Below the pieces are notes generated by a model, which searched no databases, was not told the origin of the DNA, and saw only the letters and a list, made by a program, of their open reading frames with translations. Positions 1-64,000 of a DNA stretch of 64,000 nucleotides are shown here, piece by piece. Both the position numbers and the translations under genes were made by a program. The DNA lies in the IMG/VR virus record IMGVR_UViG_3300018080_000001, positions 62,001 to 126,000 of that record; one strand, given 5' to 3'. The stretch comes from a virus. The first letter of the stretch is position 1; each line of letters starts with the position of its first letter.

Positions 1-3000
1 CGCTAACCCAAATACCATAACAAGCAGCCGTATTATCTACAGGATCAATCGTTACATCGTTCTCACAAATACTTTCATGTTCAACACCCGCCGTATAAAT
101 ACCAAATCTCCCAGCTATAATCTTATTATTTCTAATAACTCCGTAATCCACTCTTCCAAAAACACCATAATGTGTGGAACCAATAGTATTACCACTAATA
201 TCTAAATTAGTTGGACTATTTATAACAGTCTGTATGCCGTACGCTGTATTAGCAGCCGGATTAACATCTATATAAACAGTATTCTCATGAATACTTACTT
301 CACCAACATTTAAATCCCCAGTAACAGACCTTGCATCGTAAACAATACCGTGTGTATTACTAGCCACATTTTTAGCACAAGAAACGTTATTATTGCAAAT
401 ACGTACGCCGTTAACACTTGGTGTAGAAGTATCAGGATCATCAGGATATAGTTTCAGATATATTCCATATAAATCATTCCCCGCTTTGCTTATCTCACTA
501 ATAGTATTATTATCTATGGATAATCCATGTATCTCCGCATCATCACCCGCCCCACTTCCAGAAATATCTACATGAATACCGTAACAATCGTTTAAACTAT
601 ACAAATCAGTTAATTTACTTATATTATTATTATTAACAATAACACCACGAATCTCATCTAAAGTTGCACTAACCGTTACAGCAATATCAATCGCTTCAAG
701 ATTAAGATAAGAACCACTCGCAGAATTATCCTTATACCCATCGTATATATTATTATCACAAACTTCGAAACCTGATAAAACTGTAGCCCCGCCATAGGAT
801 GCACTAATATCTGCACGAATACCCCGTTCGTAACAACCAAATATATTATTGTTCTTTACCGAAATATAATCAGCACTTTCCAAATAAATGCCGGTACCAT
901 TATAAATGGAATAGTTATTATCTAATGATCCATTTGTACTTTGTCTAATAACATAACCAGAAGTATTATTTCCGCTGATAAAAACTGGAGCATAAGTAAT
1001 ACCACCAATAACAGTATTGCCTGATATATTGAAATAATTACAGGCAAATAATTGTATTCCCCAATTTGTAAAACCAGAATCATACTCTACAAACACAACA
1101 TTATCTTTGATATTCACATTATCAACACCAGACAATGTAACAGCAACAACATAACTAAGCGCATCTGTTTTAGCGATAATAATATTATCCCTTATCCAGA
1201 AAAAATAGTTATTTGCAGAAGTGCTACCGATGTCTAAAAAACTTTGTGCACTCGTTTGTCCACCACCCTCAAAAATATTTCCCACAATATATACACTGTT
1301 AACATCAGTAACAGCATCAAAATTCTCAAAAATATCACCCGTACTATCTACATAATTATCAGAAATATAAACATTAGAAAGAGTGCCACCACCTAATCTA
1401 AAATTAAATATCCTATAACCATTGGAAATACCCGCAGATAAAGCAGAATATATAAACTTGCAATTATCTACTTTAGTATCATTCGCCATCAAGAAAACAT
1501 TTCCGCTATTATTAACATCGGTAATAGCCGCATTAAAACGTAAACCAGATACTCTACAACCCTCTGATAAAACCCATGCGGCAGAGCTATCTACAGCATA
1601 ATCCCACGTGATAACATCAGAATCCTTAGAAATTCCCACGACATCAACGTGTGTCGGCTGTGTTATAGGATAACCCTCATAAATAAAATTATCTCCCGTA
1701 ACCTTTATTTCAACTCGTTCCACCTGCTCACGATCCATAGTCTTGTGAACACGTGCATGTAGAAATGCAGCCCATAAATTATCAAATGCCGCTAACTTAG
1801 TTGGCGCAAGCAAAGTAGCTTTATGCCACCGTCTGTCCGCGACAGACCAATCATCTACAGGACCATTAATATTACGAGAAACATCAAGCCAACCAGTTAT
1901 AACCCCGGCAGATGCTTGCACGTAGTAAAGAGGCACACCCTTTTCCGCAAAATCCCAATCCCCACTAATATAAGGACTGTCTATATCCGCGTTCCTATTA
2001 TATGTAGATCCAATAACCCACATCATAGCAGCATCTAAATCATTATTAAATACCGTTGACGCACCAATATCCATTGACTGTATAACACCATTATAATCTG
2101 CATATACTAATGTATTAGTATTATCTATCACAACCAAAGTAGGATCAGCGGGAATATTTAACCTTTGCCCGCGACAATAAGCATGTCCGCCACGAACCGG
2201 AAAATTAAGATTAACGCCTAAAGAAGCATCAGTTTCAAAACTACCATTCAGTTCATCCCTAGAAAATAGAATTCCGGAGTAATGAAGCTCATCCGTAGAA
2301 TAATAATCCGTAACGGCTAATGCCTCATCCGCCATCTCATATGCACATAGATTCCCGTAATGCCTACGATCAATAGTGTGACGAACACCGCCACCCGCCT
2401 GAAAATCTGTCTCCCAACCTAAAGCACCTCTAGTTTGATCCCACCAATAAAGAAGGGAACCAATTTTCATATTTTGATCGTAATCCAAATGTGCATAAAC
2501 AGTTATAGTGTCTGAAGTGGTAGCCGCTGGTAATTTTACGTCTGGACTCGGACCATACGAAGATCTATTCACATATAAATCAATCCAGTGAACTCCAGTA
2601 TCGTCATAGAGTCTTATAATTTGTCCTTCTGGATCAGAAGCACCAGGAGGAACAGTATTGTCAATAGTTACTGTATCTCCCGTAGTTCCACCCGTAGGAC
2701 CCCAAGAAAAAGTATATACAGCGGCAGCAACCACGCAATTCAAATCATATGTGGTAGTAGCTGGATGATCATCGGACATATCAATAATCCAAGTACCAGT
2801 AACCGTGCGCACGGGCAAAGTAGCGGGATTAGTATCCGTACGCAAATTAACTACCAGGGCTTCGTTCTGATCCACATATACTTCATATAACTTCGAACCC
2901 TCTTTTACCGTGGTTCCTAATGCTCCGGCAGTAAAATTAGCCGGTGTAAACAAAATAGAAGTAGGACTCATACCATCTAATTTTTTACCATTTACGTAGT

Positions 3001-4108
3001 ATAAATCACCAGCAATGGGTGGTTGTACATTCAAGGTATCGCCACCTGGTGGTGTATTAATAGTTAAGCTCATTGCAAAAGTATTTAAATAAGATCCTCT
3101 CCAAATACCGTTGCAATGCTGAATATCCTGATGCTCTTCTAATAAACTTAAGGTAGCTGCACCTTCAATATTATCAGCACTAAGACCATGCGGATTATTA
3201 GGACCTACAATTCCGGTGCCTATAAAGTTCCGATGTAACGTGTCTTCACCAGTTAATCTGGGAATATCTTGATAATATAAATTAACAATGGTTATAGTCT
3301 CTGTAGTAGAACCTCCAATAACCGGCAACAAGGATATAATTACCTGTACACGAATTGTATTACCGGAACCATCCGCTATGTCCCTAATCTCATCTACAGT
3401 AAATGTCTCCACAGGACCAAGACCGCCCGTAGAAGACTGCCAACGAAGGGTATAATTAGGCGCACCTGTGTCATCATAAGTAAGCGTCCCATCCCCCGTA
3501 GGAGTACTAGAATCTACGGCAAGAATGGTAACACCAGTAATCGTAGTCAAAACCGTGGGGCTAGCATAAAGAATATTATTATAAACAGTGGGGTTAAAAA
3601 TATTGGAAGTGGTTAACGCATTCCCCACACCATTAGCACTAACTTTACCAATTAAAAGACACCTGTCCCTCGCGTCATTAGCCAGATTATTATCCGTTAA
3701 GGGAAGTGCTAAAAAATTAGTTTCACTATATACCCGTATTCTCCAAGCTAATGCCGCCTCCGTGGGGTATACGTTTCCATCGCTCTCATGAGGCTGATTA
3801 CCAATGTCGTCTTCAGTATAAACAGCGCAAACATAATTCACTACACCTAAAGTATAATCATCAAGAACAATAGAATAATAGTCACTAGTAGTACTGATAA
3901 ATTCCCCATTAGGCACGTAACCTGTTAGTTGCTTTATATCAATACGAGTATTATCCACTGCGTTAATTGTGATCTCACCCCCGGATTCCATTCCGCGAGA
4001 AGTCCAATCAACACGATTGCGCTTTATTTCTTCTGCTTTAGAAGTTTCAGTACGTCGTAATGCAACCTGATCCACCAAAACCCCATCGGGATATCTACTA
4101 CCTCTCAT
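1..4108 (-). CDS. Giant tail fibre / tailspike with parallel beta-helix (partial, 3' end off window)
   Basis: An open frame runs without a stop from an ATG at 4106-4108 to the left edge (about 1369 codons), so the C-terminus lies outside the window. AGGAG sits just upstream of the ATG. Roughly residues 1-800 are Thr/Gly/Asn-rich beta modules, including a copy (about residues 200-236) of a 'LRW' module also found twice in the gene at 4610-8230. From about residue 800 the protein turns into short repeated coils of the type GNTI, NNNIS, NNTIS, NNNVS and RNNKI, each followed by a Gly/Tyr-rich turn. That is the pattern of a right-handed parallel beta-helix (PbH1/NosD-like, pectate-lyase-type fold). 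Such proteins are commonly host-recognition fibres or capsule depolymerases; catalysis cannot be shown here. It is the last gene of the tail/baseplate series in this window, in the usual fibre position. Confidence 0.8.
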   Translation of the reverse strand, partial: MRGSRYPDGVLVDQVALRRTETSKAEEIKRNRVDWTSRGMESGGEITINAVDNTRIDIKQLTGYVPNGEFISTTSDYYSIVLDDYTLGVVNYVCAVYTEDDIGNQPHESDGNVYPTEAALAWRIRVYSETNFLALPLTDNNLANDARDRCLLIGKVSANGVGNALTTSNIFNPTVYNNILYASPTVLTTITGVTILAVDSSTPTGDGTLTYDDTGAPNYTLRWQSSTGGLGPVETFTVDEIRDIADGSGNTIRVQVIISLLPVIGGSTTETITIVNLYYQDIPRLTGEDTLHRNFIGTGIVGPNNPHGLSADNIEGAATLSLLEEHQDIQHCNGIWRGSYLNTFAMSLTINTPPGGDTLNVQPPIAGDLYYVNGKKLDGMSPTSILFTPANFTAGALGTTVKEGSKLYEVYVDQNEALVVNLRTDTNPATLPVRTVTGTWIIDMSDDHPATTTYDLNCVVAAAVYTFSWGPTGGTTGDTVTIDNTVPPGASDPEGQIIRLYDDTGVHWIDLYVNRSSYGPSPDVKLPAATTSDTITVYAHLDYDQNMKIGSLLYWWDQTRGALGWETDFQAGGGVRHTIDRRHYGNLCAYEMADEALAVTDYYSTDELHYSGILFSRDELNGSFETDASLGVNLNFPVRGGHAYCRGQRLNIPADPTLVVIDNTNTLVYADYNGVIQSMDIGASTVFNNDLDAAMMWVIGSTYNRNADIDSPYISGDWDFAEKGVPLYYVQASAGVITGWLDVSRNINGPVDDWSVADRRWHKATLLAPTKLAAFDNLWAAFLHARVHKTMDREQVERVEIKVTGDNFIYEGYPITQPTHVDVVGISKDSDVITWDYAVDSSAAWVLSEGCRVSGLRFNAAITDVNNSGNVFLMANDTKVDNCKFIYSALSAGISNGYRIFNFRLGGGTLSNVYISDNYVDSTGDIFENFDAVTDVNSVYIVGNIFEGGGQTSAQSFLDIGSTSANNYFFWIRDNIIIAKTDALSYVVAVTLSGVDNVNIKDNVVFVEYDSGFTNWGIQLFACNYFNISGNTVIGGITYAPVFISGNNTSGYVIRQSTNGSLDNNYSIYNGTGIYLESADYISVKNNNIFGCYERGIRADISASYGGATVLSGFEVCDNNIYDGYKDNSASGSYLNLEAIDIAVTVSATLDEIRGVIVNNNNISKLTDLYSLNDCYGIHVDISGSGAGDDAEIHGLSIDNNTISEISKAGNDLYGIYLKLYPDDPDTSTPSVNGVRICNNNVSCAKNVASNTHGIVYDARSVTGDLNVGEVSIHENTVYIDVNPAANTAYGIQTVINSPTNLDISGNTIGSTHYGVFGRVDYGVIRNNKIIAGRFGIYTAGVEHESICENDVTIDPVDNTAACYGIWVS

Positions 4109-4120
4109 TTTATTCTCCTG

Positions 4121-4600
4121 TTACCACCAAGCCCAACGATCCTGAAGTCCCTTCGGCCATTCGGACTTGGGAATATTAACTTTCTGCCCAGCATACTTTC
4201 TAGCTGCTTTTTCAAACCTGTTATCATAATAACTATGTTTATCCTTCATAAACAACCAAATAAAAATACTATTAAATATATACAAAAAAGGAAGTAAAAT
4301 ACCAAATATATACTGTTGATAACAATGCATAGTTTCATGCTTTATTGTTCTTCTCCATCTCTCTCCATTAGTATCCACAACAAATATATTACTACCGCAA
4401 CTATAACCCGCCCAGCCTTTTTCCTTAAAAAATTTTCTACAAAACCACCCATCATCACGCATATCCCAAGTTAAAATATAATTAGAATCAAAATCAAGCT
4501 TTGATATTTGTCCTGTAATAGCCAAGAATATTCCTAGTAACCAACCCCAAATAGAAAGTGGCATCGACCAAAGAAAACCTAGTAAATAAACTATAGACAT
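4121..4600 (-). CDS. Membrane-associated HExxH metallopeptidase-like protein
   Basis: 159 residues. An N-terminal hydrophobic stretch (about residues 3-29) and a second one (about 98-117) suggest membrane association. Between them is HETMH (H88, E89, H92), the zinc-binding and catalytic motif of gluzincin metallopeptidases, followed by Gln residues and, about 38 residues later, NRFEKAAR, whose E130 is a good third ligand. Small proteins of this type (HExxH, then Q, then N-x-FE-x-x-A) occur in phage tail regions, but their function is not settled. It lies between the giant baseplate protein and the beta-helix fibre, with only 9 bases to the first and 12 to the second, so it is cotranscribed with them. 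Envelope processing during entry or processing of a fibre are both possible. Confidence 0.6.
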   Translation of the reverse strand: MSIVYLLGFLWSMPLSIWGWLLGIFLAITGQISKLDFDSNYILTWDMRDDGWFCRKFFKEKGWAGYSCGSNIFVVDTNGERWRRTIKHETMHCYQQYIFGILLPFLYIFNSIFIWLFMKDKHSYYDNRFEKAARKYAGQKVNIPKSEWPKGLQDRWAWW

Positions 4601-4609
4601 TTTTACCTC

Positions 4610-7600
4610 CTATGCCGGTTCAGTAAGAGCGGGTACCCACCTGTTTACTCCAAACGCGTGTAAGCACTTCAAGGTCATAGACCTAATTCTAAAATCTCGT
4701 AAATCACGTATACCTGTAACAGATAACCTCAATTGATGAAAATCATGATCATTTCTAATATTTTCATTTCTTTCTATAGTATTCCATGAAGCAGCCAAAC
4801 ACGCGGCGTTATTAATGCCAGAACGATGTTCAAAAACTTCCGTCAATCTACTCTTACCATAAACTCTCTTTTCCTTATGACTTAAAAAATAAGTAGCCCC
4901 CGCAATTAACTGTGAAAGATCGATCTCCACTGTTTTAGAATCCAGATATCTCCAGTATCTTTGGGACAACGTATAAGTATTAGAACCGTCTTCCACATTT
5001 ATATTAGAATCTGACATATTCATAGTAGATTGTTCTACTAGAGTTGCTCGTCCATTATTAGGATTGAAAAATAAGGGAATCGTAGCATCATATTCCCCCT
5101 GTTCCTTATCCAAACGATCCCATAAAAAATAGTCTGCAAATATTATATGATCAATCAAATTGTAACCTGTTAAATCCATGACCGGAACTGTAACCTGATA
5201 TATTAAACCATAATCTATTGTATATACGGAAGAAGCAGAATAACTAGAAGTAATTGTAACCTGATTAGCCGCAGTAAAACTCCATAAATCGTTTGGAAAA
5301 GCAATACCATCCTCGTATAAAATAGCATTAACCTGATCTTGATCAGAAGCATAAGTCAAAGTTGCTACCCAGTTTGGACCAACCGGGGTAAAAGATAACT
5401 GCTCATCTTCTACAGGCAAAAGCGTAGGATATACATAAGCATAGACAAAAGGATCAGACGCACTTATCGTTGTATTCACATGCGTGCAAACACTAAAATC
5501 AGCCTCACTAATAGCCCCAAACAAATTAGTGGGATTATTATTAGAATCGTATTCAGTTACATCCAATAAATCAATAGAAGAATTTGCAGCAGATATTCTA
5601 CGAGCATGACCCTGATTAACCGTAGTATCAGTAATTGTCACATCTCTATTCGTAGTTGCTGCCGGTGGAGTTCCGCTCAAAATTTTTAATAAACTCCACG
5701 TTATCGAAACTGTAATAGTAGAACCATCCGCAGAAGTTAGTATATAAGATCCATTACCCACCAAAGAAACCCAAGCACCGTAAGTACTTCCAAGTGTCTC
5801 CCACCTTAATCTTCTTGTATCCCCCACACTATTATATTCATATTCTATATTACCTACCCCAGCCGGTGTAGTTTCAGATATATGCGTTATTTCAACTCCG
5901 GATAAAGGTATAGTAATATTAGATTTTTTATGTCTTAATCCTAAGTATTCCTTCTCCAACAGGGATAAAGGATGCGGAGACCATAACCAAACCAATTCAC
6001 CAAAATACTGTCTGTGTCTGCTTCTCACCTGCGTAACTGTAGCCAAATAACTTGAAGAAATTAAATTAATTCCCACATTCATTGCATCTATAGAAAACTT
6101 TATATTACCTCCAGGTTTATCAATAGCAACAGATACTAAAATACCATTATCTAAACTCCCTGGTGGAACTGAATCGGGAGGTACTATAGTCTCAAACTCA
6201 GCGTATGTTGCTCCCTCATAACCTAAACCCCCGGTATCTACTACAATGGGAAATGCACCACTGCCTACCCACGTAGTTCCATTATCAAAACTAAAGGCTA
6301 ATGTTATTGTAGCTACACCCGCACCATAACTTCTGAACCAACCATTTATTTTGGCTTCAAATCCCTCGTAATCATAGAACATCCCCCGACTTCTCTGGGG
6401 AAAATTAGTACCACGTGGACCTGGCCTTGGCATAGGCCAATTCAGCACATGAGAACGAACCTCTAACGCAGTTTCTCCTCCTACAGTCTCCTCTATAATC
6501 CATTTAAACGCAGGATTAGGGTCTAAAGGATCGGGCTTACCTTCAATAACATCAGATGTATCTATAGTGGTTGTAATGGATGGGGGCGGTGTTTCTATCC
6601 ACCAATTATCAGGTGTTTCATCAAAACCATAATTAGTATCATCGGCCACTGTTATTGTGTCTATAGTCACACCGGCAGCAGGTAGTAATGAAGTATCACA
6701 GTTAATCCACAAGCCTAAAATTTGCGCCAAATTATTTCTCGTCCTATTATAACCAATAGAAAAATTTACAACAGCAGTAGCAGGCCAAGGCGCTACTAGA
6801 ACATCCATTAAATCCGTAATACAATTAACATGCAATTGAGCACTTAAGCTATCTGTTAAAATATAATTACCATTTTGTGTTATAGACACCCAAGGACTAT
6901 AAACAGCACCAAACGATCTCCATCTTAATCTCCTAGTCACCGGAGTAACGCTACCATCATATTCGTATTCTAAATCCGCATTGCCCAATACAGAAGGATT
7001 TCCCTGTATTTTATTTATATAAACACCATTTCTGATATTAGGATAAAAAACAAAGTCTCCAGGTTTATTTCCCAATATTATTGGCGCAATGTTCTGTACC
7101 CCGTGCTCTATTTTTATACTAGAATTAGGAGCCAAAGGACACTGTAAAAGTAACTTAGAATTGTAAACAGAAGCAAACGCAGCATATGGCGCACCATAAC
7201 GAACATCTGCCACCAAAGCATTATTTATATCCGTAACAACCGTAGCCAAAGGAACGGCAGCGCCCGGAGTAATTGTTATTGCAATTAAACCGTGGTTATC
7301 AATATCCATATACAAAATATCGTCAACACCAATAGTTATGTTAAAAGTTCCCGCCAACCCTAAGATATAAGCTGCTACTGTACTAGGATAACCCGGTATA
7401 AATAAATCTCCATCAGCAGCCTGTATAGTGGGTCCTGTAATACCGAAAGGCCCCCAATTAAGCTCATTAGTACCCGCAGTATAATATAGTCTGTGCAAAG
7501 CGCTAGGAGTAACATCCGCCTCCACGCCCAAGGGTGTTACTCCAGTTATATTACCCGTAGTAGATATACTATGTGATCTTTCCTTAAACCTATGATTCAT

Positions 7601-8230
7601 AGCCATAGAATGGTCTAAAAACCAATTCGGACCCCACATTCTACGGGAATAACCAAACGGTGGAATTTGAGTAAATTCAGCAACAGCAGTCTCTAAACCC
7701 CTGAACCTAGATCCGTAATTTCTATAACCCAATCTAAGCTCATGAATAAAATTACGATAAGTATCTAAGTCCTGGCCTAAATTATTATATGTTCTTATTG
7801 CCTCTCCAAAATGATCTTCAATCCCATTTATAGTTACGTTCTCTATCGATAAATCATCTTGAGTCTCTTGTATATTATCATCAATATACTCCAGCACTTC
7901 TGCATAAGAAGCTAGCCAAATAGCATAATCCCTCAGAGTAACATAGGATTTTAATTGACGACCATCCAAATGGTCTAACAAAATTATCTCGTTATCCCCT
8001 AGATCTAAATACCTCCAAAAAACAACGTTACCTTCAGCATCGGATAAAACAGTACCCGTAAATTTATCATTTATATAAACACCAAATTCATTAGTAGGTG
8101 TCCCTGTTTCTAGCCTTACTTCCGTCTTACCAGATCGATAAGGCAATACCATGCCCAAAGATCTGTAAAAATCCCCACCAACAATATTATCTATTAACTC
8201 GTTATACCTATATACACCGTCAATAGCCAT
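4610..8230 (-). CDS. Large baseplate / tail structural protein
   Basis: 1206 residues, Thr/Ser/Asn-rich. The N-terminal ~220 residues look like a docking region; the rest is a chain of beta modules. Two copies of one module are visible at about residues 418-463 and 793-838, both with an EYEY segment, then RRLRW, then a YxxWVS segment and NGxYILT. At about residues 312-355 there is another module with the signature 'TDINNALVADxxYG', which also occurs twice in the tail sheath. I recognise no enzyme motif. It follows the baseplate J-like gene and the IPT/lectin-like gene and precedes the fibre, so a peripheral baseplate or fibre-connector role is likely. Modular shuffling between structural genes is evident from the shared modules. 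Confidence 0.65.
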   Translation of the reverse strand: MAIDGVYRYNELIDNIVGGDFYRSLGMVLPYRSGKTEVRLETGTPTNEFGVYINDKFTGTVLSDAEGNVVFWRYLDLGDNEIILLDHLDGRQLKSYVTLRDYAIWLASYAEVLEYIDDNIQETQDDLSIENVTINGIEDHFGEAIRTYNNLGQDLDTYRNFIHELRLGYRNYGSRFRGLETAVAEFTQIPPFGYSRRMWGPNWFLDHSMAMNHRFKERSHSISTTGNITGVTPLGVEADVTPSALHRLYYTAGTNELNWGPFGITGPTIQAADGDLFIPGYPSTVAAYILGLAGTFNITIGVDDILYMDIDNHGLIAITITPGAAVPLATVVTDINNALVADVRYGAPYAAFASVYNSKLLLQCPLAPNSSIKIEHGVQNIAPIILGNKPGDFVFYPNIRNGVYINKIQGNPSVLGNADLEYEYDGSVTPVTRRLRWRSFGAVYSPWVSITQNGNYILTDSLSAQLHVNCITDLMDVLVAPWPATAVVNFSIGYNRTRNNLAQILGLWINCDTSLLPAAGVTIDTITVADDTNYGFDETPDNWWIETPPPSITTTIDTSDVIEGKPDPLDPNPAFKWIIEETVGGETALEVRSHVLNWPMPRPGPRGTNFPQRSRGMFYDYEGFEAKINGWFRSYGAGVATITLAFSFDNGTTWVGSGAFPIVVDTGGLGYEGATYAEFETIVPPDSVPPGSLDNGILVSVAIDKPGGNIKFSIDAMNVGINLISSSYLATVTQVRSRHRQYFGELVWLWSPHPLSLLEKEYLGLRHKKSNITIPLSGVEITHISETTPAGVGNIEYEYNSVGDTRRLRWETLGSTYGAWVSLVGNGSYILTSADGSTITVSITWSLLKILSGTPPAATTNRDVTITDTTVNQGHARRISAANSSIDLLDVTEYDSNNNPTNLFGAISEADFSVCTHVNTTISASDPFVYAYVYPTLLPVEDEQLSFTPVGPNWVATLTYASDQDQVNAILYEDGIAFPNDLWSFTAANQVTITSSYSASSVYTIDYGLIYQVTVPVMDLTGYNLIDHIIFADYFLWDRLDKEQGEYDATIPLFFNPNNGRATLVEQSTMNMSDSNINVEDGSNTYTLSQRYWRYLDSKTVEIDLSQLIAGATYFLSHKEKRVYGKSRLTEVFEHRSGINNAACLAASWNTIERNENIRNDHDFHQLRLSVTGIRDLRDFRIRSMTLKCLHAFGVNRWVPALTEPA

Positions 8231-8231
8231 A

Positions 8232-9221
8232 CTATACCCCGACGCCTTTTTTCACTCCGGTCTTAGATTTAATCTGCGCATCATTTATGAATGACATTTT
8301 TATATCCGATTGTTCACTGTTTATAACACGCAAAGAATCTAAATAATAATACTCATAAGCATTCAACGCCGTATAAGTACCGCCTGCAACTACAGATACA
8401 TCAACTAAACCCGCATAAGCCGCAGATTGACCTTTAGTATCTGTACTAGGAACTACTGTACCCCGCATTCTATTTACAGACACTGTAACCGAATCATGAA
8501 CCGGATTATCGGCAAATACGGCATATGGTCTAAAAACAAAACTCTCTACTATAATACCTGATACGGCATAAGCCGCTGCTACATTATCTGCGTATATTCT
8601 ATACGTGGCCAAAGAAGTTGACATCCCTACTTCAGTATAAATTACTGAACCATTAGCAATAAAATATACTTTATCATTATACCTTAATATCTTAAATGTT
8701 GACAAGCCTCTGGTCCACGGAGTACTATAACTAGTTACCAACGATCCCAAACTATATAAATCACAAACTAAAGTCATCGTACCTTGCGTATCCAGTTCCA
8801 ACCGCATTGAAGCATAATTATTTGCATCTACGTACAAAACATAATTTATTAAATAAACTGTAGAAACAGGGTATACGGTTATATGCGGTATAGTTACCCG
8901 AATCTCCGATTGAACATTAGTCCACACGGCTTTAGACTCAACACCTGCAATAGAACCCCCCACAGCACCTGTATCCAGAGTCAAATGTGAAGATCCTGTG
9001 GTCAAAGAACCGCTGCCCCCAGAAATGTCCGTCCAACGTGATAAATTTAAAACCCCTGCTGTGAAATCATCATTCCACTGAAGCGGATCAAAACCAGATC
9101 CTTCTATAATAAAATTATTTCCCCCCGTAGAAGGACCCCTAAAAGGAGAAACTCCCGTAATGGACATAGCCATTCCATATAAAATACCGGTACCATAAAT
9201 AAATGTATTATACTTAGCCAT
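8232..9221 (-). CDS. IPT/TIG-domain tail protein with inserted lectin-like domain
   Basis: 329 residues. Residues about 20-47 read as the first half of an IPT/TIG (immunoglobulin-like) domain: ITGVSPFRGPSTGG followed by IIEGSGFDP. The next ~180 residues begin DDFTAG-LNLSRW and resemble a concanavalin/laminin-G-like sandwich (alternating beta strands, ANNYASMRLEL, VYFIANGSVIYT). The second half of the IPT domain then appears near residues 262-295 (AYAGLVDVSVVAGG followed by AYEYY). This reads as a lectin-like domain inserted in a loop of an IPT domain. IPT and lectin-like folds in phage tails usually mediate reversible binding to surface glycans. It is one base from its neighbours on both sides. 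The exact fold of the insert is inference from pattern only. Confidence 0.6.
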   Translation of the reverse strand: MAKYNTFIYGTGILYGMAMSITGVSPFRGPSTGGNNFIIEGSGFDPLQWNDDFTAGVLNLSRWTDISGGSGSLTTGSSHLTLDTGAVGGSIAGVESKAVWTNVQSEIRVTIPHITVYPVSTVYLINYVLYVDANNYASMRLELDTQGTMTLVCDLYSLGSLVTSYSTPWTRGLSTFKILRYNDKVYFIANGSVIYTEVGMSTSLATYRIYADNVAAAYAVSGIIVESFVFRPYAVFADNPVHDSVTVSVNRMRGTVVPSTDTKGQSAAYAGLVDVSVVAGGTYTALNAYEYYYLDSLRVINSEQSDIKMSFINDAQIKSKTGVKKGVGV

Positions 9222-10649
9222 CTATGTCACCAAATTTATAACAAAATCCGTACTAAGTATTCTGGCATATTCCGCAGGATCTACGGCAATATCCGATACT
9301 CCCGTTCCATCTTGTTCAGCCAACGTAATATAAGTCCAATTATCCACGCCTTGCACCTGCGAGACAACCCTATCAATATCAAACTCTTCTACATCATCAC
9401 CCAGCTTCAACCCATTTATATACTCAGTCACCGCAGTCTTAACCGTTAATAACACACTATCAGGATTACCCGAATTAACTTTTAAATTAGCCTCTATCTC
9501 AAGATACTTAGGTTGAGCCGCTCTAAATAATTTATCCATACCCATGGAATAAAATCTGGGCTGCGTAAAATATGAGGCCAAAGTCTCAATCATAGAATTA
9601 TATTCGAATGTAATTATAACAGGATCATCCAAAGCAGCCGGTGCACTACCACCGGATATAAATTTTATACCGTCTTCAGCCATGTTACTATACGAATATT
9701 CACCTTCTCCTATTATCACTTCATAATCTGTTCCCTCTACAAACGTTACTCCACCTGTAGTAGCTACTTCCAAAACCCTTATCAAGGGCTGTCTATCCAC
9801 TTCTATCAGCGTTTCTACTCCTGGATAGCCTGTAGTGTACGTTCTCTCTACAGGGGCCTCAGTCATCGCCCAGACATCCACAGCGCCCGCATCAGTTTGT
9901 TCACGTGTAAGAAAAGTATCTTGTCCATACACCACATAAGCATCGTACACTGTATTAAAATTATCTAGAACATAACTTTTTACGCCTGCTGGTGTACCTA
10001 TATTACTACCTTCTACATGAAGAAGATAACGATCAGCTACTTCTCTATTTGTCTCCGTCCCCCTACCAGAAGAACTACGATTCCTATTATAAACCTCATC
10101 GAAACCTGACAACGGCCTTCGCATGGTCTTTATTGTATAAGCACCTATCGAAGTCTCTTCCCCGGTAGATACCGAAGCAGCTAAAACATCTAATTCATAT
10201 TTCTCTGTTTCCGCGTTATAATAAGCATCAGGAGAAGCAAAAAACATGGTCTGGGTTTCAATCGTCCTAAAATTTATAGCCACCCCCGTTTCAGGATCTA
10301 CGATAGTGGCTAACGGGAAATTAACAGGCACCGTAATATTTGCCGTCGGTGTTTGATTCCTGGAAAAAGTAACAACCACAATAGAGCGAGAACCATCCCA
10401 CCGAACAATTCCCTCGTTGAACATAATGCTATCAACATCATCGGGAACAAGTTTTTCTACATTTTTCAAGCTAGCTAAATCATTTACATAAACAACACGC
10501 TTATTCTGGTCCTCCATCACCTCTGATACAGGATCTATTTGTAAGTCTCTAACCGGACCTATAGCCGTATCCAGAGTGGGATCTCTGAGATTAACCCCAT
10601 CTGCTATCATCACCCCAAATTGCGGTGCCGTTATATTTCCAACACTCAT
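9222..10649 (-). CDS. Baseplate J-like wedge protein (T4 gp6 / Mu gp47 family)
   Basis: 475 residues. The central part has a ETNREVADRYLLHVEGSN segment followed by GTPAGVKSYVL, the hallmark of baseplate J-like proteins (the 'E-x-x-xRxR' helix followed by GT-x-x-G), and the C-terminus has the typical 'VKTAVTEYINGLKLGDDV' segment followed by 'VVSQVQGVDNW'. Proteins of this family form the wedge ring that encircles the hub and transmits the signal for sheath contraction. Ribosome site GGAG precedes the ATG. Gene order hub - spike - small wedge - J is that of Mu-like and P2-like baseplates, which supports the call. N-terminal ~120 residues are extra compared with the shortest members. Confidence 0.85.
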   Translation of the reverse strand: MSVGNITAPQFGVMIADGVNLRDPTLDTAIGPVRDLQIDPVSEVMEDQNKRVVYVNDLASLKNVEKLVPDDVDSIMFNEGIVRWDGSRSIVVVTFSRNQTPTANITVPVNFPLATIVDPETGVAINFRTIETQTMFFASPDAYYNAETEKYELDVLAASVSTGEETSIGAYTIKTMRRPLSGFDEVYNRNRSSSGRGTETNREVADRYLLHVEGSNIGTPAGVKSYVLDNFNTVYDAYVVYGQDTFLTREQTDAGAVDVWAMTEAPVERTYTTGYPGVETLIEVDRQPLIRVLEVATTGGVTFVEGTDYEVIIGEGEYSYSNMAEDGIKFISGGSAPAALDDPVIITFEYNSMIETLASYFTQPRFYSMGMDKLFRAAQPKYLEIEANLKVNSGNPDSVLLTVKTAVTEYINGLKLGDDVEEFDIDRVVSQVQGVDNWTYITLAEQDGTGVSDIAVDPAEYARILSTDFVINLVT

Positions 10650-10651
10650 AA

Positions 10652-11092
10652 TCAGCTCCTTAATGAACCGCTAACCGGAAAATTAGCAGCCCCAGATACT
10701 GTAATAATTTCTAATTTCCAACGAATTATTCTACCATCAGCTAAATCCGGCCAAAACTGCACGGGAGAAAAATCATAAATAAGTTCTTCTGCCGTTCGCT
10801 GACTAAATTGATAAGTTCTTTGTGCTCGTCTAAGTCTCTCCAAACCGTTTCTGACCAATAATTGAAAATCTAGCATAACCGGCACATTTAATGTTGCCGC
10901 AGAAGGATTATTTTGGTCCAATCCCACAGCAGAATCCAAGCCGCACCCGATTCCACCAATATCTCTAACGTCTGTGGATAAAGTCATTTTACAATCTTGC
11001 TCTGTCTTAGCTTTACCCGTCACCTTTTTATATAAACCTGTGGATAAGCTCCTTACGTAATCTCCATTTTTTATTTGTAGCGTATAAGACAT
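10652..11092 (-). CDS. Probable small baseplate wedge protein (gp25/gp46-like by position)
   Basis: 146 residues. It begins with SYTLQIKNGDYVRS and carries a CKMTLSTD...GCGLD segment, a helix LVRNGLERLRRAQRTYQF and a final W-x-L-x-I-x-TVSG strand. The layout (a short beta start, a conserved Gly-rich turn, a helix, a last strand) and the position directly before the J-like gene match the small wedge protein of contractile tails (T4 gp25, Mu gp46, P2 W). The match is by architecture and gene order and not by strong motif identity, so another small baseplate protein is possible. The ATG of this gene abuts the stop of the next upstream gene (shared base at 11092). Confidence 0.5.
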   Translation of the reverse strand: MSYTLQIKNGDYVRSLSTGLYKKVTGKAKTEQDCKMTLSTDVRDIGGIGCGLDSAVGLDQNNPSAATLNVPVMLDFQLLVRNGLERLRRAQRTYQFSQRTAEELIYDFSPVQFWPDLADGRIIRWKLEIITVSGAANFPVSGSLRS

Positions 11093-11607
11093 TATGGCAC
11101 TTGTTCAGCTTCGCGCATCAAGGCTTGATATATGGCGTCATCCAAAATTTGTACTGACGCAACCAATTGAATCTTTGTATCCTCCCAATAAGATATAAGT
11201 TGGTCCACTTCATCCATATAACTAACCATATTGTGAAAACTTTCTCTGGTAATAGCCAATGAACTCACCGCACTCTCAAACAGACTTCTCGCAGGATCTA
11301 AAAAGTACTCATAAAACTCCGGACAAAATTCAGCTAGCGGTCCTTCCGGTGCACTCATTAACTGTTCTCTGATAGCTTCAATAACCTTTTGAAACTGCTC
11401 CCACAAAAATTCCTCGGCCTTGGCTAAAACATCCCACTGAGCTAACCACGCTCGTAATGCTGCGATTTGAGCATCAATAGCCGCTATAATACTCAGGAGT
11501 AAAGCTTTCAGAGTTTCCAAAATTTTGGAAGCCTGTTCGTAAATCCATCTAGCCACACATTTTGCCAAAGGTCTAGCTGGAGAACCCATATAAAAACTCC
11601 TTCCCAA
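11092..11607 (-). CDS. Helical baseplate-region protein
   Basis: 171 residues, almost entirely predicted helix: Ala/Leu/Glu-rich, with an amphipathic stretch around residues 20-60 (ILETLKALLLSIIAAIDAQI) and further coiled-coil-like segments. I do not recognise a family. It lies between the spike and the small wedge gene and is transcribed with them (it overlaps the next gene by one base). Possible roles are a hub plug, a tape-measure-end connector or an assembly chaperone for the spike; nothing in the sequence decides. It has no signal peptide and the hydrophobic segment is amphipathic, so I do not call it a membrane protein. Confidence 0.55.
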   Translation of the reverse strand: MGRSFYMGSPARPLAKCVARWIYEQASKILETLKALLLSIIAAIDAQIAALRAWLAQWDVLAKAEEFLWEQFQKVIEAIREQLMSAPEGPLAEFCPEFYEYFLDPARSLFESAVSSLAITRESFHNMVSYMDEVDQLISYWEDTKIQLVASVQILDDAIYQALMREAEQVP

Positions 11608-11638
11608 AAATTATATTAACACAAAACATTTACAAACC

Positions 11639-12961
11639 TTAAACAGTCCTAACAGTAGTACTTAAACAAACTGGTGTGGGCAACAATGCAGCTAAAGTTG
11701 CTGCCGCAACTCCCGCAGCAGCTAAAGGCAAATTTGGAGGAAATATTGACGCTGTATTTAAAGAAGCACTAAGAACAGTTAAAAATGTAACCATAGCCGC
11801 AGAAAAACTATCGCCTTTAACCACCCGATCAGTTGCTGCCGCACTTCCTAAATTAACAAAACCGGATAAACTTATGCTAGGAGCGCTAACAGCAACAGAA
11901 GCCGAAGAACTCAAACTCATGGTACCTGTAGAATTTAGACTCATCGAACCACTAGAAGTGATATTAACCGTAACCCCTGTTATATCAACAGAAGTAATTG
12001 CCGTTAAACTTGTACTAAGATTATTTACACTCCACTGGGCCAATGGCGTAGTCCAAGAAAATTTTGTCGCTAAATTAGCAGATACAACAAAATTTCCTAA
12101 TGTATCAATCTTTTCTTCATAAACATCAATATTACCGCTCAAATCCTTTAACAGTGTATAATCTCTTACAAATTGTCCAGCTTCTCCAATCATAGGAGAA
12201 AATAGAGTATCATTAATAACATCCCCACAAGATTTACGCGCTATAGTGGTACCACCAGGAATTAATCCACCATATCGTATATCGTAATTAACTTCCTGTG
12301 CCTGACCACCTCTAGCACTATATATATTAGTCTCTTGTTCATCTGTTGGCAAAACTCTACGTCTAGCACCACCCCTTCTTATTTCTGAAGACTCTCCCAC
12401 ATTTTCTATCTCTAATGTTGTTGTAGTAGTAATATCACCCGTTGGTTTATTTATATTAATACTATGGGGTCCACTACGTATCTTCGCCCTATCGCCTAAG
12501 TGTAAAACAGAATTACGTGCACTCATAAAATCCCAATCACCGGGTCTCAATCTTTCTCTGCCCGATGCAGGACCCCATCCAATTCCACCCCGGGCCTCAT
12601 TTTCTTGATCATATTGATCAAAACCCTCATAGAAAATAGCATGATAACCTAAAGCATAAGCCGTACCATTAGCATCAAACGCAATGAGTAAAGAATCTCC
12701 CACCTGCGGTATATATCGACCCCAGGAAGAACGTAAATAGTTCTTATCACTCTCATTCATTTTGGGTGGAACCGACAAACCTAATAAAGGAATTGTTACT
12801 TTTCTACTGTAAGCTAAGGATTCAAACAATACATTTACAGTCCCCTCATCAACATATACATCAGTTACCCTAGCCCGATGTATACTATTCATAAAAGAAT
12901 TCTCCTTAGACTTACGACTTAAAAAAGAACTAGATTCCTTATTTACAATATTTCTTCCCAT
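11639..12961 (-). CDS. Baseplate central spike protein (gpV/gp5-like OB-fold plus beta-helix)
   Basis: 440 residues. Residues about 27-105 form an OB-like domain (RVTDVYVDEGTVNVLF... IPQVGDSLLIAFDANG) of the type found in P2 gpV and the T4 gp5 N-terminus. After a linker, residues about 310-375 are short repetitive strands rich in Ser/Thr/Val (GVTVNITSSGSMSLNSTG, then SLSSSASVAVSAP), as in the trimeric beta-helix needle of membrane-piercing spikes. There is no lysozyme domain. The ORF directly follows the hub gene (stop and start share the base at 12961), the standard order hub-spike. In such tails the trimer sits under the hub and pierces the outer membrane on contraction. An opposing 148-codon frame inside is a shadow. 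Confidence 0.82.
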   Translation of the reverse strand: MGRNIVNKESSSFLSRKSKENSFMNSIHRARVTDVYVDEGTVNVLFESLAYSRKVTIPLLGLSVPPKMNESDKNYLRSSWGRYIPQVGDSLLIAFDANGTAYALGYHAIFYEGFDQYDQENEARGGIGWGPASGRERLRPGDWDFMSARNSVLHLGDRAKIRSGPHSININKPTGDITTTTTLEIENVGESSEIRRGGARRRVLPTDEQETNIYSARGGQAQEVNYDIRYGGLIPGGTTIARKSCGDVINDTLFSPMIGEAGQFVRDYTLLKDLSGNIDVYEEKIDTLGNFVVSANLATKFSWTTPLAQWSVNNLSTSLTAITSVDITGVTVNITSSGSMSLNSTGTMSLSSSASVAVSAPSISLSGFVNLGSAAATDRVVKGDSFSAAMVTFLTVLSASLNTASIFPPNLPLAAAGVAAATLAALLPTPVCLSTTVRTV

Positions 12962-15423
12962 TACTTCTTCTTATTTGTCTCTACTTTAGTTTGTTTCAGC
13001 AACTCCGCTAAATTATAAGGTCTATTACCATTACCAAAATGCGCGTGTATAGGTCTCCCCCTATCATCTAGCCTACCACCCCAACCTCTAATTTGATTAA
13101 CGTTAATTGTTGTATCAACATTAGAATTCCACACAATACTGTGCTGCAAATTAACTATATTTGCATAATAATTTCGCTTCCTCCAAAAAATAGGTCTATT
13201 TACCATCAAACCAAACATAGGTACTACCGGAATAGATGTATTACGAGCTTCTGCATTAACCCTATTTAATTCAAGAGCACAAAAAAATTGAGCAGCTCTG
13301 TCACCTTCTAAAATACCCCAAACATTACCATCCATCACTCTAACACCCAGTATAGGAATCAACTCCTTTATCGAAGATATTTGATATCTTGTTTCTAAGT
13401 TATTCAGAGCTGTTTGATTCTTAAAATAATTGGGCTGCGCTCTATATACAGTAAGAACACCTTCATCCGTAGAAGTATTGCTAAAACCTAACTGTTCATG
13501 CTCTTCCACAGTAAATTCACGTTCATAATTAAACTCAGCTTTCTTCTCATAATTATATAATTCTAAATCAGCATCAAGCTTTGTAGTCTCAAAAACCATA
13601 CTGGTTAGTTTATCTACATCAGAATATTCACCGTCATATGATTTTGCAAAAATATCGTTATAACTGTTGTTAAAACTTTTATTCACGTCATCAACATAGC
13701 TATCTGCAATTCCATACTTACCCACGAATTCCCCCGGATCAAAATCAAAAAATGGCATTTCAAAGATCACATCGCCTTTAGGCGTAGCATAAAATCTAAA
13801 ATCAATTCTCTGCGCCAAATCATAAATATATGACAATCTATCCCTAAAATGAGAATGGATAGAGCTTATCGTACCCATCCCCCGATCCAAAACATCGCCC
13901 AAATTAGTATCCAAAGTAGCTGGGGCGAAGTAGTAAACTTTACCCCCGCCAACAGGATACTTGTCTAAATTAGTTCCTATAACAGTTATTATATCCTCTA
14001 TCTTCGGCATTCCCGACGTAAGCAATTCAGTAGGTATATCTTCATCTCGATCCAACATATCTGTTAAATCTATTTCCCTAACCCTGTGATGTATAATTTC
14101 ATTCCACTTATTTAAGTCCTCAATACCACTACCCAAAGCCTTATCCCCGGTTGAAGCTTCAGCCCCGTCATATTGAAAATATATATAGTGCAATCCTATG
14201 GCATCTGACCTACGCTTAAATCCAACATTACGAGAACTGGTCACAGCAGCCATATTCAATTTATCCAAGCGTTCTATTCTACCTGCTTGTTTATGTTTTC
14301 TAATTACGTTTTCTCCGGTCTCCGTAAGTGTCTCTGCCCTCACATCAGGACCAGGCAGTATTTTCTCTAGCTCATTCGGACTAATATTCATTATATTGGT
14401 CAAATAATTCAACCTGGCATCCGCATCCATATTAGCTATCTCACGCATTACCGTTTCATTAATAACTTTTTCCGCAGATTGCGAACCAAAAAATATTGTC
14501 TCTAATATTTCAAAAATAGTAAAACCTTCAAAAATTTCTTGAAAAGGAATTACCCCGGTGCTCGAAACAGTATTCAATTCTTCACGAAGAACATCCTCGA
14601 TATTAGGATCAGCTAAACCCGTAGACAATTGAATAAGAGAGTATCTGGCCATTTTTGTTACATCAGTACATGTAATTGTAACATTAGAACTTTTATTTAC
14701 ATCTGAATCCTCAGTATAACTCGTAACAAATCCGGTAAACATCCAATACCATCTGCGTGCGTCAAAAGGATCTCTAAACACTACGCGAACAGGATCATTA
14801 GAATGAAATACGCAATCACCTTCTTGAAAAGGATAATCATGTATAATACCACCCGGATATTTAACTAACTCCGACTCCGAATTGGTAGGATTAACTTTAC
14901 TCCGGTATCCCAATTTTTCCGTTATAACAGATCTCTTGATAGACCCCCACGGAGTCTCAGCATCATAGGCAACTGCTAATTTATTCTCCTCTTGTTCCCT
15001 TAAATTCATCAACTCTTTTTGTACTTCGCTACTAAAAGAATCGACACCAAGATTCTCATCACTAACACCGGAACTAATAGCATCCCAAAGATCCTGATTT
15101 AAATGCTGGAACTCATCTATATTATTATATTCACTCTTTTTTATAGTTCCATCTATATACTTGTTATAATTTGCAATAGATTGTCCTATTGCGATTAAAT
15201 CCTGATGTGTGATAATATAACGGTCTTCATGATTATTAAGGGTAATAGCGCAAGATCCTGGAGTTCTCTCCGCACTACCTCCAGATTGATTTACCCGCAC
15301 AGAAAGAACATCGTTAGTAATTTCTTGCCCATAAATAAATACTCTATACGCAGGAAAAGCTGTCCTATGTACAGTTCCACCGGCCAAAACATCTGCGTAT
15401 GCTACTTCGTCTAAACTTGCCAT
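12961..15423 (-). CDS. Baseplate hub protein (gp27/gpD-like)
   Basis: 820 residues. It starts FPAYRVFIYGQEITNDVLSV, a segment typical of phage late-control gpD/gp27 hub proteins, then VRVNQSGGSAERTPGSCAIT and later 'FRDPFDARRWYWMFTGFVTS', the strand pattern of the hub beta-barrel. A C-terminal tail rich in Lys follows. It is longer than typical hubs (350-400 residues); the extra mass lies in the middle (about residues 270-480, helical and acidic) and may be an insertion. The protein should form the trimeric ring that joins the tail tube to the spike. It sits between a LysM-position baseplate gene and the spike gene. Confidence 0.8.
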   Translation of the reverse strand: MASLDEVAYADVLAGGTVHRTAFPAYRVFIYGQEITNDVLSVRVNQSGGSAERTPGSCAITLNNHEDRYIITHQDLIAIGQSIANYNKYIDGTIKKSEYNNIDEFQHLNQDLWDAISSGVSDENLGVDSFSSEVQKELMNLREQEENKLAVAYDAETPWGSIKRSVITEKLGYRSKVNPTNSESELVKYPGGIIHDYPFQEGDCVFHSNDPVRVVFRDPFDARRWYWMFTGFVTSYTEDSDVNKSSNVTITCTDVTKMARYSLIQLSTGLADPNIEDVLREELNTVSSTGVIPFQEIFEGFTIFEILETIFFGSQSAEKVINETVMREIANMDADARLNYLTNIMNISPNELEKILPGPDVRAETLTETGENVIRKHKQAGRIERLDKLNMAAVTSSRNVGFKRRSDAIGLHYIYFQYDGAEASTGDKALGSGIEDLNKWNEIIHHRVREIDLTDMLDRDEDIPTELLTSGMPKIEDIITVIGTNLDKYPVGGGKVYYFAPATLDTNLGDVLDRGMGTISSIHSHFRDRLSYIYDLAQRIDFRFYATPKGDVIFEMPFFDFDPGEFVGKYGIADSYVDDVNKSFNNSYNDIFAKSYDGEYSDVDKLTSMVFETTKLDADLELYNYEKKAEFNYEREFTVEEHEQLGFSNTSTDEGVLTVYRAQPNYFKNQTALNNLETRYQISSIKELIPILGVRVMDGNVWGILEGDRAAQFFCALELNRVNAEARNTSIPVVPMFGLMVNRPIFWRKRNYYANIVNLQHSIVWNSNVDTTINVNQIRGWGGRLDDRGRPIHAHFGNGNRPYNLAELLKQTKVETNKKK

Positions 15424-15426
15424 TCT

Positions 15427-16212
15427 TTATCCCAAATCGTTCATAAATTCCCTACTCAGATTAGACACCAAAACACTATAAATATAATCCAATGAAGGAT
15501 AAGAATTCTGCGCCGTAAATCCAAAATTATAATTTACACTAAATGGTGTAGGTTCTGCGGAATCTGTAAACTCCAGAGGTCTATCAAAATGTCCAATAAA
15601 AGTAATGAGAGTATTACCAAATAAAGGACTGGAATATGTTATATAATAATAAACAGGTGCCCCACTTCTTGGGTCCATCACAGGTTCTCTAGTAAGCGTA
15701 TGCAAATTATGAAAATTAGCCAACTTAGCAGCGCCCGCCATACTTTTAGCAACACCTTTTTGTTCTAAACCAACTGCGGCATCCCTTTGAGCAATAGTTT
15801 CAGCGGATTTCTGGTTTAACCAATCAACCCCCTTTTCTATACGCCCGGATACCTCATTAACCCAACCCCCTTTTTTATACCCGCCGCGTTTAAGATTTAT
15901 ATTCCCTGTTTGTCCGGAAAACTCCATTTGAAGAATATCATTATTCCTACCGACCCTATTAGTCCAATGAACAAATACAGAACCACCTTGAGTATCTTTT
16001 TTAGTTATACGTTTAGATGAACGAAAAGAAACTGTATTAGGATTCACATGCATACTTACACCAGGAATTCCATAACGCAAGCGATAAGAAGAAGTTAGAT
16101 AAAAAGGTGTGCGCAAAGACACAGCCTCATACGGATTCAGTGCACGTTCCAGAGCTTTGGCAAAATTAGGGATACTACTAGTCTCATTAAATAATTGTGC
16201 AATGGCAGTCAT
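15427..16212 (-). CDS. Baseplate/tail protein between tape measure and hub
   Basis: 261 residues. The core reads PGVSMHVNPNTVSFRSSKRI, then QGGSVFVHWTNRVGR and DILQMEFSGQTGNI, followed by a helical linker and 'YYYITYSSPLFGNTLITFIG' with a final 'FSVNYNFGFT' strand. Proteins with an N-P-x-x-[VI]-x-[FW] strand at this position (between tape measure and hub) in myoviruses play the part of T4 gp53/gp48-like or XkdP-like tube-end proteins. I therefore infer a tube-to-hub connector, but no specific family is claimed. The stop is 3 bases before the next ATG. Confidence 0.55.
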   Translation of the reverse strand: MTAIAQLFNETSSIPNFAKALERALNPYEAVSLRTPFYLTSSYRLRYGIPGVSMHVNPNTVSFRSSKRITKKDTQGGSVFVHWTNRVGRNNDILQMEFSGQTGNINLKRGGYKKGGWVNEVSGRIEKGVDWLNQKSAETIAQRDAAVGLEQKGVAKSMAGAAKLANFHNLHTLTREPVMDPRSGAPVYYYITYSSPLFGNTLITFIGHFDRPLEFTDSAEPTPFSVNYNFGFTAQNSYPSLDYIYSVLVSNLSREFMNDLG

Positions 16213-19194
16213 CTAATCCTCCAATGTAAATATAGAAGGTAATCCACCCCATTCACCTTCTTTTTCTCTTCCTCGTTCTTTTTCAATCTCTCTCAACTGT
16301 ACCATGGGCGGCAACTCCTGCTTTCGAATAAAACGCGCCTCTTCTTTTTCCCGCCATTTAGCCGCATCCGTAGCTTCTTTCGTTACTTTACCCCCAGAAC
16401 CCCAGAAAGAAGCCCTATTAATATTAAGGGTATTTACTTTACCCCTAGTAAATTTAGGCATTGCTACACGTTTACTTGGATCTCTGGGTCCATAACCTTT
16501 ACCCAAGGTGCTATGATAAAAATAGGTAGCTCCACCCGTAGGATCTAAAGCACGACCCTCAAGAATTTTTCTAGCTAATTCACGACTCTCTTTAGTAGCT
16601 TCGCGTTTAGTTGCATAAGGGCGCATCTTCCCACCTTTAGTTGTGCCCTGTCTACCAAATCCCGTACCGCCTGTTATAACCTCTTCCAAAGTCTGTCCGA
16701 ACCCACCTTGTTTTAGTCTGTTTAAAGCAGTAAATCCAATTCCCGCAGCTTCAATTTCCCTAGTCCCTGTAAGCGGCTTACGACCCATTTCACTACGTAT
16801 CATTCGGGCCAATGCTTCTTCATCCACTTCACTATAAGAACGCATTCCCATTCTAGTTTCTGTAATAGCAGATTCATCCCCAAATAATAACCCACAACGT
16901 GGACAATTACCCATCAACATCAAATTAATATTACCTAATTGATCAGTTCCACTGGAGACTATAGACAGCTGGCCTCCAACCCATTGCTCTTCTTCCAATC
17001 TGATCTGACCTTCGGGTGTTTCTAGATAAGATTCTGCAATAGGAACTTCATAAGTAGCCTCTTCCGTCCCTACTTCTACGGGAACGGTTACAACTCTAAT
17101 AGTCTCCGTAGTAGGAGTATAGCGTTCCACCATACGGGGAACTTCCTCAGACCCCATACCAATTTGAGGTACAGAATGAGGAACTCTTATACGTACAGGA
17201 TTAAGTCTCGGATAAATAGAGGGTAAAACTTCTGCTCGTTCTTCTGGAGTTAACTTCTGTATTTCTTCCGAAGACAGAATTGCAATGGGTTGACCCTCTT
17301 GCTCCTTTTCCCCTTTACCTAATGGATCAAATTCTATAGCCCTAGCTAAATTATCAAAAGTTGATCCTAATATTGTTTTTCCCGATCTTTCAGCGGCACC
17401 TTTCATATCTCGTAAACCACCTATCATCTGTTTAAAACCTTTATCCATACCAGAAGACAGATCGCCTACTTTACTTAACAGTATTTCATTAGCCTCTTCA
17501 TCACCACGCAGGTAATTTATTATCATTTGTGGTACAGATCTAAAGAATCCAATCAAAGTAGCTAGTAGATTCCCCATTACACTGAGAATACCTTCACCCA
17601 TCTTAGAAATACCTTGCATCCATTCATTCATATTACGCTGAAATCTACTTTGTTTTTGCTTTTCAGTTTGAAGAGATTCCTGAATAGTCTTTATATTTTT
17701 ATCCACAATTTCTTCCGCTCTTTTTATATCTCCCTCATCTATCGCCCTTTTAACCATCATAATACTATTAGAACCCTCTACTCCCATCTTAAGACCGCTG
17801 GCTTCTTGTAAAATATATTTGGCTAAAGTTTCGTCACCTTGGGCAGCACGCAACACTACACCGCCCAATTTTTCTATAAATTTCATCAGTTCATCTTTTC
17901 TCCCACCTTCGGCGACCCTACTAAAAGCTTCCTGCATCTTTTGTATAGCGTCTAAGCCCTTACCAAAACCCATCTCCTCGCCAATCATCATCTTCCACTC
18001 ATTGGACATATTAACGATACTGGATGCCATCTGGGTTAAACCCATTGCCGCTTGTCTACCAGCAAATTGACGAGGAACACCCATTTTTTCAAAGCTATCT
18101 TGTAGAGTCATAGATAAATCAATAACATCATCAATATCAAATCCAAATTTCTGTAAGGAACCCGCCGCACTCTCCACATTTTTAGTAAATTGTTGAACAC
18201 CTATACCAGATTCCATACCCGCAGAAATCATCTTAAGCGTAGTGTCTCTTGCCTCACCTAAAGTCTTTCCATACTCGGATATATAAGTAATAGTCCTTCT
18301 GGCTGTATCACCACCCGCTAATTCCAACATCTTATCAATACCCAGGGTCAAAGTAAGATAATTATCAGCAACCCCGCGAATATCCGTATCTACTTCGCTT
18401 AGCATCTGTTCAATAGTCAATCCACCTTCGGCAAACGCTTGTGCAACCCCTTGAACTTCTTGCCTAGCAATACCATAAAATTGCTGTAGATTTTCCTGCA
18501 ATTTAGAAATATAATTGGTTCCTGATCGGACCATCCTATCTACAGCACTATCATACATAGTAATCAATATATTGGTTACTTCTCCAGCTTCACGTTGTAT
18601 TCTATCTCTCCGCTGAAAACCAAAAGCCATCCACATCACACCACCGGCTAAAATAGCACCTGGCAATGGTAAGTGTACTTTTCTTAACATACCTGTAATA
18701 GAATTCTTTAAACTTTTTACTTCTCTACCAATAACGCTTTTTTCAAATTTTCTCTGTTTTTCTCTGCGCTCCCTTTCCTTTCGCTTCTTCTCTTCTTCTT
18801 TTAGTTTCCGCTCTTCTTCATTAAAATCTATTTCCGTAACTACTTTATCTTGTTCCACAACCTCTTTTGTAACCTCATTAGACAATAAAGAAAATTTTTC
18901 TGTTGCGTCATCTAAAGTATTATTAAAAAGTGACAAAGAAATACCGGACTTCTCTGCAAAAGAAATAAATGTATTGGAAATAGCATTTTTTTGATTTTCA
19001 ATTAAATTTATAGTTTCTTCAATATTCTCTAAACCTTCTATATTCAACTCTTTAACGGCTTCTTTAAAATAATCTATAGAGTCAAGCATATCATCGAACG
19101 CATCTGCATTCTCATCAGAAACTTCAGCAATAGCAGATCCCAACTCGGTAAATCTGGTCTTTACTTCTTCTACTTGAGTTGGATCTACGAGCAT
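16213..19194 (-). CDS. Second tape measure protein with C-terminal SleB-type murein hydrolase domain
   Basis: 993 residues. Residues 1-160 are coiled coil, followed by a short hydrophobic segment (about 175-195) and a tape-measure core clearly paralogous to the gene just upstream (shared GLDKM, a stretch on 'MGVPRQFAGRQAAMGL', 'EGILSVMGNLLA'). From about residue 790 it carries a cell-wall hydrolase of SleB/CwlJ type: ARMIRSEMG (catalytic Glu near residue 802), ALNRLKQGGFG and ILEGRALDPTGGATYFYH. SleB domains cleave peptidoglycan glycan strands. Such a fusion would let the tape measure open the cell wall as it is ejected. The ATG is 0 bases from the TAG of the paralogue. A CPRCG motif (about residues 757-761) could be half of a zinc site. 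Confidence 0.85.
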   Translation of the reverse strand: MLVDPTQVEEVKTRFTELGSAIAEVSDENADAFDDMLDSIDYFKEAVKELNIEGLENIEETINLIENQKNAISNTFISFAEKSGISLSLFNNTLDDATEKFSLLSNEVTKEVVEQDKVVTEIDFNEEERKLKEEEKKRKERERREKQRKFEKSVIGREVKSLKNSITGMLRKVHLPLPGAILAGGVMWMAFGFQRRDRIQREAGEVTNILITMYDSAVDRMVRSGTNYISKLQENLQQFYGIARQEVQGVAQAFAEGGLTIEQMLSEVDTDIRGVADNYLTLTLGIDKMLELAGGDTARRTITYISEYGKTLGEARDTTLKMISAGMESGIGVQQFTKNVESAAGSLQKFGFDIDDVIDLSMTLQDSFEKMGVPRQFAGRQAAMGLTQMASSIVNMSNEWKMMIGEEMGFGKGLDAIQKMQEAFSRVAEGGRKDELMKFIEKLGGVVLRAAQGDETLAKYILQEASGLKMGVEGSNSIMMVKRAIDEGDIKRAEEIVDKNIKTIQESLQTEKQKQSRFQRNMNEWMQGISKMGEGILSVMGNLLATLIGFFRSVPQMIINYLRGDEEANEILLSKVGDLSSGMDKGFKQMIGGLRDMKGAAERSGKTILGSTFDNLARAIEFDPLGKGEKEQEGQPIAILSSEEIQKLTPEERAEVLPSIYPRLNPVRIRVPHSVPQIGMGSEEVPRMVERYTPTTETIRVVTVPVEVGTEEATYEVPIAESYLETPEGQIRLEEEQWVGGQLSIVSSGTDQLGNINLMLMGNCPRCGLLFGDESAITETRMGMRSYSEVDEEALARMIRSEMGRKPLTGTREIEAAGIGFTALNRLKQGGFGQTLEEVITGGTGFGRQGTTKGGKMRPYATKREATKESRELARKILEGRALDPTGGATYFYHSTLGKGYGPRDPSKRVAMPKFTRGKVNTLNINRASFWGSGGKVTKEATDAAKWREKEEARFIRKQELPPMVQLREIEKERGREKEGEWGGLPSIFTLED

Positions 19195-21675
19195 CTATTC
19201 ACCTACTGCCTGAATTTCACCTTTAAGAACTGCGTCCCTAATATCTCCTTGGTCTATCATACTTCGCACGGTAATAGCCTGTACAGGCTGTTGGCTAACA
19301 AGACGTGTACTTTCCGTAGTAGGAACTCTCCTAGCCGGTGAAGGCATCCTCGGCGATTCTTGCACAGTCTGCGCAGCAGGCATACCCATTTCTTCCATGG
19401 CAGGAGTACTGGGTCTTTCTGTTATTTGTTGAAGAGGATAAGGAACCGGAGACATTCTCCCCCCCTCCTCTTCCCTTTGAAAAGACTCTTTTAAACTTTC
19501 TCTTTCCTCTTCTTCTATGATAACACCCTCTTTCCCCGGACCAAATGTATTATTCCACCAATCTGAAGTTTCTTCCATTATAGAATCTAACAGGAATCCG
19601 CGCATTCGTTGCGCTTTTACAGTTGATTCAACGGCTTCTTCCCTGGTCTGACCTAGAACAGCTTGCCTTAAAATAACAGCGGGCTCTCCCGTAAATCCTG
19701 CGCTAGGCCCAATAAAATCTGTCTTCAAAGCTTTTTTAACTGGTGCAACAATATCCTGTAACTTTCCCCCTAATTGAGTTCCTCCTAATTTCTTCGACCC
19801 TTCTGCTATGGTATCCACACCCTTTAGCAATGAATCAAATTGACCTTCCATAGCAGCGCTAATCTTATCCAGCGCTTTATTCCTTTCTTGCGCTGGCATA
19901 AACAAAGCCGAAATAGCAGCTATTAAACCTCGCCAACCTGCGATAGAAGCGCCTAATATACCTGTAAGAATCTCTAATACACCTTCACCAATCTTACTTA
20001 GACCTTCTATAAGCTGTCTCTGAGTTTTTTGCATTTCAGACATTTGCGTTCCTTCTGTCTGAAATACTTTTATCAACTTTTCTCTTTCAGCATTACCTAA
20101 TTCAGAGATTTTACGACCTTTTTCAAACTTAGCCGCTGCATCCGCAATATCCGTTGCCCCTTCATTACTAAAACCTTGTTGCTGTAAATAAAAAATTCTT
20201 TTATTCCTATCCGTACCCACCATTTCAGTAGATACACTAGAAACAGCCTCAATAGTTTTCTGCAAAAAACCTTCCGCTTTTCCCGCTGCAACCCTACGAA
20301 AACCTTCTTGAAACTGTTGTAACGTATCATAGATATCTCTACCCGGAGTTACTCTTTGCGCTACAAGTGCTCTGAAACCACCAGACATACCAGAAATACC
20401 CGCAGCAATACCACTCAGACCCCTTGCAGCCCTCTGACCAGCAAATTGCTTAGTAAGACCCATAGCCTCGTAGTGTTCCTGCAACTTACTCATTACACCT
20501 ACGACATCTTCAACATCAATTCCATACTGTGTAAGAGCTTGACTACCCGTCATTACACTGTCAACAAACCTACTAACACCCATTCCGGAGCGTTGGGCTG
20601 CAAACGTTAATCTTGTATATTTATCCGCAGCCTCATCTAATTGATCTCCGTATTCAGCAACTAATTTAATAACATTCTGGGACGAAGCCCCTGTAGCTAC
20701 ACCCCACATTTTATCCAGACCTAAAGTAACTGTCTCCACATTTGAACCAACAATACCTAAACGCTGATCAAATTTTTCCGTTAATTGATCTACTTCAAAT
20801 CCCGCATCTACAAATTGTTTAACTACCCTCTGTACTTCTTTACGCCCGATACCATAATAGTACTGTGCTTTTTCCTGAAAATCAGCAAACCAGCGAACTG
20901 CTTTATTCGTCTCCCTATCAAATATGCTATTGGTGGCAGCTTCAAATACATTAGCCACTTCACCACGTTCCGCTTGCTTTCTAACATCTTCCCGGATACC
21001 AAGAATCATCATCCCGAGAAGAGATCCTATAATACCACCTTTAATACCACCGGGAATACCACGGCCAACTGTGCCGACCATGGCGTCCTTCCCCTTTTCC
21101 AACTCTCCTCGTACTCGACCTGTAATTTCTTTCGTTAAAGCCTTCAACTGGCTTTCTGATTCTTCTACATCTTTTACCGCGTCTTTTGCACTTTTTGCAG
21201 CTCTCTCGGCTTTATCTAACGCCGCATCAGCCGTGGACTGTGCTGCTTCAGCAGCAGCCCCCGCAGTACCAGCATCCATCGCCAATGAACTAGATGGTAA
21301 AATATCGGATAAACGATCCTGAACTGTATCAGCTGTCTGCGCTCCAACACTATCCTTCAAAGTAAAACCGGAAATCTTAGTTATATTAGTAGCAATATCT
21401 TCCGCTTTTTTAGAAAACTCTTCCAAATTGCCAATAGTCAAACCCATGTGACTATTGTGCAAGTCATACATTGAATCCAATAAAGACGTGACATTTATTA
21501 CAGATTCAGATAAACCGTCAATATAACCTTTTAACTCAACTACATCAGTTTTTACACCTTTGGCCATCTCCTGAACAGCTGTACCAAAGTCTGTATAAAC
21601 CTCTTTTACATCCGAGACTTCGTTTATTAGTTCAGATAAATCAAAATTTATCACATATGACTGAGGATCAATCAT
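19195..21675 (-). CDS. First tape measure protein (paralogue without hydrolase domain)
   Basis: 826 residues. The N-terminal 200 residues are helical with an Ala-rich coiled coil (around residues 135-190), then a Gly-rich hydrophobic stretch (about 205-230, GGIIGSLLGMMILGI), then the tape-measure core paralogous to the next gene (GLDKMWGVATG, GMGVSRFV, 'MGLTKQFAGQRAARGL'), a second hydrophobic region (about 560-590) and a Pro/Glu-rich tail. Tape measures set tail length and pass into the cell with DNA. Two consecutive tape-measure-like proteins point to a tandem duplication in which only the downstream copy has a hydrolase. It begins 8 bases inside the end of the chaperone extension. Confidence 0.85.
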   Translation of the reverse strand: MIDPQSYVINFDLSELINEVSDVKEVYTDFGTAVQEMAKGVKTDVVELKGYIDGLSESVINVTSLLDSMYDLHNSHMGLTIGNLEEFSKKAEDIATNITKISGFTLKDSVGAQTADTVQDRLSDILPSSSLAMDAGTAGAAAEAAQSTADAALDKAERAAKSAKDAVKDVEESESQLKALTKEITGRVRGELEKGKDAMVGTVGRGIPGGIKGGIIGSLLGMMILGIREDVRKQAERGEVANVFEAATNSIFDRETNKAVRWFADFQEKAQYYYGIGRKEVQRVVKQFVDAGFEVDQLTEKFDQRLGIVGSNVETVTLGLDKMWGVATGASSQNVIKLVAEYGDQLDEAADKYTRLTFAAQRSGMGVSRFVDSVMTGSQALTQYGIDVEDVVGVMSKLQEHYEAMGLTKQFAGQRAARGLSGIAAGISGMSGGFRALVAQRVTPGRDIYDTLQQFQEGFRRVAAGKAEGFLQKTIEAVSSVSTEMVGTDRNKRIFYLQQQGFSNEGATDIADAAAKFEKGRKISELGNAEREKLIKVFQTEGTQMSEMQKTQRQLIEGLSKIGEGVLEILTGILGASIAGWRGLIAAISALFMPAQERNKALDKISAAMEGQFDSLLKGVDTIAEGSKKLGGTQLGGKLQDIVAPVKKALKTDFIGPSAGFTGEPAVILRQAVLGQTREEAVESTVKAQRMRGFLLDSIMEETSDWWNNTFGPGKEGVIIEEEERESLKESFQREEEGGRMSPVPYPLQQITERPSTPAMEEMGMPAAQTVQESPRMPSPARRVPTTESTRLVSQQPVQAITVRSMIDQGDIRDAVLKGEIQAVGE

Positions 21676-22342
21676 CGATTGTTAACCTACTCCTATTTAT
21701 ATCCTTTTTTTCTTCGTCTTTCTTAAATAAATCCTCTTTATCTATTTCGTTACCATCTTCATCCACATAATCAATTTCATGTTCTCTTATATATTTAGAC
21801 TGGGGTGAATTCCAAATCGCATGTTTCCGCATCTCTTCTGGATCATCAAATAGAATATCCCCGTCATCAAATTCTTCCACGACTTCTAAGTCCTCCAAAG
21901 AATCTATTTCAACGGGTTTAATTTTTGCTTCTTCCTGTGCTTGAAATTCTTGGAATTTCTCCCCTACATCCTTCACCCATTCTCTTCTACCCACTATTAA
22001 AGACAATGGTATAAACTCGTCATCATCAGTCCTTCTCAAAAGACCATCATCGCCTTCAACCGGAACAATATCCAGTCCATAAATATGAAGTAAAGTCTTT
22101 TTCAAAGCCTTCATAAAAAACCGATAATCCTCGTACTTATTTTCCTCCTCAAATCTAGCGCTCTCGTACTCGAATAACCAACGGGTAGAATTCATCCGAT
22201 CCACAGAAGGATCACTTATTAATATGTTCTTCCGGGCTAATACCCTTGATTTTATATGTAATTGATTCCTTATTGTTCTCCAGTAGGGGAAGGATCGGTC
22301 GAATTCGGATTCTCTTCCTTCTCCGAACCTTCCCCTGATGAG
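21668..22342 (-). CDS. Tail chaperone C-terminal extension, read by -1 frameshift (gpGT-like)
   Basis: This frame is open, with no stop, from the slippery site at 22342-22348 down to the TAA/TGA at 21668. Joined to the first 151 codons of the gene at 22270-22794 it would give a product of about 375 residues. The part from 22204 could start alone (GTG at 22202-22204, or ATG at 22193-22195), but there is no good ribosome site, and an open frame that runs back exactly to a canonical -1 site argues for fusion. The extension is acidic (KIKPVEIDSLEDLEVVEEF) and helical, as expected of the T part of gpGT chaperones that bind the tape measure. It overlaps the tape measure start by 8 bases. Confidence 0.75.
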   Translation of the reverse strand, partial: LIRGRFGEGRESEFDRSFPYWRTIRNQLHIKSRVLARKNILISDPSVDRMNSTRWLFEYESARFEEENKYEDYRFFMKALKKTLLHIYGLDIVPVEGDDGLLRRTDDDEFIPLSLIVGRREWVKDVGEKFQEFQAQEEAKIKPVEIDSLEDLEVVEEFDDGDILFDDPEEMRKHAIWNSPQSKYIREHEIDYVDEDGNEIDKEDLFKKDEEKKDINRSRLTIDD

Positions 22343-22794
22343 TTTTTTGCTGCTACTTGCGCCGCATCCCTGCGAGAACTAAGCGCATTATAAAAATCCT
22401 CAAGTTCTTGTACGAACGTAGGCGGACGTTCCGCTAACCATTCCATGAGATGCTCAGCCGCAAAATACTTTTTTGCGTACTTATTTTTAGATTCGTAACT
22501 ACGTCTAGAATCTTCATCCAAATCCAACCACTTTTGATCAAATAATTTATTTTCGACAGATGATCCATCTATCTCCCTGATGGACATAGCCAATGTAGGA
22601 AGACGCAAAGTTCTAGTGGCAGTCGCTACATTCGAAGGATCGATGAACCGAATACTCCAATTAAGTTCCTCTTCGGTAAGTAATCGAATAAGAAACTTAT
22701 GCTGATCCTTTATAAATATGTCCTGAAGTTCCTTGCCATCTAGTTCTTCAGCCAAATCGGTTAACACACGGAGGGGGTCTGTCTCGACGGACAT
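22270..22794 (-). CDS. Tail assembly chaperone (gpG-like)
   Basis: 174 residues: a helical, acidic protein (DLAEELDGKELQDIFIKDQH, then LLTEEELNWSIRFIDPSN) with a disordered Ser/Glu/Asn tail. Its position between tail tube and tape measure, and the -1 frameshift site near its 3' end (codons AAA AAC at 22342-22347), are the diagnostic features of gpG/gpGT-type tail assembly chaperones. These coat the tape measure during tail assembly and are not part of the virion. The unshifted product ends at 22270. The ATG is preceded by GGAG-type purines (GGAGCGAAAGCTC). Confidence 0.78.
   Translation of the reverse strand: MSVETDPLRVLTDLAEELDGKELQDIFIKDQHKFLIRLLTEEELNWSIRFIDPSNVATATRTLRLPTLAMSIREIDGSSVENKLFDQKWLDLDEDSRRSYESKNKYAKKYFAAEHLMEWLAERPPTFVQELEDFYNALSSRRDAAQVAAKNSSGEGSEKEENPNSTDPSPTGEQ
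22342..22348 (-). other. Programmed -1 ribosomal frameshift slippery heptamer
   Basis: On the minus strand the heptamer is A_AAA_AAC, in the zero-frame phase X_XXY_YYZ of the gene at 22270-22794 (zero-frame codons AAA AAC, Lys-Asn). After a -1 slip the frame continues CTC ATC AGG and stays open to 21668. A_AAA_AAC is a standard efficient bacterial -1 site. The location, 72 bases before the zero-frame stop, and the gene pair (tail chaperone before the tape measure) match the known G/GT arrangement. Confidence 0.85.
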
Positions 22795-22851
22795 GAGCTT
22801 TCGCTCCTTTCTCTCGTATACTACGAGGTACTAATTGTAAACTTCCACTCC

Positions 22852-23298
22852 TTAGAAGTAATCTTTTCTCACATAATCAATTGCGGCATTGACCCTAACA
22901 ACTTTATCCCCATCAGCTGGAAGATTTCTTCCAAGAGATGTAAACCAACAACCAGAATACACAATAATAGCGGTAGAACCATCTGGATTTGCCCACGTTT
23001 CTTTAATACTAAGAGGGTTAGTTTGATCCGTTAACATAGTGAGATCAAAATTAATACCCCATGCCTGCTCCATACGTTTATTAAAAAGATCAACTCTATT
23101 AACATTAATAGTAGTTCCTGTGATATTCATAGGAACTCGTTCATAAATCTCACCCGCAGTAGCAGAATTCAATTCATATACTGGTGTAGTTGGTCTGGCT
23201 TCGTTCGGAGCCCAACTTTGTATCAGACCCACAGTTATACCATTAACCCGGATAGTAACTGCATGACTAGATCTAACTGATGTGTTTGGAACTGGCAT
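22852..23298 (-). CDS. Tail tube protein
   Basis: 148 residues, beta-rich, starting SVRSSHAVTIRVNGITVGLI and ending 'GDKVVRVNAAIDYVRKDYF'. Size, strand pattern and position between sheath and tail chaperone are those of contractile-tail tube proteins, which stack as hexamers to form the inner DNA channel. The middle contains SIKETWANPDGSTAIIVYSG followed by CWFTSLGR, as in tube proteins that fold a two-sheet barrel. I judge the call from position and architecture; no exact family match was run. Confidence 0.8.
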   Translation of the reverse strand: MPVPNTSVRSSHAVTIRVNGITVGLIQSWAPNEARPTTPVYELNSATAGEIYERVPMNITGTTINVNRVDLFNKRMEQAWGINFDLTMLTDQTNPLSIKETWANPDGSTAIIVYSGCWFTSLGRNLPADGDKVVRVNAAIDYVRKDYF

Positions 23299-23345
23299 TT
23301 ATCTTACCACCTTTTAATTTGTAGTATCTCCGTTCTCCTGCTCAA

Positions 23346-25805
23346 TTACTCTGAGCTAGAGAAAAACGGGTTGTCAACACTGTACTCACCGAAGAACCTC
23401 TTAGCCGGATACTTCAGGTAATACCAATACTTAAATGTGAATGTCCGTGGATCTGTACTCTGCGCTACCCGAATATCAGTCTGCGGATTAAGCCGTCTAC
23501 TTGTACCATCCGCATTTCTATACGGTCCAATTACTCCGGATTCTATATTCGCTTCAATCCCATTTTTAATCCAGGACTTAATATCACTGACAAAATCAGC
23601 CAAATCATCAGGAACAACGCCGCGAACATTATTATCCAGTAAATTATTAATCGTAGAAGTCAGAACATCATTAGCCGCACTAGATTGAGGTTCCTCAAAA
23701 GATACAACTCCAGCACCCCCAGCCTCAGTAGTAAGGGGGTCCAGCATCACAGCACGACCACCCGTCATTGTAATAACATTCACGCCACTATCAGCGAGAG
23801 TATGTCTCTCAGCATCCAAATATGTTTCAAAGTTCTCAATCTCAAATCCAACAATAGTATCACCCACCATAGCGTCTGAAGGATTATCCAACGAAGCAAA
23901 ATGTGCGGCAACAGCTACGGACAAGTATGATCCATCTACTTCTATGGTAACTTCCCTATCATCCTCTAGAGTAAGAATTCTATCCGCCTCTGTAGGAGCT
24001 TGCAAAATCTGCCTGCCTCTACCGGGAGAGGTGTTACCGGGCTGGAGGGTGACTGTAGACCGATAAACTAAAGTATCGGGAGTATCAGGATCTCCAATAT
24101 CAGAGCCCCTAGCCATCCCGTACCAGCCCCGGCGCGGTTTCTTCTCATAGAGAGAAGACATATCAGAAACATGCTCTTGCAGATATACGGCAGAATCCAA
24201 AGAAGTATCAATAACTATAACCTCAGTAATTGAACTGCTCTGCTCACAAACATCAATTGCAGCTCTAATTTGTGCGGTACTTGGTGTACCAGGAACTGTC
24301 GTATCATCTATCTGTATGAGATAAATAGAAGAAGCATCATTCTCAAATGCAATTTCTCCGGCGATGCAAAGCTTATTCCGTGTATAATTATCAATAGTCA
24401 ACGGAGAAGTATACTCATAAAGCTGCGTTGGATTATAAACCCTATGTGGTTCTGTATAATCTGTAGAAGCTCTCGTATGATCGTAAGTTACATAATAAGT
24501 CGTAGCGAATGCAGGTCTACTACCAGTTCCCAAGGTTTCGTATGGAAGGCTAGAAGCCGGAATACCAAACAGGGTGGTAAAAGCATTGTTAGCCACGGTA
24601 AAAAACTGAACTGAAGAAGAATTCCCCTTAGCCGTAGGGTAATTCTCAAATGGATCAGGAGTCGTAACAGCTAGTGTCGTACCACCCACAACATAAGCAC
24701 AGTGGGAGAACTGAGGGCCATAATTAGTACTGGCATTAAGAGCAAGATTAATGTCTTCCGCCACTTGAGCAGCCGTCTGAGCACCACCAGCAGTTAATGT
24801 AACCGTAAGCTGCGCTCCATCATTAATAGACATCAAAAGAGCATCGTTAGTAGCTAATACAATAGCATAGGGTCCGGCAATACCAGTAAGATTTGCTTCG
24901 GCTGAAGAAGTAGTTACCCAATCAACAGTATTACCTGTTTTTTCATAATCTGAATTCTTTGTATAGGACACAGCACCAGGATACGCACCAACATAGGTAA
25001 TACTACTCAAGGGCGTAGTTGCTGTAGCTGAAGTAAGAGGATCTACAACAGTATCCACTGTAACATAATCAATTGTATATGTAGTACTAGAATTATAAAC
25101 AGCATCCGTAACCCTAACCACAGTAGGTGCCTGATAACCAATAGCAGCGGTAGGAACCCACGCCGCATTAGAGATGGTAGAAGCTGCATCCGCATAAGTA
25201 GCAGCTAAATCCTGATACGATAGAAAAACTTTAACATCCGAGGCAGAAGTTGTAATAGGGGATGTAATCACAAGCGTATCATTTGCTACCGCACCTGTAA
25301 TAGTTGTAGCAACTGCATTATATGCAGTACCATATGCAGGATCAGCAGCAAGAGCCGTGTTAATATCCGTGGCAATAGTTGTAATCGGGGTAGCAGCACC
25401 AGAAGTAAGGGTAATAGTTAATACCTTTTTACCATCCAAAGAAATAGTAAATTTAGTATTAGTTGTAGTGTTAGCAGTAGCACCCGCAACAGCATTACCC
25501 GTAATAGTAGCCGCAACAAAACTCCAATCACCCAAACCCATGGCGTTAGCGTTTGCATATAGAACAGAGTTGTTTCGGCTTCTGTCGCAAGTATTCGTAA
25601 GAGTGGCAGTATGCGGAGAAACGGCGGCCACAGTTAACGTTTCATCGTAAACCTTACCCCTGATTACAGCCTCACTAGTTACTCGGCGTGTACGGGGAGC
25701 TATCGCCACAATAGCCGGTGTTCTTTCAGACGTTACTGAAACAGAACCAGGCTCATTTACCTGTTGTATATAACTACCAGGATCTACATAACCAACAGCT
25801 ACCAT
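23346..25805 (-). CDS. Tail sheath protein
   Basis: 819 residues. It opens with VGYVDPGSYIQQVNEPGSVS, the typical N-terminal arm of sheath proteins, and ends with 'RTFTFKYWYYLKYPAKRFFG', the conserved C-terminal domain and arm that lock neighbouring subunits. 'EPQSSAANDVLTSTINNLLD' and 'RRLNPQTDIRVAQSTD' lie in the conserved core. Two copies of an extra beta module (about residues 123-165 and 325-368, signatures DINTALAADPAYG and DINLALNASTNYG) are inserted between them; this makes the protein longer than minimal sheaths (about 400-500) and they probably project from the tail surface. GGAG stands before the ATG. Confidence 0.9.
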   Translation of the reverse strand: MVAVGYVDPGSYIQQVNEPGSVSVTSERTPAIVAIAPRTRRVTSEAVIRGKVYDETLTVAAVSPHTATLTNTCDRSRNNSVLYANANAMGLGDWSFVAATITGNAVAGATANTTTNTKFTISLDGKKVLTITLTSGAATPITTIATDINTALAADPAYGTAYNAVATTITGAVANDTLVITSPITTSASDVKVFLSYQDLAATYADAASTISNAAWVPTAAIGYQAPTVVRVTDAVYNSSTTYTIDYVTVDTVVDPLTSATATTPLSSITYVGAYPGAVSYTKNSDYEKTGNTVDWVTTSSAEANLTGIAGPYAIVLATNDALLMSINDGAQLTVTLTAGGAQTAAQVAEDINLALNASTNYGPQFSHCAYVVGGTTLAVTTPDPFENYPTAKGNSSSVQFFTVANNAFTTLFGIPASSLPYETLGTGSRPAFATTYYVTYDHTRASTDYTEPHRVYNPTQLYEYTSPLTIDNYTRNKLCIAGEIAFENDASSIYLIQIDDTTVPGTPSTAQIRAAIDVCEQSSSITEVIVIDTSLDSAVYLQEHVSDMSSLYEKKPRRGWYGMARGSDIGDPDTPDTLVYRSTVTLQPGNTSPGRGRQILQAPTEADRILTLEDDREVTIEVDGSYLSVAVAAHFASLDNPSDAMVGDTIVGFEIENFETYLDAERHTLADSGVNVITMTGGRAVMLDPLTTEAGGAGVVSFEEPQSSAANDVLTSTINNLLDNNVRGVVPDDLADFVSDIKSWIKNGIEANIESGVIGPYRNADGTSRRLNPQTDIRVAQSTDPRTFTFKYWYYLKYPAKRFFGEYSVDNPFFSSSE

Positions 25806-25951
25806 GTCTATTTTCTCCTGTTTGATAGGACATTAATAAACTTAAATATATCGAGAGAGTATTTCATACGACTCCGCTTATAAAGCGCCCAAATTCATTT
25901 TATTTTATCTTGTTATTTGTAGGGATTTTTAAAGATATAGAACAGATCGGT
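25806..25951 (-). promoter_or_regulatory. AT-rich leader before the sheath gene (possible promoter)
   Basis: 146 bases without a gene, one of the larger gaps inside the structural operon. It holds an AT-rich stretch and a 13-base hyphenated palindrome at 25875-25887 (CGCTT ATA AAGCG). The sheath is one of the most abundant virion proteins, so an internal promoter or an mRNA processing site is plausible here. I could not identify a convincing -35/-10 pair. Confidence 0.3.
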
Positions 25952-27124
25952 TTATCTAGGTAATTTATTATTATATTTTATCCAGTCCTTACCAAAATAG
26001 TCACCATTAGGAATTTCATTATATAATTCAGGTCTTACGTTATCTCGCTCTAAGAAAACAGGGGGAGTAACTAAATCTCTATCTATATAGTCGGCGGCAA
26101 AAACAGGTATAGATCCTCTTCTAGCATATATATAATCATAAGTTTCTCCACCATATCTTGTAGTATTCAACTCGGCAGACCAGTTAAATTGACTCTGAAA
26201 AATTATATGAAACCATTCCGCAGGGTCTAAGCCTCTTTCTTGGTAGGAGCGTCCTATAAATTGAAATCGTCGCTTTTCCATATAAAAAGTAAAAAAATTA
26301 TATACTAAATCTGCTAACTCTGTTCTTGTATTTAAATCATCAGTGACAATATCCACACTCACAGTCATATCACCACAAGAAACGTATCTATTCTTAGGTG
26401 GATTATCTGTATTCAAATAAGTATCAGAATCGCCTATAACAAAACCCAAAGTATTTAAACAATCTGTATCACCACCAGTTATTTCAATATAATTTGGAGA
26501 AGTTAATCCACAAGGACCACCTGTAGAAATTCTTATCTTATCATCACTCGTAGGCTCTAAATTATAGTATAAAGCTTGTGTCCTGTTAATAGCGCTACAT
26601 AACTCTGCCGTTGTAACTGCTGTCATACTACTAAATAAAGACGCATCAAAAGTTATAGTGGACGTTGTTTCACTATCAGACGCTCCACCAGGCCATGTTT
26701 TGAACTCAAGTGTCCAACCATCTGTTAAATCATATGGACCTTCAATACTACTTATAATAGAAGGCGCGTACTGAACATGAGTTACGAAACTATCCCCTAT
26801 ACCCAGTTTTCTCTCGCGAAGAATGGTAGAAGTTATAGCCACCATCGGAAATTCATCCGGAGTATCTGCATAAGCCATAACTAAATCAACAGAATTTTCT
26901 AAATTGGATTCATTTCCCGTAGCACCAATGGCAAACTTTTGTATATTTGGTGTTTCTGTTATTTTTGTATTGGCATCAGCTACTTTATAATCAAAGAATT
27001 TTTTTAACTCAGAAGCAAAAGCATCTTTAGTCGTTTCTACTAATTGACCAAAACGGGGTGGATCAGTAGAATCATAAGGCTGTGTAGGAACATATTTACG
27101 ATCTGCTAAATTTTCAGTTGACAT
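25952..27124 (-). CDS. Neck/tail-completion structural protein (unknown family)
   Basis: 390 residues. N-terminus is Pro/Thr-rich, then a helix (TTKDAFASELKKFFDYKV) and a beta-rich remainder. The centre has a region, 'TAVTTAELCSAINRTQALYY' followed by DDKIRISTGG, that resembles the DINxAL beta module of the sheath and baseplate proteins, and a later segment 'DVAELVYNFF'-like helix (TELADLVYNFFTFYMEKRRF) as seen in tail-terminator or neck proteins. Position directly before the sheath gene fits a head-tail joining or tail-terminator role. It ends ~50 bases before the leader of the sheath. Confidence 0.5.
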   Translation of the reverse strand: MSTENLADRKYVPTQPYDSTDPPRFGQLVETTKDAFASELKKFFDYKVADANTKITETPNIQKFAIGATGNESNLENSVDLVMAYADTPDEFPMVAITSTILRERKLGIGDSFVTHVQYAPSIISSIEGPYDLTDGWTLEFKTWPGGASDSETTSTITFDASLFSSMTAVTTAELCSAINRTQALYYNLEPTSDDKIRISTGGPCGLTSPNYIEITGGDTDCLNTLGFVIGDSDTYLNTDNPPKNRYVSCGDMTVSVDIVTDDLNTRTELADLVYNFFTFYMEKRRFQFIGRSYQERGLDPAEWFHIIFQSQFNWSAELNTTRYGGETYDYIYARRGSIPVFAADYIDRDLVTPPVFLERDNVRPELYNEIPNGDYFGKDWIKYNNKLPR

Positions 27125-27127
27125 CTA

Positions 27128-27574
27128 TTAATCTTCCTCAGTTTCACCCAATGCTTTTAAACCTTCTTCTTCCATTTTTTTAAGTCTAGTATAATAATCG
27201 GGTATCTCATTTAAATGATCCAAGGAGATGCGTCGAGAAGTTTCCATATCATCTGTATGCTCGTATTCAACTTCTACCCCCATTGCTAACTCTTTAGGAT
27301 CTACTTCATCTAGCCCAATACCAACTTCATTAGCCCGTCCTGTAGTCAAAAAAATAACATATAATGTAGCCAATTCATAAATGTACTGTTCTATTTTGTC
27401 TACATCATACCCTTCTTCTTCACACCAATCGTGTACCTGATCATCCGTAGGATTAGGGTTATCTTTAATAAATTCTATAATATCTCCGCGTACTTTATCA
27501 TCAGATTTTTGCTGACCATAAAGAGATTTATAAATACGATGAAAACCTTGGTCCCTAATAGTTTTCATTACCAT
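27128..27574 (-). CDS. DUF5661-like small protein with N-terminal basic tag
   Basis: 148 residues. The C-terminal half (DEVDPKELAMGVEVEYEHTD, then SLDHLNEIPDYYTRLKKMEE) matches the pattern of the DUF5661-type family, common in phages and of unknown function. The N-terminus (KTIRDQGFHRIYKSLYGQQ) is a variant of the shared tag ISDxGxxRIAK...Q seen on several neighbours. The helical middle has an acidic helix-turn-helix-like stretch (PNPTDDQVHDWCEEEGYDVD). The start could be the first ATG (27572-27574) or the ATG two codons later. Confidence 0.6.
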   Translation of the reverse strand: MVMKTIRDQGFHRIYKSLYGQQKSDDKVRGDIIEFIKDNPNPTDDQVHDWCEEEGYDVDKIEQYIYELATLYVIFLTTGRANEVGIGLDEVDPKELAMGVEVEYEHTDDMETSRRISLDHLNEIPDYYTRLKKMEEEGLKALGETEED

Positions 27575-27586
27575 TATACTCCACCA

Positions 27587-28039
27587 TCACGTTTGATAAA
27601 TTTCATCGTCATCAATAAATAAATCAACTGTACCAAATTTATCAGCAGCCGCACTCAAAGCATCTCCAAAATCACCCCAATCACCATCCCAAAAACCCGC
27701 TCCATGCCCATTTCTAGTTAACCAAAAATCGTGTCCTGCTCTAGCTTCATCATTTCCCGTAACTTCATATGCTTGAGAAAGGAGTTCCTCATTTTCCAAC
27801 TGAAATTTAGAACAATCTTCTCGCATCTTATCAATAGTTTCACGATTTATATCATCTATACTATAATTTTCATCCAAAGGAACACCACCACTTGGATCAG
27901 ACTCATCATTTGTCGACCACAAGGCTGTTTCCATATATTGTTGAGTAAACTCATCAATTTCCGGAATAACATAACCTTGTGCTACCTTAAGAACTCTATT
28001 AATTCTACCCATACCTGCATCTGAAATACCGCGTTTCAT
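27587..28039 (-). CDS. Small phage protein with ISD tag and GHGAGFWDGDWG domain
   Basis: 150 residues. The N-terminus KRGISDAGMGRINRVLKVAQ is the tag described in the findings. The remainder has the block FQLENEELLSQAYEVTGNDE, then HDFWLTRNGHGAGFWDGDWG and DKFGTVDLFI, a family that I have met in phages and mobile elements without a known function. It is tightly packed between two other small genes (1 base to the next) and preceded by GGAATGAA-like purines. Tag plus unrelated folded domain suggests a delivered or packaged protein. Confidence 0.6.
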   Translation of the reverse strand: MKRGISDAGMGRINRVLKVAQGYVIPEIDEFTQQYMETALWSTNDESDPSGGVPLDENYSIDDINRETIDKMREDCSKFQLENEELLSQAYEVTGNDEARAGHDFWLTRNGHGAGFWDGDWGDFGDALSAAADKFGTVDLFIDDDEIYQT

Positions 28040-28040
28040 T

Positions 28041-28427
28041 TCATTCCTCCAATCTCTTTAGCATCTGCGATAATGCATCTTGTTTATCATAAGGCCACAC
28101 CCAAACTAAGTTATTATCCGCATCCAAAGTACTAAAATTAATATCAAAATAATCTAAGCCCATTTCCAATAGCTGTCCGGCCCTCATTGGCTCTACAACA
28201 ATATCCCTTTGCAATCTTGATCTCAAATCTTCTGCCGTATCCGAATCAGGAACAAAGTATACTTCTCTTTCCCCATTAGGACCTGTTACTATGACTGAAA
28301 AACCTTCAGTATCTTCTATACTACCCGCAGATTCTTCCGATAATGATTGACCTTTTACAATTTTAGCCAACCTTTTAAAATCATTGGAAAATGCTTCCCC
28401 GAAACTTGTGTTCACGCTTCTCCCCAT
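28041..28427 (-). CDS. Small connector-region protein, variant tag
   Basis: 128 residues from the ATG at 28425-28427, which has GGAAG five bases upstream. The longer frame to 28535 would overlap the upstream gene by 97 bases and starts with an unlikely basic, Cys-containing extension, so I chose the internal ATG. Residues 13-25 (SNDFKRLAKIVKGQ) look like the tag of neighbouring proteins. The rest is beta-rich: GFSVIVTGPNGEREVYFVPD, then a helix TAEDLRSRLQRDI and a W-rich end (NNLVWVWPYDKQDALSQMLK). No family recognised. Confidence 0.6.
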   Translation of the reverse strand: MGRSVNTSFGEAFSNDFKRLAKIVKGQSLSEESAGSIEDTEGFSVIVTGPNGEREVYFVPDSDTAEDLRSRLQRDIVVEPMRAGQLLEMGLDYFDINFSTLDADNNLVWVWPYDKQDALSQMLKRLEE

Positions 28428-28438
28428 TTTTCTTCCTT

Positions 28439-29503
28439 TTACCAAACCAATGAAAATGGTCCTACTGGATCTACGTATCGTATATCCATTGTCTGTTGTA
28501 CTATCACATAGGCAAAAGGATCTGAAGGTGACCAACTTGTAACCTTATATCTAGATCCTGTTTGCACACCATCTTTTATCTCAAACAAAACTTTATTATC
28601 TTTTACATATTCATCTTCAGACCCTATTTCAATTGTAGGATCAAATAAAGAAAATCCCGCCGTCCACACTTTTAAATTATCTTGAACAGGCAAATCCGCG
28701 TGCTCACCCTTAGTATTCCTACTAATAGGAATTGAACGCATCAATAATACCCAAGGTCCAAATCTGTACTCTCCACAATCGGATTTTTCCGAATCTGCAC
28801 CACCTAAAGCATCTCCAGAAGATAAATCAATCCTCGCATATCTTGCTCTAACTATCTCAAATGCAGGAGTTATTATACTGGTGGTATCCCGCGTTAATGT
28901 AGCTTTAAACCTTATATTACCGGAAGAAGGATTTACTGTAGCGAGATTGTCTATATCATCCCAAATAATACCGGAATCCAAAGAATATTCAACAACGACA
29001 TTAGATTGTCCTTCAATACGGACAAATGATAAAGCCTGTGATTCCCAAGTAGATCCAAAAGCTGTTCGACTAAATGATTTATCTCCTGATTCTATAGTAC
29101 CTGAAGTAGAAGTAGAAGTTAAAACAACTTTCGCCGATTTGAAAGTCTTTGTTATTTCAACTCCTGTAAGAGTTACATCAGAATCCGTAGCCGACATCCA
29201 CACAGTATCATAACCAAATTTTAAATAACCAGGAACATACCTCTCACCATAGCAAGAGCCACATTTGGCGTCTGATTGCTTATTGGATTGTTTATAACAA
29301 GCGCATTCATTACCACTTTTGACGCCCATCCACATATCAGATCGGATTCCCCCCGCAAGAATCTGCTCTATCAACAATGCTCTTTGAGAGGCATGTTCCT
29401 GTTCTGCTTTTACATGTTTGAAAATATCACGAGACCAAGATCCTGTGGCCATATGACCAAGACCTTCGCAACCATCCGCACCAAACCTACTCCAGCATAC
29501 CAT
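28439..29503 (-). CDS. Virion structural protein with N-terminal Cys cluster
   Basis: 354 residues. After a short helical start, residues about 67-85 hold CACYKQSNKQSDAKCGSCYG (four Cys in a zinc-knuckle pattern), then 'YVPGYLKFGYDT'. The rest is beta-rich with modules such as SNVVVEYSLDSGIIWDD and NIRFKATLTRDTTSI. Cys-rich motifs near the N-terminus occur in head-tail connector proteins. Position between connector genes and the sheath suggests a neck/tail-completion role. A short gene (29503-29679) overlaps its ATG by one base. Confidence 0.5.
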   Translation of the reverse strand: MVCWSRFGADGCEGLGHMATGSWSRDIFKHVKAEQEHASQRALLIEQILAGGIRSDMWMGVKSGNECACYKQSNKQSDAKCGSCYGERYVPGYLKFGYDTVWMSATDSDVTLTGVEITKTFKSAKVVLTSTSTSGTIESGDKSFSRTAFGSTWESQALSFVRIEGQSNVVVEYSLDSGIIWDDIDNLATVNPSSGNIRFKATLTRDTTSIITPAFEIVRARYARIDLSSGDALGGADSEKSDCGEYRFGPWVLLMRSIPISRNTKGEHADLPVQDNLKVWTAGFSLFDPTIEIGSEDEYVKDNKVLFEIKDGVQTGSRYKVTSWSPSDPFAYVIVQQTMDIRYVDPVGPFSLVW

Positions 29504-29679
29504 TATCTTCTCTCAAATGTTTCCTCTATAATCTCGTGTAAGCTTGTATTTTCATAATCGGAATCTTCTAATTTAGCTTTAAAATCTTCCCATTTATCAG
29601 GATCTAATAAATTAATAAAAAATATATTATCATCTTCAGTATCATTATTTAAATTAACTTTTTTATTGTTTATTATCAT
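29503..29679 (-). CDS. Small acidic protein (58 residues)
   Basis: Read by hand: an ATG at 29677-29679 opens a 58-codon frame starting MIINNKKVNLNNDTEDDN and ending IIEETFERR; the TAA shares a base with the ATG of the next gene (TAATG). The product is acidic and helical, with no recognised domain. There is no clear Shine-Dalgarno. The frame exactly fills the gap between two genes and its stop/start overlap with the next gene is the pattern of a real cistron. Confidence 0.65.
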   Translation of the reverse strand: MIINNKKVNLNNDTEDDNIFFINLLDPDKWEDFKAKLEDSDYENTSLHEIIEETFERR

Positions 29680-29692
29680 TAATAAAAATTAA

Positions 29693-30028
29693 TTACCAAT
29701 TCATGGTTTGAGCAAGAATATAATCTTCCTCATTCATCCAATCAGGAACCTCTTTTAAAAGATCATCTGCCTCGTCTCCCTGAAAAAACCATCCGTCATC
29801 AGGATATTCAGGATTATCAATAGCTACATAAGGAAGACCTTGATTAATCTCCACAGTCCAACCTTCAGCTCTGGCTGCTTCTGCACGTTGTTCATAATCT
29901 TTTGCCATATTTTTTATTCGTTCAGCTTTTTCAGGATCTCCACCAGCGGCTTCCATATAAATGTCTTCTTCAAATACTTGTGCTACTTTAGCAATCCTTT
30001 TGAAACCATTATCTGATATACTTTTCAT
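29693..30028 (-). CDS. Small tagged protein (ISDNGFKRIAKVAQ)
   Basis: 111 residues from the ATG at 30026-30028, preceded by AAGGAGTAG six bases away. The longer frame to 30130 would overlap the upstream gene by about 100 bases and lacks a ribosome site, so I chose this start. The N-terminus MKSISDNGFKRIAKVAQ is the clearest copy of the shared tag. The remainder is Glu/Ala-rich helix (EKAERIKNMAKDYEQRAEA) followed by a beta part with Pro/Asp (NQGLPYVAIDNPEYPDDGWF) and ends QTMNW. Function unknown. Confidence 0.65.
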   Translation of the reverse strand: MKSISDNGFKRIAKVAQVFEEDIYMEAAGGDPEKAERIKNMAKDYEQRAEAARAEGWTVEINQGLPYVAIDNPEYPDDGWFFQGDEADDLLKEVPDWMNEEDYILAQTMNW

Positions 30029-30032
30029 TTTT

Positions 30033-30278
30033 CTACTCCTTATATTGAGAACAGAATTTGTTGTCACCTTCAAAATTATATTCAACAACAGGTCGTCCAT
30101 TAAATGGGCAAACATCAAATATACAAGCAAATCTTTTTTCTTTAATTACACTCATTTTCTTTATTTTTTGTAGTGTATACGTACCATTTTTTACCATTTT
30201 ACCGTACACATCAAAATCCCCTACGACACCAGGAGCTGAACAAGTGTCATCTGATAAATTATAAAATCTACAAACCAA
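30033..30278 (-). CDS. Small Cys-rich protein (TTG start)
   Basis: 81 residues starting with TTG at 30276-30278, preceded by GGGGGA at proper spacing. No other start fits. Cys at positions 3, 13, 52, 57 and 76 (CRFYN, TCSAPG, CIFDVCPFNG, CSQYK) could bind zinc. Its stop region contains the AGGAG of the next gene, so the two are coupled. No family recognised. Confidence 0.55.
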   Translation of the reverse strand: MVCRFYNLSDDTCSAPGVVGDFDVYGKMVKNGTYTLQKIKKMSVIKEKRFACIFDVCPFNGRPVVEYNFEGDNKFCSQYKE

Positions 30279-30299
30279 ATTTTCCCCCTAATTTTTCTA

Positions 30300-31199
30300 C
30301 TATCCATTGAAATAATAATTCCTAAATAATGATCCTGTTGGTGAAGAGGCAATAAGGTTATACCACATATAGCCCATTCTCGTCTCAACACTCGCAGTAC
30401 CAGACCTTACAAATTTACGTTTAACTTCTGGTACATATTTATCTAACTCAGCTCTTAACTGATTCATCATCGGATTTAATCCTGAAAAATGCTGTAGTAC
30501 AAAACTATGACCCTGATCACTATATGAAGGTATATCGGTATCAATAGCAAATAAAGACTGCGAAGTAATACCAATATATAAAGAGGCTCGTATAAGAACA
30601 TCAGAAAATTGACTGACAGGAAAGTCATCTAAAGTATTCCAAACAGGGTACGGAGGTCTACCATTTATATAAGAAAGACCTTGCATAAGATATAAAATTA
30701 ACATACTATCACTGTACCCGATATAACAGTACTTCTCTGGAACGTTAGGTTTTATCGATTTATCAATCATCAAACGAAACATAGGCAAAATAGACAAAAC
30801 CTTAGGTGATACAACTTGCATCACTTGTGTTCTATATAAATTTTCTGTATTCTCATTAACTCTAGCATGCCAATTAAATAACGTAGTTCCCGACGTTGTA
30901 GTTTCATCAGGAAGCATTTTTATAGAATATTTTCCTGTAGCATCATGTCTGATACGACTAATAGTCGGTGGTGTAGGTTCTGGCCAGTAAGTATCTGTTA
31001 GTATACTCGTACCATTAGAATCAGTAACTTCTAAATCAAGAGCACCTTTAGAACCAGATGGTGTAGTTTCTTCAACTATATCCACCGGCTTACCCTCAGA
31101 ATCCAGTATAGTAACATCCACCAAACGATATGAATTAGTCCTAGCTAATTCAATCATATTCGCTACAGCAGGAACATCTAGTCCGGGTTCAATAATCAT
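30300..31199 (-). CDS. Head-tail connector region structural protein
   Basis: 299 residues. N-terminal half is beta-rich with Pro/Thr turns (PEPTPPTISRIRHDATGKYS, then FNWHARVNENTENLYRTQVM); the C-terminal half is helical (SMLILYLMQGLSYIN, LNPMMNQLRAELDKYVPEVK) and ends with an aromatic tail (YMWYNLIASSPTGSLF). The long, mixed architecture and the location among the connector genes suggest a neck or tail-completion protein. No family recognised. The stop is 5 bases before the next start region. Confidence 0.5.
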   Translation of the reverse strand: MIIEPGLDVPAVANMIELARTNSYRLVDVTILDSEGKPVDIVEETTPSGSKGALDLEVTDSNGTSILTDTYWPEPTPPTISRIRHDATGKYSIKMLPDETTTSGTTLFNWHARVNENTENLYRTQVMQVVSPKVLSILPMFRLMIDKSIKPNVPEKYCYIGYSDSMLILYLMQGLSYINGRPPYPVWNTLDDFPVSQFSDVLIRASLYIGITSQSLFAIDTDIPSYSDQGHSFVLQHFSGLNPMMNQLRAELDKYVPEVKRKFVRSGTASVETRMGYMWYNLIASSPTGSLFRNYYFNG

Positions 31200-31204
31200 C
31201 GTAT

Positions 31205-31426
31205 TTAAAAAGAACTTAAATGAGTCTCCGATAAACTCTTTACTTTAGCCAGAAACTCCATGTACGCAGAATCCAACCCTTCTCGTACTTCCGCATCTAA
31301 CCAAGACGGTAGATCTTCCCAAATAGGTTCAATTGCGGTATATAAACGAGAAGAAAGACCCTCCATAGTTTGTTGTGAATTTAAACTCTTAGCCACACGA
31401 CGTAATCCCTTGTCAGAAATAGACAT
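31205..31426 (-). CDS. Small tagged protein (MSISDKGLRRVAKSL)
   Basis: 73 residues. N-terminus MSISDKGLRRVAKSLNSQQ is a close match to the tag on the proteins at 27587, 29693, 32640 and 48840. The remainder is one helical stretch (RLYTAIEPIWEDLPSWLDAE, then LDSAYMEFLAKVKSLSE) with no catalytic motif. It is one of the shortest tag carriers, so the tag makes up about a quarter of the protein. GGAAGG precedes the ATG. Confidence 0.65.
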   Translation of the reverse strand: MSISDKGLRRVAKSLNSQQTMEGLSSRLYTAIEPIWEDLPSWLDAEVREGLDSAYMEFLAKVKSLSETHLSSF

Positions 31427-31437
31427 ATTTCACCTTC

Positions 31438-31818
31438 CTAATCTCCTAGCAATGCCACCACCACGTTCGCATCCACTGGAGTTGCTGTAATTGTTATTGC
31501 CGTAATACCTGCCTTATAAAACATCATAGCGCCATCAGCGGCTATATTGAAAGTATCTGTGCCACCGTTTAGTACAACCTGAATAGCAGCGTCAGTACCG
31601 ACATAAACCATATCGGCAGACGCTACAGTACCAAAAGGAATCGCAACAGGTGCGCCTGTAACTATTTTATAAGAATTAGCACCACCTTCATTATAAGTTA
31701 ATTGGGGACCTGTCGTATCCGAAGATGTGATAGTAGGTGCTCCCAATATTACAGATGTATTAGCCCCACCTGTTACCGTCGGATACGCAATAGTTCCGGT
31801 TAACGTTGCTGTAGCCAT
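31438..31818 (-). CDS. Small beta-rich virion protein (decoration-like)
   Basis: 126 residues, rich in Ala, Thr, Val and Gly with regularly alternating strands (TGTIAYPTVTGGANTSVILG, then APVAIPFGTVASADMVYVGT) and almost no charged residues. Small, uniform, low-charge beta proteins of this kind are typical of phage decoration or fibre-tip proteins present in many copies. It is located in the lysis/connector block. No family recognised and no start problem (GGAGCATATAAA before the ATG). Confidence 0.5.
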   Translation of the reverse strand: MATATLTGTIAYPTVTGGANTSVILGAPTITSSDTTGPQLTYNEGGANSYKIVTGAPVAIPFGTVASADMVYVGTDAAIQVVLNGGTDTFNIAADGAMMFYKAGITAITITATPVDANVVVALLGD

Positions 31819-31819
31819 T

Positions 31820-32290
31820 TTATATGCTCCCGTCTGTTGCCCAATTTACACCAAAAGCTAGCCCCACTGCTAATAAACCACCAGTCAAAATACCTGCAAT
31901 ATAAATAAATGTCGGCGTTTTATACCAAGCATTCTTTTCTTTCAATCTATTTTCATATACTTCGCGTTCTTTTATTCTCAAATCATGCTCAGCTTCAAAA
32001 GACAATTTCCATTTATCACTTATCTTCTCAGTGACCTCTATATTAAGTTGTTTTAATTTTATAATCTCATCTTTTAATTTTAACTCTTCCTTCAATAAGG
32101 ATATCTTCTCACGACTTATTTGTAATTCCTTAAGATCAATTAATACTCTCTTACCAATATCTAAAGAAAAAAAATAGCCTTCAGTACCCTTATAATTTAT
32201 AACCGCACGTTCTACTTTATCCGCGTAAGACACAAAAGTAAAACTAGTAATTATTATACAAACTAATAAACTTTTTATGTTTAACAACAC
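31820..32290 (-). CDS. Secreted coiled-coil protein with C-terminal membrane segment (spanin-like)
   Basis: 156 residues: a signal peptide-like start (NIKSLLVCIIITSFTFVSYA, likely cleavage after SYA), a charged coiled coil (LKEELKLKDEIIKLKQLNIE), and a hydrophobic C-terminal segment (about 128-150). Together with the N-anchored coiled coil encoded just upstream (one-base overlap at 32290) this resembles a two-component envelope-disrupting pair, but the order and the C-terminal anchor are unlike classical Rz/Rz1. I therefore call it spanin-like with caution. Confidence 0.45.
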   Translation of the reverse strand: MLLNIKSLLVCIIITSFTFVSYADKVERAVINYKGTEGYFFSLDIGKRVLIDLKELQISREKISLLKEELKLKDEIIKLKQLNIEVTEKISDKWKLSFEAEHDLRIKEREVYENRLKEKNAWYKTPTFIYIAGILTGGLLAVGLAFGVNWATDGSI

Positions 32291-32643
32291 TAATAACCCA
32301 TGTTTTCAAACTCTTTAAGAACCTCTTCGGGTTTCATACTTTTAATTTTCTCTTTCTCAATATTTAATTTATTATCTAACTTTTCTATTTTATTATTTAT
32401 TTTAATAACTTCAGAAGTAATAAATCCTTCTTTTTCTTCTATAATCCTCTTCTCCGTATTTAAATTAGCTATTTCTGCTTGTACTCTGGCTATTTTAGCT
32501 TCTTTTCTAGCTATAAAAACTTCTTCACTATTTTTTCTTAATATAATATAACAAATAGAAACTATAACAGCTACCAAACCGGAAGCTATCCAAATAATAT
32601 TTTTCTTAATCCAATTCCAAACTTTTTTCATCTTATATATCAC
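32290..32643 (-). CDS. Membrane-anchored coiled coil (inner-membrane spanin-like)
   Basis: 117 residues: basic start (KKVWNWIKKN), one strong membrane segment (about residues 17-35, IIWIASGLVAVIVSICYIIL), then a long charged coiled coil (ARKEAKIARVQAEIANLNTE) to the C-terminus. This is the layout of an i-spanin (Rz-like). It overlaps the next gene by one base and the tagged gene before it by four. A holin-like gene lies just upstream, so I read the group 33186-31820 as a lysis cassette; no endolysin gene is seen in it. Confidence 0.5.
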   Translation of the reverse strand: MIYKMKKVWNWIKKNIIWIASGLVAVIVSICYIILRKNSEEVFIARKEAKIARVQAEIANLNTEKRIIEEKEGFITSEVIKINNKIEKLDNKLNIEKEKIKSMKPEEVLKEFENMGY

Positions 32644-32849
32644 TTATAAACATATTCACTAACAATACGCATTAGCTCGTCTTCCGGTATACTCTGCAAT
32701 ATAACCTCTAAAAAAGCAGTATCACCCACTTCGTTCCTAATTTTTTCTACAAAGTTAAAAGAATCTTCAAAAATATTCTCCTGTCCTACCAACTTCAAAC
32801 TACCGGCTATCCTACCTAAAGCATTGTCCGAAATACCTTTATTCAACAT
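32640..32849 (-). CDS. Small tagged protein (NKGISDNALGRIAGSL)
   Basis: 69 residues from the ATG at 32847-32849, preceded by AAAGGAGAGC at proper spacing; the longer frame to 32870 has no such site and runs into the holin-like gene. The N-terminus is a tag copy (ISDNALGRIAGSLKLVGQ). The rest is a short acidic helix (FVEKIRNEVGDTAFLEVILQ) ending IVSEYVYK. It lies within the lysis group (overlaps the holin-like gene by 11 bases and the next gene by 4), so its expression is coupled to theirs. Confidence 0.6.
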   Translation of the reverse strand: MLNKGISDNALGRIAGSLKLVGQENIFEDSFNFVEKIRNEVGDTAFLEVILQSIPEDELMRIVSEYVYK

Positions 32850-33186
32850 TTTGCTCTCCTTTAACAGCATTTTCTTTTTGTTTTAAAAACAATCGTAAAA
32901 ATCTTTTAACAAATGGATATGTAGAACCAGAAACAGATCCGGCAATAATACCTAGAATAATAGATTGCGCGAGTACCTCCGTAATGCGTAATCCTGGTAC
33001 AAAAGCCAGTACCATACCAAGTAAAAATGGCATAATAGTTATAACCAATTTATAAAATTCATTTTTCTCCAATTTTGGATTAACTGTATCAACTACTTTA
33101 CGAACAATAAATAGAATTATCCCCGTAAATAAAGATATCAACCAAAAATTTAATCCTGTAAATACAGAAATTATCTCTAATTCCAT
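32839..33186 (-). CDS. Holin-like small membrane protein
   Basis: 115 residues with at least three hydrophobic segments (about 8-29, 45-63, 70-90) separated by short loops, and a charged Lys/Glu-rich tail (LKQKENAVKGEQNVE). The last segment reads LAQSIILGIIAGSVSGSTYP. The size, number of membrane segments and charged C-terminus fit a phage holin, which opens the inner membrane at the end of infection. Spanin-like genes follow at once. No family match is certain. Confidence 0.55.
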   Translation of the reverse strand: MELEIISVFTGLNFWLISLFTGIILFIVRKVVDTVNPKLEKNEFYKLVITIMPFLLGMVLAFVPGLRITEVLAQSIILGIIAGSVSGSTYPFVKRFLRLFLKQKENAVKGEQNVE

Positions 33187-33196
33187 GTCCTACCTC

Positions 33197-33649
33197 CTAT
33201 AATGAATCCCCCGCGCCTTCGGATAAAAAGAAAACCAACATGGTTATGTCTGCTGCCGGTGCAGCAATTTTATTCTCAATAAAAAGAGAAATAGGTGGTC
33301 CATAAAGCATAGGTGTATTTGGATTATTCAATTTCGTAGCAGGGTATAACTTAGCATCAGTATGAATATTATTACAAATTTCAACACCGGTAAGTGTCGT
33401 GGTAGCACCTTGTTGTATCCCATTAGACAAAGTAGAAGTAGCAACAAATGGATCACCCACCCATGTACCGCCATAATAAACTTTAAAATCTATATTACCT
33501 GCTGGAAATGCGGTACCTCTAGAAGTTACAAAAATATTTATATTCTTCAATGGTGTAAGACACGGTTGATCCCATACACGAGTACTCGGAGCAGCACCTC
33601 CAGCATTAGTCAATGTGACTTCATGCACAGTCATTCTATTTTGAGCCAT
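33197..33649 (-). CDS. Small virion protein, beta-rich (unknown)
   Basis: 150 residues, beta-rich with Thr/Ala/Pro (PSTRVWDQPCLTPLKNINIF, then NIDFKVYYGGTWVGDPFVAT). It resembles an Ig-like or decoration fold, but I recognise no family. ATG preceded by AAGGAG. It is the first gene behind an 86-base AT-rich gap (33650-33735), so it may have its own promoter. Confidence 0.5.
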   Translation of the reverse strand: MAQNRMTVHEVTLTNAGGAAPSTRVWDQPCLTPLKNINIFVTSRGTAFPAGNIDFKVYYGGTWVGDPFVATSTLSNGIQQGATTTLTGVEICNNIHTDAKLYPATKLNNPNTPMLYGPPISLFIENKIAAPAADITMLVFFLSEGAGDSL

Positions 33650-33735
33650 GGTAAAAACTCCTTATAAAAGAATTTGAACAAACAAATCCCTAAATAAATT
33701 ATATAGTACAAGATATAGGAAGATTAAAAATATAA
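33650..33735 (-). promoter_or_regulatory. AT-rich gap, possible promoter with shared ATATAGTAC box
   Basis: The gap between the genes at 33736 and 33649 contains ATATAGTAC (33701-33709) followed by a purine-rich ATATAGGAAG; the same box plus a similar ATATAGTAAGGAA occurs at 48121-48144. Minus-strand reading also gives TATAAT at 33697-33702. No good -35 is visible, so a promoter (perhaps read by a phage-modified polymerase) is a suggestion only. Confidence 0.3.
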
Positions 33736-34590
33736 CTAGACTTGAACATGAGCCAGTTGCTTTAGCACCCAGTCTTTTGCCTTTTGATAAATCAAATGGC
33801 TCTGTAAGTACTCGTAATCAACTCGCTTCAAATTATGGGCCATACCCTCTAGCTTACGAACAAACTCATCCTCCGGAAGCATATCCGATCCGGCATCCTC
33901 ACCCTGTCGCATACAAAGACCAGTAATGGGTGGATAAATCATTTCCTGGACTTCAACAACCTCTTTCTCCGCATCTTTATCAACGTCCTTAGATAGCTTA
34001 CGTCCGGAATCTACCTGCTTAGATCTACTCAAAAGTAACCGTTGCTCTTCGTACGCTTCCAATATTTCAACATCCACAGTAGTACCTTTATCCGAAGCTA
34101 ACTTCTCATAGAAATTATTATATTCATCTTCATTCAAAAGATCCATAATAGGTGGATGCCTGTTCAACATCTTTCGCAAATCCATACTCTTTTTCAATTC
34201 TTCAAAAGGAACGAACTGCGTTAGATTGTAAGGCTTCTGACTCTCAGGAATAATAATCGGATAAATATCCGGAGCCTTACCAAATTGAAGTGCAATTTGT
34301 GTATTAGACATATTCAGCACATACACATCTCGTTCTTCTTTAAAATAGTTGGTAAAATTCTTTACAGCTTGTAGCATATCCATTTTTCTCACCCGTTTCT
34401 CTCCCTTTAACCTTATGGTGAAGGGGTTAGTGTTGAAGACAAGAGCCTTACCCTGTTTAACCAAGATCCTTGCTTTGGCAGGATGTGTAAACGAGATGTG
34501 TCTGTTGTCCACATCCAGAACACTAATTTTTGACTGATCTTTGTTTGGCAATGCAAGGACTCTCGCCCAACTCTCCCATACATTTTGCAT
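33736..34590 (-). CDS. Protein with IscB-N-terminus-like (RRXRR/PLMP-like) domain
   Basis: 284 residues. Residues about 22-61 read ISVLDVDNRHISFTHPAKAR, then a QGKALVFN segment and PFTIRL, the exact order of conserved residues of the RRXRR domain found at the N-terminus of IscB-type and some HNH proteins (VLD-x-x-x(R/K), HPA(K/R)AR, GKA, PFTI(R/Q)L). No RuvC or HNH motif follows; the rest is helical and charged, with two PP-containing segments (NRHPPIMDLLNEDEYNNFYE and EMIYPPITGLC). It is the first gene after the terminator of the major capsid gene. Start is uncertain: the ATG at 34588-34590 lacks a ribosome site, and a TTG about 12 codons in is possible. Confidence 0.55.
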   Translation of the reverse strand: MQNVWESWARVLALPNKDQSKISVLDVDNRHISFTHPAKARILVKQGKALVFNTNPFTIRLKGEKRVRKMDMLQAVKNFTNYFKEERDVYVLNMSNTQIALQFGKAPDIYPIIIPESQKPYNLTQFVPFEELKKSMDLRKMLNRHPPIMDLLNEDEYNNFYEKLASDKGTTVDVEILEAYEEQRLLLSRSKQVDSGRKLSKDVDKDAEKEVVEVQEMIYPPITGLCMRQGEDAGSDMLPEDEFVRKLEGMAHNLKRVDYEYLQSHLIYQKAKDWVLKQLAHVQV

Positions 34591-34596
34591 GGGGTT

Positions 34597-34629
34597 AAAA
34601 AGAACGGGGAGTAATATTACTCCCCGTTC
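34597..34629 (-). terminator. Intrinsic terminator after the major capsid gene
   Basis: A perfect 14-bp inverted repeat without loop (34602-34629, GAACGGGGAGTAAT and its complement) is followed, on the minus strand, by TTTTT (34597-34601). It lies 9 bases after the stop of the capsid gene and stops or attenuates transcription before the next gene. The next ATG is only 6 bases past the T-tract, so read-through must supply it. Confidence 0.9.
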
Positions 34630-34638
34630 AGCACCCTT

Positions 34639-35859
34639 TTACTTAACTCCCTTGGCCACAGCCTTACTATTGGCGCAACCGAAAGAAACCAATTCACAGA
34701 ATGACCAACCCTTAACAGTTTCCATATTGGCGTACTTATTAAAGGGTTCGCTAAACAGATCCATTCGAATACCCATCTCACCAAAATACTCAGAAGCCGT
34801 ACAGGCATAGAAAGTACCGGCCGGAATGACTTCCTCAACACCAATACCCGCAGCCGTAAGAATCTGAGCACTTAGGATATTCCCGATATGTCCAGCTAAA
34901 ATCAACTCACGCTCAGTTACAGGATCAACAGCCGTTGACATCGTAGTAATAATGTCAGAAAGCTCCGCACGATTAATGAAGAACTTCTCCACCATCAAAC
35001 GATGCCGCTCAACTTGAAAACGAACAGCCTCAAAAGCTGCAATACCCAACGTGGCATAAGTCGTCACGGTGTTAATCGCGGTTGAAGCGGCATCCGCCAG
35101 AGCAATACCGAGTTTATCCTCCTGAAGCTCAATCTCTTGACGGGCAGTATCCTGCGCACGATCAAGAACATCAAAGTTCAGATGATAGATATCTGCGATA
35201 TCCACGGTCGGAAAAGAGGTAATCTTGTCCTCTTTAGGGGTGATCCATTTGGACTTAATCCTTGATTCCGGAGTCTGCCCGTCCTGACCAACAACCCAAG
35301 CAACCGAACGAACATCTACAGGAATACGGAAAAGTTCACCTTGAGCAACATCTCGCACTCTATACCACTTACGAGCAAAACCTTCGTAATCAAGAATTTG
35401 CTTAATAGGATATGCAAGCTCTTGCCCAACAACATGCCAACCCGCGTCAGATGTTCGATCAGTCAAAGCAGCTGCAAGAATTTCTCGACGCTGCTCCGGA
35501 CTCATAGTCTGAGAGGGATCATCAGGATTGTATGGACGCAGGGAACTTGCTTCCTTAGACGTGGTATTAAGAAGCTGGCGAATCTGCACAAGTGCGTCTT
35601 TCGCGTCATCAGCGTTAATCTGTCCTTCTTTATTGAACATCTTATCGCCGACAGCTGCTTTCACATCACGCGGAGTATAGCTGTAACGCTGCGGATTATA
35701 CTGTCCGTTCTCATCATACAGCTGCTCATCCTTACGAGAAGTCAACCGTTGCTTAGGACGCATGTGTACACGTCGTTGTTTGCCCTTAGTAGCTCTCCTA
35801 GCCGACGTAGAAGGGGCAGGACGATTACTATTACTGATGCTCTTATAGGGATTACCCAT
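34639..35859 (-). CDS. Major capsid protein (HK97-fold type, inferred)
   Basis: 406 residues. The N-terminal 40 residues are basic and Ser/Pro/Arg-rich (probably a removable delta-like or scaffold-binding region), followed by a helix (KDALVQIRQLLNTTSKE), a stretch PYNPDDPSQTM and the main beta/alpha part (VGQELAYPIKQILDYEGFAR, then FPTVDIADIYHLNFDVLDRA). The size, the position after scaffold and protease genes, and the strong terminator directly after it are those of a capsid gene. 'VEKFFINRAELSDIITTMST' and 'AGTFYACTASEYFGEMGIRM' correspond to the P-domain spine helix and following strand in jumbo-phage capsid proteins. No fold proof was possible. Confidence 0.85.
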   Translation of the reverse strand: MGNPYKSISNSNRPAPSTSARRATKGKQRRVHMRPKQRLTSRKDEQLYDENGQYNPQRYSYTPRDVKAAVGDKMFNKEGQINADDAKDALVQIRQLLNTTSKEASSLRPYNPDDPSQTMSPEQRREILAAALTDRTSDAGWHVVGQELAYPIKQILDYEGFARKWYRVRDVAQGELFRIPVDVRSVAWVVGQDGQTPESRIKSKWITPKEDKITSFPTVDIADIYHLNFDVLDRAQDTARQEIELQEDKLGIALADAASTAINTVTTYATLGIAAFEAVRFQVERHRLMVEKFFINRAELSDIITTMSTAVDPVTERELILAGHIGNILSAQILTAAGIGVEEVIPAGTFYACTASEYFGEMGIRMDLFSEPFNKYANMETVKGWSFCELVSFGCANSKAVAKGVK

Positions 35860-35873
35860 CGTACTACTCCTTT

Positions 35874-36653
35874 CTAGGTCAAGCCACCACGGTAGCGAAT
35901 GCCCATGTACGGATCAGATGCCGTAGGAACTTGGAATACTGTTCCAATGTCCGGTCCTGCCCCCGTACCCGTCAATGTTACATACCCATCAAGACCCTGA
36001 GCCGTAGCCCCGGCCTCAACCACACTATTCACCGCGTAGATTTTACTCGGGTCATACGCAGTTGTGAAAATAGTAGACCAGTTATTAATAACTGTCATGC
36101 GGCTGTCATTGTACTCTGTATAATCGAGAGAATTAAAAAAATTCTTACCCTCAAACTGGAGTGTAGACAGTGGAACTTGATACATATACGTTACGTACAC
36201 ATACCCACCGGAAGGAATGGTAGAACCTGCTGTACGCACCACAGTACCATTAGTGTAATTGACGGTATAATCACTACCCGCACCTTCAGTGTACGTTGTA
36301 CCACCACCAACTACTGCGCTTGAAACTCGAACACCACCACCTGAACCAGTAGGATCAAGTAATATTGCGTTTGCAAGAGACGTAGCAACAACACCGGTTA
36401 ACTGAATATACTCGTCAACCACTGTTTCGTACAAAGCTGTCGTCTTGTCATACTTGGCAAAACCAAACGGAGCAGCACCAGTGCTGACAATGATCTCCTG
36501 ACTCGTATTAAGCTCGACCAACATACCGGCTCTAAACGTAGTAGTTGCATTAACCACATACGTACCGATATTTGATCCAATAACCGAGCGCTTCAGATCA
36601 ATACCTGCATTGATAATGCTAGTTTGGTACGCCTGCCATTGAGGTGTAGCCAT
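35874..36653 (-). CDS. Capsid-associated (decoration/vertex-like) protein
   Basis: 259 residues, almost all beta strands with Thr/Gly/Tyr repeats (VNATTTFRAGMLVELNTSQE, then SDYTVNYTNGTVVRTAGSTI). The 'DYTVNYTNGTVVRTAG...YVYVTYMY' block recurs in phage capsid and sheath modules. It is placed between scaffold and major capsid genes, each with a short spacer and a ribosome site, so I infer a capsid-decoration or cement protein made in high amounts. Confidence 0.55.
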   Translation of the reverse strand: MATPQWQAYQTSIINAGIDLKRSVIGSNIGTYVVNATTTFRAGMLVELNTSQEIIVSTGAAPFGFAKYDKTTALYETVVDEYIQLTGVVATSLANAILLDPTGSGGGVRVSSAVVGGGTTYTEGAGSDYTVNYTNGTVVRTAGSTIPSGGYVYVTYMYQVPLSTLQFEGKNFFNSLDYTEYNDSRMTVINNWSTIFTTAYDPSKIYAVNSVVEAGATAQGLDGYVTLTGTGAGPDIGTVFQVPTASDPYMGIRYRGGLT

Positions 36654-36680
36654 AATCTAGCTCCTTTTGAAATACAGCAG

Positions 36681-38747
36681 CTACTTACGCATATCTCCAA
36701 GTTGCCTGCCCAATTTAGTAGACGTAAGCGCGTTGCTAATTTCATCAAAATTTGTTTCATGAGGAATACTGACAGGTTCCTCTGTTTTCACATTAAAATT
36801 CCCAGAAGACAATTTTTCTCTCATACTTCTGGAATCTCTGCTCGCCACTACATTATCATTCGTTTCCACTGGAGTAGGAAACAGTCCTTCAATATCTTTC
36901 TGTACATCATTCAGATAAGAATCATCCTTTTCCAAAAGATCCGCTGCTTTGGATAAAAGATCTTCAACAAAGCTATCATGACCTTCTTGTGCAATAAGCT
37001 CAATCAATTCTACGGCTGTTCTCTGGTCCATTCCCGTATAGATTTCACCATCAGAAAATTCAACCGCACCTTCATTAGCCGCTAGAACATCAGCCATCGC
37101 AACTTTATAACTATTTGGATAATGATTTAACTTCATCCTAGCAGATGCAATCCGTACACATTTAGAAAACTTATGAGCAAACTTTTCAACTTGCTCTTGC
37201 ACTAATTTCTCAGCACGAGCTTGATATAGTTTCTTATAGTTATCTTCTAATTCAGCTGTTTTGAAATCCACTTCAGCTTCATCCAAAGAAGACTCCTCCG
37301 GCTTATCCGGCTCCTCTTTAGTATCAGTATCCGACTCATCCGTAACACTCATATCCCGAGCATCGCCAATACCTTCGGGCTTTTCCTCGGTAACAACTTC
37401 AATATCATCCTCGATACCGCCCAACTTCTTATAACGTGCTACCGTCTTCTCTTTGGATTTTCTCTCTTTAACTTTTTCTTTTAACGATACTTTAGTAACT
37501 GTTGGTTTCTCCTCAGTATCTGTATCCATTTCCTTCAACACATCAGATTCGCCCTTATCCAGCTCTTCTCTAGAATCCGTATCGCCGCCCCCAGTAACAG
37601 GCTCATCCACTGGAAGGACTTCACCACCTGTAGTCTCTATATCTTCATCCACTCCCGCTTTAAGCAAACGGGAACCGCATAACTCAGCGGCTTTACTCCA
37701 ACCATCACGTATAATAACGCTCTTAACCTTATTAGCTAATTTAGCCAAAGCCTTTTTATCCGCTTTAACTTTCTTATTAGTAAGACCGAAAAACATGGGG
37801 CCATGATCTTCATGGTGCGCAGCTATGTTCCCTTCTTTCGTAATCACAATTTTAGATTTCTTAGCCCGAATGAGTTGTTCTCTATCCAAACCCATCTCAT
37901 CCACCGTAGGCATTTTCTTATCTTCTTCTTTCAATTCCCTAAGCTTTTTCATTTTATCTTCTTTATCATCCTCGTCCTTATCCTTATCCAGCTTAGGTTT
38001 ATCTTTATCCTTTTTATCCCTATCCTTTTCGTCTTCTTCCTCTTCCGCCAGCATGGGTGGAGTACTAACAGGAGGTGGCGTTGACATATCCTGTACCGCT
38101 TGAGCAGACTTAATCCGGGCCAAAGCAATAATATATTTACGAGCCTTACCCATTAACTTCTTTACTTCATCCTCATCACGATCTTCAGATTTTTCATCAA
38201 TCTTCTTTAAATCTTTTACCTTCTTCTCTAGTCCTTCTTCCTCTTTCTTTTCCTTCTTCTCTTCCTTTATTTCTTCCTTCTCTTCTTTCTCTTCTTTCTT
38301 ATCTTCTTCACCCAAAATTAATTTAGCTGCACTCATTATTTTCTTAAGTTCTTCTTTATCGCCTTTTTCTAATTCTTCTTCCTTACCTTCCAACTCCTCA
38401 AGAATTCCTTCTAGTTCTCCTGCACCTTCTTCAATATCTTTTTTCTTATCAATTTCTTTTAACTCCTCTTTAGCTTCGCCCTTATCCTCTTTAGAAAGCA
38501 TTCCCTTTTCCTTCATAAACTCCACCATAAGATCAAATGCTTCTTCAGGATCTTCAACATTCCGCAACTTAGCCAAGCAACCTTCAAAGTCCTCTGGCAT
38601 TTTAACTGCACTACGCCGAAACATAGACTTCCGAATTAAATCTTGTGTCTGACTTTCAATAACACTTCGATCAGACGCGCTTAATTCGATATCTCCGCGA
38701 TTGAATATATCTGCTACAGTCCTAAATAGTTCGATTTTATGATCCAT
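36681..38747 (-). CDS. Prohead scaffold / core protein
   Basis: 688 residues from the ATG at 38745-38747, which follows AGGAG by 8 bases; the longer frame to 38783 runs into the protease end. The sequence is dominated by Lys/Glu-rich coiled coil (residues about 95-190 and 225-300, e.g. EGILEELEGKEEELEKGD). Low complexity, large size and location between the protease and the capsid gene are those of a phage scaffolding or internal core protein, made in excess and removed by the prohead protease. 'ALARIKSAQAVQDM' near residue 210 is a candidate cleavage region. Opposing frames inside are shadows. Confidence 0.75.
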   Translation of the reverse strand: MDHKIELFRTVADIFNRGDIELSASDRSVIESQTQDLIRKSMFRRSAVKMPEDFEGCLAKLRNVEDPEEAFDLMVEFMKEKGMLSKEDKGEAKEELKEIDKKKDIEEGAGELEGILEELEGKEEELEKGDKEELKKIMSAAKLILGEEDKKEEKEEKEEIKEEKKEKKEEEGLEKKVKDLKKIDEKSEDRDEDEVKKLMGKARKYIIALARIKSAQAVQDMSTPPPVSTPPMLAEEEEDEKDRDKKDKDKPKLDKDKDEDDKEDKMKKLRELKEEDKKMPTVDEMGLDREQLIRAKKSKIVITKEGNIAAHHEDHGPMFFGLTNKKVKADKKALAKLANKVKSVIIRDGWSKAAELCGSRLLKAGVDEDIETTGGEVLPVDEPVTGGGDTDSREELDKGESDVLKEMDTDTEEKPTVTKVSLKEKVKERKSKEKTVARYKKLGGIEDDIEVVTEEKPEGIGDARDMSVTDESDTDTKEEPDKPEESSLDEAEVDFKTAELEDNYKKLYQARAEKLVQEQVEKFAHKFSKCVRIASARMKLNHYPNSYKVAMADVLAANEGAVEFSDGEIYTGMDQRTAVELIELIAQEGHDSFVEDLLSKAADLLEKDDSYLNDVQKDIEGLFPTPVETNDNVVASRDSRSMREKLSSGNFNVKTEEPVSIPHETNFDEISNALTSTKLGRQLGDMRK

Positions 38748-38763
38748 CTTCGGTGCTCCTATG

Positions 38764-39672
38764 TTACCGAGGTTGAAGTGCATGATTCAGTATACTAGCC
38801 ACCGACCCGGGAATGGTTTCGGCATGCTTAACTACAAAATTTGCGATTTCTTGCAAATCGTTTTTATTAAAATTCTTATTACTGGCCGCTAAACTAAGAA
38901 TATCATCTTGAATTTCAGCCGTCTCATCAGCCGGGTCATCAACCGCAGAAATCTCTTGGAAAATAGTTCCCATACACTTTTCCCAAGCCAACCGCATTGA
39001 TCCATCTTTAGCCTTAAGCGGCATTCTGGCATGTTTTCCACGGACGCATTTACATAATTCAAAATCTGTAGTAGCTACGTTGCCGCATACTGCGCACTCC
39101 GTAGCAACAACATCACAACCCATAGAAAATTTTCTTACAGATCCACTCTTATACGCACTAGCAAGAGCTGGATCTTTTGTAGTATCTACGCCAATAAGCA
39201 ACTCTACAAAAACGTCCCGATCAACGTCTTTACCCAAAGCCTCTTTAACTGCTCTTTTAACAGTGTCATCAGCAGCATTCTGAGTATTGAGATGGCTATC
39301 TAATATAACACCACGACTTAATTTAAGATCGGAAGCATTATGGTTAACAAAATGAGGCTTTAAGTTATAAGTCTTATAAACTTGACTAGCAATTATATCA
39401 TCAAACCGCTCTAATTCAGCTTGTTCCCAACCATCCAAATTATTATTTGGACGGTCAGCACTATTTGCCCGAGCAGGAATAAAAATATAATCCCTTGGAT
39501 CTCTACTTATAACGTAAGCATCCGCAACAGAATCTAATGCAGCCTCAACATTCATATTCACTCCATCTTCCATATAAAAAGATGAAATTTTTGATGAAGC
39601 AGATTTAGATCTGGACCATGAACCATTATGTCGGAAACCTAATGGCTCCCACTGTGATATTTTTCTGAACAT
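38764..39672 (-). CDS. Prohead maturation protease
   Basis: 302 residues. A helical start, then NLKPHFVNHNASDLKLSRG with H111 in NHN, later VFVELLIGVDTT, KFSMGC (S183) and a Cys cluster (CAVCG at about 193-197, CKC at 207-209). His plus the Ser in a 'xFSMG' turn is the arrangement of phage prohead proteases (T4 gp21/HK97 protease families). The Cys pairs may bind zinc. It is placed just before the scaffold and capsid genes, as expected. Such enzymes digest the scaffold and trim head proteins. ATG follows AAGGTAG by a short gap. Confidence 0.75.
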   Translation of the reverse strand: MFRKISQWEPLGFRHNGSWSRSKSASSKISSFYMEDGVNMNVEAALDSVADAYVISRDPRDYIFIPARANSADRPNNNLDGWEQAELERFDDIIASQVYKTYNLKPHFVNHNASDLKLSRGVILDSHLNTQNAADDTVKRAVKEALGKDVDRDVFVELLIGVDTTKDPALASAYKSGSVRKFSMGCDVVATECAVCGNVATTDFELCKCVRGKHARMPLKAKDGSMRLAWEKCMGTIFQEISAVDDPADETAEIQDDILSLAASNKNFNKNDLQEIANFVVKHAETIPGSVASILNHALQPR

Positions 39673-39755
39673 ATACTACCTTATAAAAGTATAGTCCTCT
39701 ACTAAACAAATTGTAGTTTAATTATAATAGGAGATTTAAAACAACTGAGGATTAA

Positions 39756-40070
39756 TTAAGTTAAATACTTCAGTACTAAATCATCAAAAGTTTTTTTATC
39801 TAAATCAGTTTTTAACTCTTTATACTGCCAGATGCCAGTACACGCTTCCCCCAGAATACTATCGATCCAACCATAATCATTGCGATTATGGTTAACAATT
39901 TTTAATCGCCCACCCTTTTTTATGAATCTACCCAGCATACGACCACAAACCATATTAAAAGACTTCACAAAAGATTCTACTTTAGATCTACAATAATAAC
40001 TACCATCTACATAATTATGATAAACCAAAGAAACAGGTCTATCTTCGTCCGAAATTAAAAAAATACGCAT
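39756..40070 (-). CDS. Small unknown protein
   Basis: 104 residues. Mixed alpha/beta with an aromatic start (FLISDEDRPVSLVYHNYVDG) and a basic segment (RMLGRFIKKGGRLKIVNHNR), ending with an acidic-helical part (ELKTDLDKKTFDDLVLKYLT). No family recognised. It lies between portal/MuF genes and the protease, so it is a likely head-region protein. ATG at 40068-40070. Confidence 0.5.
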   Translation of the reverse strand: MRIFLISDEDRPVSLVYHNYVDGSYYCRSKVESFVKSFNMVCGRMLGRFIKKGGRLKIVNHNRNDYGWIDSILGEACTGIWQYKELKTDLDKKTFDDLVLKYLT

Positions 40071-40073
40071 AAT

Positions 40074-40190
40074 TTAATTTTTCTTTTCTTTTTTATCTTT
40101 CTTCTTAGAATCCTCTGCCTCTCCTTTCAAATCTTTATAGTCAATGACCTTACCAACTACCTTTGCATCACTTCTTTTTTTGAAACCCAT
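40074..40190 (-). CDS. Small Lys-rich protein (38 residues)
   Basis: Read by hand: ATG at 40188-40190, preceded by GAGGC, opens a 38-codon frame starting MGFKKRSDAKVVGKVIDYKD, then Lys/Glu repeats, to a TAA at 40074-40076. It fits exactly between MuF-like and the next gene and its ribosome site overlaps the end of the upstream gene, so I treat it as real. Highly basic and short: possibly a DNA- or protein-binding peptide of the head. Confidence 0.6.
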   Translation of the reverse strand: MGFKKRSDAKVVGKVIDYKDLKGEAEDSKKKDKKEKKN

Positions 40191-40197
40191 TTTTGCC

Positions 40198-41184
40198 TCA
40201 CGTTATTAGTGCTCTTGTTTCAGCATCCCAATAATGATTATCGTATCTTATAACCTCTTTACCATCTAAATAATAAGTTTCTAAATCATTTTTATTTATA
40301 TCTGCGTCCAAAAACGAATCTAGCTCTTTTGCCTTACCAAACTCACGAACAAATACATCAGGTCCATATCCATACACATAGCCATTATGAACGTACAAAA
40401 CATCGTCTTCTTCATCATATACGACAACTTCATCAGCTTCAATACCGGTAATATCTCCATAAAAAATATTAGTAAATTTTATTTTATTATACGACAAATT
40501 TACGAGTAGATTTATAAAATTTTTGTTTTTAAATTCTAAAGGAAAATCTACTATAACTTTTCCCGAAATATTAATCTCTTTCACATCCAAATTCCCGAGC
40601 AAAGGTCCACTATATACCTCGCGAAAAATAACCGGAAAATAATCACAAGAACAATGTGCGTGTGATATTGTATCTCCATCTAAAAGAACATTTAATATAT
40701 AATTAGTATCAAAAATACAACCGTTATAAGCATTACAAACCGGACACAATCCAGAAGATTTAAACATAACTTGATGGATACCCATATCCAAAAAAGCTTT
40801 TGTCCTAGCTATAGAGCACAAAGCAAAATAATCATTCACGTTGGACATAGCAAATTCCAAAATATTTATATCGCTATCATCCATAATTAAGTCTTTAGCG
40901 CTTAAAGCAACCCCCTTCATAAGGGTGGACTTAATAGACAAAAAATCAAATATTTTAAAAGCTTTTTTCTTGCTATTTAAGAATATTTCATAATACTTAT
41001 CAGGCTTAATTATAATTTTATCCGAAATAAATTTATCAAGATCGTTTTCTAAAACAGGGCCATTAGCAAGTGATAGGATAGTTTTCTTATCAAACACATT
41101 TTTTTTAATTAACTTTTCACTAGACTTTTTTAGTAAAGCTGCGGAACCATCGCCAACAAAAAAAGAATCAAAATCCTCACTCAC
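40198..41184 (-). CDS. MuF-like minor head protein
   Basis: 328 residues. Start is GTG at 41182-41184, overlapping the TAG of the portal gene by one base. The middle has the MuF-type cluster: ARTKAFLDMGIHQVMFKSSG, then CPVCNAYNGC (C147, C150, C156) and a later H-x-H-C-S-C (H175, H177, C178, C180). This is the signature of minor head proteins of phage Mu gpF type, which sit at the portal and help head morphogenesis or DNA ejection. In SPP1 and related phages they interact with the portal. The C-terminal third is beta-rich and unknown. Confidence 0.75.
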   Translation of the reverse strand: MSEDFDSFFVGDGSAALLKKSSEKLIKKNVFDKKTILSLANGPVLENDLDKFISDKIIIKPDKYYEIFLNSKKKAFKIFDFLSIKSTLMKGVALSAKDLIMDDSDINILEFAMSNVNDYFALCSIARTKAFLDMGIHQVMFKSSGLCPVCNAYNGCIFDTNYILNVLLDGDTISHAHCSCDYFPVIFREVYSGPLLGNLDVKEINISGKVIVDFPLEFKNKNFINLLVNLSYNKIKFTNIFYGDITGIEADEVVVYDEEDDVLYVHNGYVYGYGPDVFVREFGKAKELDSFLDADINKNDLETYYLDGKEVIRYDNHYWDAETRALIT

Positions 41185-42953
41185 TATTCTACTCCCATAG
41201 GCATTGCACCCTCAGAAGGTGCTTCAATACTTTCTTCAGGTGTCCCAGCTTCCCCGCTACCTGGTGCTCCTGGACCTGTAGGCTTAGCAGCATTCGGAGG
41301 TTTAGCTGCCCCTCCAGCTGGCTTAGGAGCCCCTCCCGGGGGAGCAGCTCCCGGCTTAGGCATCGTAGTTTCTTGCTTATACTGCTGTGCTAACTCTGTT
41401 CCCAACGTTTTGTCAATAATCTCTTTTTTCTCTTTCCATTCCACTGCTTTGTTCTTCGTTTCTGCCTTCCAATCAAGACCTAAAACAGAACCAACAGTAG
41501 ACTGGGAAACATCAAATCCCAATTTTTCCATTTGTAAAAGAGCTTGTAGCAAATCACTGTCAACAGAAGGATCTAACTTATTTTTCCATTGTAATTTCGG
41601 CATAATAAGCAAATTCTCATCCGATAGTTCCTGTGCAGTTCTCTTCTTTCTATATCCACCTGCTATTTCTTTTGGACTAGATTTATACCAACCGTTCACA
41701 ATAGCTATCGGCCTTATAAATTTTGGATAAATCCAAACACTCTCAAAATATTGCCTCAAGGACAGAAGACGACGAAGAAAAACTTGAAGACCGCCTTTCA
41801 CACTGCTAAATGAAACCTCTCCCGTCATAAAGCCTTTAGACAATCCAAGAGCTGTTAGCTTTACTTTTTCGATAACATCATGCTCACCACGAATTGAAAT
41901 AGCTCGATCAGTAGTCCCCCAAGCTTCAAAATTTATACCATAATCCCAACAAAGCCATGCATTCGGATCAACCTCACATCTACTCAGCATAGCTAATAAC
42001 TCCGTTTCCCTTTCAGGATCAGGAATCCACTGTGTAGCAGCATCACCAAGTTTAATAACTTTAATCGGACTCGCATGACGCCTATAAGTGGCAATAGTGC
42101 TGTTATATACAGCGTCCTCCACCATCCAAATACGCCATAATCTTGATGCCATAGAAGTACCACGACTATCATAGGGTGATAGTCTCCGAGCAATGAAAGA
42201 ACAATTACTAGACTCCAATTTAATTGGTTGTCTCGCTAAAACGCGGCTAACAAATTCAGATGGCAATGAAGTTCTTAATTTAATAGAGTCTGGAGATCTG
42301 TCGGACAAAAGCTTAATTAGCTCCTCATCGGGTTGCAAATATATAATAGGGTCCATATTTATAATGGGAGAATCTTTTACCTCTATATTATCCGGATTGT
42401 GTAAAGCTATATAATCCCAGATACCCAAATCTTCGTTGAAAAAACAATGAGGGAAAACTTCACCAAGTACTAAATACTCCCTCACCATTTGTTTCAGTCG
42501 ATCAAGAAAATCAACCTTCTCGCACATTAAATTAATAGTATTTTTTATATCCTCTTTATCCCCGTCTTCTACTTGAACTTCAAACGAGCTAACAAGCATC
42601 TCACTGTACATATCCATCGCCATGCCAAACATGGGATCTAATTTTTGGAATAATCTCCAATAAGAATTGGCCGTCCTACGATCAATCGGATACTGCATCC
42701 GATCAGGGCTTTCAATTTCTGGCAGGTACGGCCTTTGCATATGATTAAGTACTTGACCACCACCTCCACCACCATATGTAGTTTGCATAGTACCTGGATT
42801 AAAAGTTCCCATACGTGGAGGTAGAGGATTCAAAGTACCACCGATCTTAGCCACATCATCTCTAACAACTTCCCTCTGCATAGATCTTGGATTAGTAGAT
42901 ATAATGCGCGGTTTAAAAGAATTAGCCCTTTTTTTAAATTCATCTTTATCCAT
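41184..42953 (-). CDS. Portal protein
   Basis: 589 residues. N-terminal disordered Gly/Pro-rich segment, then RRTANSYWRLFQKLDPMFGM and 'VREYLVLGEVFPHCFFNEDLG', typical clip/wing strands of phage portals, a stem with 'YDSRGTSMASRLWRIWMVED', and a Pro/Gly/Ala-rich C-terminal tail from about residue 520 (PGAAPPGGAPKPAGGA). It is followed immediately by MuF-like and lies before scaffold/protease, the standard portal position. The dodecamer forms the DNA channel and docks terminase. Confidence 0.9.
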   Translation of the reverse strand: MDKDEFKKRANSFKPRIISTNPRSMQREVVRDDVAKIGGTLNPLPPRMGTFNPGTMQTTYGGGGGGQVLNHMQRPYLPEIESPDRMQYPIDRRTANSYWRLFQKLDPMFGMAMDMYSEMLVSSFEVQVEDGDKEDIKNTINLMCEKVDFLDRLKQMVREYLVLGEVFPHCFFNEDLGIWDYIALHNPDNIEVKDSPIINMDPIIYLQPDEELIKLLSDRSPDSIKLRTSLPSEFVSRVLARQPIKLESSNCSFIARRLSPYDSRGTSMASRLWRIWMVEDAVYNSTIATYRRHASPIKVIKLGDAATQWIPDPERETELLAMLSRCEVDPNAWLCWDYGINFEAWGTTDRAISIRGEHDVIEKVKLTALGLSKGFMTGEVSFSSVKGGLQVFLRRLLSLRQYFESVWIYPKFIRPIAIVNGWYKSSPKEIAGGYRKKRTAQELSDENLLIMPKLQWKNKLDPSVDSDLLQALLQMEKLGFDVSQSTVGSVLGLDWKAETKNKAVEWKEKKEIIDKTLGTELAQQYKQETTMPKPGAAPPGGAPKPAGGAAKPPNAAKPTGPGAPGSGEAGTPEESIEAPSEGAMPMGVE

Positions 42954-42956
42954 CTA

Positions 42957-43490
42957 TTACTCTTCTACATCCTTCTTCTGCTTTTGTTCCTTCAACTTAG
43001 TATCCACAATAATACCAGCCTCCCTAAGAGTAAACATCTCCCGCGCTGATAACTCTTCCGGAAGATCTTTTCGCTCTATATTAGAAAAATTAATCTCTAC
43101 TTTTTTCTTTAATAAAGACGGTAATTGTTTTATACGGTCTTCCTCTTTTTTAATAGAATCCTTATAATTTTCTTTCAATTCGTTTAGCTTTTCTTTATAT
43201 AAAACTAAATTTTCTGCTTTTATAGCGTGAAGTCCTGTTCTCTCGTCTATGATACAATTACCATCTTCATCCCTACTACAGTAATCTTGAATTAATTCCA
43301 AACGTTTTCTATTATATGGCAAAAGTTCTTCCATTTCTTTTCCCGCTTCCTCAAGAAAAGAAATTTTATCCTTTATCGCAATCATATTTGTAGAAATATC
43401 CCAACGAAAATCCAAAGTTCCTAATTTTTCTTCAGAAATTTTACTAAGAACATTCCAAATATCAACTAGATCTTTGTTACTAAATTCCAT
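42957..43490 (-). CDS. Coiled-coil protein before the portal
   Basis: 177 residues, charged and helical (a KEMEELLPYNRKRLELIQDY stretch and LNELKENYKDSIKKEEDRIK), ending in Lys/Glu/Gln. It contains a short Cys pair (CSRDEDGNC). The stop is 3 bases before the ATG of the portal. Position and charge suggest a chaperone or a connector for portal assembly. No family recognised. Confidence 0.5.
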   Translation of the reverse strand: MEFSNKDLVDIWNVLSKISEEKLGTLDFRWDISTNMIAIKDKISFLEEAGKEMEELLPYNRKRLELIQDYCSRDEDGNCIIDERTGLHAIKAENLVLYKEKLNELKENYKDSIKKEEDRIKQLPSLLKKKVEINFSNIERKDLPEELSAREMFTLREAGIIVDTKLKEQKQKKDVEE

Positions 43491-43556
43491 TTTTAATTAC
43501 CTCTTTAAAGTTTTTATTATAATATACTTTTTAAAAAACATAGACTTATTAGAACT

Positions 43557-45575
43557 CTAACTCGTTGAAGCACTAAAATCACTATAGTATACCACAATTC
43601 TCACTTTCATATCATCTACAGTAACATTAGAATCTGTAGTAATCGTTAATGTAGTGGCGCTACCATTAGCAATGGGTAATTGAGTTCCATCATTTCCTCC
43701 CGGAGAAACCGCAGTATTTCCTAAAGATACACCCGCATTTTGAATTAATTCATCAGCATTTCCACTACCCGTGATACCAACATCATAATTAGTCGCACCA
43801 CCTCCAGCTGCATCTGTACATCTTACTGTCACTCCCCAAATTAATGAATTTGCAGGAGCTAAATTACCTGAAGTTGCAACTCCTCCTGCACCTTGACCAA
43901 CTGCAATTGTAACCTCTTCAGAAACCCATTGACACCCTAAACCACAAGATGCAGCATTTTGCCCACCAACAGAATAACCCTGAACAACAAACAATTCGTC
44001 CGTTCCTGGATCACTAGCACTAGTACCAATCCACACACCATCACCAATAGAAATAGTTCCTCCTTGAGAATTATTTCTAGTTGCAAAAACCCTTACTATA
44101 CCATCCTGCGTCCCGACACCATTAGTTTCACATTCTACTTCAATTTCTCCATATGTACACTGAGAAGGCGTAGCATTTTGACCAAAAAATCTAATGTGGC
44201 ATATATCACCTACACCATGAGCACTACCATTAGTCACAAATAAATAAGCATCCCCAGAACCATTATATACTGTAGTTGTAGGAGCAGATAATGAACCATT
44301 ATAACCAATAGAAAAACCTAACACAGAATTACAAGAAATACCTAAATAATCATTAAATATTCTGTATAAACCTAATCCCGTATCATCAAAGAATTTTATC
44401 GCAGGATCACTCTCAGTGCCGGGCGGTGCATAGTAATAACCGTCAGTATCTATATACGCCACATTAGCTTCATCAGAATCCCGCCAGACCTGAATATTAG
44501 TTGAACCGTCATTAGTAGATCCTTTTACAATTAATTTACCAATCGCCGGTGTCCCGTCAAAATCTGTAGTTCCTATACCAACATTTTCTCCTGATATAGA
44601 CATCCGTGTAGCAAGAGATCCACCAGAACTAGTCTTAAAATCTAGTCTACTTTCTTCACTGGCCGCTGTATGATTAATACAATAATTAGAGATACCTGAA
44701 TATACATAAGAAGTCGGTGTACTATTCATTCCGATAAAAGCTATACTAGAAATATCTGTCGCAGAACCATGTGCATTTGTTGTTAATAAATTTAAATAAG
44801 CTTGACCGCTAGCATTATATACATTCGTCACAGGAGAACTCGTACCTGTATCATAATTAACAACTAAACCAGTAACTTGATTAACCGTAACTCCTACAGC
44901 ATCTCCAAACGTGGTAGCGTTATATAACCCATTATTAGAATCACTCTCCCAGGCTATCGATGGTGCAGCAGAGTTACCGTCCGCGTATTTACCTATTCCT
45001 TTTACTAAAGTATCACCACTGCTATCAATAATTAACTTATCAACTGCATTCTGTTTTATACTCAATGCTGTATCAGAGTTATCATCCTTATCGTACTCTA
45101 AAACTAAATTAGTAGCAGTACCTCCATTTTCTAATGTAATACCTTCAGCCTCAACAAGCATAGTTGTCAAAGCTTCAATATTCATAGACGTAGTAGACTG
45201 TATTTCAATTGTTGTCGTCGCTTTAAGTTCAGCCGTAGCAGTAGATTTTAAACTTAAAGCAGCTCCAGTTCCCGTTGATTTGAGGGTAAGTGCTGCACCA
45301 TCGACACTCCCCACAACACCGGCATCGTCCCCATTACCAGAAGTATTAGAAATAAGAAGATTTCCGTTCGTTCCATTTACCCAAAAATCATTGCCACCCA
45401 TCGCAAAATTAACATCCGTGGCAGGACTTATATTAATATCCCCGGAAGAAACTGTAGAAATATCTAAATCTCCACTTGCAGAAGGAGAAATATTCCCCGC
45501 ATATAGAGTATTTGCATCAGCAACACGTGTATACTTTCCACTATTTAAAGTAATAGGATGTCCACTCGCTGACAT
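43557..45575 (-). CDS. Tail fibre / virion structural protein A (shares N-terminus with next gene)
   Basis: 672 residues. The first ~25 residues (SASGHPITLNSGKYTRVAD) are nearly the same as those of the gene at 45588-47027, which suggests a common attachment tag. Then come Asp/Ser/Thr-rich repeats of the type 'LSLKSTATAELKATTTIEIQ', a fibre shaft, and several beta modules such as SRLDFKTSSGGSLATRMSIS and NIQVWRDSDEANVAYIDTDG. The C-terminus has QWVSEEVTIAVGQGAGGVAT, a receptor-binding tip type. It lies beside the portal, away from the baseplate genes. Confidence 0.6.
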   Translation of the reverse strand: MSASGHPITLNSGKYTRVADANTLYAGNISPSASGDLDISTVSSGDINISPATDVNFAMGGNDFWVNGTNGNLLISNTSGNGDDAGVVGSVDGAALTLKSTGTGAALSLKSTATAELKATTTIEIQSTTSMNIEALTTMLVEAEGITLENGGTATNLVLEYDKDDNSDTALSIKQNAVDKLIIDSSGDTLVKGIGKYADGNSAAPSIAWESDSNNGLYNATTFGDAVGVTVNQVTGLVVNYDTGTSSPVTNVYNASGQAYLNLLTTNAHGSATDISSIAFIGMNSTPTSYVYSGISNYCINHTAASEESRLDFKTSSGGSLATRMSISGENVGIGTTDFDGTPAIGKLIVKGSTNDGSTNIQVWRDSDEANVAYIDTDGYYYAPPGTESDPAIKFFDDTGLGLYRIFNDYLGISCNSVLGFSIGYNGSLSAPTTTVYNGSGDAYLFVTNGSAHGVGDICHIRFFGQNATPSQCTYGEIEVECETNGVGTQDGIVRVFATRNNSQGGTISIGDGVWIGTSASDPGTDELFVVQGYSVGGQNAASCGLGCQWVSEEVTIAVGQGAGGVATSGNLAPANSLIWGVTVRCTDAAGGGATNYDVGITGSGNADELIQNAGVSLGNTAVSPGGNDGTQLPIANGSATTLTITTDSNVTVDDMKVRIVVYYSDFSASTS

Positions 45576-45587
45576 ATTAAATCCTTC

Positions 45588-47027
45588 CTACAAACTAACA
45601 GGTTCACCTAAAACAATTACGATTGTACGACTAGAACCTGATCCTGTATCCAACGAATATCCTACTCTCTGGGATTCCCCCGACGTAGGAGCTGTACTCG
45701 TAACTTCACCATCTGTACCAGACATATAAACAACTTGTCCGACAGTCCAAGCTCCAACATCCGACGTAAGAACAGTGGATTTACCAGAACTTTTAATACT
45801 TACAGAAGCACCGCCAGCTACTCCAGTTTGAGCTACGCCAACAACAAAATTCTGATTTGCCGTGTCTTTATTAGCCTTAACAATTTTTCCGGTGGCTGAT
45901 CCATCATCGGCAGACACAATATCGTATTGGGTAATAGCTTCATCCGCTGTATCCGACCACACGCCAACATCAGTTATCTCGCCCTTAAGCTCGTTAAGAC
46001 CACCTATAATAGAAGTCGCAGTAAAACCACTTAAAGAAGTGTCCCCCGCTTCATTCAACGTTATAGTAGCCGCACGAGCACCTAAAGTAAGATCAGCAGC
46101 CGCTCCAGAAACAGTAAAATTGGACGCACTGGTAGCGTCCAAAGCAATGTCAATTCCGTCAACATCAACAGAATTAGCATTACCATTAATTGTTACCCCG
46201 CCAACACCATTCAAAGTAATTACACCTGCTAATGTAGCGGTTAAAGTTAAATTCGTATTCACCGTAGTCCACGTAGAAGCAGCAGCCGCATTCAAAGCAA
46301 TACCCGCTGATGTATCTAAATTAATAGTAGAAGCATCAATATCAACAGAAAGATCATTTGCGCCACCTCTCAAAAATTTAGCATGATCTGTACCATTCAG
46401 CACCTGAAAACCGTCTGCTCCCGTACCGGGAATAGCAGATAAATCAACTGTAAAAGAGTAATCACCAGTAAGATTCCAAATAGTATCATAAGCATCTACA
46501 GTAATCGTAGCCCCGTTATTATAACCGTCGTCCAAATCCCAGGTAGATGCCGCCGCAGTAGACCAAGAAGCCCCATTCCACCATTGCAAATCATTAGATC
46601 CATCTATTCTTATGGCTCCAGTTTCACCCACAGAACTACTAGGAAGAACCAGCACACCCGTACCAGTTACCCTTTCAAAACGCACATCAATTGCAACCAA
46701 CACAGATAGATCACACTTTAAAGAGGCAGAATCGCTACTACCGCCACCAATAGATATAGAGTCTCCAGAATTATCACCAAGAGTGACATTACCATTAAAA
46801 GTAGCACCACCCGTAACAGTTTCCGCACCGTCAACAGCTAAATCGCCTAAAACTCTAGTTATTCTTCCTACAGTACCTAACTTTAGCTCTCCGGTACCAT
46901 TGGCAAGAACCAATAAATCTAAATCCGTGGTATTAGGTTGAACAACACCAACATATAAAGTGTCTGTTTCAGCAACCCTAGTATACTTTCCACTATTTAA
47001 CGTAATTGGATTTCCACTTGCAGACAT
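45588..47027 (-). CDS. Tail fibre / virion structural protein B (shares N-terminus with previous gene)
   Basis: 479 residues. N-terminus SASGNPITLNSGKYTRVAET is almost the same as in the gene just downstream. The centre is a Thr/Ala/Val beta shaft (NLTLTATLAGVITLNGVGGV). The C-terminal ~60 residues hold GAWTVGQVVYMSGTDGEVTS, then QRVGYSLDTGSGSSRTIVIV, a module also seen at the ends of the genes at 47367 and 52416. This last module is probably the receptor-facing or trimerising end. Frames on the other strand are shadows. Confidence 0.6.
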   Translation of the reverse strand: MSASGNPITLNSGKYTRVAETDTLYVGVVQPNTTDLDLLVLANGTGELKLGTVGRITRVLGDLAVDGAETVTGGATFNGNVTLGDNSGDSISIGGGSSDSASLKCDLSVLVAIDVRFERVTGTGVLVLPSSSVGETGAIRIDGSNDLQWWNGASWSTAAASTWDLDDGYNNGATITVDAYDTIWNLTGDYSFTVDLSAIPGTGADGFQVLNGTDHAKFLRGGANDLSVDIDASTINLDTSAGIALNAAAASTWTTVNTNLTLTATLAGVITLNGVGGVTINGNANSVDVDGIDIALDATSASNFTVSGAAADLTLGARAATITLNEAGDTSLSGFTATSIIGGLNELKGEITDVGVWSDTADEAITQYDIVSADDGSATGKIVKANKDTANQNFVVGVAQTGVAGGASVSIKSSGKSTVLTSDVGAWTVGQVVYMSGTDGEVTSTAPTSGESQRVGYSLDTGSGSSRTIVIVLGEPVSL

Positions 47028-47357
47028 TTAAACCCCCCTAACTTTTTTATCTAGATTTTTTATATTTTTCTTTTTGCCTAAAATTCTGCCTTTAACACGA
47101 GAAGACTTTTCTTCCATAAATAATTTATTCCTAGCAACCCAAGGTTCCCCATTAATAAAAATAGGAGGTGGCACATAGTTTTCTAAAGCTTTTTTCATTC
47201 TTAGATCTTCAACCTCTAAAATCTCTCCCGGCTCTATAATAAATTCTTCTTTTTTTCCGTCTTCCGTAGGCAATCTAATCTTTATCTTAGAACCTGTACC
47301 ATCCCAGTCTTTAGCAAATACCGACATTTTATCAGAGACTTTAAACTTCGTACCCAT
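47028..47357 (-). CDS. Small fibre-region protein
   Basis: 109 residues. Starts GTKFKVSDKMSVFAKDWDGT, beta strands with Lys/Glu (EEFIIEPGEILEVED), then an aromatic loop (NYVPPPIFINGEPWVARNKL) and a very basic tail (KGRILGKKKNIKNLDKKVRG). Possibly a fibre adaptor or chaperone. No family recognised. ATG follows a short gap after the next upstream gene. Confidence 0.5.
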   Translation of the reverse strand: MGTKFKVSDKMSVFAKDWDGTGSKIKIRLPTEDGKKEEFIIEPGEILEVEDLRMKKALENYVPPPIFINGEPWVARNKLFMEEKSSRVKGRILGKKKNIKNLDKKVRGV

Positions 47358-47366
47358 TGATAAACC

Positions 47367-48065
47367 TCAATTAAATAAAGGTTCTCCGAAAGAGAACGCA
47401 AAAGTTGTGGCATTCTTTACATATCCAACAGATTGAGATATAGTTCCCGCCGCTGTAACGGGTGTTGCAGTTATTGCACCGTCAACACCTAAAAAATATT
47501 GCGTTCCTGGGGTTAAAGCTGCAAAACCGCCAATTATAACATCCTTGGAAATATAACAAGTAGTGCCCGTAGGTTTATTATATACTACAGATAAAGCAGG
47601 TCCAAAATTAGCCCCCGCAGCATTAGATGCAAATTTAACAGTATCTGCAACAGTATCTATCTGAACCACATCACCGACAGCAACACCCAACGGACAATTA
47701 TATAAGCCCATGCCACTGCCAACAAGAAGATTATAACTCACTCCAGTATCATCAGTATACCACAAAGAAAAACCCGGACCTCCTGTGTTGTCTACCCATA
47801 CCGTAGGATCTCCTGGAGTACCCGGATTAGCGGCTTTACCCAATGGATCAAAAGACACACCACCAAGACCAATACAAGGATCGTTGTCTATACCAAGTTT
47901 TGCCTCAATGTTTTCGATTGCTTCATATCCACTGTTTTGGTGATCTACGATCACCTCATCAACGCCATCAAGAAGACGAGGAAGAAAACTATCTAAAGAA
48001 GTAGGATAAACACTGCCGCCATAAACTGTAGTCATATTCTCACCATTCCATACATAGGCATACAA
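47367..48065 (-). CDS. Fibre-like structural protein with shared C-terminal module
   Basis: 232 residues (start could be the ATG 10 codons in, before MTTVYGG). The N-terminal part has a helix (EVIVDHQNSGYEAIENIEAK), the centre PGTPGDPTVWVDNTGGPGFS and the C-terminus LTPGTQYFLGVDGAITATPV, then SQSVGYVKNATTFAFSF, a version of the module at the ends of the genes at 45588 and 52416. Phage fibre or decoration role. It is the first minus-strand gene left of the divergent gap at 48066-48253. Confidence 0.55.
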   Translation of the reverse strand: MYAYVWNGENMTTVYGGSVYPTSLDSFLPRLLDGVDEVIVDHQNSGYEAIENIEAKLGIDNDPCIGLGGVSFDPLGKAANPGTPGDPTVWVDNTGGPGFSLWYTDDTGVSYNLLVGSGMGLYNCPLGVAVGDVVQIDTVADTVKFASNAAGANFGPALSVVYNKPTGTTCYISKDVIIGGFAALTPGTQYFLGVDGAITATPVTAAGTISQSVGYVKNATTFAFSFGEPLFN

Positions 48066-48189
48066 GTACCTAGTAGAATTCTAATTTAAGTCTAACATGT
48101 AATCTCGTAGGGAATTTTAAATATAGTACTATATAGTAAGGAATATAAGCTCAGTACGGCATTAACTATAACATAAAAAAATAAAAAAT
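48066..48189. promoter_or_regulatory. AT-rich divergent control region
   Basis: About 120 AT-rich bases between the minus-strand fibre group and the plus-strand promoters. It holds a 14-base palindrome (48121-48134, ATATAGTACTATAT) followed by AGTAAGGAA, akin to the box at 33701-33722. The two flanking genes diverge, so promoters in both directions are expected here; only the plus-strand one (48190-48230) is recognisable. Confidence 0.4.
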
Positions 48190-48230
48190 ATATCTCAGTA
48201 TATTGACAGCTTAAAAAAGTGTATTATATT
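48190..48230 (+). promoter_or_regulatory. Sigma70-type promoter P1, copy 1 of a 28-bp repeat
   Basis: TTGACA at 48203-48208, 16-base spacer, TATATT at 48225-48230, then GGAGAA before the ATG at 48254. The 28 bases at 48190-48217, including the -35 box and TCAGTA upstream of it, recur exactly at 48442-48469. A perfect -35 with conserved flanks suggests that host polymerase transcribes it, perhaps early. Confidence 0.8.
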
Positions 48231-48253
48231 TTATATAACACAAGGAGAAAACA

Positions 48254-48436
48254 ATGAAAATCAGAAAAACAGAAACATTGAAAAAAGAAAAATACACCTT
48301 CAAAATATATAGAGAAGGCCAATACTGGTATGCAGATATTCACAGAAAAAACGAAGAAACCTGCACTAGAAAATGGGGATGTACCACAACAAAAAAGAAA
48401 ATTTTAGAGTATATTAATCACTTTTGCAAAAAATAA
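48254..48436 (+). CDS. Small basic protein, plus strand, own promoter
   Basis: 60 residues, highly basic (KIRKTETLKKEKYTFKIYRE) with Cys at positions 37, 43 and 58 (CTRKWGC, FCKK). AAGGAGAAAAC precedes the ATG. The aromatic/charged pattern suggests a small nucleic-acid- or protein-binding factor (KYTFKIYREGQYWYADI), similar in style to phage host-takeover peptides, but no family is recognised. It is one of only two plus-strand genes in the window and has a sigma70-type promoter of its own. Confidence 0.65.
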   Translation: MKIRKTETLKKEKYTFKIYREGQYWYADIHRKNEETCTRKWGCTTTKKKILEYINHFCKK

Positions 48437-48441
48437 AAAAC

Positions 48442-48483
48442 ATATCTCAGTATATTGACAGCTTAAAAATTAAGTACTATGTT
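48442..48483 (+). promoter_or_regulatory. Sigma70-type promoter P2, copy 2 of the 28-bp repeat
   Basis: TTGACA at 48455-48460, 17-base spacer, TATGTT at 48478-48483, then AAAGGAGAAA before the ATG at 48507. The 28 bases at 48442-48469 are an exact copy of 48190-48217, 252 bases apart. It lies between the two plus-strand genes, so each has its own promoter. Confidence 0.8.
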
Positions 48484-48506
48484 TTATTTAACAAAGGAGA
48501 AAAACA

Positions 48507-48833
48507 ATGAAAAAAATAACCAGCATAGATGAAGTCCGCATCGCAAACCAAGACGTGGCAAACGCTGTTCTTATTAGAATCACAACAAAACGAGGATCTG
48601 TTCCAGGAATGCCTTGGTTTGGATCTAGACTACATACTATTACTACGCTTGGAGATTGTCATACTAGAGTAATAGAAGGTTTTCTTCTGGAAGCTGTAGC
48701 TGATTTGGTTAGTGAAAATAAGATCAAAGATGTTTCTGCCACTGCATTTATAGAAAACTACAAATTTAATTGGGAACTATCTTGGGTAGACTGCACTGAT
48801 GGTCAAAAACACCTCTTAGTATCGCCAGAATAA
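48507..48833 (+). CDS. Small protein resembling gp46/gp25-type wedge proteins, plus strand
   Basis: 108 residues. The core SIDEVRIANQDVANAVLIRI, then TTKRGSVPGMPWFGSRLHTI and a helix GFLLEAVADLVSEN followed by a final strand pair (FNWELSWV) is like the Mu gp46/T4 gp25 wedge family: 'RG-x-P-x-x-P-x-FGS-L' followed by a helix. Its own sigma70-type promoter and opposite strand are odd for a structural protein, so it may have been recruited to another role. It ends 6 bases before the stop of the convergent gene at 48840. Confidence 0.45.
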   Translation: MKKITSIDEVRIANQDVANAVLIRITTKRGSVPGMPWFGSRLHTITTLGDCHTRVIEGFLLEAVADLVSENKIKDVSATAFIENYKFNWELSWVDCTDGQKHLLVSPE

Positions 48834-48839
48834 AAAGCG

Positions 48840-49217
48840 CTACTCCAACCTCTCGTACTCATACCTATCTCGTAAATTAGTCCATATAAATTGACCTTTA
48901 GACGGTGCAGCAAAAAACTGATCAAACACTTCGGGCTCAACATTATAATAACCGTATAAAGATTCTGGCCTGTTTCCTTTGGCTAAAAATCTTACATACA
49001 AAATTTGGTTATCATCGTCATACCCAAATTCTTTTACATTAGAACTTTCAACAGGATACATCGTTGGAAACTGATCACCAGTTTCCTCCTCTACAACCTG
49101 CTCCGCATCCTCTACAAACTGCTCTTCTTCATACAAAGGTGTTTCATATTCCTGTTGAGCCATTTTATAACCTACTGTTGAAGCAATACGCTCCAATGCT
49201 GAATCAGATAAACTCAT
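48840..49217 (-). CDS. KTSC-domain protein with N-terminal tag
   Basis: 125 residues. N-terminus MSLSDSALERIASTVGYKMA is a variant of the ISDxGxxRIAK tag. Residues about 60-125 match the KTSC pattern: VKEFGYDDDNQILYVRFLAK, then GYYNVEPEVFDQFFAAPSKG and a final IWTNLRDRYEYERL. KTSC domains are small, often attached to other domains, and of unclear role. Stop lies 6 bases from the convergent plus-strand gene. Acidic linker in between. Confidence 0.65.
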   Translation of the reverse strand: MSLSDSALERIASTVGYKMAQQEYETPLYEEEQFVEDAEQVVEEETGDQFPTMYPVESSNVKEFGYDDDNQILYVRFLAKGNRPESLYGYYNVEPEVFDQFFAAPSKGQFIWTNLRDRYEYERLE

Positions 49218-49218
49218 G

Positions 49219-50613
49219 TTATTGCTGTATAATAGCCTCTACAAAACCTTTTATACCCTCACATACTAAAGCCTTAATCTTTTCTTGATTAAAAGACTCT
49301 ACATTATCCCACTCCGTTTCATGCGGAGGAACTCCAGTAGAAGGATCACCCTCTACTTTTTTATAAACGATACTATATGCATTAACATCATTGCCCCCAA
49401 CAACAGTTAATTCTACTTCAGCTTCATACGCTTCTTCCTCCACCATGATAGCATCAATAACATCCTCAAAATGCATAGAAGATAGCCTATCACCTTCTAT
49501 AGCCTCGGAAATAAACTCCATATAAACTTCAGACGTTGTATTACCTGCTGGGGGAATCGCTTCCAAAGCCATATCCACACAGTTTCTAATAAAACCGTCT
49601 CCCACCTCCACCTCTATTTTACCCACGAACTCCGCGCCTTCCGGCATTTCATCGGGCATAGCGTACTGCGCCTTTCTCCCCGCCGCTATTGCACCCCCCA
49701 AACTCTCCGTTACCTTATTAAACTTATCAGGATCTGATTCTTTCAAATCCATTAATTTGTCAAGAACCTCTACAATTTGTAAAGACTCCTCATACTTTAT
49801 TCTTTGGTCTTCAGAATACTGAGCTAAATTATTTTTCAAAAGATCTGCTGAACTTTGCACAGCATTCCAGTCCCCGTCATAAACCGCACTCTGAATTTGC
49901 TCCAAGCCCCTAGCAATTTCTTGTATTTCTTGAGACCTTGACTGCGGACTATATTTAAATTTTTCAATCTCGTCTAAAGTAAATTCCATGTCAGCAACAG
50001 TAGAATCAAGCCTAGAAATATAATCAAGAAGTTGATTAACACGATCTTGCTCCTTATCCACAGAACTCATAGACCTGTCAAAAAAAGAAAAAGCAGTCTC
50101 CAGATCCATAGGAGACATACGACCTTGTTCCGTATATAAACCGGGAATATTAGATTTATAAAATATAACTTTTCCATCTTTATCTAAAGCAACACCAACG
50201 GACTCTAAAACTTCTTTCAATCTTTCAATATCCTCTAATTCATCATACTCCTCTAAAGTCCACGCTTCCTCTATATCTTCATCCCCCAACGGTATGATCT
50301 CTTCTTCAGCTTCGAAATCAGGATATTCTTCTTCCGACTCGGCATATTCTTCAGGAACAAAAAGTCCGCCGTCCTCTTTCTGAACAAAACGTTGTGCGGC
50401 TTTACTCAATTTACTGGAAATATTAGATTCTTCTGCACTTTTTACTTTTCCCGTCCTAACACCTATACCTCTTTCAGCAAGAGCCACAGTAAAAGGATAA
50501 ACGTCCTCTTCATCTAAACTTTTTACCAGCATATTATATGAATCTTGACGAAGAATTCCTTCTTCTTCCATCATCAATTCCGCACGTCCTATAGCATCTT
50601 GTAATGTAATCAT
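49219..50613 (-). CDS. Large acidic helical protein (internal or assembly factor)
   Basis: 464 residues, very acidic and helical (EEYAESEEEYPDFEAEEEII, then coiled coil ITRTLTQ-free segments such as DKEQDRVNQLLDYISRLDST). Near the N-terminus (about residues 65-77) is SSKLSKAAQRFVQKEDGG, a faint match to the tag's AKxxQ end. It overlaps the upstream gene by 4 bases (ATGA) and is 1 base from the KTSC gene. Possible scaffold-like, core or chaperone protein. No family recognised. Confidence 0.5.
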   Translation of the reverse strand: MITLQDAIGRAELMMEEEGILRQDSYNMLVKSLDEEDVYPFTVALAERGIGVRTGKVKSAEESNISSKLSKAAQRFVQKEDGGLFVPEEYAESEEEYPDFEAEEEIIPLGDEDIEEAWTLEEYDELEDIERLKEVLESVGVALDKDGKVIFYKSNIPGLYTEQGRMSPMDLETAFSFFDRSMSSVDKEQDRVNQLLDYISRLDSTVADMEFTLDEIEKFKYSPQSRSQEIQEIARGLEQIQSAVYDGDWNAVQSSADLLKNNLAQYSEDQRIKYEESLQIVEVLDKLMDLKESDPDKFNKVTESLGGAIAAGRKAQYAMPDEMPEGAEFVGKIEVEVGDGFIRNCVDMALEAIPPAGNTTSEVYMEFISEAIEGDRLSSMHFEDVIDAIMVEEEAYEAEVELTVVGGNDVNAYSIVYKKVEGDPSTGVPPHETEWDNVESFNQEKIKALVCEGIKGFVEAIIQQ

Positions 50614-51182
50614 CGATTTCTCCGTCCAACCCTAGTATTAGAAGCACTAGCCTTCATTGCAGATTTTATAGTATCTTCTATAGCTTTAAGCTGTTTTTTA
50701 TTCTTTTTTTCTTCTTCTACTTTTACACCTTCAAAAGCCACACGTAAAGATTCTTGAGAATTTTCTAATTTCTTAACAGAAACTTGTACTTCTTCTACCT
50801 TCTCCGTAGTCCCCTCTACAGTACCTGTTAGACTATAATACTGTTTAAACGCAGCACCGATAACACCAATTATAGCTATGATAACTACTATTTTTATTGT
50901 TTTCCAACCATCTAAAGTTTTTCTAATACCTTCAATATTTGCACTCTGAATTTCAATATCCTTAGTTATTTTATCCAAAGAACTTTCTTTTACACACATA
51001 TGCTCCCCCGCTTTCTTACGAGCGCTCAAAGCTATTTTTTTAGTCTCATCTAAACCTTTTTGCAAAGAATCTATTTTTACATCGACATACTTTTCATTAG
51101 CCTTAGTATCCAATTCATTCTTTACCCAGCTCCAACTTGGGGGTGGAGGGGCAGAAGATGTATCCCTTGATTTCGCTGCCAT
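50610..51182 (-). CDS. Coiled-coil membrane protein
   Basis: 190 residues: Pro-rich start (SSAPPPPSWSWVKNELDTKA), coiled coil, one membrane segment (about residues 94-112, TIKIVVIIAIIGVIGAAFKQ), a second coiled coil and a basic C-terminus (SNTRVGRRNR). A membrane protein in a fibre group could be an assembly site tether or a superinfection exclusion factor, but there is no decisive signal. It starts 31 bases after the end of the upstream gene (51214). Confidence 0.5.
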   Translation of the reverse strand: MAAKSRDTSSAPPPPSWSWVKNELDTKANEKYVDVKIDSLQKGLDETKKIALSARKKAGEHMCVKESSLDKITKDIEIQSANIEGIRKTLDGWKTIKIVVIIAIIGVIGAAFKQYYSLTGTVEGTTEKVEEVQVSVKKLENSQESLRVAFEGVKVEEEKKNKKQLKAIEDTIKSAMKASASNTRVGRRNR

Positions 51183-51213
51183 AGTTCACCTCGCATCTTC
51201 CCCCGTCCTTTCT

Positions 51214-51858
51214 TCATGACGATACAGAATATATATCTTCAAGAGAAATCCCATTAATTTCATCTATATTTGCATTAGGTACAGCATTTATATCGTCTTT
51301 AAATATTAAGTCATAATTAATCTCTAATTCAGGTCTATAAGAAGCTGTTGAATAATTAGCGTTATAACAATCCTTGTACTCATCACTGGCAGAATCACCA
51401 CCATCCACAATTAAACCAATGTAATCAGAAGAACTGTACCCGCCACGATCAAACCAATCCTTAACAGCTAACTTCATATCAGGAGATGTATACTCAGTAC
51501 CCACAACCCAATTTGTTGATATAGACCAATTTTGGGAATTACCAATATCTGTGTAACCAAAAGCTAAATTTGTAGTAGACAAATTCGGAGCAGACCCATC
51601 ATGCACATGAACACCGCTTGTATAAGCGCCAGAACCTTGTGCTGCACAAGTTAATCTTATATAAGAAGAATTAACCGTTATATTATGCCGTGAAATATCA
51701 ATATTTGGTTGCCACCTACAAGCTAAACGAAAATCTCGATCTATTGTATCTATCTTAGGATACCCAAAAGTCAAAGGTTGCGCCGTACTTCTATTACCAC
51801 TATCATACATATCGTGACCCTGGTCCAGGGTAGTGGTATTCTGCTTATACTGGTCCAT
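51214..51858 (-). CDS. Fibre-like protein with DNRLRE-type carbohydrate-binding pattern
   Basis: 214 residues. N-terminal TTLDQGHDMYDSG and 'STAQPLTFGYPKI' followed by strands of the type RWQPNIDISRHNITVNSSYI resemble the DNRLRE/CBM-like domain that binds polysaccharide. The last ~25 residues (NAVPNANIDEINGISLEDIY) are the 'ANI-x-x-INGI-x-x-x-DI' end seen on phage fibres and tips. It overlaps the nucleotidylyltransferase gene by 14 bases, which suggests coordinate translation of a fibre and a modifying enzyme. Confidence 0.55.
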   Translation of the reverse strand: MDQYKQNTTTLDQGHDMYDSGNRSTAQPLTFGYPKIDTIDRDFRLACRWQPNIDISRHNITVNSSYIRLTCAAQGSGAYTSGVHVHDGSAPNLSTTNLAFGYTDIGNSQNWSISTNWVVGTEYTSPDMKLAVKDWFDRGGYSSSDYIGLIVDGGDSASDEYKDCYNANYSTASYRPELEINYDLIFKDDINAVPNANIDEINGISLEDIYSVSS

Positions 51859-52414
51859 TTATTTTTTCCTGTTTTCTTAACTTACTAGAACATATAGGGA
51901 TTTTACCTGTACATACAGGCTTTACTATATAAATAGCGGGTTCCGATTTATTTACACTGGCTATTCTCCGCGCCACCTTTGAATACTCTTTTTGCCAACA
52001 GCGGCCTTTGTCTTTTTCGCACAACACGATAACATCATAATCCACATTATGTGCGTCTTCTAAAGCATCGGCAATAGTGTCATATGTTAAATATGTAACC
52101 CGATTTTCTGCATTTAGATCATTATTTATATAAGTTTCTACAATTTGCTTTCTAAAATTTATATCCTGAATACCCCAGGTCTCTCCCTGTGGCGACGAAT
52201 AAAATGCGGACTTAGTAAAAGCAACAACCATATTTTCACATAAATTAAATGCCTGCTCTAAAATATATTCATGACCACAATGAAATCTGTCCCAATTACC
52301 GAATATCGCACCTGTATCGTATTTATACATATTTCTCCGTTTTCCTAGCTCCCCCCGAACTATCTTTACTTCATCTTTAACAACTTTTTTATCTTTTTTA
52401 TCTTTTTTAACCAT
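51845..52414 (-). CDS. Nucleotidylyltransferase (cytidylyltransferase / PPAT-like)
   Basis: 189 residues. After a basic head it has GAIFGNWDRFHCGHEYIL with HxGH (H45-H48), the active-site motif of the nucleotidylyltransferase superfamily (CoaD, TagD, cytidylyltransferases). The C-terminus ICSSKLRKQEK (about 174-184) is a version of the second conserved motif ISST-x-(I/L)R, so the active site looks complete. Such enzymes activate small groups (phosphopantetheine, glycerol phosphate, sugar alcohols) with CTP or ATP. Being between fibre genes, a role in virion or host-surface modification is suggested; the substrate is unknown. Confidence 0.75.
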   Translation of the reverse strand: MVKKDKKDKKVVKDEVKIVRGELGKRRNMYKYDTGAIFGNWDRFHCGHEYILEQAFNLCENMVVAFTKSAFYSSPQGETWGIQDINFRKQIVETYINNDLNAENRVTYLTYDTIADALEDAHNVDYDVIVLCEKDKGRCWQKEYSKVARRIASVNKSEPAIYIVKPVCTGKIPICSSKLRKQEKINGPV

Positions 52415-52415
52415 A

Positions 52416-55400
52416 TTAATTTATTTTTATCTCCGTCCAAGATGCGGGATCAAAATAAATAGCGTTCGACGCAGTCGCCCAGCCTACACGCTGAGAATAA
52501 TCCCCTGTTGTTGTAGGATTAGTCTGCGTTAATTGACCGGCTGTAGTACTCACATATATTATACCTCCGGGTGTCCAGCTCCAAGTGTCATTCCTAATAG
52601 TACCACTTAATAAAACAGGTTTAGATCCTGTACCTGTAGCAAGAGCTAATGCTATACACGGCATAAAGGCATCCACATTGGCATCTGCCATATCAAAATT
52701 TCCGTCACTGGCAATCGACAAAGGAGCACCAACACCTGCTGTATTTGTATCCACTGTAGCCGTAACCCAATCCCCCGTATAATCCAAATTAGAAGCAGGC
52801 ACCAAAACTAATTGTCTTTTATTAGTACTACGCCACGTAAGATTGCCCGCCAAAAAATGCTCTGAATTATTATCCCCCTTGGGACAAAGTCCGTGAGCGC
52901 TTATAGTAGCATTTAAATCAGTATTATCTTGAGGATCATCAAAATCGTCTAATCTAACAGCATCCGACCCACCTTTTCGGTGTGAAGAACCGTGTACTGT
53001 GGGAGTTCTAGTATCACTGGAATCGTCCAGTGTAGCATCCGATATTTTGGCATTAAGATTAGCCAAAGTATCTGCACTATGCGCAGCGCCGCCCATAGCA
53101 TGTGCTGTGGGCGTTCTAGACGCTGAAGAATCATCCAACGTGGCATCAGAAATCTTAGCGTTCAGATTGGCTAGAGTGTCCGCAGAATGAAGAGCACCCG
53201 CTAAACCGTGCGCTGTAGGAGTACGGGATGCAGAAGAATCATCCAACGTGGCGTCCGACACCTTGGCATTCAGATTAGCAAGGGTGTCAGCACTATGCTC
53301 CACACCCGCTAAATTGTGTGTAAAATCGGATATTGTATTTTTTAGTTGTGTACCCGTATGATTAGCCCGTGCTCTATCCGTTGCATGATAGTGTAAAGCC
53401 GTATCACCGGTATCAGTTAAATCTGTATGCTGAGCATTAGTAAAATGATAATAATCATTTAAAGCCCCACCCTGGATACCAGTCAACGTGTTATGACCGC
53501 CAAAAGGTGATGTAGAAACTGATAGATATGGATCAAACGGAGATTGTATGTCTGTAAAACTAACCCCATTATACTGTACTATAATCTTGAATATAAGAGT
53601 ACCCACGGAAACATTATCAAATTCCGGAGGTAATGTTGTGGGCAATTTAGCTATCTGAGCATCCGATAAATTCGAATAAACCGCTTGTCCATATAAAACA
53701 GACAAAAACGGCGTGGTATCAAAAACTAAAAAACCCCAGTGAACACCATAATTTCCAGCGCCTACAGCTGTCAACACCCCACTGTTATCATAGTTTTGAT
53801 TATCTATCTGTGTCTGACTACTGACCCGATTCCACCCACCAGCGCCATTTTGGTATACATAGGTAAAAGTATCCGCGCCTGAAGTATCAAAAGACGGATG
53901 AGAAATTCTTCGAGAACCATAGAAAAAAAACCCAGCAGTAACACTTAAATTACGAGTTCCGGTTTCTGTGGTCTTTGTCCCAGTTTTTACATGTTCATAG
54001 CCTTTTGTAGTAACAGATTTCTCATAATAGTTATGCTGCATGTCTACAGCTTGATTCCTGAAATCTCTTATGTATAAAGTATTTCCATTTCGTACAATAA
54101 TATAAATGAATATCTCAGAAAATCCATTAACTGGAGTTGTGGAATTTGTTATAATAGGATTTCCCGAATTCTCATCTATATACACATAATTTATAACATT
54201 ACCCGGAGTTGCTTCAGTAAGAGCAATAGAAGCCGCTGCGGGTACAGCATAAACCTTAAGCTCAGAAGACTCGGTAGCACCAACCCGTAACATAGCTTCA
54301 CCCGCAGCTACACCCACAGTCCCATCACCATTATCAGTAATCGCAAACCCATTTACTGTAGTTGAGCACCAATCAGCATTAAATAAACACGCCAAATCAG
54401 TACACGTAATAACCCCAGCATTCCCTTTTGTTATATAAGTCGCAGTAAAAGGATGATCAGGATCAGCAAGACCAGAAAGATTTCCATGATCTTGGACACT
54501 ACCCTCAACAGGATTTGCCCGACTAACACGCCAATCAACAAAGTCCTCACCCGTACCCGTAGATACAAATCTGGTTTTCACAGCATTAGTATAGGCGCTG
54601 CTAGTTTCACTGATAATAGAAGCGATAGCCAAAAATTCCTCAAAGGGTAAACCTGTTAAAATAAGTGAAGAAATTTCAGTATTAGCACCCGTACGAGCGG
54701 ACGCTACATCCGCGTATTCAACCTGTCCAACCACCGCAATAAAAGGCTGATTAGGATCATTAGTACCAAATACATGTATTAGAATAAATTTTCCCTCACC
54801 ACCTTCTGTTAACTGCCAATTACCGCCAGTAAACTGATTCCAAGCCATCCTACCCGTACCCGTTGTAGTCAAAGGAAAAGCAGTTTGCGGATCTATACGA
54901 CGCCAAACACCAGAACCTGATCGATAAAAAACCGGCCAATTTGCAGTAGAAACACGCGCGGATAACGTGTGTATAATATCCTCGTCTATTATTTGACCGC
55001 GTGTCAAACCCAACTGCGCGTGAGCATCTAAACTGCCATCACCGTCCACAACCATAGAAATAGGAGCTAGACCAAAATGATATACGGTACCAATAGCTGT
55101 ATGCCATAAAAACTGATCGGCACCGTCCATTTTAGGACCATGCCTTTCTTCAGCAAAATACAAAGCCTTTTTATTATCCGCATCCCAATAAATAATAGAA
55201 ACTATTGCATTTTGTAAATAAGTAGAAAAAGAAAGAGACGCTTCCTCTTTCAACGTGTAGTCCTCATAATATAAAAAATGTGATCCTTCGATATCCGAGA
55301 TAATAAGAGTGTCCGTATAATCTATATTACGTTTCTGCCCAGATGTATAGTAGGAAAAAGAAGATCCCGTAGGTTGAATAGTAAAGGCGCGAGTACCGTC

Positions 55401-55694
55401 GTCAAAAGCTATAGATGAATCCGTAGTATTAATAAAACCATTGGGCTCCGTACTGTCTACAAATTGATCTATTATAAGAACAGGAATGCTTTTTATTTCA
55501 CTACCATTTTCATCGGTAATAGTTATATACTCATTATCCACAGCATTTTGAATAGACGAAGATGCGGCCACTTCCTCTGCGGTAAATTCCACTAATAAAT
55601 CGTAATTAACAGTAGGGTGCGTAAAAGTTCTTGCACCCAAGTCATCCAAAACAACTGGACTCTGTAATCCGGTAGTTGTCAAATATATAGGCAT
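52416..55694 (-). CDS. Long tail fibre protein with tandem 36-residue repeats
   Basis: 1092 residues. Two copies of a domain (about residues 265-350 and 615-700) both with WRR/WNR-x-x-x-Q, later 'WGFLVF' or 'ILIHVF' strands, and a 'GQxxY' end. Near the C-terminus, from about residue 800, a 36-residue unit (HSADTLANLNAKISDATLDD as its first 20) occurs three times, the third cut short, followed by a 'HRKGGSDAVRLDDF' stretch common in fibre C-termini. The last ~70 residues end with WTPGGIIYVSTTAGQLTQTN, then RVGWATASNAIYFDP, the module also seen at 45588 and 47367. Typical host-binding fibre, trimeric. Confidence 0.7.
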   Translation of the reverse strand: MPIYLTTTGLQSPVVLDDLGARTFTHPTVNYDLLVEFTAEEVAASSSIQNAVDNEYITITDENGSEIKSIPVLIIDQFVDSTEPNGFINTTDSSIAFDDGTRAFTIQPTGSSFSYYTSGQKRNIDYTDTLIISDIEGSHFLYYEDYTLKEEASLSFSTYLQNAIVSIIYWDADNKKALYFAEERHGPKMDGADQFLWHTAIGTVYHFGLAPISMVVDGDGSLDAHAQLGLTRGQIIDEDIIHTLSARVSTANWPVFYRSGSGVWRRIDPQTAFPLTTTGTGRMAWNQFTGGNWQLTEGGEGKFILIHVFGTNDPNQPFIAVVGQVEYADVASARTGANTEISSLILTGLPFEEFLAIASIISETSSAYTNAVKTRFVSTGTGEDFVDWRVSRANPVEGSVQDHGNLSGLADPDHPFTATYITKGNAGVITCTDLACLFNADWCSTTVNGFAITDNGDGTVGVAAGEAMLRVGATESSELKVYAVPAAASIALTEATPGNVINYVYIDENSGNPIITNSTTPVNGFSEIFIYIIVRNGNTLYIRDFRNQAVDMQHNYYEKSVTTKGYEHVKTGTKTTETGTRNLSVTAGFFFYGSRRISHPSFDTSGADTFTYVYQNGAGGWNRVSSQTQIDNQNYDNSGVLTAVGAGNYGVHWGFLVFDTTPFLSVLYGQAVYSNLSDAQIAKLPTTLPPEFDNVSVGTLIFKIIVQYNGVSFTDIQSPFDPYLSVSTSPFGGHNTLTGIQGGALNDYYHFTNAQHTDLTDTGDTALHYHATDRARANHTGTQLKNTISDFTHNLAGVEHSADTLANLNAKVSDATLDDSSASRTPTAHGLAGALHSADTLANLNAKISDATLDDSSASRTPTAHAMGGAAHSADTLANLNAKISDATLDDSSDTRTPTVHGSSHRKGGSDAVRLDDFDDPQDNTDLNATISAHGLCPKGDNNSEHFLAGNLTWRSTNKRQLVLVPASNLDYTGDWVTATVDTNTAGVGAPLSIASDGNFDMADANVDAFMPCIALALATGTGSKPVLLSGTIRNDTWSWTPGGIIYVSTTAGQLTQTNPTTTGDYSQRVGWATASNAIYFDPASWTEIKIN
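52985..53297 (-). repeat. 108-bp tandem repeat in fibre gene (3 units)
   Basis: Units at 53190-53297, 53082-53189 and a partial one at 52985-53081 are 108 bases each, in frame, and encode the 36-residue repeat. The starts were aligned on the CAT codon at 53297, 53189 and 53081. Spacing is exact, with scattered silent and Ala/Ser changes between copies. Confidence 0.8.
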
Positions 55695-55698
55695 TATC

Positions 55699-56307
55699 CT
55701 ATCTCCTTACCACTAGTACATTAATAATCGGACGATCTATTAATGTGCCATTACAATACATTTGAATCTCATCACCCGCATCAATATTTACTGACGGCGC
55801 AACATAACCCTGATCAGCGTTCACAATTGACAAAGAAACTATAGGTGTTAAAACACCGTTTTTACGCACTTCAGCCACCCATGTTTCGTTTCCACTAGTA
55901 GACACAGTAACAAAACCTATAGTAAGCGCAACAGGTACATAATAACCAGATATATTAGTAGGCACATTCCCAGGACCTCTTAAGTACGAATTAGTTACAA
56001 GACTATCTCTACCCGCAGAAATAAGAGCACTACCATAAGCCGAACTACCCACAGCAGCTATGTACTTCAAATCCATTACACCATCACGACTTAAGAGTAT
56101 TCCGTCCAAATAAACATCGATATCGGAGCTATCTATTAAACCAAGCAAAGAATTTACAAATAAATCATCCAATTGGATATATTTCATATCCAAAGTCTCG
56201 CTACCTTTAGGTGCTACGGTAACACTGGCAAATCCAGTTTTACCTATAACGGAAATAGACTTATTATCATCCTTATTAGTAATCGTAATAAATCGGGCAT
56301 CAGGCAT
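55699..56307 (-). CDS. Fibre-region virion protein
   Basis: 202 residues from the ATG at 56305-56307, which follows GGGGGTG at good spacing; a GTG further up at 56352 would add 15 residues but has no ribosome site. Sequence is beta-rich (DARFITITNKDDNKSISVIG, then VNSLLGLIDSSDIDVYLDGI, and QGYVAPSVNIDAGDEIQMYC), ends IINVLVVRR. Likely a fibre or baseplate attachment protein. No family recognised. Confidence 0.55.
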   Translation of the reverse strand: MPDARFITITNKDDNKSISVIGKTGFASVTVAPKGSETLDMKYIQLDDLFVNSLLGLIDSSDIDVYLDGILLSRDGVMDLKYIAAVGSSAYGSALISAGRDSLVTNSYLRGPGNVPTNISGYYVPVALTIGFVTVSTSGNETWVAEVRKNGVLTPIVSLSIVNADQGYVAPSVNIDAGDEIQMYCNGTLIDRPIINVLVVRR

Positions 56308-56408
56308 TTCACACCCCCTGACAAAATTATTAGAAGTGAAGATCTCCCCCACATCATAACAAAATATATTATCACTATAATGTAGAGAATTCTTAAAGAC
56401 TTTAAATA

Positions 56409-56579
56409 TTATTTATTATAATTATCGGAATAAAGTTTACATTTAGAATAGTATTCACCGCACACTTCTTTATCACAAGTACTGTCGTGCTCACCAAAAC
56501 AGGAAGGCTTACTCGATACTTTTTTATCCGACAACTTAGTAAAAACTATTTTCTCTATCTTTTTCCTACGCTTAGCCAT
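56409..56579 (-). CDS. Small Cys-rich basic protein (56 residues)
   Basis: Read by hand: ATG at 56577-56579 follows the TAA of the terminase gene directly and opens 56 codons (AKRRKKIEKIVFTKLSDKKV, then CFGEHDSTCDKEVCGEYYSK, C at 27, 35, 40 and 47) to TAA at 56409-56411. Four Cys in a zinc-finger-like spacing. It fills the gap of the large terminase and the next gene (a second gap of about 100 bases remains at 56308-56408, with nothing recognised). Likely a small zinc-binding protein. Confidence 0.65.
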   Translation of the reverse strand: MAKRRKKIEKIVFTKLSDKKVSSKPSCFGEHDSTCDKEVCGEYYSKCKLYSDNYNK

Positions 56580-58763
56580 TTACCAAGGTCTCTTACCGGG
56601 CAATAACCTACCTGTATAAGATCCAGCCTGAGAAACTTGTCGCTTTCTCATCTCGCGCAGCTTCATAGTATCCGACGTTCTATCTACTACAGAATCTTGT
56701 ACCAGTTTATTAGCGCCCACTACACAATGTGCAGTGTCATCGGAATCAATACCGCGCTTCTTACCTTTATTTGGGTTAAAAACTTTCTTCAAGTCCGGAG
56801 ATCTGTTCAAACGCATAAGCTCCACAACCGCCACACCCGCTCCACTCATTTCAACTTGTGTCTTCCCAAACATTAAATTTCCATGTGCATCTATATCAAG
56901 ATTGTCTTTTTCATCGGGTGGCAGCATCACAACACGACCGTTATAAGCTAAACGTACAAAAGACACAAAATCCTCGACCTTCAAACTCTCTTTATGAGAC
57001 ATAATACCTAAATCTCTTATCTGTTGTATGGAACTATCAGAACTCCAACGATCAAAACAGACTGAAGCAATATTAATACGATCTTTTAAATTTTGGATAA
57101 TATCTATAATACATTGAAACCAAATATCGCGCTCAACAGTGGGTACAATGCGCATAGCGAAATCCACCACCGTCGTTAACATCTCTCCAGGGTGTATTCT
57201 TGAGACAATAGGCTTAACCGGCTGATTTACAAAACGCTTCCCCATTCCTCTAGCTGAAGGACTATCGGGATGAACACCGTACCTATCCTGTATATGCATC
57301 ATGCCGCCTGATGGCTCTATACGCCCTCTGGCTGGCTCCGCAATCGCCGCATTGCCCTCTTCATATATCTCAGCATCAACCCACTCAGGATGAGCACAGA
57401 CAAGCGCAAAACTATCCCAAGAGACACCCGCATCACCAAACAAATAATGAGGGGTCTTAGGCACTAAATCGCAAAATTCTAAGGCAGAAGCCACATACAA
57501 CTTTTCCGTTTTATCACTACGGTATTCTTCAACAAACGTAGCAATCGGCCTACGATTAAAATCAATTGAAGACCAAAATCTTAAGGGATCATCAATCAAC
57601 GGTGTTTCTGCATTTGGAGGATTAGCCCCAAAATCTCTCTCCGCACCTATTGGATCTTCCGCGTATTTATCATCAAAAGCAGACCTTGGCTGCTCTGGAT
57701 TAAACTCCCATGTAGGGCAGTGCACCCAATAAGTTTTCTTCAACTCCCTGGCCTGTGCTCTTTTGCAATGAAGCATCGCAGGATCTTCTTGAGATAGGGG
57801 GGAAGTAACATTAAACATCATACCAAAAGGTAACGTTGTAATATCATGAACCAGATTATAGTTTCTTACCGTCATCAAAGAGTTGTCCAAAACTCGATAT
57901 AACTCTTTAGCAGATCGTGCGCTTTCCGTATCCTGTAAACGAGACCACTCATCAATAGAAGAAAATATCCTAGTTTTACCCGCTACACCACTACTATCGG
58001 AAGCAATCCTATTGTAACGAACTTGTAAATAACCATCACTTATAATATGATCTAACTGACGGTACTTCCAAGGATCTACGCTGCCTGTCTGCTTTCTTTC
58101 CTTTTTCTTAACCCAATTTATATACTTTTTTATCCAAGGGCTGTTCTTGCGCATCTCTCTATATTTTGCGTATATAGTATCTTGCGCCTGAGTTGCAGTA
58201 GATGCGGCAAAAGTCACTTCAAACCATTCTGATCTCTCCTGACCTAGAAATGTTTGGAGAGCTCCTTTGTTTCTTATACCCTGGGTTATAGCTAAATGCT
58301 CTATATAACCCCCAACATGACCGCCTGAATACGATTTTCCCGCACGCATTCCTATAATCCAAATACCGTCATTTACATAACGAATAACCCCGTCTTTAAG
58401 AAATTCCCGCATCGTATTGCCGCACTTAGGACAAACAAAATCTTTATAATCGGTATTCCAAACTAATAATGTCTCGGACTCTAATTCTAATCTAGATTTA
58501 CCCCAACAACTTATATCTTCAGGATCTTGAGAATTACATAACTTGCATCTCAAATTAAACATATCTCGAAGATGCTGGTATTGCCCCCAAAACTTATAAG
58601 TAGACGGAACATTCCAGTACTCCGTACGAGTAATCCATTCAATTATGTTTGGAGCCGGTTGACTAAGATATTCTAAATCTTTATCGACAGAAGCTGACCC
58701 AGAAGAAACGCAGCTATCTATTTTATCGTCTAAATCAGATAAAAAATCATCCAAGTCTTTCAT
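56580..58763 (-). CDS. Terminase large subunit (ATPase-nuclease packaging motor)
   Basis: 727 residues. Two CxxC pairs (C73/C76 and C111/C114) near the start suggest a zinc finger, then the ATPase Walker A-like G138-MRAGK-S144, Walker B IFSSIDEW with D271-E272, and the RNase H-like nuclease with D444 in LFGDAGVSWD, a later ASVCFDRWSSDSS and a final Asp in DSDDTAH near residue 683. All catalytic elements look intact. The enzyme cuts and pumps DNA into the prohead through the portal. N-terminal zinc finger is not usual in T4-like enzymes. ATG overlaps the stop of the upstream gene by one base. Confidence 0.95.
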   Translation of the reverse strand: MKDLDDFLSDLDDKIDSCVSSGSASVDKDLEYLSQPAPNIIEWITRTEYWNVPSTYKFWGQYQHLRDMFNLRCKLCNSQDPEDISCWGKSRLELESETLLVWNTDYKDFVCPKCGNTMREFLKDGVIRYVNDGIWIIGMRAGKSYSGGHVGGYIEHLAITQGIRNKGALQTFLGQERSEWFEVTFAASTATQAQDTIYAKYREMRKNSPWIKKYINWVKKKERKQTGSVDPWKYRQLDHIISDGYLQVRYNRIASDSSGVAGKTRIFSSIDEWSRLQDTESARSAKELYRVLDNSLMTVRNYNLVHDITTLPFGMMFNVTSPLSQEDPAMLHCKRAQARELKKTYWVHCPTWEFNPEQPRSAFDDKYAEDPIGAERDFGANPPNAETPLIDDPLRFWSSIDFNRRPIATFVEEYRSDKTEKLYVASALEFCDLVPKTPHYLFGDAGVSWDSFALVCAHPEWVDAEIYEEGNAAIAEPARGRIEPSGGMMHIQDRYGVHPDSPSARGMGKRFVNQPVKPIVSRIHPGEMLTTVVDFAMRIVPTVERDIWFQCIIDIIQNLKDRINIASVCFDRWSSDSSIQQIRDLGIMSHKESLKVEDFVSFVRLAYNGRVVMLPPDEKDNLDIDAHGNLMFGKTQVEMSGAGVAVVELMRLNRSPDLKKVFNPNKGKKRGIDSDDTAHCVVGANKLVQDSVVDRTSDTMKLREMRKRQVSQAGSYTGRLLPGKRPW

Positions 58764-59014
58764 TAACTTTTCTTTAAAGACCTAGAACTAGTACTTAAAC
58801 CACAATCATATAGACATTTCAAGAATTCTTTGAAAGTCATATTAATATTATAGGATCTACCACATTTTAAATGAACTACACAAAAAGGTTCTCCCGAAAT
58901 AGATAGCTTGGTATGGTCTTCAACAGACGATATATCCTCCGGTTCTATTAGAACTTGTTCATACGTGTCTACAGAACCAGAATGTAAATAAAGCAATGAA
59001 ATTTTACTTTTCAT
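58763..59014 (-). CDS. Small unknown protein beside terminase
   Basis: 83 residues, beta-rich with the pattern TYEQVLIEPEDISSVEDHTK and then PFCVVHLKCGRSYNINMTFK, faintly like FlbD-type small proteins (VEDx...V...G..Y.V.). Not enough for a call. TAA shares one base with the terminase ATG, which indicates translation coupling. Confidence 0.5.
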   Translation of the reverse strand: MKSKISLLYLHSGSVDTYEQVLIEPEDISSVEDHTKLSISGEPFCVVHLKCGRSYNINMTFKEFLKCLYDCGLSTSSRSLKKS

Positions 59015-59015
59015 A

Positions 59016-59300
59016 TTATAACAATCTTTCCAAATAAAAATTATTTACTAAAATTTTATTTATTGTATTTGTTATCTTAAGATCAGGAATATTTTCCGGA
59101 ATTTTATATTTATCTCCATCAATATATAGTACTAAACCTTTAGGGCGAAGATTAAAAACTTTCGGAATTTCTACTACTGCAACTTTTATATTCTCACCTT
59201 CAACATAATCAGAATCAACCATTACAACACGAGCAATAGGTTTTCCAATCTCATCACGAGCCATATGATCTTTAGAAAAATATTTTGGTTTATCTACCAC
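59016..59300 (-). CDS. Small unknown protein
   Basis: 94 residues with beta strands (IARVVMVDSDYVEGENIKVA, then LRPKGLVLYIDGDKYKIPEN). No family recognised. Its start shares one base with the stop of the upstream gene. Confidence 0.5.
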   Translation of the reverse strand: MVDKPKYFSKDHMARDEIGKPIARVVMVDSDYVEGENIKVAVVEIPKVFNLRPKGLVLYIDGDKYKIPENIPDLKITNTINKILVNNFYLERLL

Positions 59301-59494
59301 TAAATCCAGCCCTTCTTTTCAGCAAACCAACTGGATGCTATTAAATCACCTTCAGTTCCTTCCTTATATACTTCAGAATCATCATCAATTTGGGATAAAG
59401 GAATCCATAGAGCCTCATCAAATTCATCGCACTCAACTAAAATGGCTTTATCTGTTTCTCTGACACAGACACATTTTTCTATTGTGTGTTTCAT
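59300..59494 (-). CDS. Small acidic phage protein
   Basis: 64 residues: TDKAILVECDEFDEALWIPL, then SQIDDDSEVYKEGTEGDLIA and WFAEKKGW. This pattern (WIPxSQI-D-SEV...G..G.L..S.WFA) belongs to a family of small phage proteins without known function, perhaps ssDNA- or enzyme-associated. It overlaps the next gene by 4 bases. Confidence 0.55.
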   Translation of the reverse strand: MKHTIEKCVCVRETDKAILVECDEFDEALWIPLSQIDDDSEVYKEGTEGDLIASSWFAEKKGWI

Positions 59495-59760
59495 CTTTCT
59501 TTATTCTCGCCTATAACAACAGGACCCACAGGTTCAAATAAAATTGACGTTTCTCCAATATAAGCACATTTAAAAGTATAATCATTTATGACATACTTTT
59601 CACCCACGGTAAAAATACTCCAATGTTTCGGTACAGGAGATCCATCAGGTCTTAATAAAACATTTTTAACAAAGGTATCGGGATTATATTCATTTATTTT
59701 ATCAGCAATTTTCTTCGTGTCTGAAGATAGTACTTCAAATTTATTTGTTTCGGGATTCAT
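59491..59760 (-). CDS. Small unknown protein
   Basis: 89 residues with a helix (LSSDTKKIADKINEYNPDTF) and a beta end (GEKYVINDYTFKCAYIGETS) of a type common among small phage proteins (GE-x-x-x-I-x-x-x-x-F-x-x-x-x-I). No function known. Overlap of 4 bases with the next gene. Confidence 0.5.
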   Translation of the reverse strand: MNPETNKFEVLSSDTKKIADKINEYNPDTFVKNVLLRPDGSPVPKHWSIFTVGEKYVINDYTFKCAYIGETSILFEPVGPVVIGENKER

Positions 59761-59772
59761 TTTTTATCCTAT

Positions 59773-60003
59773 CTAGTTGCCTCGCGTGCGTTTATATAAT
59801 CCTCGCGGAAACGGAATCTGTTCACAACAAGTCTTAGGTCTTAAATCTCTAGAACGAAAATTACCAGTTTTTTCGTTTTCGTTTTTAGATAATTCAAATT
59901 CAAAACCCTTTTCATAACACGGAGCATTAAAACACTTGTAATTACCTTTTTTATTAATAGTTTCCTCTGCTGTCATTTTTCCACACAATGGACATTTCTT
60001 CAT
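59773..60003 (-). CDS. Zinc-ribbon protein
   Basis: 76 residues with KKCPLCGKMTAEETINKKGN, then YKCFNAPCYEKGFEF (C4, C7 and C24, C29: a zinc ribbon) and a second pair CC further on. The C-terminus is basic (RGLYKRTRGN). Probably nucleic-acid-binding. It lies 1 base after the small-terminase-like gene, so it could be a packaging or replication accessory factor. Confidence 0.55.
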   Translation of the reverse strand: MKKCPLCGKMTAEETINKKGNYKCFNAPCYEKGFEFELSKNENEKTGNFRSRDLRPKTCCEQIPFPRGLYKRTRGN

Positions 60004-60004
60004 T

Positions 60005-60799
60005 TTATTTTATCCCAAAATCCTTTATTATACTATTTATAATATCGCGCACAGCAGATTTCATATTGGTCTTAACCTTCGACCTTATTAAAGAAATTAC
60101 CTCGTCTGGAACAGATGAATTAGCCGGTAATATCTGCCTAAGCATTGTGTTTGCCTCTTCAGTGGCATCAATTAAACTATTTAAAAAAGACATTGTTGTA
60201 TGCTCAACCGCGCTTTTAATTGCGGATTCAGTTATTTTACTACTATTTTTTAATTTTAATAAATCTTGTCTAGTAGATATAGCGGATTGAGCTAAATCAA
60301 ATGCCAATTTCATTTCTTGTATGCTCGGTTTTTTATTAGGATTTTTTTCCAACTCCTTTTTGGTTCGATCATTATATTCCATAAGACGCTGCTCTAAATC
60401 ACGAATCATGTCTCGAAGTTGATTAAATTTATCTAACTCTGTTATATAACCATCTGTTACAACGGCATCTGCCATAGCCTGCGTTGTTTCATCAAACGCG
60501 GCAGAACCACGCTCAACAGAAGTTGTTATACTGCGAGAAACCTCTAGCATCATTAAGTCCACTGTAGGAATATGTTGTTTAAAATGATTAGATAAATTTT
60601 GATGATTAAATTTCGGAAGCTGTTTTTCTCTAATAACTCCATTATTATAAACTTCTATCGAGTTATTTAACCAAGCCAAAACTTTAGTTTGAGACATTTT
60701 ATCTTTTAATACTTTATTATGTACTTGTACCCAAAGATCTTTGTCTCGCTTAATTAATTTGCATAACTTGCATTTGTAATGTAACTTTGCTTTAGTCAT
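60005..60799 (-). CDS. Probable terminase small subunit
   Basis: 264 residues. N-terminal KCKLCKLIKRDKDLWVQVHN contains a CxxC, a helix-turn-helix-like part, then MEYNDRTKKELEKNPNKKPS and a helical oligomerisation segment (FDLAQSAISTRQDLLKLKNS), followed by a Leu/Ile-rich helix end. Small terminase subunits have an HTH, a coiled-coil and a C-terminal motor-binding tail; size and position upstream of the large subunit fit. The call is inferred from position and architecture. Five small genes lie between the two subunits. Confidence 0.5.
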   Translation of the reverse strand: MTKAKLHYKCKLCKLIKRDKDLWVQVHNKVLKDKMSQTKVLAWLNNSIEVYNNGVIREKQLPKFNHQNLSNHFKQHIPTVDLMMLEVSRSITTSVERGSAAFDETTQAMADAVVTDGYITELDKFNQLRDMIRDLEQRLMEYNDRTKKELEKNPNKKPSIQEMKLAFDLAQSAISTRQDLLKLKNSSKITESAIKSAVEHTTMSFLNSLIDATEEANTMLRQILPANSSVPDEVISLIRSKVKTNMKSAVRDIINSIIKDFGIK

Positions 60800-60847
60800 T
60801 ATTCAGCACAACAAAAAGATATAATATTGTAATTCTCCAAAATCACG

Positions 60848-61255
60848 CTACCCTCCGGCTACTGTATCATACCCATAAATCTCACAACTCGTAGGATCTT
60901 CTTCCCCGCAATCGGGTAAATTCTTAACACGATTTAATTGCTCTTCGGAAATTTCCTCGCGGTGCATCGCCAAATAATGTATGCACAAAAAATTTGTTAT
61001 TTCCCCACCGGGAAGTAGATAATCAACATTTGAACTAGCCGCGCCACAAGAACAAGTATGAAAGCCTCTTGTAGAAAGCCCAGCAATAAATTTACCTGTA
61101 TTTACTCCAACACGGCCTATGCCACTATCCGCGCAACCTTCGCACACAGCAGATCTAAAACAAGCAGTCATTTTTTTAGTAAGATTATCTATCACGGGCT
61201 TCTTACCCGGTTTATTTTTAGGCTCAATAAAAAGTAAAAATCTGTTATCGATCAT
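60848..61255 (-). CDS. Small Cys-rich phage protein
   Basis: 135 residues with TACFRSAVCEGCADSGIGRV, then GVNTGKFIAGLSTRGFHTCS, CGAASSNVDYLLPGGEITNF and CIHYLAMHREE. Cys and His residues suggest a metal site; the 'GFHTCSCGAASS-x-x-DYLL' block is one I have seen in many phage genomes without a known function. Located upstream of the terminase group. Confidence 0.5.
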   Translation of the reverse strand: MIDNRFLLFIEPKNKPGKKPVIDNLTKKMTACFRSAVCEGCADSGIGRVGVNTGKFIAGLSTRGFHTCSCGAASSNVDYLLPGGEITNFLCIHYLAMHREEISEEQLNRVKNLPDCGEEDPTSCEIYGYDTVAGG

Positions 61256-61259
61256 CCCA

Positions 61260-61670
61260 TCACCCTATATTATATTTGAATCGTTGCCCGTCACTCTCAG
61301 GACTACCACAAAAATAAGTGTACCAGAAAAAACCTGCGTCAATTAGACCCACTAGCGGAAATATAATAAAAAATATTTTCCACTCAGTTGGAACTAAGTA
61401 AACTACAAGTGACATAAGAAAGAACCAAAATAAACCAGCAAAAAATGGTGCTATGTGTCTTGGCTTTGGGGAAGCAAACTCAGAAGCCTCTCCAGAAATG
61501 TAACGAGAAAAATAAAATCTAGAACGATACCGGTGCGGGTAGGGGTAAACACCCAAAGGTTTTCTTCCCTCAACGATCCAACCAACCAAAAGGTGGCTTA
61601 ACTCATGCATAAGATTTTGCATAAACCAGGCTACGGGGATAGTCAAGAAAACATACCAAGAAAATTCCAT
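61260..61670 (-). CDS. M50-like membrane metallopeptidase
   Basis: 136 residues from the ATG at 61668-61670, with GAGGAG before it; the longer frame to 61733 lacks such a site. Three to four hydrophobic segments. HELSH (H22, E23, H26) is a zinc motif inside the first one (LMHELSHLLVGWIV), and D111 in GLIDAGFF in the last membrane segment is the expected third ligand position of site-2-protease-like M50 peptidases. The size is smaller than most S2P, so a minimal protease or an inactive relative are both possible. A role in host envelope stress control is conceivable. Confidence 0.6.
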   Translation of the reverse strand: MEFSWYVFLTIPVAWFMQNLMHELSHLLVGWIVEGRKPLGVYPYPHRYRSRFYFSRYISGEASEFASPKPRHIAPFFAGLFWFFLMSLVVYLVPTEWKIFFIIFPLVGLIDAGFFWYTYFCGSPESDGQRFKYNIG

Positions 61671-61870
61671 TTCGCAGCTCCTCACAAAATAAGATACTTT
61701 TACAAAAAATAAGATTTTGATAATCGATAGCAATAAGCGGATTAAAAATTTATTTTCAAATTTTTAAATATAAAAACTATATTTTTAGTTATAAACTATA
61801 ATAGACCCTTCCCCTCTTTCCTTCCTTCTCCCCCATACCCCCTCTTCTATCCTATTACCCTAACCCTTTA

Positions 61871-61904
61871 GAACTTAGAAATACATGTTTGTATTTCTAA
61901 GTTC
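61871..61904. repeat. 14-bp perfect hairpin, 6-base loop
   Basis: GAACTTAGAAATAC, loop ATGTTT, then the complement. Neither side has a T-run, so it is not an obvious terminator. Confidence 0.85.
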
Positions 61905-61967
61905 ATATTGTTATTAGACTACTTGTCACCTATGGTGACATGTACTCCAAGTTCTATGTTCAATCTC

Positions 61968-62034
61968 TGCTACTATATTTATATTATAACTATGTTCAAA
62001 TGGACGTATAGCTATAATATAAATATAGATAGCA
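61968..62034. repeat. Long AT-rich inverted repeat (16-bp perfect core)
   Basis: Arms 61973-61988 and 62013-62028 (CTATATTTATATTATA and its complement) are perfect; a further TGCTA/TAGCA pair (61968-61972 and 62030-62034) extends them past one unpaired base, and the inside pairs further with one mismatch. A 24-base centre remains. Large cruciform potential. Confidence 0.8.
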
Positions 62035-62068
62035 AGATTTTCCCTACGGTAAAATCTACTATTCAGCG

Positions 62069-62080
62069 CACGCGCGCGTG
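62069..62080. repeat. Alternating CG palindrome CACGCGCGCGTG
   Basis: Perfect 12-base palindrome of alternating purine/pyrimidine in an AT-rich genome, immediately downstream of the stop (62083) of the small-gene block. Possible protein-binding site or Z-DNA-prone step. Confidence 0.75.
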
Positions 62081-62082
62081 AT

Positions 62083-62379
62083 CTAATCTAAAAGAGAATT
62101 TCCAGATAGAAAAATACTTCTGAGATTTCCTAATTCAAAAATTATAGCTTCAAGTTTATTGTATGCTTGGTTTCTACATTTACCAGCTAAAATTATTTCC
62201 ATAGTTTCATAAGATAATCTTTCTAGCTTATCTATAGACTTAAGCTCTACACTTTCCTGGATTTCTTCTAAATGTTTTTTTAACTTTACATCGTGTTTTA
62301 TACTTATTAATGGTGTTTTTTCTACATTTTCCATGTTATTATTTTCTATTAATTCTATTTTTTTATCTACGTTTTTCAT
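62083..62379 (-). CDS. Small helical protein
   Basis: 98 residues from the ATG at 62377-62379 (AAGAGGATT upstream); the longer frame to 62436 overlaps the preceding gene. Charged helices (SIKHDVKLKKHLEEIQESVE, then LSYETMEIILAGKCRNQAYN). No family recognised. Last gene of the small block next to the inverted-repeat region. Confidence 0.55.
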   Translation of the reverse strand: MKNVDKKIELIENNNMENVEKTPLISIKHDVKLKKHLEEIQESVELKSIDKLERLSYETMEIILAGKCRNQAYNKLEAIIFELGNLRSIFLSGNSLLD

Positions 62380-62384
62380 AGAAT

Positions 62385-62588
62385 CTAATCCTCTTGATCT
62401 ACTATTTTTTCCAGTAATTTTATTAAATCTTCGCACGCTTCTTTCTTGAAATGAACAACTACAATGCCTCCATTTACATTATTTTTTGTACAATAATTAT
62501 ACTGAATTTTTAATTTTTCTAAAATTAAAAACAAGTCTAAATTATCTACTTTTGATAAACCTAATTTTATAGGTTTTATATTACTCAT
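62385..62588 (-). CDS. Small unknown protein
   Basis: 67 residues: short beta/alpha with NLDLFLILEKLKIQYNYC and a Lys/Glu-rich end. No family recognised. It overlaps the zinc-finger gene by 4 bases (ATGA). Confidence 0.5.
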   Translation of the reverse strand: MSNIKPIKLGLSKVDNLDLFLILEKLKIQYNYCTKNNVNGGIVVVHFKKEACEDLIKLLEKIVDQED

Positions 62589-62773
62589 GGCGCTTCTTCC
62601 GTCATAAATTGCATGGAACTCTTGGTTAAAACCAGATCAGAAATTTTTAGTCTTTCATCAGGATTCAAGCACGTAGCACACGTAAGTTTTTTTCTAAACT
62701 TTATAACTATATCAACTTTTCCGCAATGCTTACACACACCCTTTTTACCCAGACTTCTACTGTTATTTGTCAT
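62585..62773 (-). CDS. Small zinc-finger protein
   Basis: 62 residues with GVCKHCGKVDIVIKFRKKLT and CATCLNPDERL (C14/C17 and C32/C35): a compact zinc finger. Likely nucleic-acid-binding. Its start shares one base with the histidine kinase stop, so the two are translationally coupled. Confidence 0.6.
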   Translation of the reverse strand: MTNNSRSLGKKGVCKHCGKVDIVIKFRKKLTCATCLNPDERLKISDLVLTKSSMQFMTEEAP

Positions 62774-63969
62774 TATTCATTACCCGCTGTTTTCAGTATT
62801 GGTAGAGTTATATAAAAAGTAGTTCCTTTATCATCTGTTTTATATAATTCTAATTTTCCGCCCAATGCTTTTATTTTATTTTTAGCTAAAAATAAACCAA
62901 GCCCACTACTTCCTTGCTTTTCTTCATCTGTATTAAATTTTGTAAAAAGTTTATTCTTTATTTCCTCCTTTATACCCGGTCCATCATCTTCAATAGCAAT
63001 TGTTATAGATCCTCCACCATTTACTACCATTAATATTATTTCAACTTTTGAAGATCCGGCCTCAAAAGCATTATTAATTAAATTATCTATCGATATTCTT
63101 AAATTTTCCATTTTACCTTTTATATAAACATTAGGTAATTGTTTTATTATAATATTCTTATTTATATCGTTAGAATACAACTCGTCTATAAGATCTTTAA
63201 TACAAAATTTATCATCACCATCTTTTATATTACATAAATAATCTTCCGCTATTTTAGATATTTTATCTACATCTATTATAGTATCATTCAGCGCATCAGA
63301 TGCATCTATACTGTTGATTTCACTACTTTCTTTTATAAATTGAAGATTAAAATTAACCGGTAATATTAAATTTTTTATTTCATGCAGTAAAGTACCTACT
63401 GCAATAACACTGGAATCAACTTTATCCTCTTTTAATAATATATCTACTTGATCAAGAGCATCTTCCGTCTTTTCTTGTTTAACTTCTAGTGTTCTATATG
63501 AACGAGTTAATCTTGCTTGATGTAAATAAAAAACAAAATTAAATACAAATAAGAAAAACTGAATTACAGTAATATCTAGTATTAAAGAAAATATAAAAGG
63601 TATTAATATAATTTTAATAACACTTATAATAGAAATACCTATAAATCTAGCCCATTGATTACACATTATTATATAAAGAACCATCAAACTACACGAAACT
63701 GTCGGTACAGACGACAGTGATGCCATTATAGTAACCGACGAAGCATAAAGAGGTATATCTATTAATTGCGATATTACTGCTACGTGCTTATTTTTATGTT
63801 TCCAATAATAATGATAACCTGTAGAAGAGATTAAACCCGCGATACTAGAGAATATAAGAGGAAACCAACAAATAAAATAATAATAATTTTCATATAAATT
63901 TATACCAATATTGGTAAAAGAAAATAAAAACACAACGGGTATAACATAAGCCGGACCACATTGAAGCAT
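62773..63969 (-). CDS. Membrane sensor histidine kinase
   Basis: 398 residues. Residues 1-150 form about six hydrophobic segments. After a helical linker come the H-box LLHEIKNLILP (H196), N-box DNLINNAFEA (295-304), G1 EDDGPGI (D328-D329-G330-P-G332), an F-box-like LFTKFN, and G2 GSSGLGLF (353-360), all in the right order for a GHKL/HATPase_c kinase. No response-regulator gene is seen in the window. Such enzymes are rare in phages. ATG follows AAGG. Possible roles are sensing the cell envelope or feeding host two-component systems. Confidence 0.9.
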   Translation of the reverse strand: MLQCGPAYVIPVVFLFSFTNIGINLYENYYYFICWFPLIFSSIAGLISSTGYHYYWKHKNKHVAVISQLIDIPLYASSVTIMASLSSVPTVSCSLMVLYIIMCNQWARFIGISIISVIKIILIPFIFSLILDITVIQFFLFVFNFVFYLHQARLTRSYRTLEVKQEKTEDALDQVDILLKEDKVDSSVIAVGTLLHEIKNLILPVNFNLQFIKESSEINSIDASDALNDTIIDVDKISKIAEDYLCNIKDGDDKFCIKDLIDELYSNDINKNIIIKQLPNVYIKGKMENLRISIDNLINNAFEAGSSKVEIILMVVNGGGSITIAIEDDGPGIKEEIKNKLFTKFNTDEEKQGSSGLGLFLAKNKIKALGGKLELYKTDDKGTTFYITLPILKTAGNE

Positions 63970-64000
63970 AGAACCTTCTAAATTAATTGAATTATAATAT

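Follow-up and report, generated by a model that had tools for sequence, protein, structure and literature searches.

To our knowledge, it is only in a few model phages that the proteins entering the host together with the DNA have been established. The internal proteins (IPs) of T4 are directed to the head by propeptides of 10-19 residues, which gp21 cleaves (PMC9026906), and in Ip1-3, by which restriction is inhibited, the leader is the sole part that is shared (PMC12373910). For capsid targeting of P1 DarB, its N-terminal 30 residues are enough (PMC9024508), head and ejection proteins of SPN3US and phiKZ carry N-terminal propeptides, some of 20-24 residues, that are cut by a protease of the T4 gp21 type (PMC10052503), and packaging and injection have been proposed for polyvalent proteins, which occur in phages and in conjugative elements (PMC5512222).

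Here we describe a family of uncultivated large phages that most likely tags many unrelated small proteins for loading into the head and injection. The window analysed is a stretch of 64,000 nucleotides from one such phage, with a genome of 170 kb. The tag is best read as a capsid-targeting sequence analogous to that of T4 and unrelated to it in sequence. As with T4 IPI, IPII, IPIII and the Alt propeptide, a short N-terminal leader is common to otherwise unrelated small proteins; both phages encode a prohead protease and have anti-restriction proteins among the (here putative) cargo; and the T4 ip genes, like the tagged genes, are variable and lie partly outside the head cluster. When the IP and Alt N-termini were compared directly, however, the T4 leader MKTYQEFIAE/A proved unrelated to the tag, MKxxGISDxGLxRIAxxVKxAQ, which does not resemble MKTYQEF...(L/I)xE, and the tag profile found no match on the T4 genes compared. 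T4 further differs in its cleavage motif (L/I-x-E, as against a putative [AGS]Q) and in having three IPs, where the best-covered genomes of this uncultivated clade have 10-17 tagged proteins each.

P1 DarB is likewise an anti-restriction protein sent to the capsid by N-terminal residues (PMC9024508), but its signal has been shown for that one protein, whereas the tag consensus is common to about a hundred. The SPN3US propeptides differ from the tag in their A-x-E cleavage and in being mostly long (111-254 residues) (PMC10052503). Polyvalent proteins overlap with the tagged cargo in kinds of domain (ArdA, ParB-like), and the bodies of 19 tagged proteins, which are found also within larger ORFs, there resemble polyvalent proteins (PMC5512222); the latter, however, hold their domains in one fused chain, whereas the tagged clade uses one tag per domain.

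The N-terminal tag and its distribution

The tag occupies 16-23 residues at the N-terminus, directly after the start codon in every case, and is characterized by Ser/Thr-Asp, hydrophobic residues at positions 1, 6, 9, 10 and 13 and a near-invariant Arg at position 8, a pattern that predicts a capped, basic, amphipathic helix. The five to seven tagged genes originally proposed for the window all exist, six of them clear and one (28041) a variant with about 10 additional residues. All seven lie on the - strand, with starts refined by ribosome-binding sites (RBS):

27128..27568, - strand: tagged protein 1, start 27568, tag MKTIRDQGFHRIYKSLYGQQ (codons 27509-27568), profile 20.9 bits; body DUF5661 at residues 80-135 (Pfam 4.1e-18)
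27587..28039, - strand: tagged protein 2, start 28039, tag MKRGISDAGMGRINRVLKVAQ (27977-28039); body phrog_1915 from residue 27 (1.9e-32)
28041..28427, - strand: variant-tagged protein 3, start 28427, MGRSVNTSFGEAFSNDFKRLAKIVKGQ at 28347-28427, GGAAG upstream
29693..30028, - strand: tagged protein 4, tag MKSISDNGFKRIAKVAQ at 29978-30028, profile 30.8 bits, RBS aggag
31205..31426, - strand: tagged protein 5, tag MSISDKGLRRVAKSLNSQQ at 31370-31426, small body, profile 29.2 bits
32640..32849, - strand: tagged protein 6, tag MLNKGISDNALGRIAGSLKLVGQ at 32781-32849, small body, profile 28.7 bits, RBS aaaggag
48840..49217, - strand: tagged protein 7, tag MSLSDSALERIASTVGYKMAQQ at 49152-49217; KTSC body (Pfam 4.2e-16)
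49219..50613, - strand: neighbour of the tagged KTSC gene; its homologue in the related genome G002 has KTSC fused at the C-terminus

A Pfam KIX_2 match on the tag of 29693 (E 4e-5), under the Pfam cut-off and seen in 1 of 96 tagged proteins, was treated as chance.

The tag is confined to N-termini, with an abundance far above chance. A 12-column profile trained on other genomes only (leave-one-genome-out, cut-off 16 bits) gave 9 matches in the phage genome that lie at most 8 residues from an ATG, with none in 95,761 other windows and none in reversed or shuffled ORFs. Ten tagged genes are listed by profile in the 170-kb phage, comprising six in the window and, when the motif was followed over the complete genome, four further genes outside it (G000, 6849-9473); with the 28041 variant the count is eleven. 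When gene pairs resembling each other only in residues 2-25 were sought in an unbiased search, which recovers T4 IPII/IPIII as a positive control, the phage genome yielded 32 (control segments 7 and 13) and G002 yielded 79 (controls 9 and 5). The phage genome also has a second gene family, with MKxLGK starts, to which some of the 32 pairs may belong, so that the profile test is the cleaner of the two.

Related phages, a search of which was proposed at the outset, carry the tag on different domains: 16 related contigs hold 104 tagged proteins in 82 mutually unrelated body clusters. Within IMG/VR, DNA patterns of the tag matched the tagged clade alone, and a pattern search of 84,980 cellular species gave no match; in the unbiased search, the distant cultured relatives Rctr197k, RHph_N46, Myrna and BcepSaruman have neither the tag nor a clear excess of gene pairs with a common N-terminus. 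Tags are more similar within genomes than between them (0 of 2000 permutations as extreme), and homologous bodies from different genomes carry tags no more similar than those on unrelated bodies; tags track the genome, not the body.

Identical tag residues share the same codon in 37% of cases in the phage genome and in 30-53% within genomes across the set, and this low sharing indicates that selection acts on the protein. A signal in the nucleotide sequence, such as a translation enhancer or a site of regulation or recombination, with the shared peptide as a by-product, would suit a conserved stretch that always lies right behind the start codon, but the codon usage and a conservation at the amino-acid level with helix periodicity make it extremely improbable.

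Putative cargo bodies and their homologues

The bodies behind the tags were predicted to be unrelated, and blastp returned no body-body match at E<=1e-3 among the ten tagged proteins of the phage genome, with the proposed DUF5661 and KTSC domains both recovered by Pfam. Body families include ArdA anti-restriction proteins, GNAT, ParB-like, KTSC, DUF5661 and phrog_1915. In the ArdA cargo of G014 (L160:4953-5720) the PF07275 domain (residues 28-191, 118.4 bits against a cut-off of 27, 5.8e-34) starts just behind the tag. Function is recognized for a minority of bodies only and most have none assigned, so that injection is argued from that minority. PADLOC gave no match to tagged proteins, NCBIfam an acetyltransferase and weak matches only, PDB sequence searches nothing useful, and the body of variant-tagged protein 3 has no Pfam or PHROG match. 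An ART-like cargo (G008_168538 family) resembles ADP-ribosyltransferases by eye only, with an AlphaFold pLDDT of 41 and no Pfam, PHROG or PDB sequence match; its L134 homologue was dropped from the untagged examples because the frame reaches upstream to a divergent tag, MKFFLNDKNYKKIAEALSKTS.

Untagged homologues of tagged bodies start where the tag ends or lie inside large multidomain proteins; those of tagged protein 2 start at about residue 22-26. In G002 (75% identical) the 49219 homologue has KTSC as its C-terminal domain, and the two are also fused in G011 and G012; by blastp 49219 and the KTSC body match one and the same G002 ORF. On this comparison, KTSC in the window phage is a domain split off from its neighbour and given its own tag.

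Simple paralogy, in which duplicates diverged everywhere except at the N-terminus, had been named at the outset as a finding that could overturn the prediction, to be recognized by similarity through the whole proteins. Recent tag copies are present in G008 and G013, and a few bodies are related across genomes (7 clusters have more than one member), as paralogy would have it. The bodies nevertheless do not align, fall into 82 unrelated clusters and come from distinct families (ArdA, GNAT, KTSC, DUF5661), with untagged homologues elsewhere that start at the tag end. By these sequence comparisons simple paralogy is refuted for most tagged proteins, and as an account of the tag it has next to no probability.

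The late operon and the end of the tag

The prohead protease gene reported near the tagged genes was confirmed by a PHROG match, and lies close to two further head genes or candidates:

38764..39672, - strand: head maturation (prohead) protease (phrog_18299, 1.3e-29)
36681..38783, - strand: long acidic protein in the interval between protease and major capsid protein (MCP), with conserved N- and C-terminal regions and an acidic variable middle
34639..35859, - strand: MCP (phrog_2522, 2.3e-57), start of the conserved late operon

Among 12 relatives, S183 of the protease is invariant and H127 nearly so; its AlphaFold model (pLDDT 46) was too poor for a fold check, and the PDB comparison made with it gave nothing and was not used. 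The protease is a candidate for tag removal. The long acidic protein has no family match in Pfam or PHROG; from its position and conservation pattern it is probably the scaffold or core, and a candidate tag receptor.

The backbone from MCP to sheath is conserved in synteny and the tagged genes are variable insertions in it, also among neck genes, which indicates late expression of accessory genes. Extracellular contractile injection systems have cargo with N-terminal packaging signals, and a tag that likewise directs cargo to the tail or tail tube would fit genes located between MCP and sheath. Phage tail tubes, however, are normally occupied by the tape measure, some tagged proteins exceed 400 residues, and the core/protease pathway has a direct precedent in T4; we give tail loading little credence.

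Many tagged genes are clustered away from the head genes (6849-9473 in G000, 11.5-14 kb in G002, 163.9-170 kb in G008). This placement, and the many binding partners that a short basic amphipathic helix could have, would suit docking to another phage hub (replication complex, membrane or host-takeover complex), with the proteins acting in the producing cell, outside the virion. We regard this as unlikely in view of the insertions within the late head-neck operon, an anti-restriction cargo of most use at DNA entry, the KTSC fission and tag gain beside structural genes, and the motif at the end of the tag, where 67 of 102 proteins have [AGS]Q, compared with 7 and 11 in downstream control windows.

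Cleavage around the final Gln, as originally suggested, is consistent with this enrichment, which [AGS]E does not share. About one third of tags have no [AGS]Q, which is why we advance cleavage at that residue as a proposal, and a conserved [AGS]Q is found neither in the scaffold-like protein of the relatives compared nor in MCP, where the sole candidate is the non-strict F[DN]xxG[QE][VI]NA, with the site G[QE]/[IV]NA. Characterized T4-type proteases cut after Glu (L/I-x-E, or A-x-E in SPN3US), not Gln. A degron, or a solubility or processing leader with no part in localization, could also be a short, basic and apparently removable N-terminus, but would leave the late-operon insertion, the cargo spectrum and the clade restriction unexplained, and seems very doubtful.

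Proposed capsid loading and injection

We consider it probable that the tag is a capsid-targeting sequence, by which cargo is loaded into the prohead, cleaved by the protease and injected with the DNA. This reading is favoured because tagged genes are inserted in the late head-neck operon, cargo includes anti-restriction proteins, homologues start after the tag or lie within multidomain proteins, and [AGS]Q is enriched; the prohead sorting role in the original prediction gains from each of these, while loading, cleavage and injection are predictions. Tagged accessory proteins would be made late, together with head and neck proteins, and the tag helix would dock on the core of the prohead (probably the acidic scaffold), whereupon the protease would cut the tag off, probably after [Ala/Gly/Ser]-Gln near its end. 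The freed cargo would remain in the head and enter the next host along with the DNA, there to counter restriction or other defence, or to modify the host. Tag acquisition would thereby be a route by which any gene gains delivery.

If this is true, the leader, being recognizable, allows the proteins that an entire uncultivated clade injects to be read from sequence. The contigs examined would encode about a hundred of them, most without assigned function and probably acting within minutes of infection. The clade would also offer a second capsid-targeting system, unrelated in sequence to that of T4, for comparison, and the tag is a candidate for loading proteins into phage heads. More tentatively, the tag may work as a head-import code that is modular, serves any accessory protein and goes with a protease of new specificity (Gln at P1); the head of this clade would then be a loading bay in which 10-17 proteins for counter-defence or takeover travel as singly tagged domains, where other phages have fused polyvalent proteins. 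In other phages, phrog_1915, the family to which the body of tagged protein 2 belongs, lies within terminal repeats or close to the ends of the genome.

Tagged genes and the sequence of the tag

The source virus (record of 170,099 bp; the window is bases 62001-126000) is a large tailed phage whose late genes lie on the minus strand. Its head genes in the window include:

34639-35859, minus: major capsid protein (MCP; phrog_2522, 2.3e-57)
36681-38783, minus: long acidic protein between MCP and protease, taken from this position and its conserved ends to be the scaffold
38764-39672, minus: head maturation protease (phrog_18299, 1.3e-29)

All seven tagged N-termini of the original prediction were recovered in the window. 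Ribosome-binding sites shift some starts slightly inside the listed ORFs, placing those of genes 29693, 32640 and 28041 (named by lower coordinate) at 30028 (not TTG), 32849 and 28427, respectively; all tagged phages are known from metagenomes only, and their gene starts are predicted.

The tag usually starts M-[KR]-[LKR]. Among 102 non-redundant tagged proteins, with the Gly of GISD numbered 0, it carries Gly at 0 (86), Ile/Leu at +1 (96), Ser/Thr/Pro at +2 (85), Asp at +3 (62), Gly/Ala/Ser at +5 (101), a hydrophobic residue at +6 (101), Arg at +8 (97), Ile/Leu/Val at +9 (101), Ala/Ser at +10 (95) and mostly hydrophobic residues at +13, the pattern of a putative N-capped, basic amphipathic helix. 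An [AGS]Q motif falls at +10 to +22 in 67 of the 102 tags, compared with 7 and 11 in two equal-length downstream windows, while [AGS]E is not enriched (22 versus 21 and 18). Gln is enriched over background, 7.1-fold at +11 and 6.6-fold at +16, and acidic residues follow.

Specificity, distribution and modularity of the tag

Contigs of related phages were collected via the protease and MCP, the remainder of the source genome was added, and each genome was scored with a 12-column tag profile trained on the other genomes (cut-off 16 bits). In the source genome, nine sites near an ATG reach this cut-off, with none in its other 95,761 windows and none in reversed or shuffled ORFs. Four relatives gave 15 (G002), 11 (G003), 10 (G008) and 13 (G013) matches near an ATG, and 0, 0, 0 and 1 elsewhere. 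Because the training set was first gathered by motif search, this leave-one-genome-out test demonstrates that the tag is specific and restricted to N-termini, but does not show every member to be functional. An unbiased search for gene pairs alike only in residues 2-25 recovers T4 IPII/IPIII (score 54, runner-up 33) and found 32 pairs in the source genome and 79 in G002, versus 5-13 in control segments; four distant cultured relatives had no clear excess of such shared N-termini. A second N-terminal family (MKxLGK starts) may contribute part of the 32 pairs, so it is the profile test that carries weight.

Two degenerate DNA tag patterns matched only the tagged-phage clade among 2.9 million IMG/VR contigs, and a third had no match in 84,980 cellular species genomes; such exact patterns miss divergent tags. 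Homologues of tagged proteins carry recognizable variants in G018 (MSIHGLFVKFDKIADKVVEQEE), G021 (MKFFLNDKNYKKIAEALSKTS), L110 (MKFFLDNSNYKRIAEVLNKTS) and one gene of G019 (ADAIQRIA), and the tag is therefore probably older than the clade visible to the profile.

Tag and body vary separately. Across 16 contigs, 104 tagged proteins form 82 body clusters (blastp E<=1e-3), and the source genome's ten bodies have no match to one another at this threshold, in agreement with the original prediction that the remaining parts are unrelated. Tags are more alike within than between genomes (0 of 2,000 permutations), and between genomes those on homologous bodies are no more alike than those on unrelated ones (mean BLOSUM 22.2 versus 25.3). 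Where tag residues are identical, their codons match in only 37% of cases in the source genome and 30-53% in others, so selection is at the peptide level; G008 and G013 additionally contain recent tag copies. Homologues of the 27587 body in other phages start at about its residue 22-26, the tag end (about 22 in Cronobacter phage JC01, about 26 in Klebsiella phage phi1_175008), and a tagged protein of G014 has its ArdA domain from residue 28, directly behind the tag.

Tagged proteins of G013 (1-1134 and 1815-2549; L079) and G003 (99271-100932) contain another complete tag in frame, which has an ATG and a ribosome-binding site of its own and reflects either two tagged proteins joined into one or starts that overlap.

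Cargo, genome position and proposed capsid targeting

Searches of the bodies against Pfam and PHROG identified DUF5661 (five members), GNAT acetyltransferases (three), phrog_1915 (three), ArdA (G014, 5.8e-34), DUF5662, KTSC, DUF7249 and a ParB-like domain. One family resembles ADP-ribosyltransferase by eye only; structure predictions of this family and of the protease were of too poor quality and were not used. The phrog_1915 gene lies within the terminal repeat of CcrBL9 and near the genome end of several mycobacteriophages, a location that would fit an early role there.

The bodies of 19 tagged proteins recur well within larger ORFs of the clade (350-2183 aa), including two side by side in G008 (complement 179694, 672 aa), which resembles polyvalent proteins, whose packaging and injection were proposed by Iyer et al. 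(PMC5512222). Bodies also found on tagged proteins occur in large multidomain proteins with a common N-terminal domain (NGWSIxIDxxDxVVxWPPxGD; G000, the source genome, 22174-24531; G002 to 153594; G003 to 80617). In the source genome the KTSC body of 48840 stands alone as a tagged gene; in G002 (75% identical) it forms the C-terminal domain of a homologue of 48840's neighbour, and in G011 it is part of a larger fusion protein. The simplest reading, though not proof, is that a split-off half would need an address of its own, provided that the two halves have to end up at one location.

About eleven gene families make up the MCP-to-tail-sheath backbone shared by the relatives. Most of the genes inserted in it in tagged phages are tagged, and their slots differ from genome to genome, which marks the tagged genes as accessory genes within a late operon. 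Distant clusters lie at 6849-9473 in the source genome, 11.5-14.0 and 46-50.7 kb in G002, 85-101 kb in G003, 163.9-170 kb in G008 and 125.6-127.8 kb in G017; similarly, T4 ipII, ipIII and ipI (65.4-73.9 kb) lie apart from the head genes (~93-109 kb).

By analogy, these observations are best explained by a capsid-targeting sequence: the tag would dock on the acidic scaffold and be cleaved, putatively after small residue-Gln, and the cargo would be injected. T4 and P1 supply the experimental precedents. Propeptides of 10-19 residues on the T4 internal proteins bind the core, 10 N-terminal residues being enough in IPIII, and are cut off by gp21 behind L/I-x-E (PMC9026906); the leader is the sole shared part of Ip1-3, inhibitors of distinct type IV restriction enzymes (PMC12373910). 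For P1 DarB, the N-terminal 30 residues are enough for reporter loading (PMC9024508). The features of such a sequence that can be read from the genomes are found here: a shared leader and unrelated bodies beside a co-encoded protease, in agreement with the original prediction, together with late position, a variable repertoire and an anti-restriction member; the small-residue-Gln motif at the tag end is a candidate cleavage site. Docking on the acidic scaffold, cleavage at Gln and injection are proposed steps. Sequence comparison found no homology between the T4 leader and the tag. Two further differences from T4 are the number of tagged proteins, 10-17 per genome in the best-covered members of the clade, and the putative P1 residue: Gln here, but Glu for the T4, phiKZ and SPN3US proteases (PMC9026906, PMC10052503).

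Other shared leaders and neighbouring genes

The MKxLGK-like start is shared by about 49 small proteins of the source phage, many running on into degenerate xSVxxSV (DSVWDSVWDSV) repeats. Their genes form two clusters near the record ends, outside the window (1300-16394 and 153623-168998; L019, L024, L025); G021 has a similar family (MKNLKKEIRDQV). In L142 (MCP 48% identical), three or four repeat-rich paralogues behind the head genes (14184-17005) share yet another leader, MRKEKIASELIKIAEMLVTAQ, a possible counterpart of the tag, differently worded, in this more distant relative.

Two adjacent long proteins in the window (43557-45575 and 45588-47027), probably fibre-like, share the N-terminus MSASG[HN]PITLNSGKYTRVA and seemingly differ in the remainder. 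Portal genes of six relatives (G003, G006, G008, G009, G011 and G012) contain long in-frame insertions, probably inteins, that split matches by several hundred residues. Elsewhere in the window, a gene amid the late genes (51845-52414) encodes a GNWDRFHCGHEYIL motif like that of nucleotidyltransferases, and an ORF (62773-63969) has histidine-kinase ATPase motifs (HEIKN, DDGPGIK, GSSGLGLFL) after putative membrane segments.
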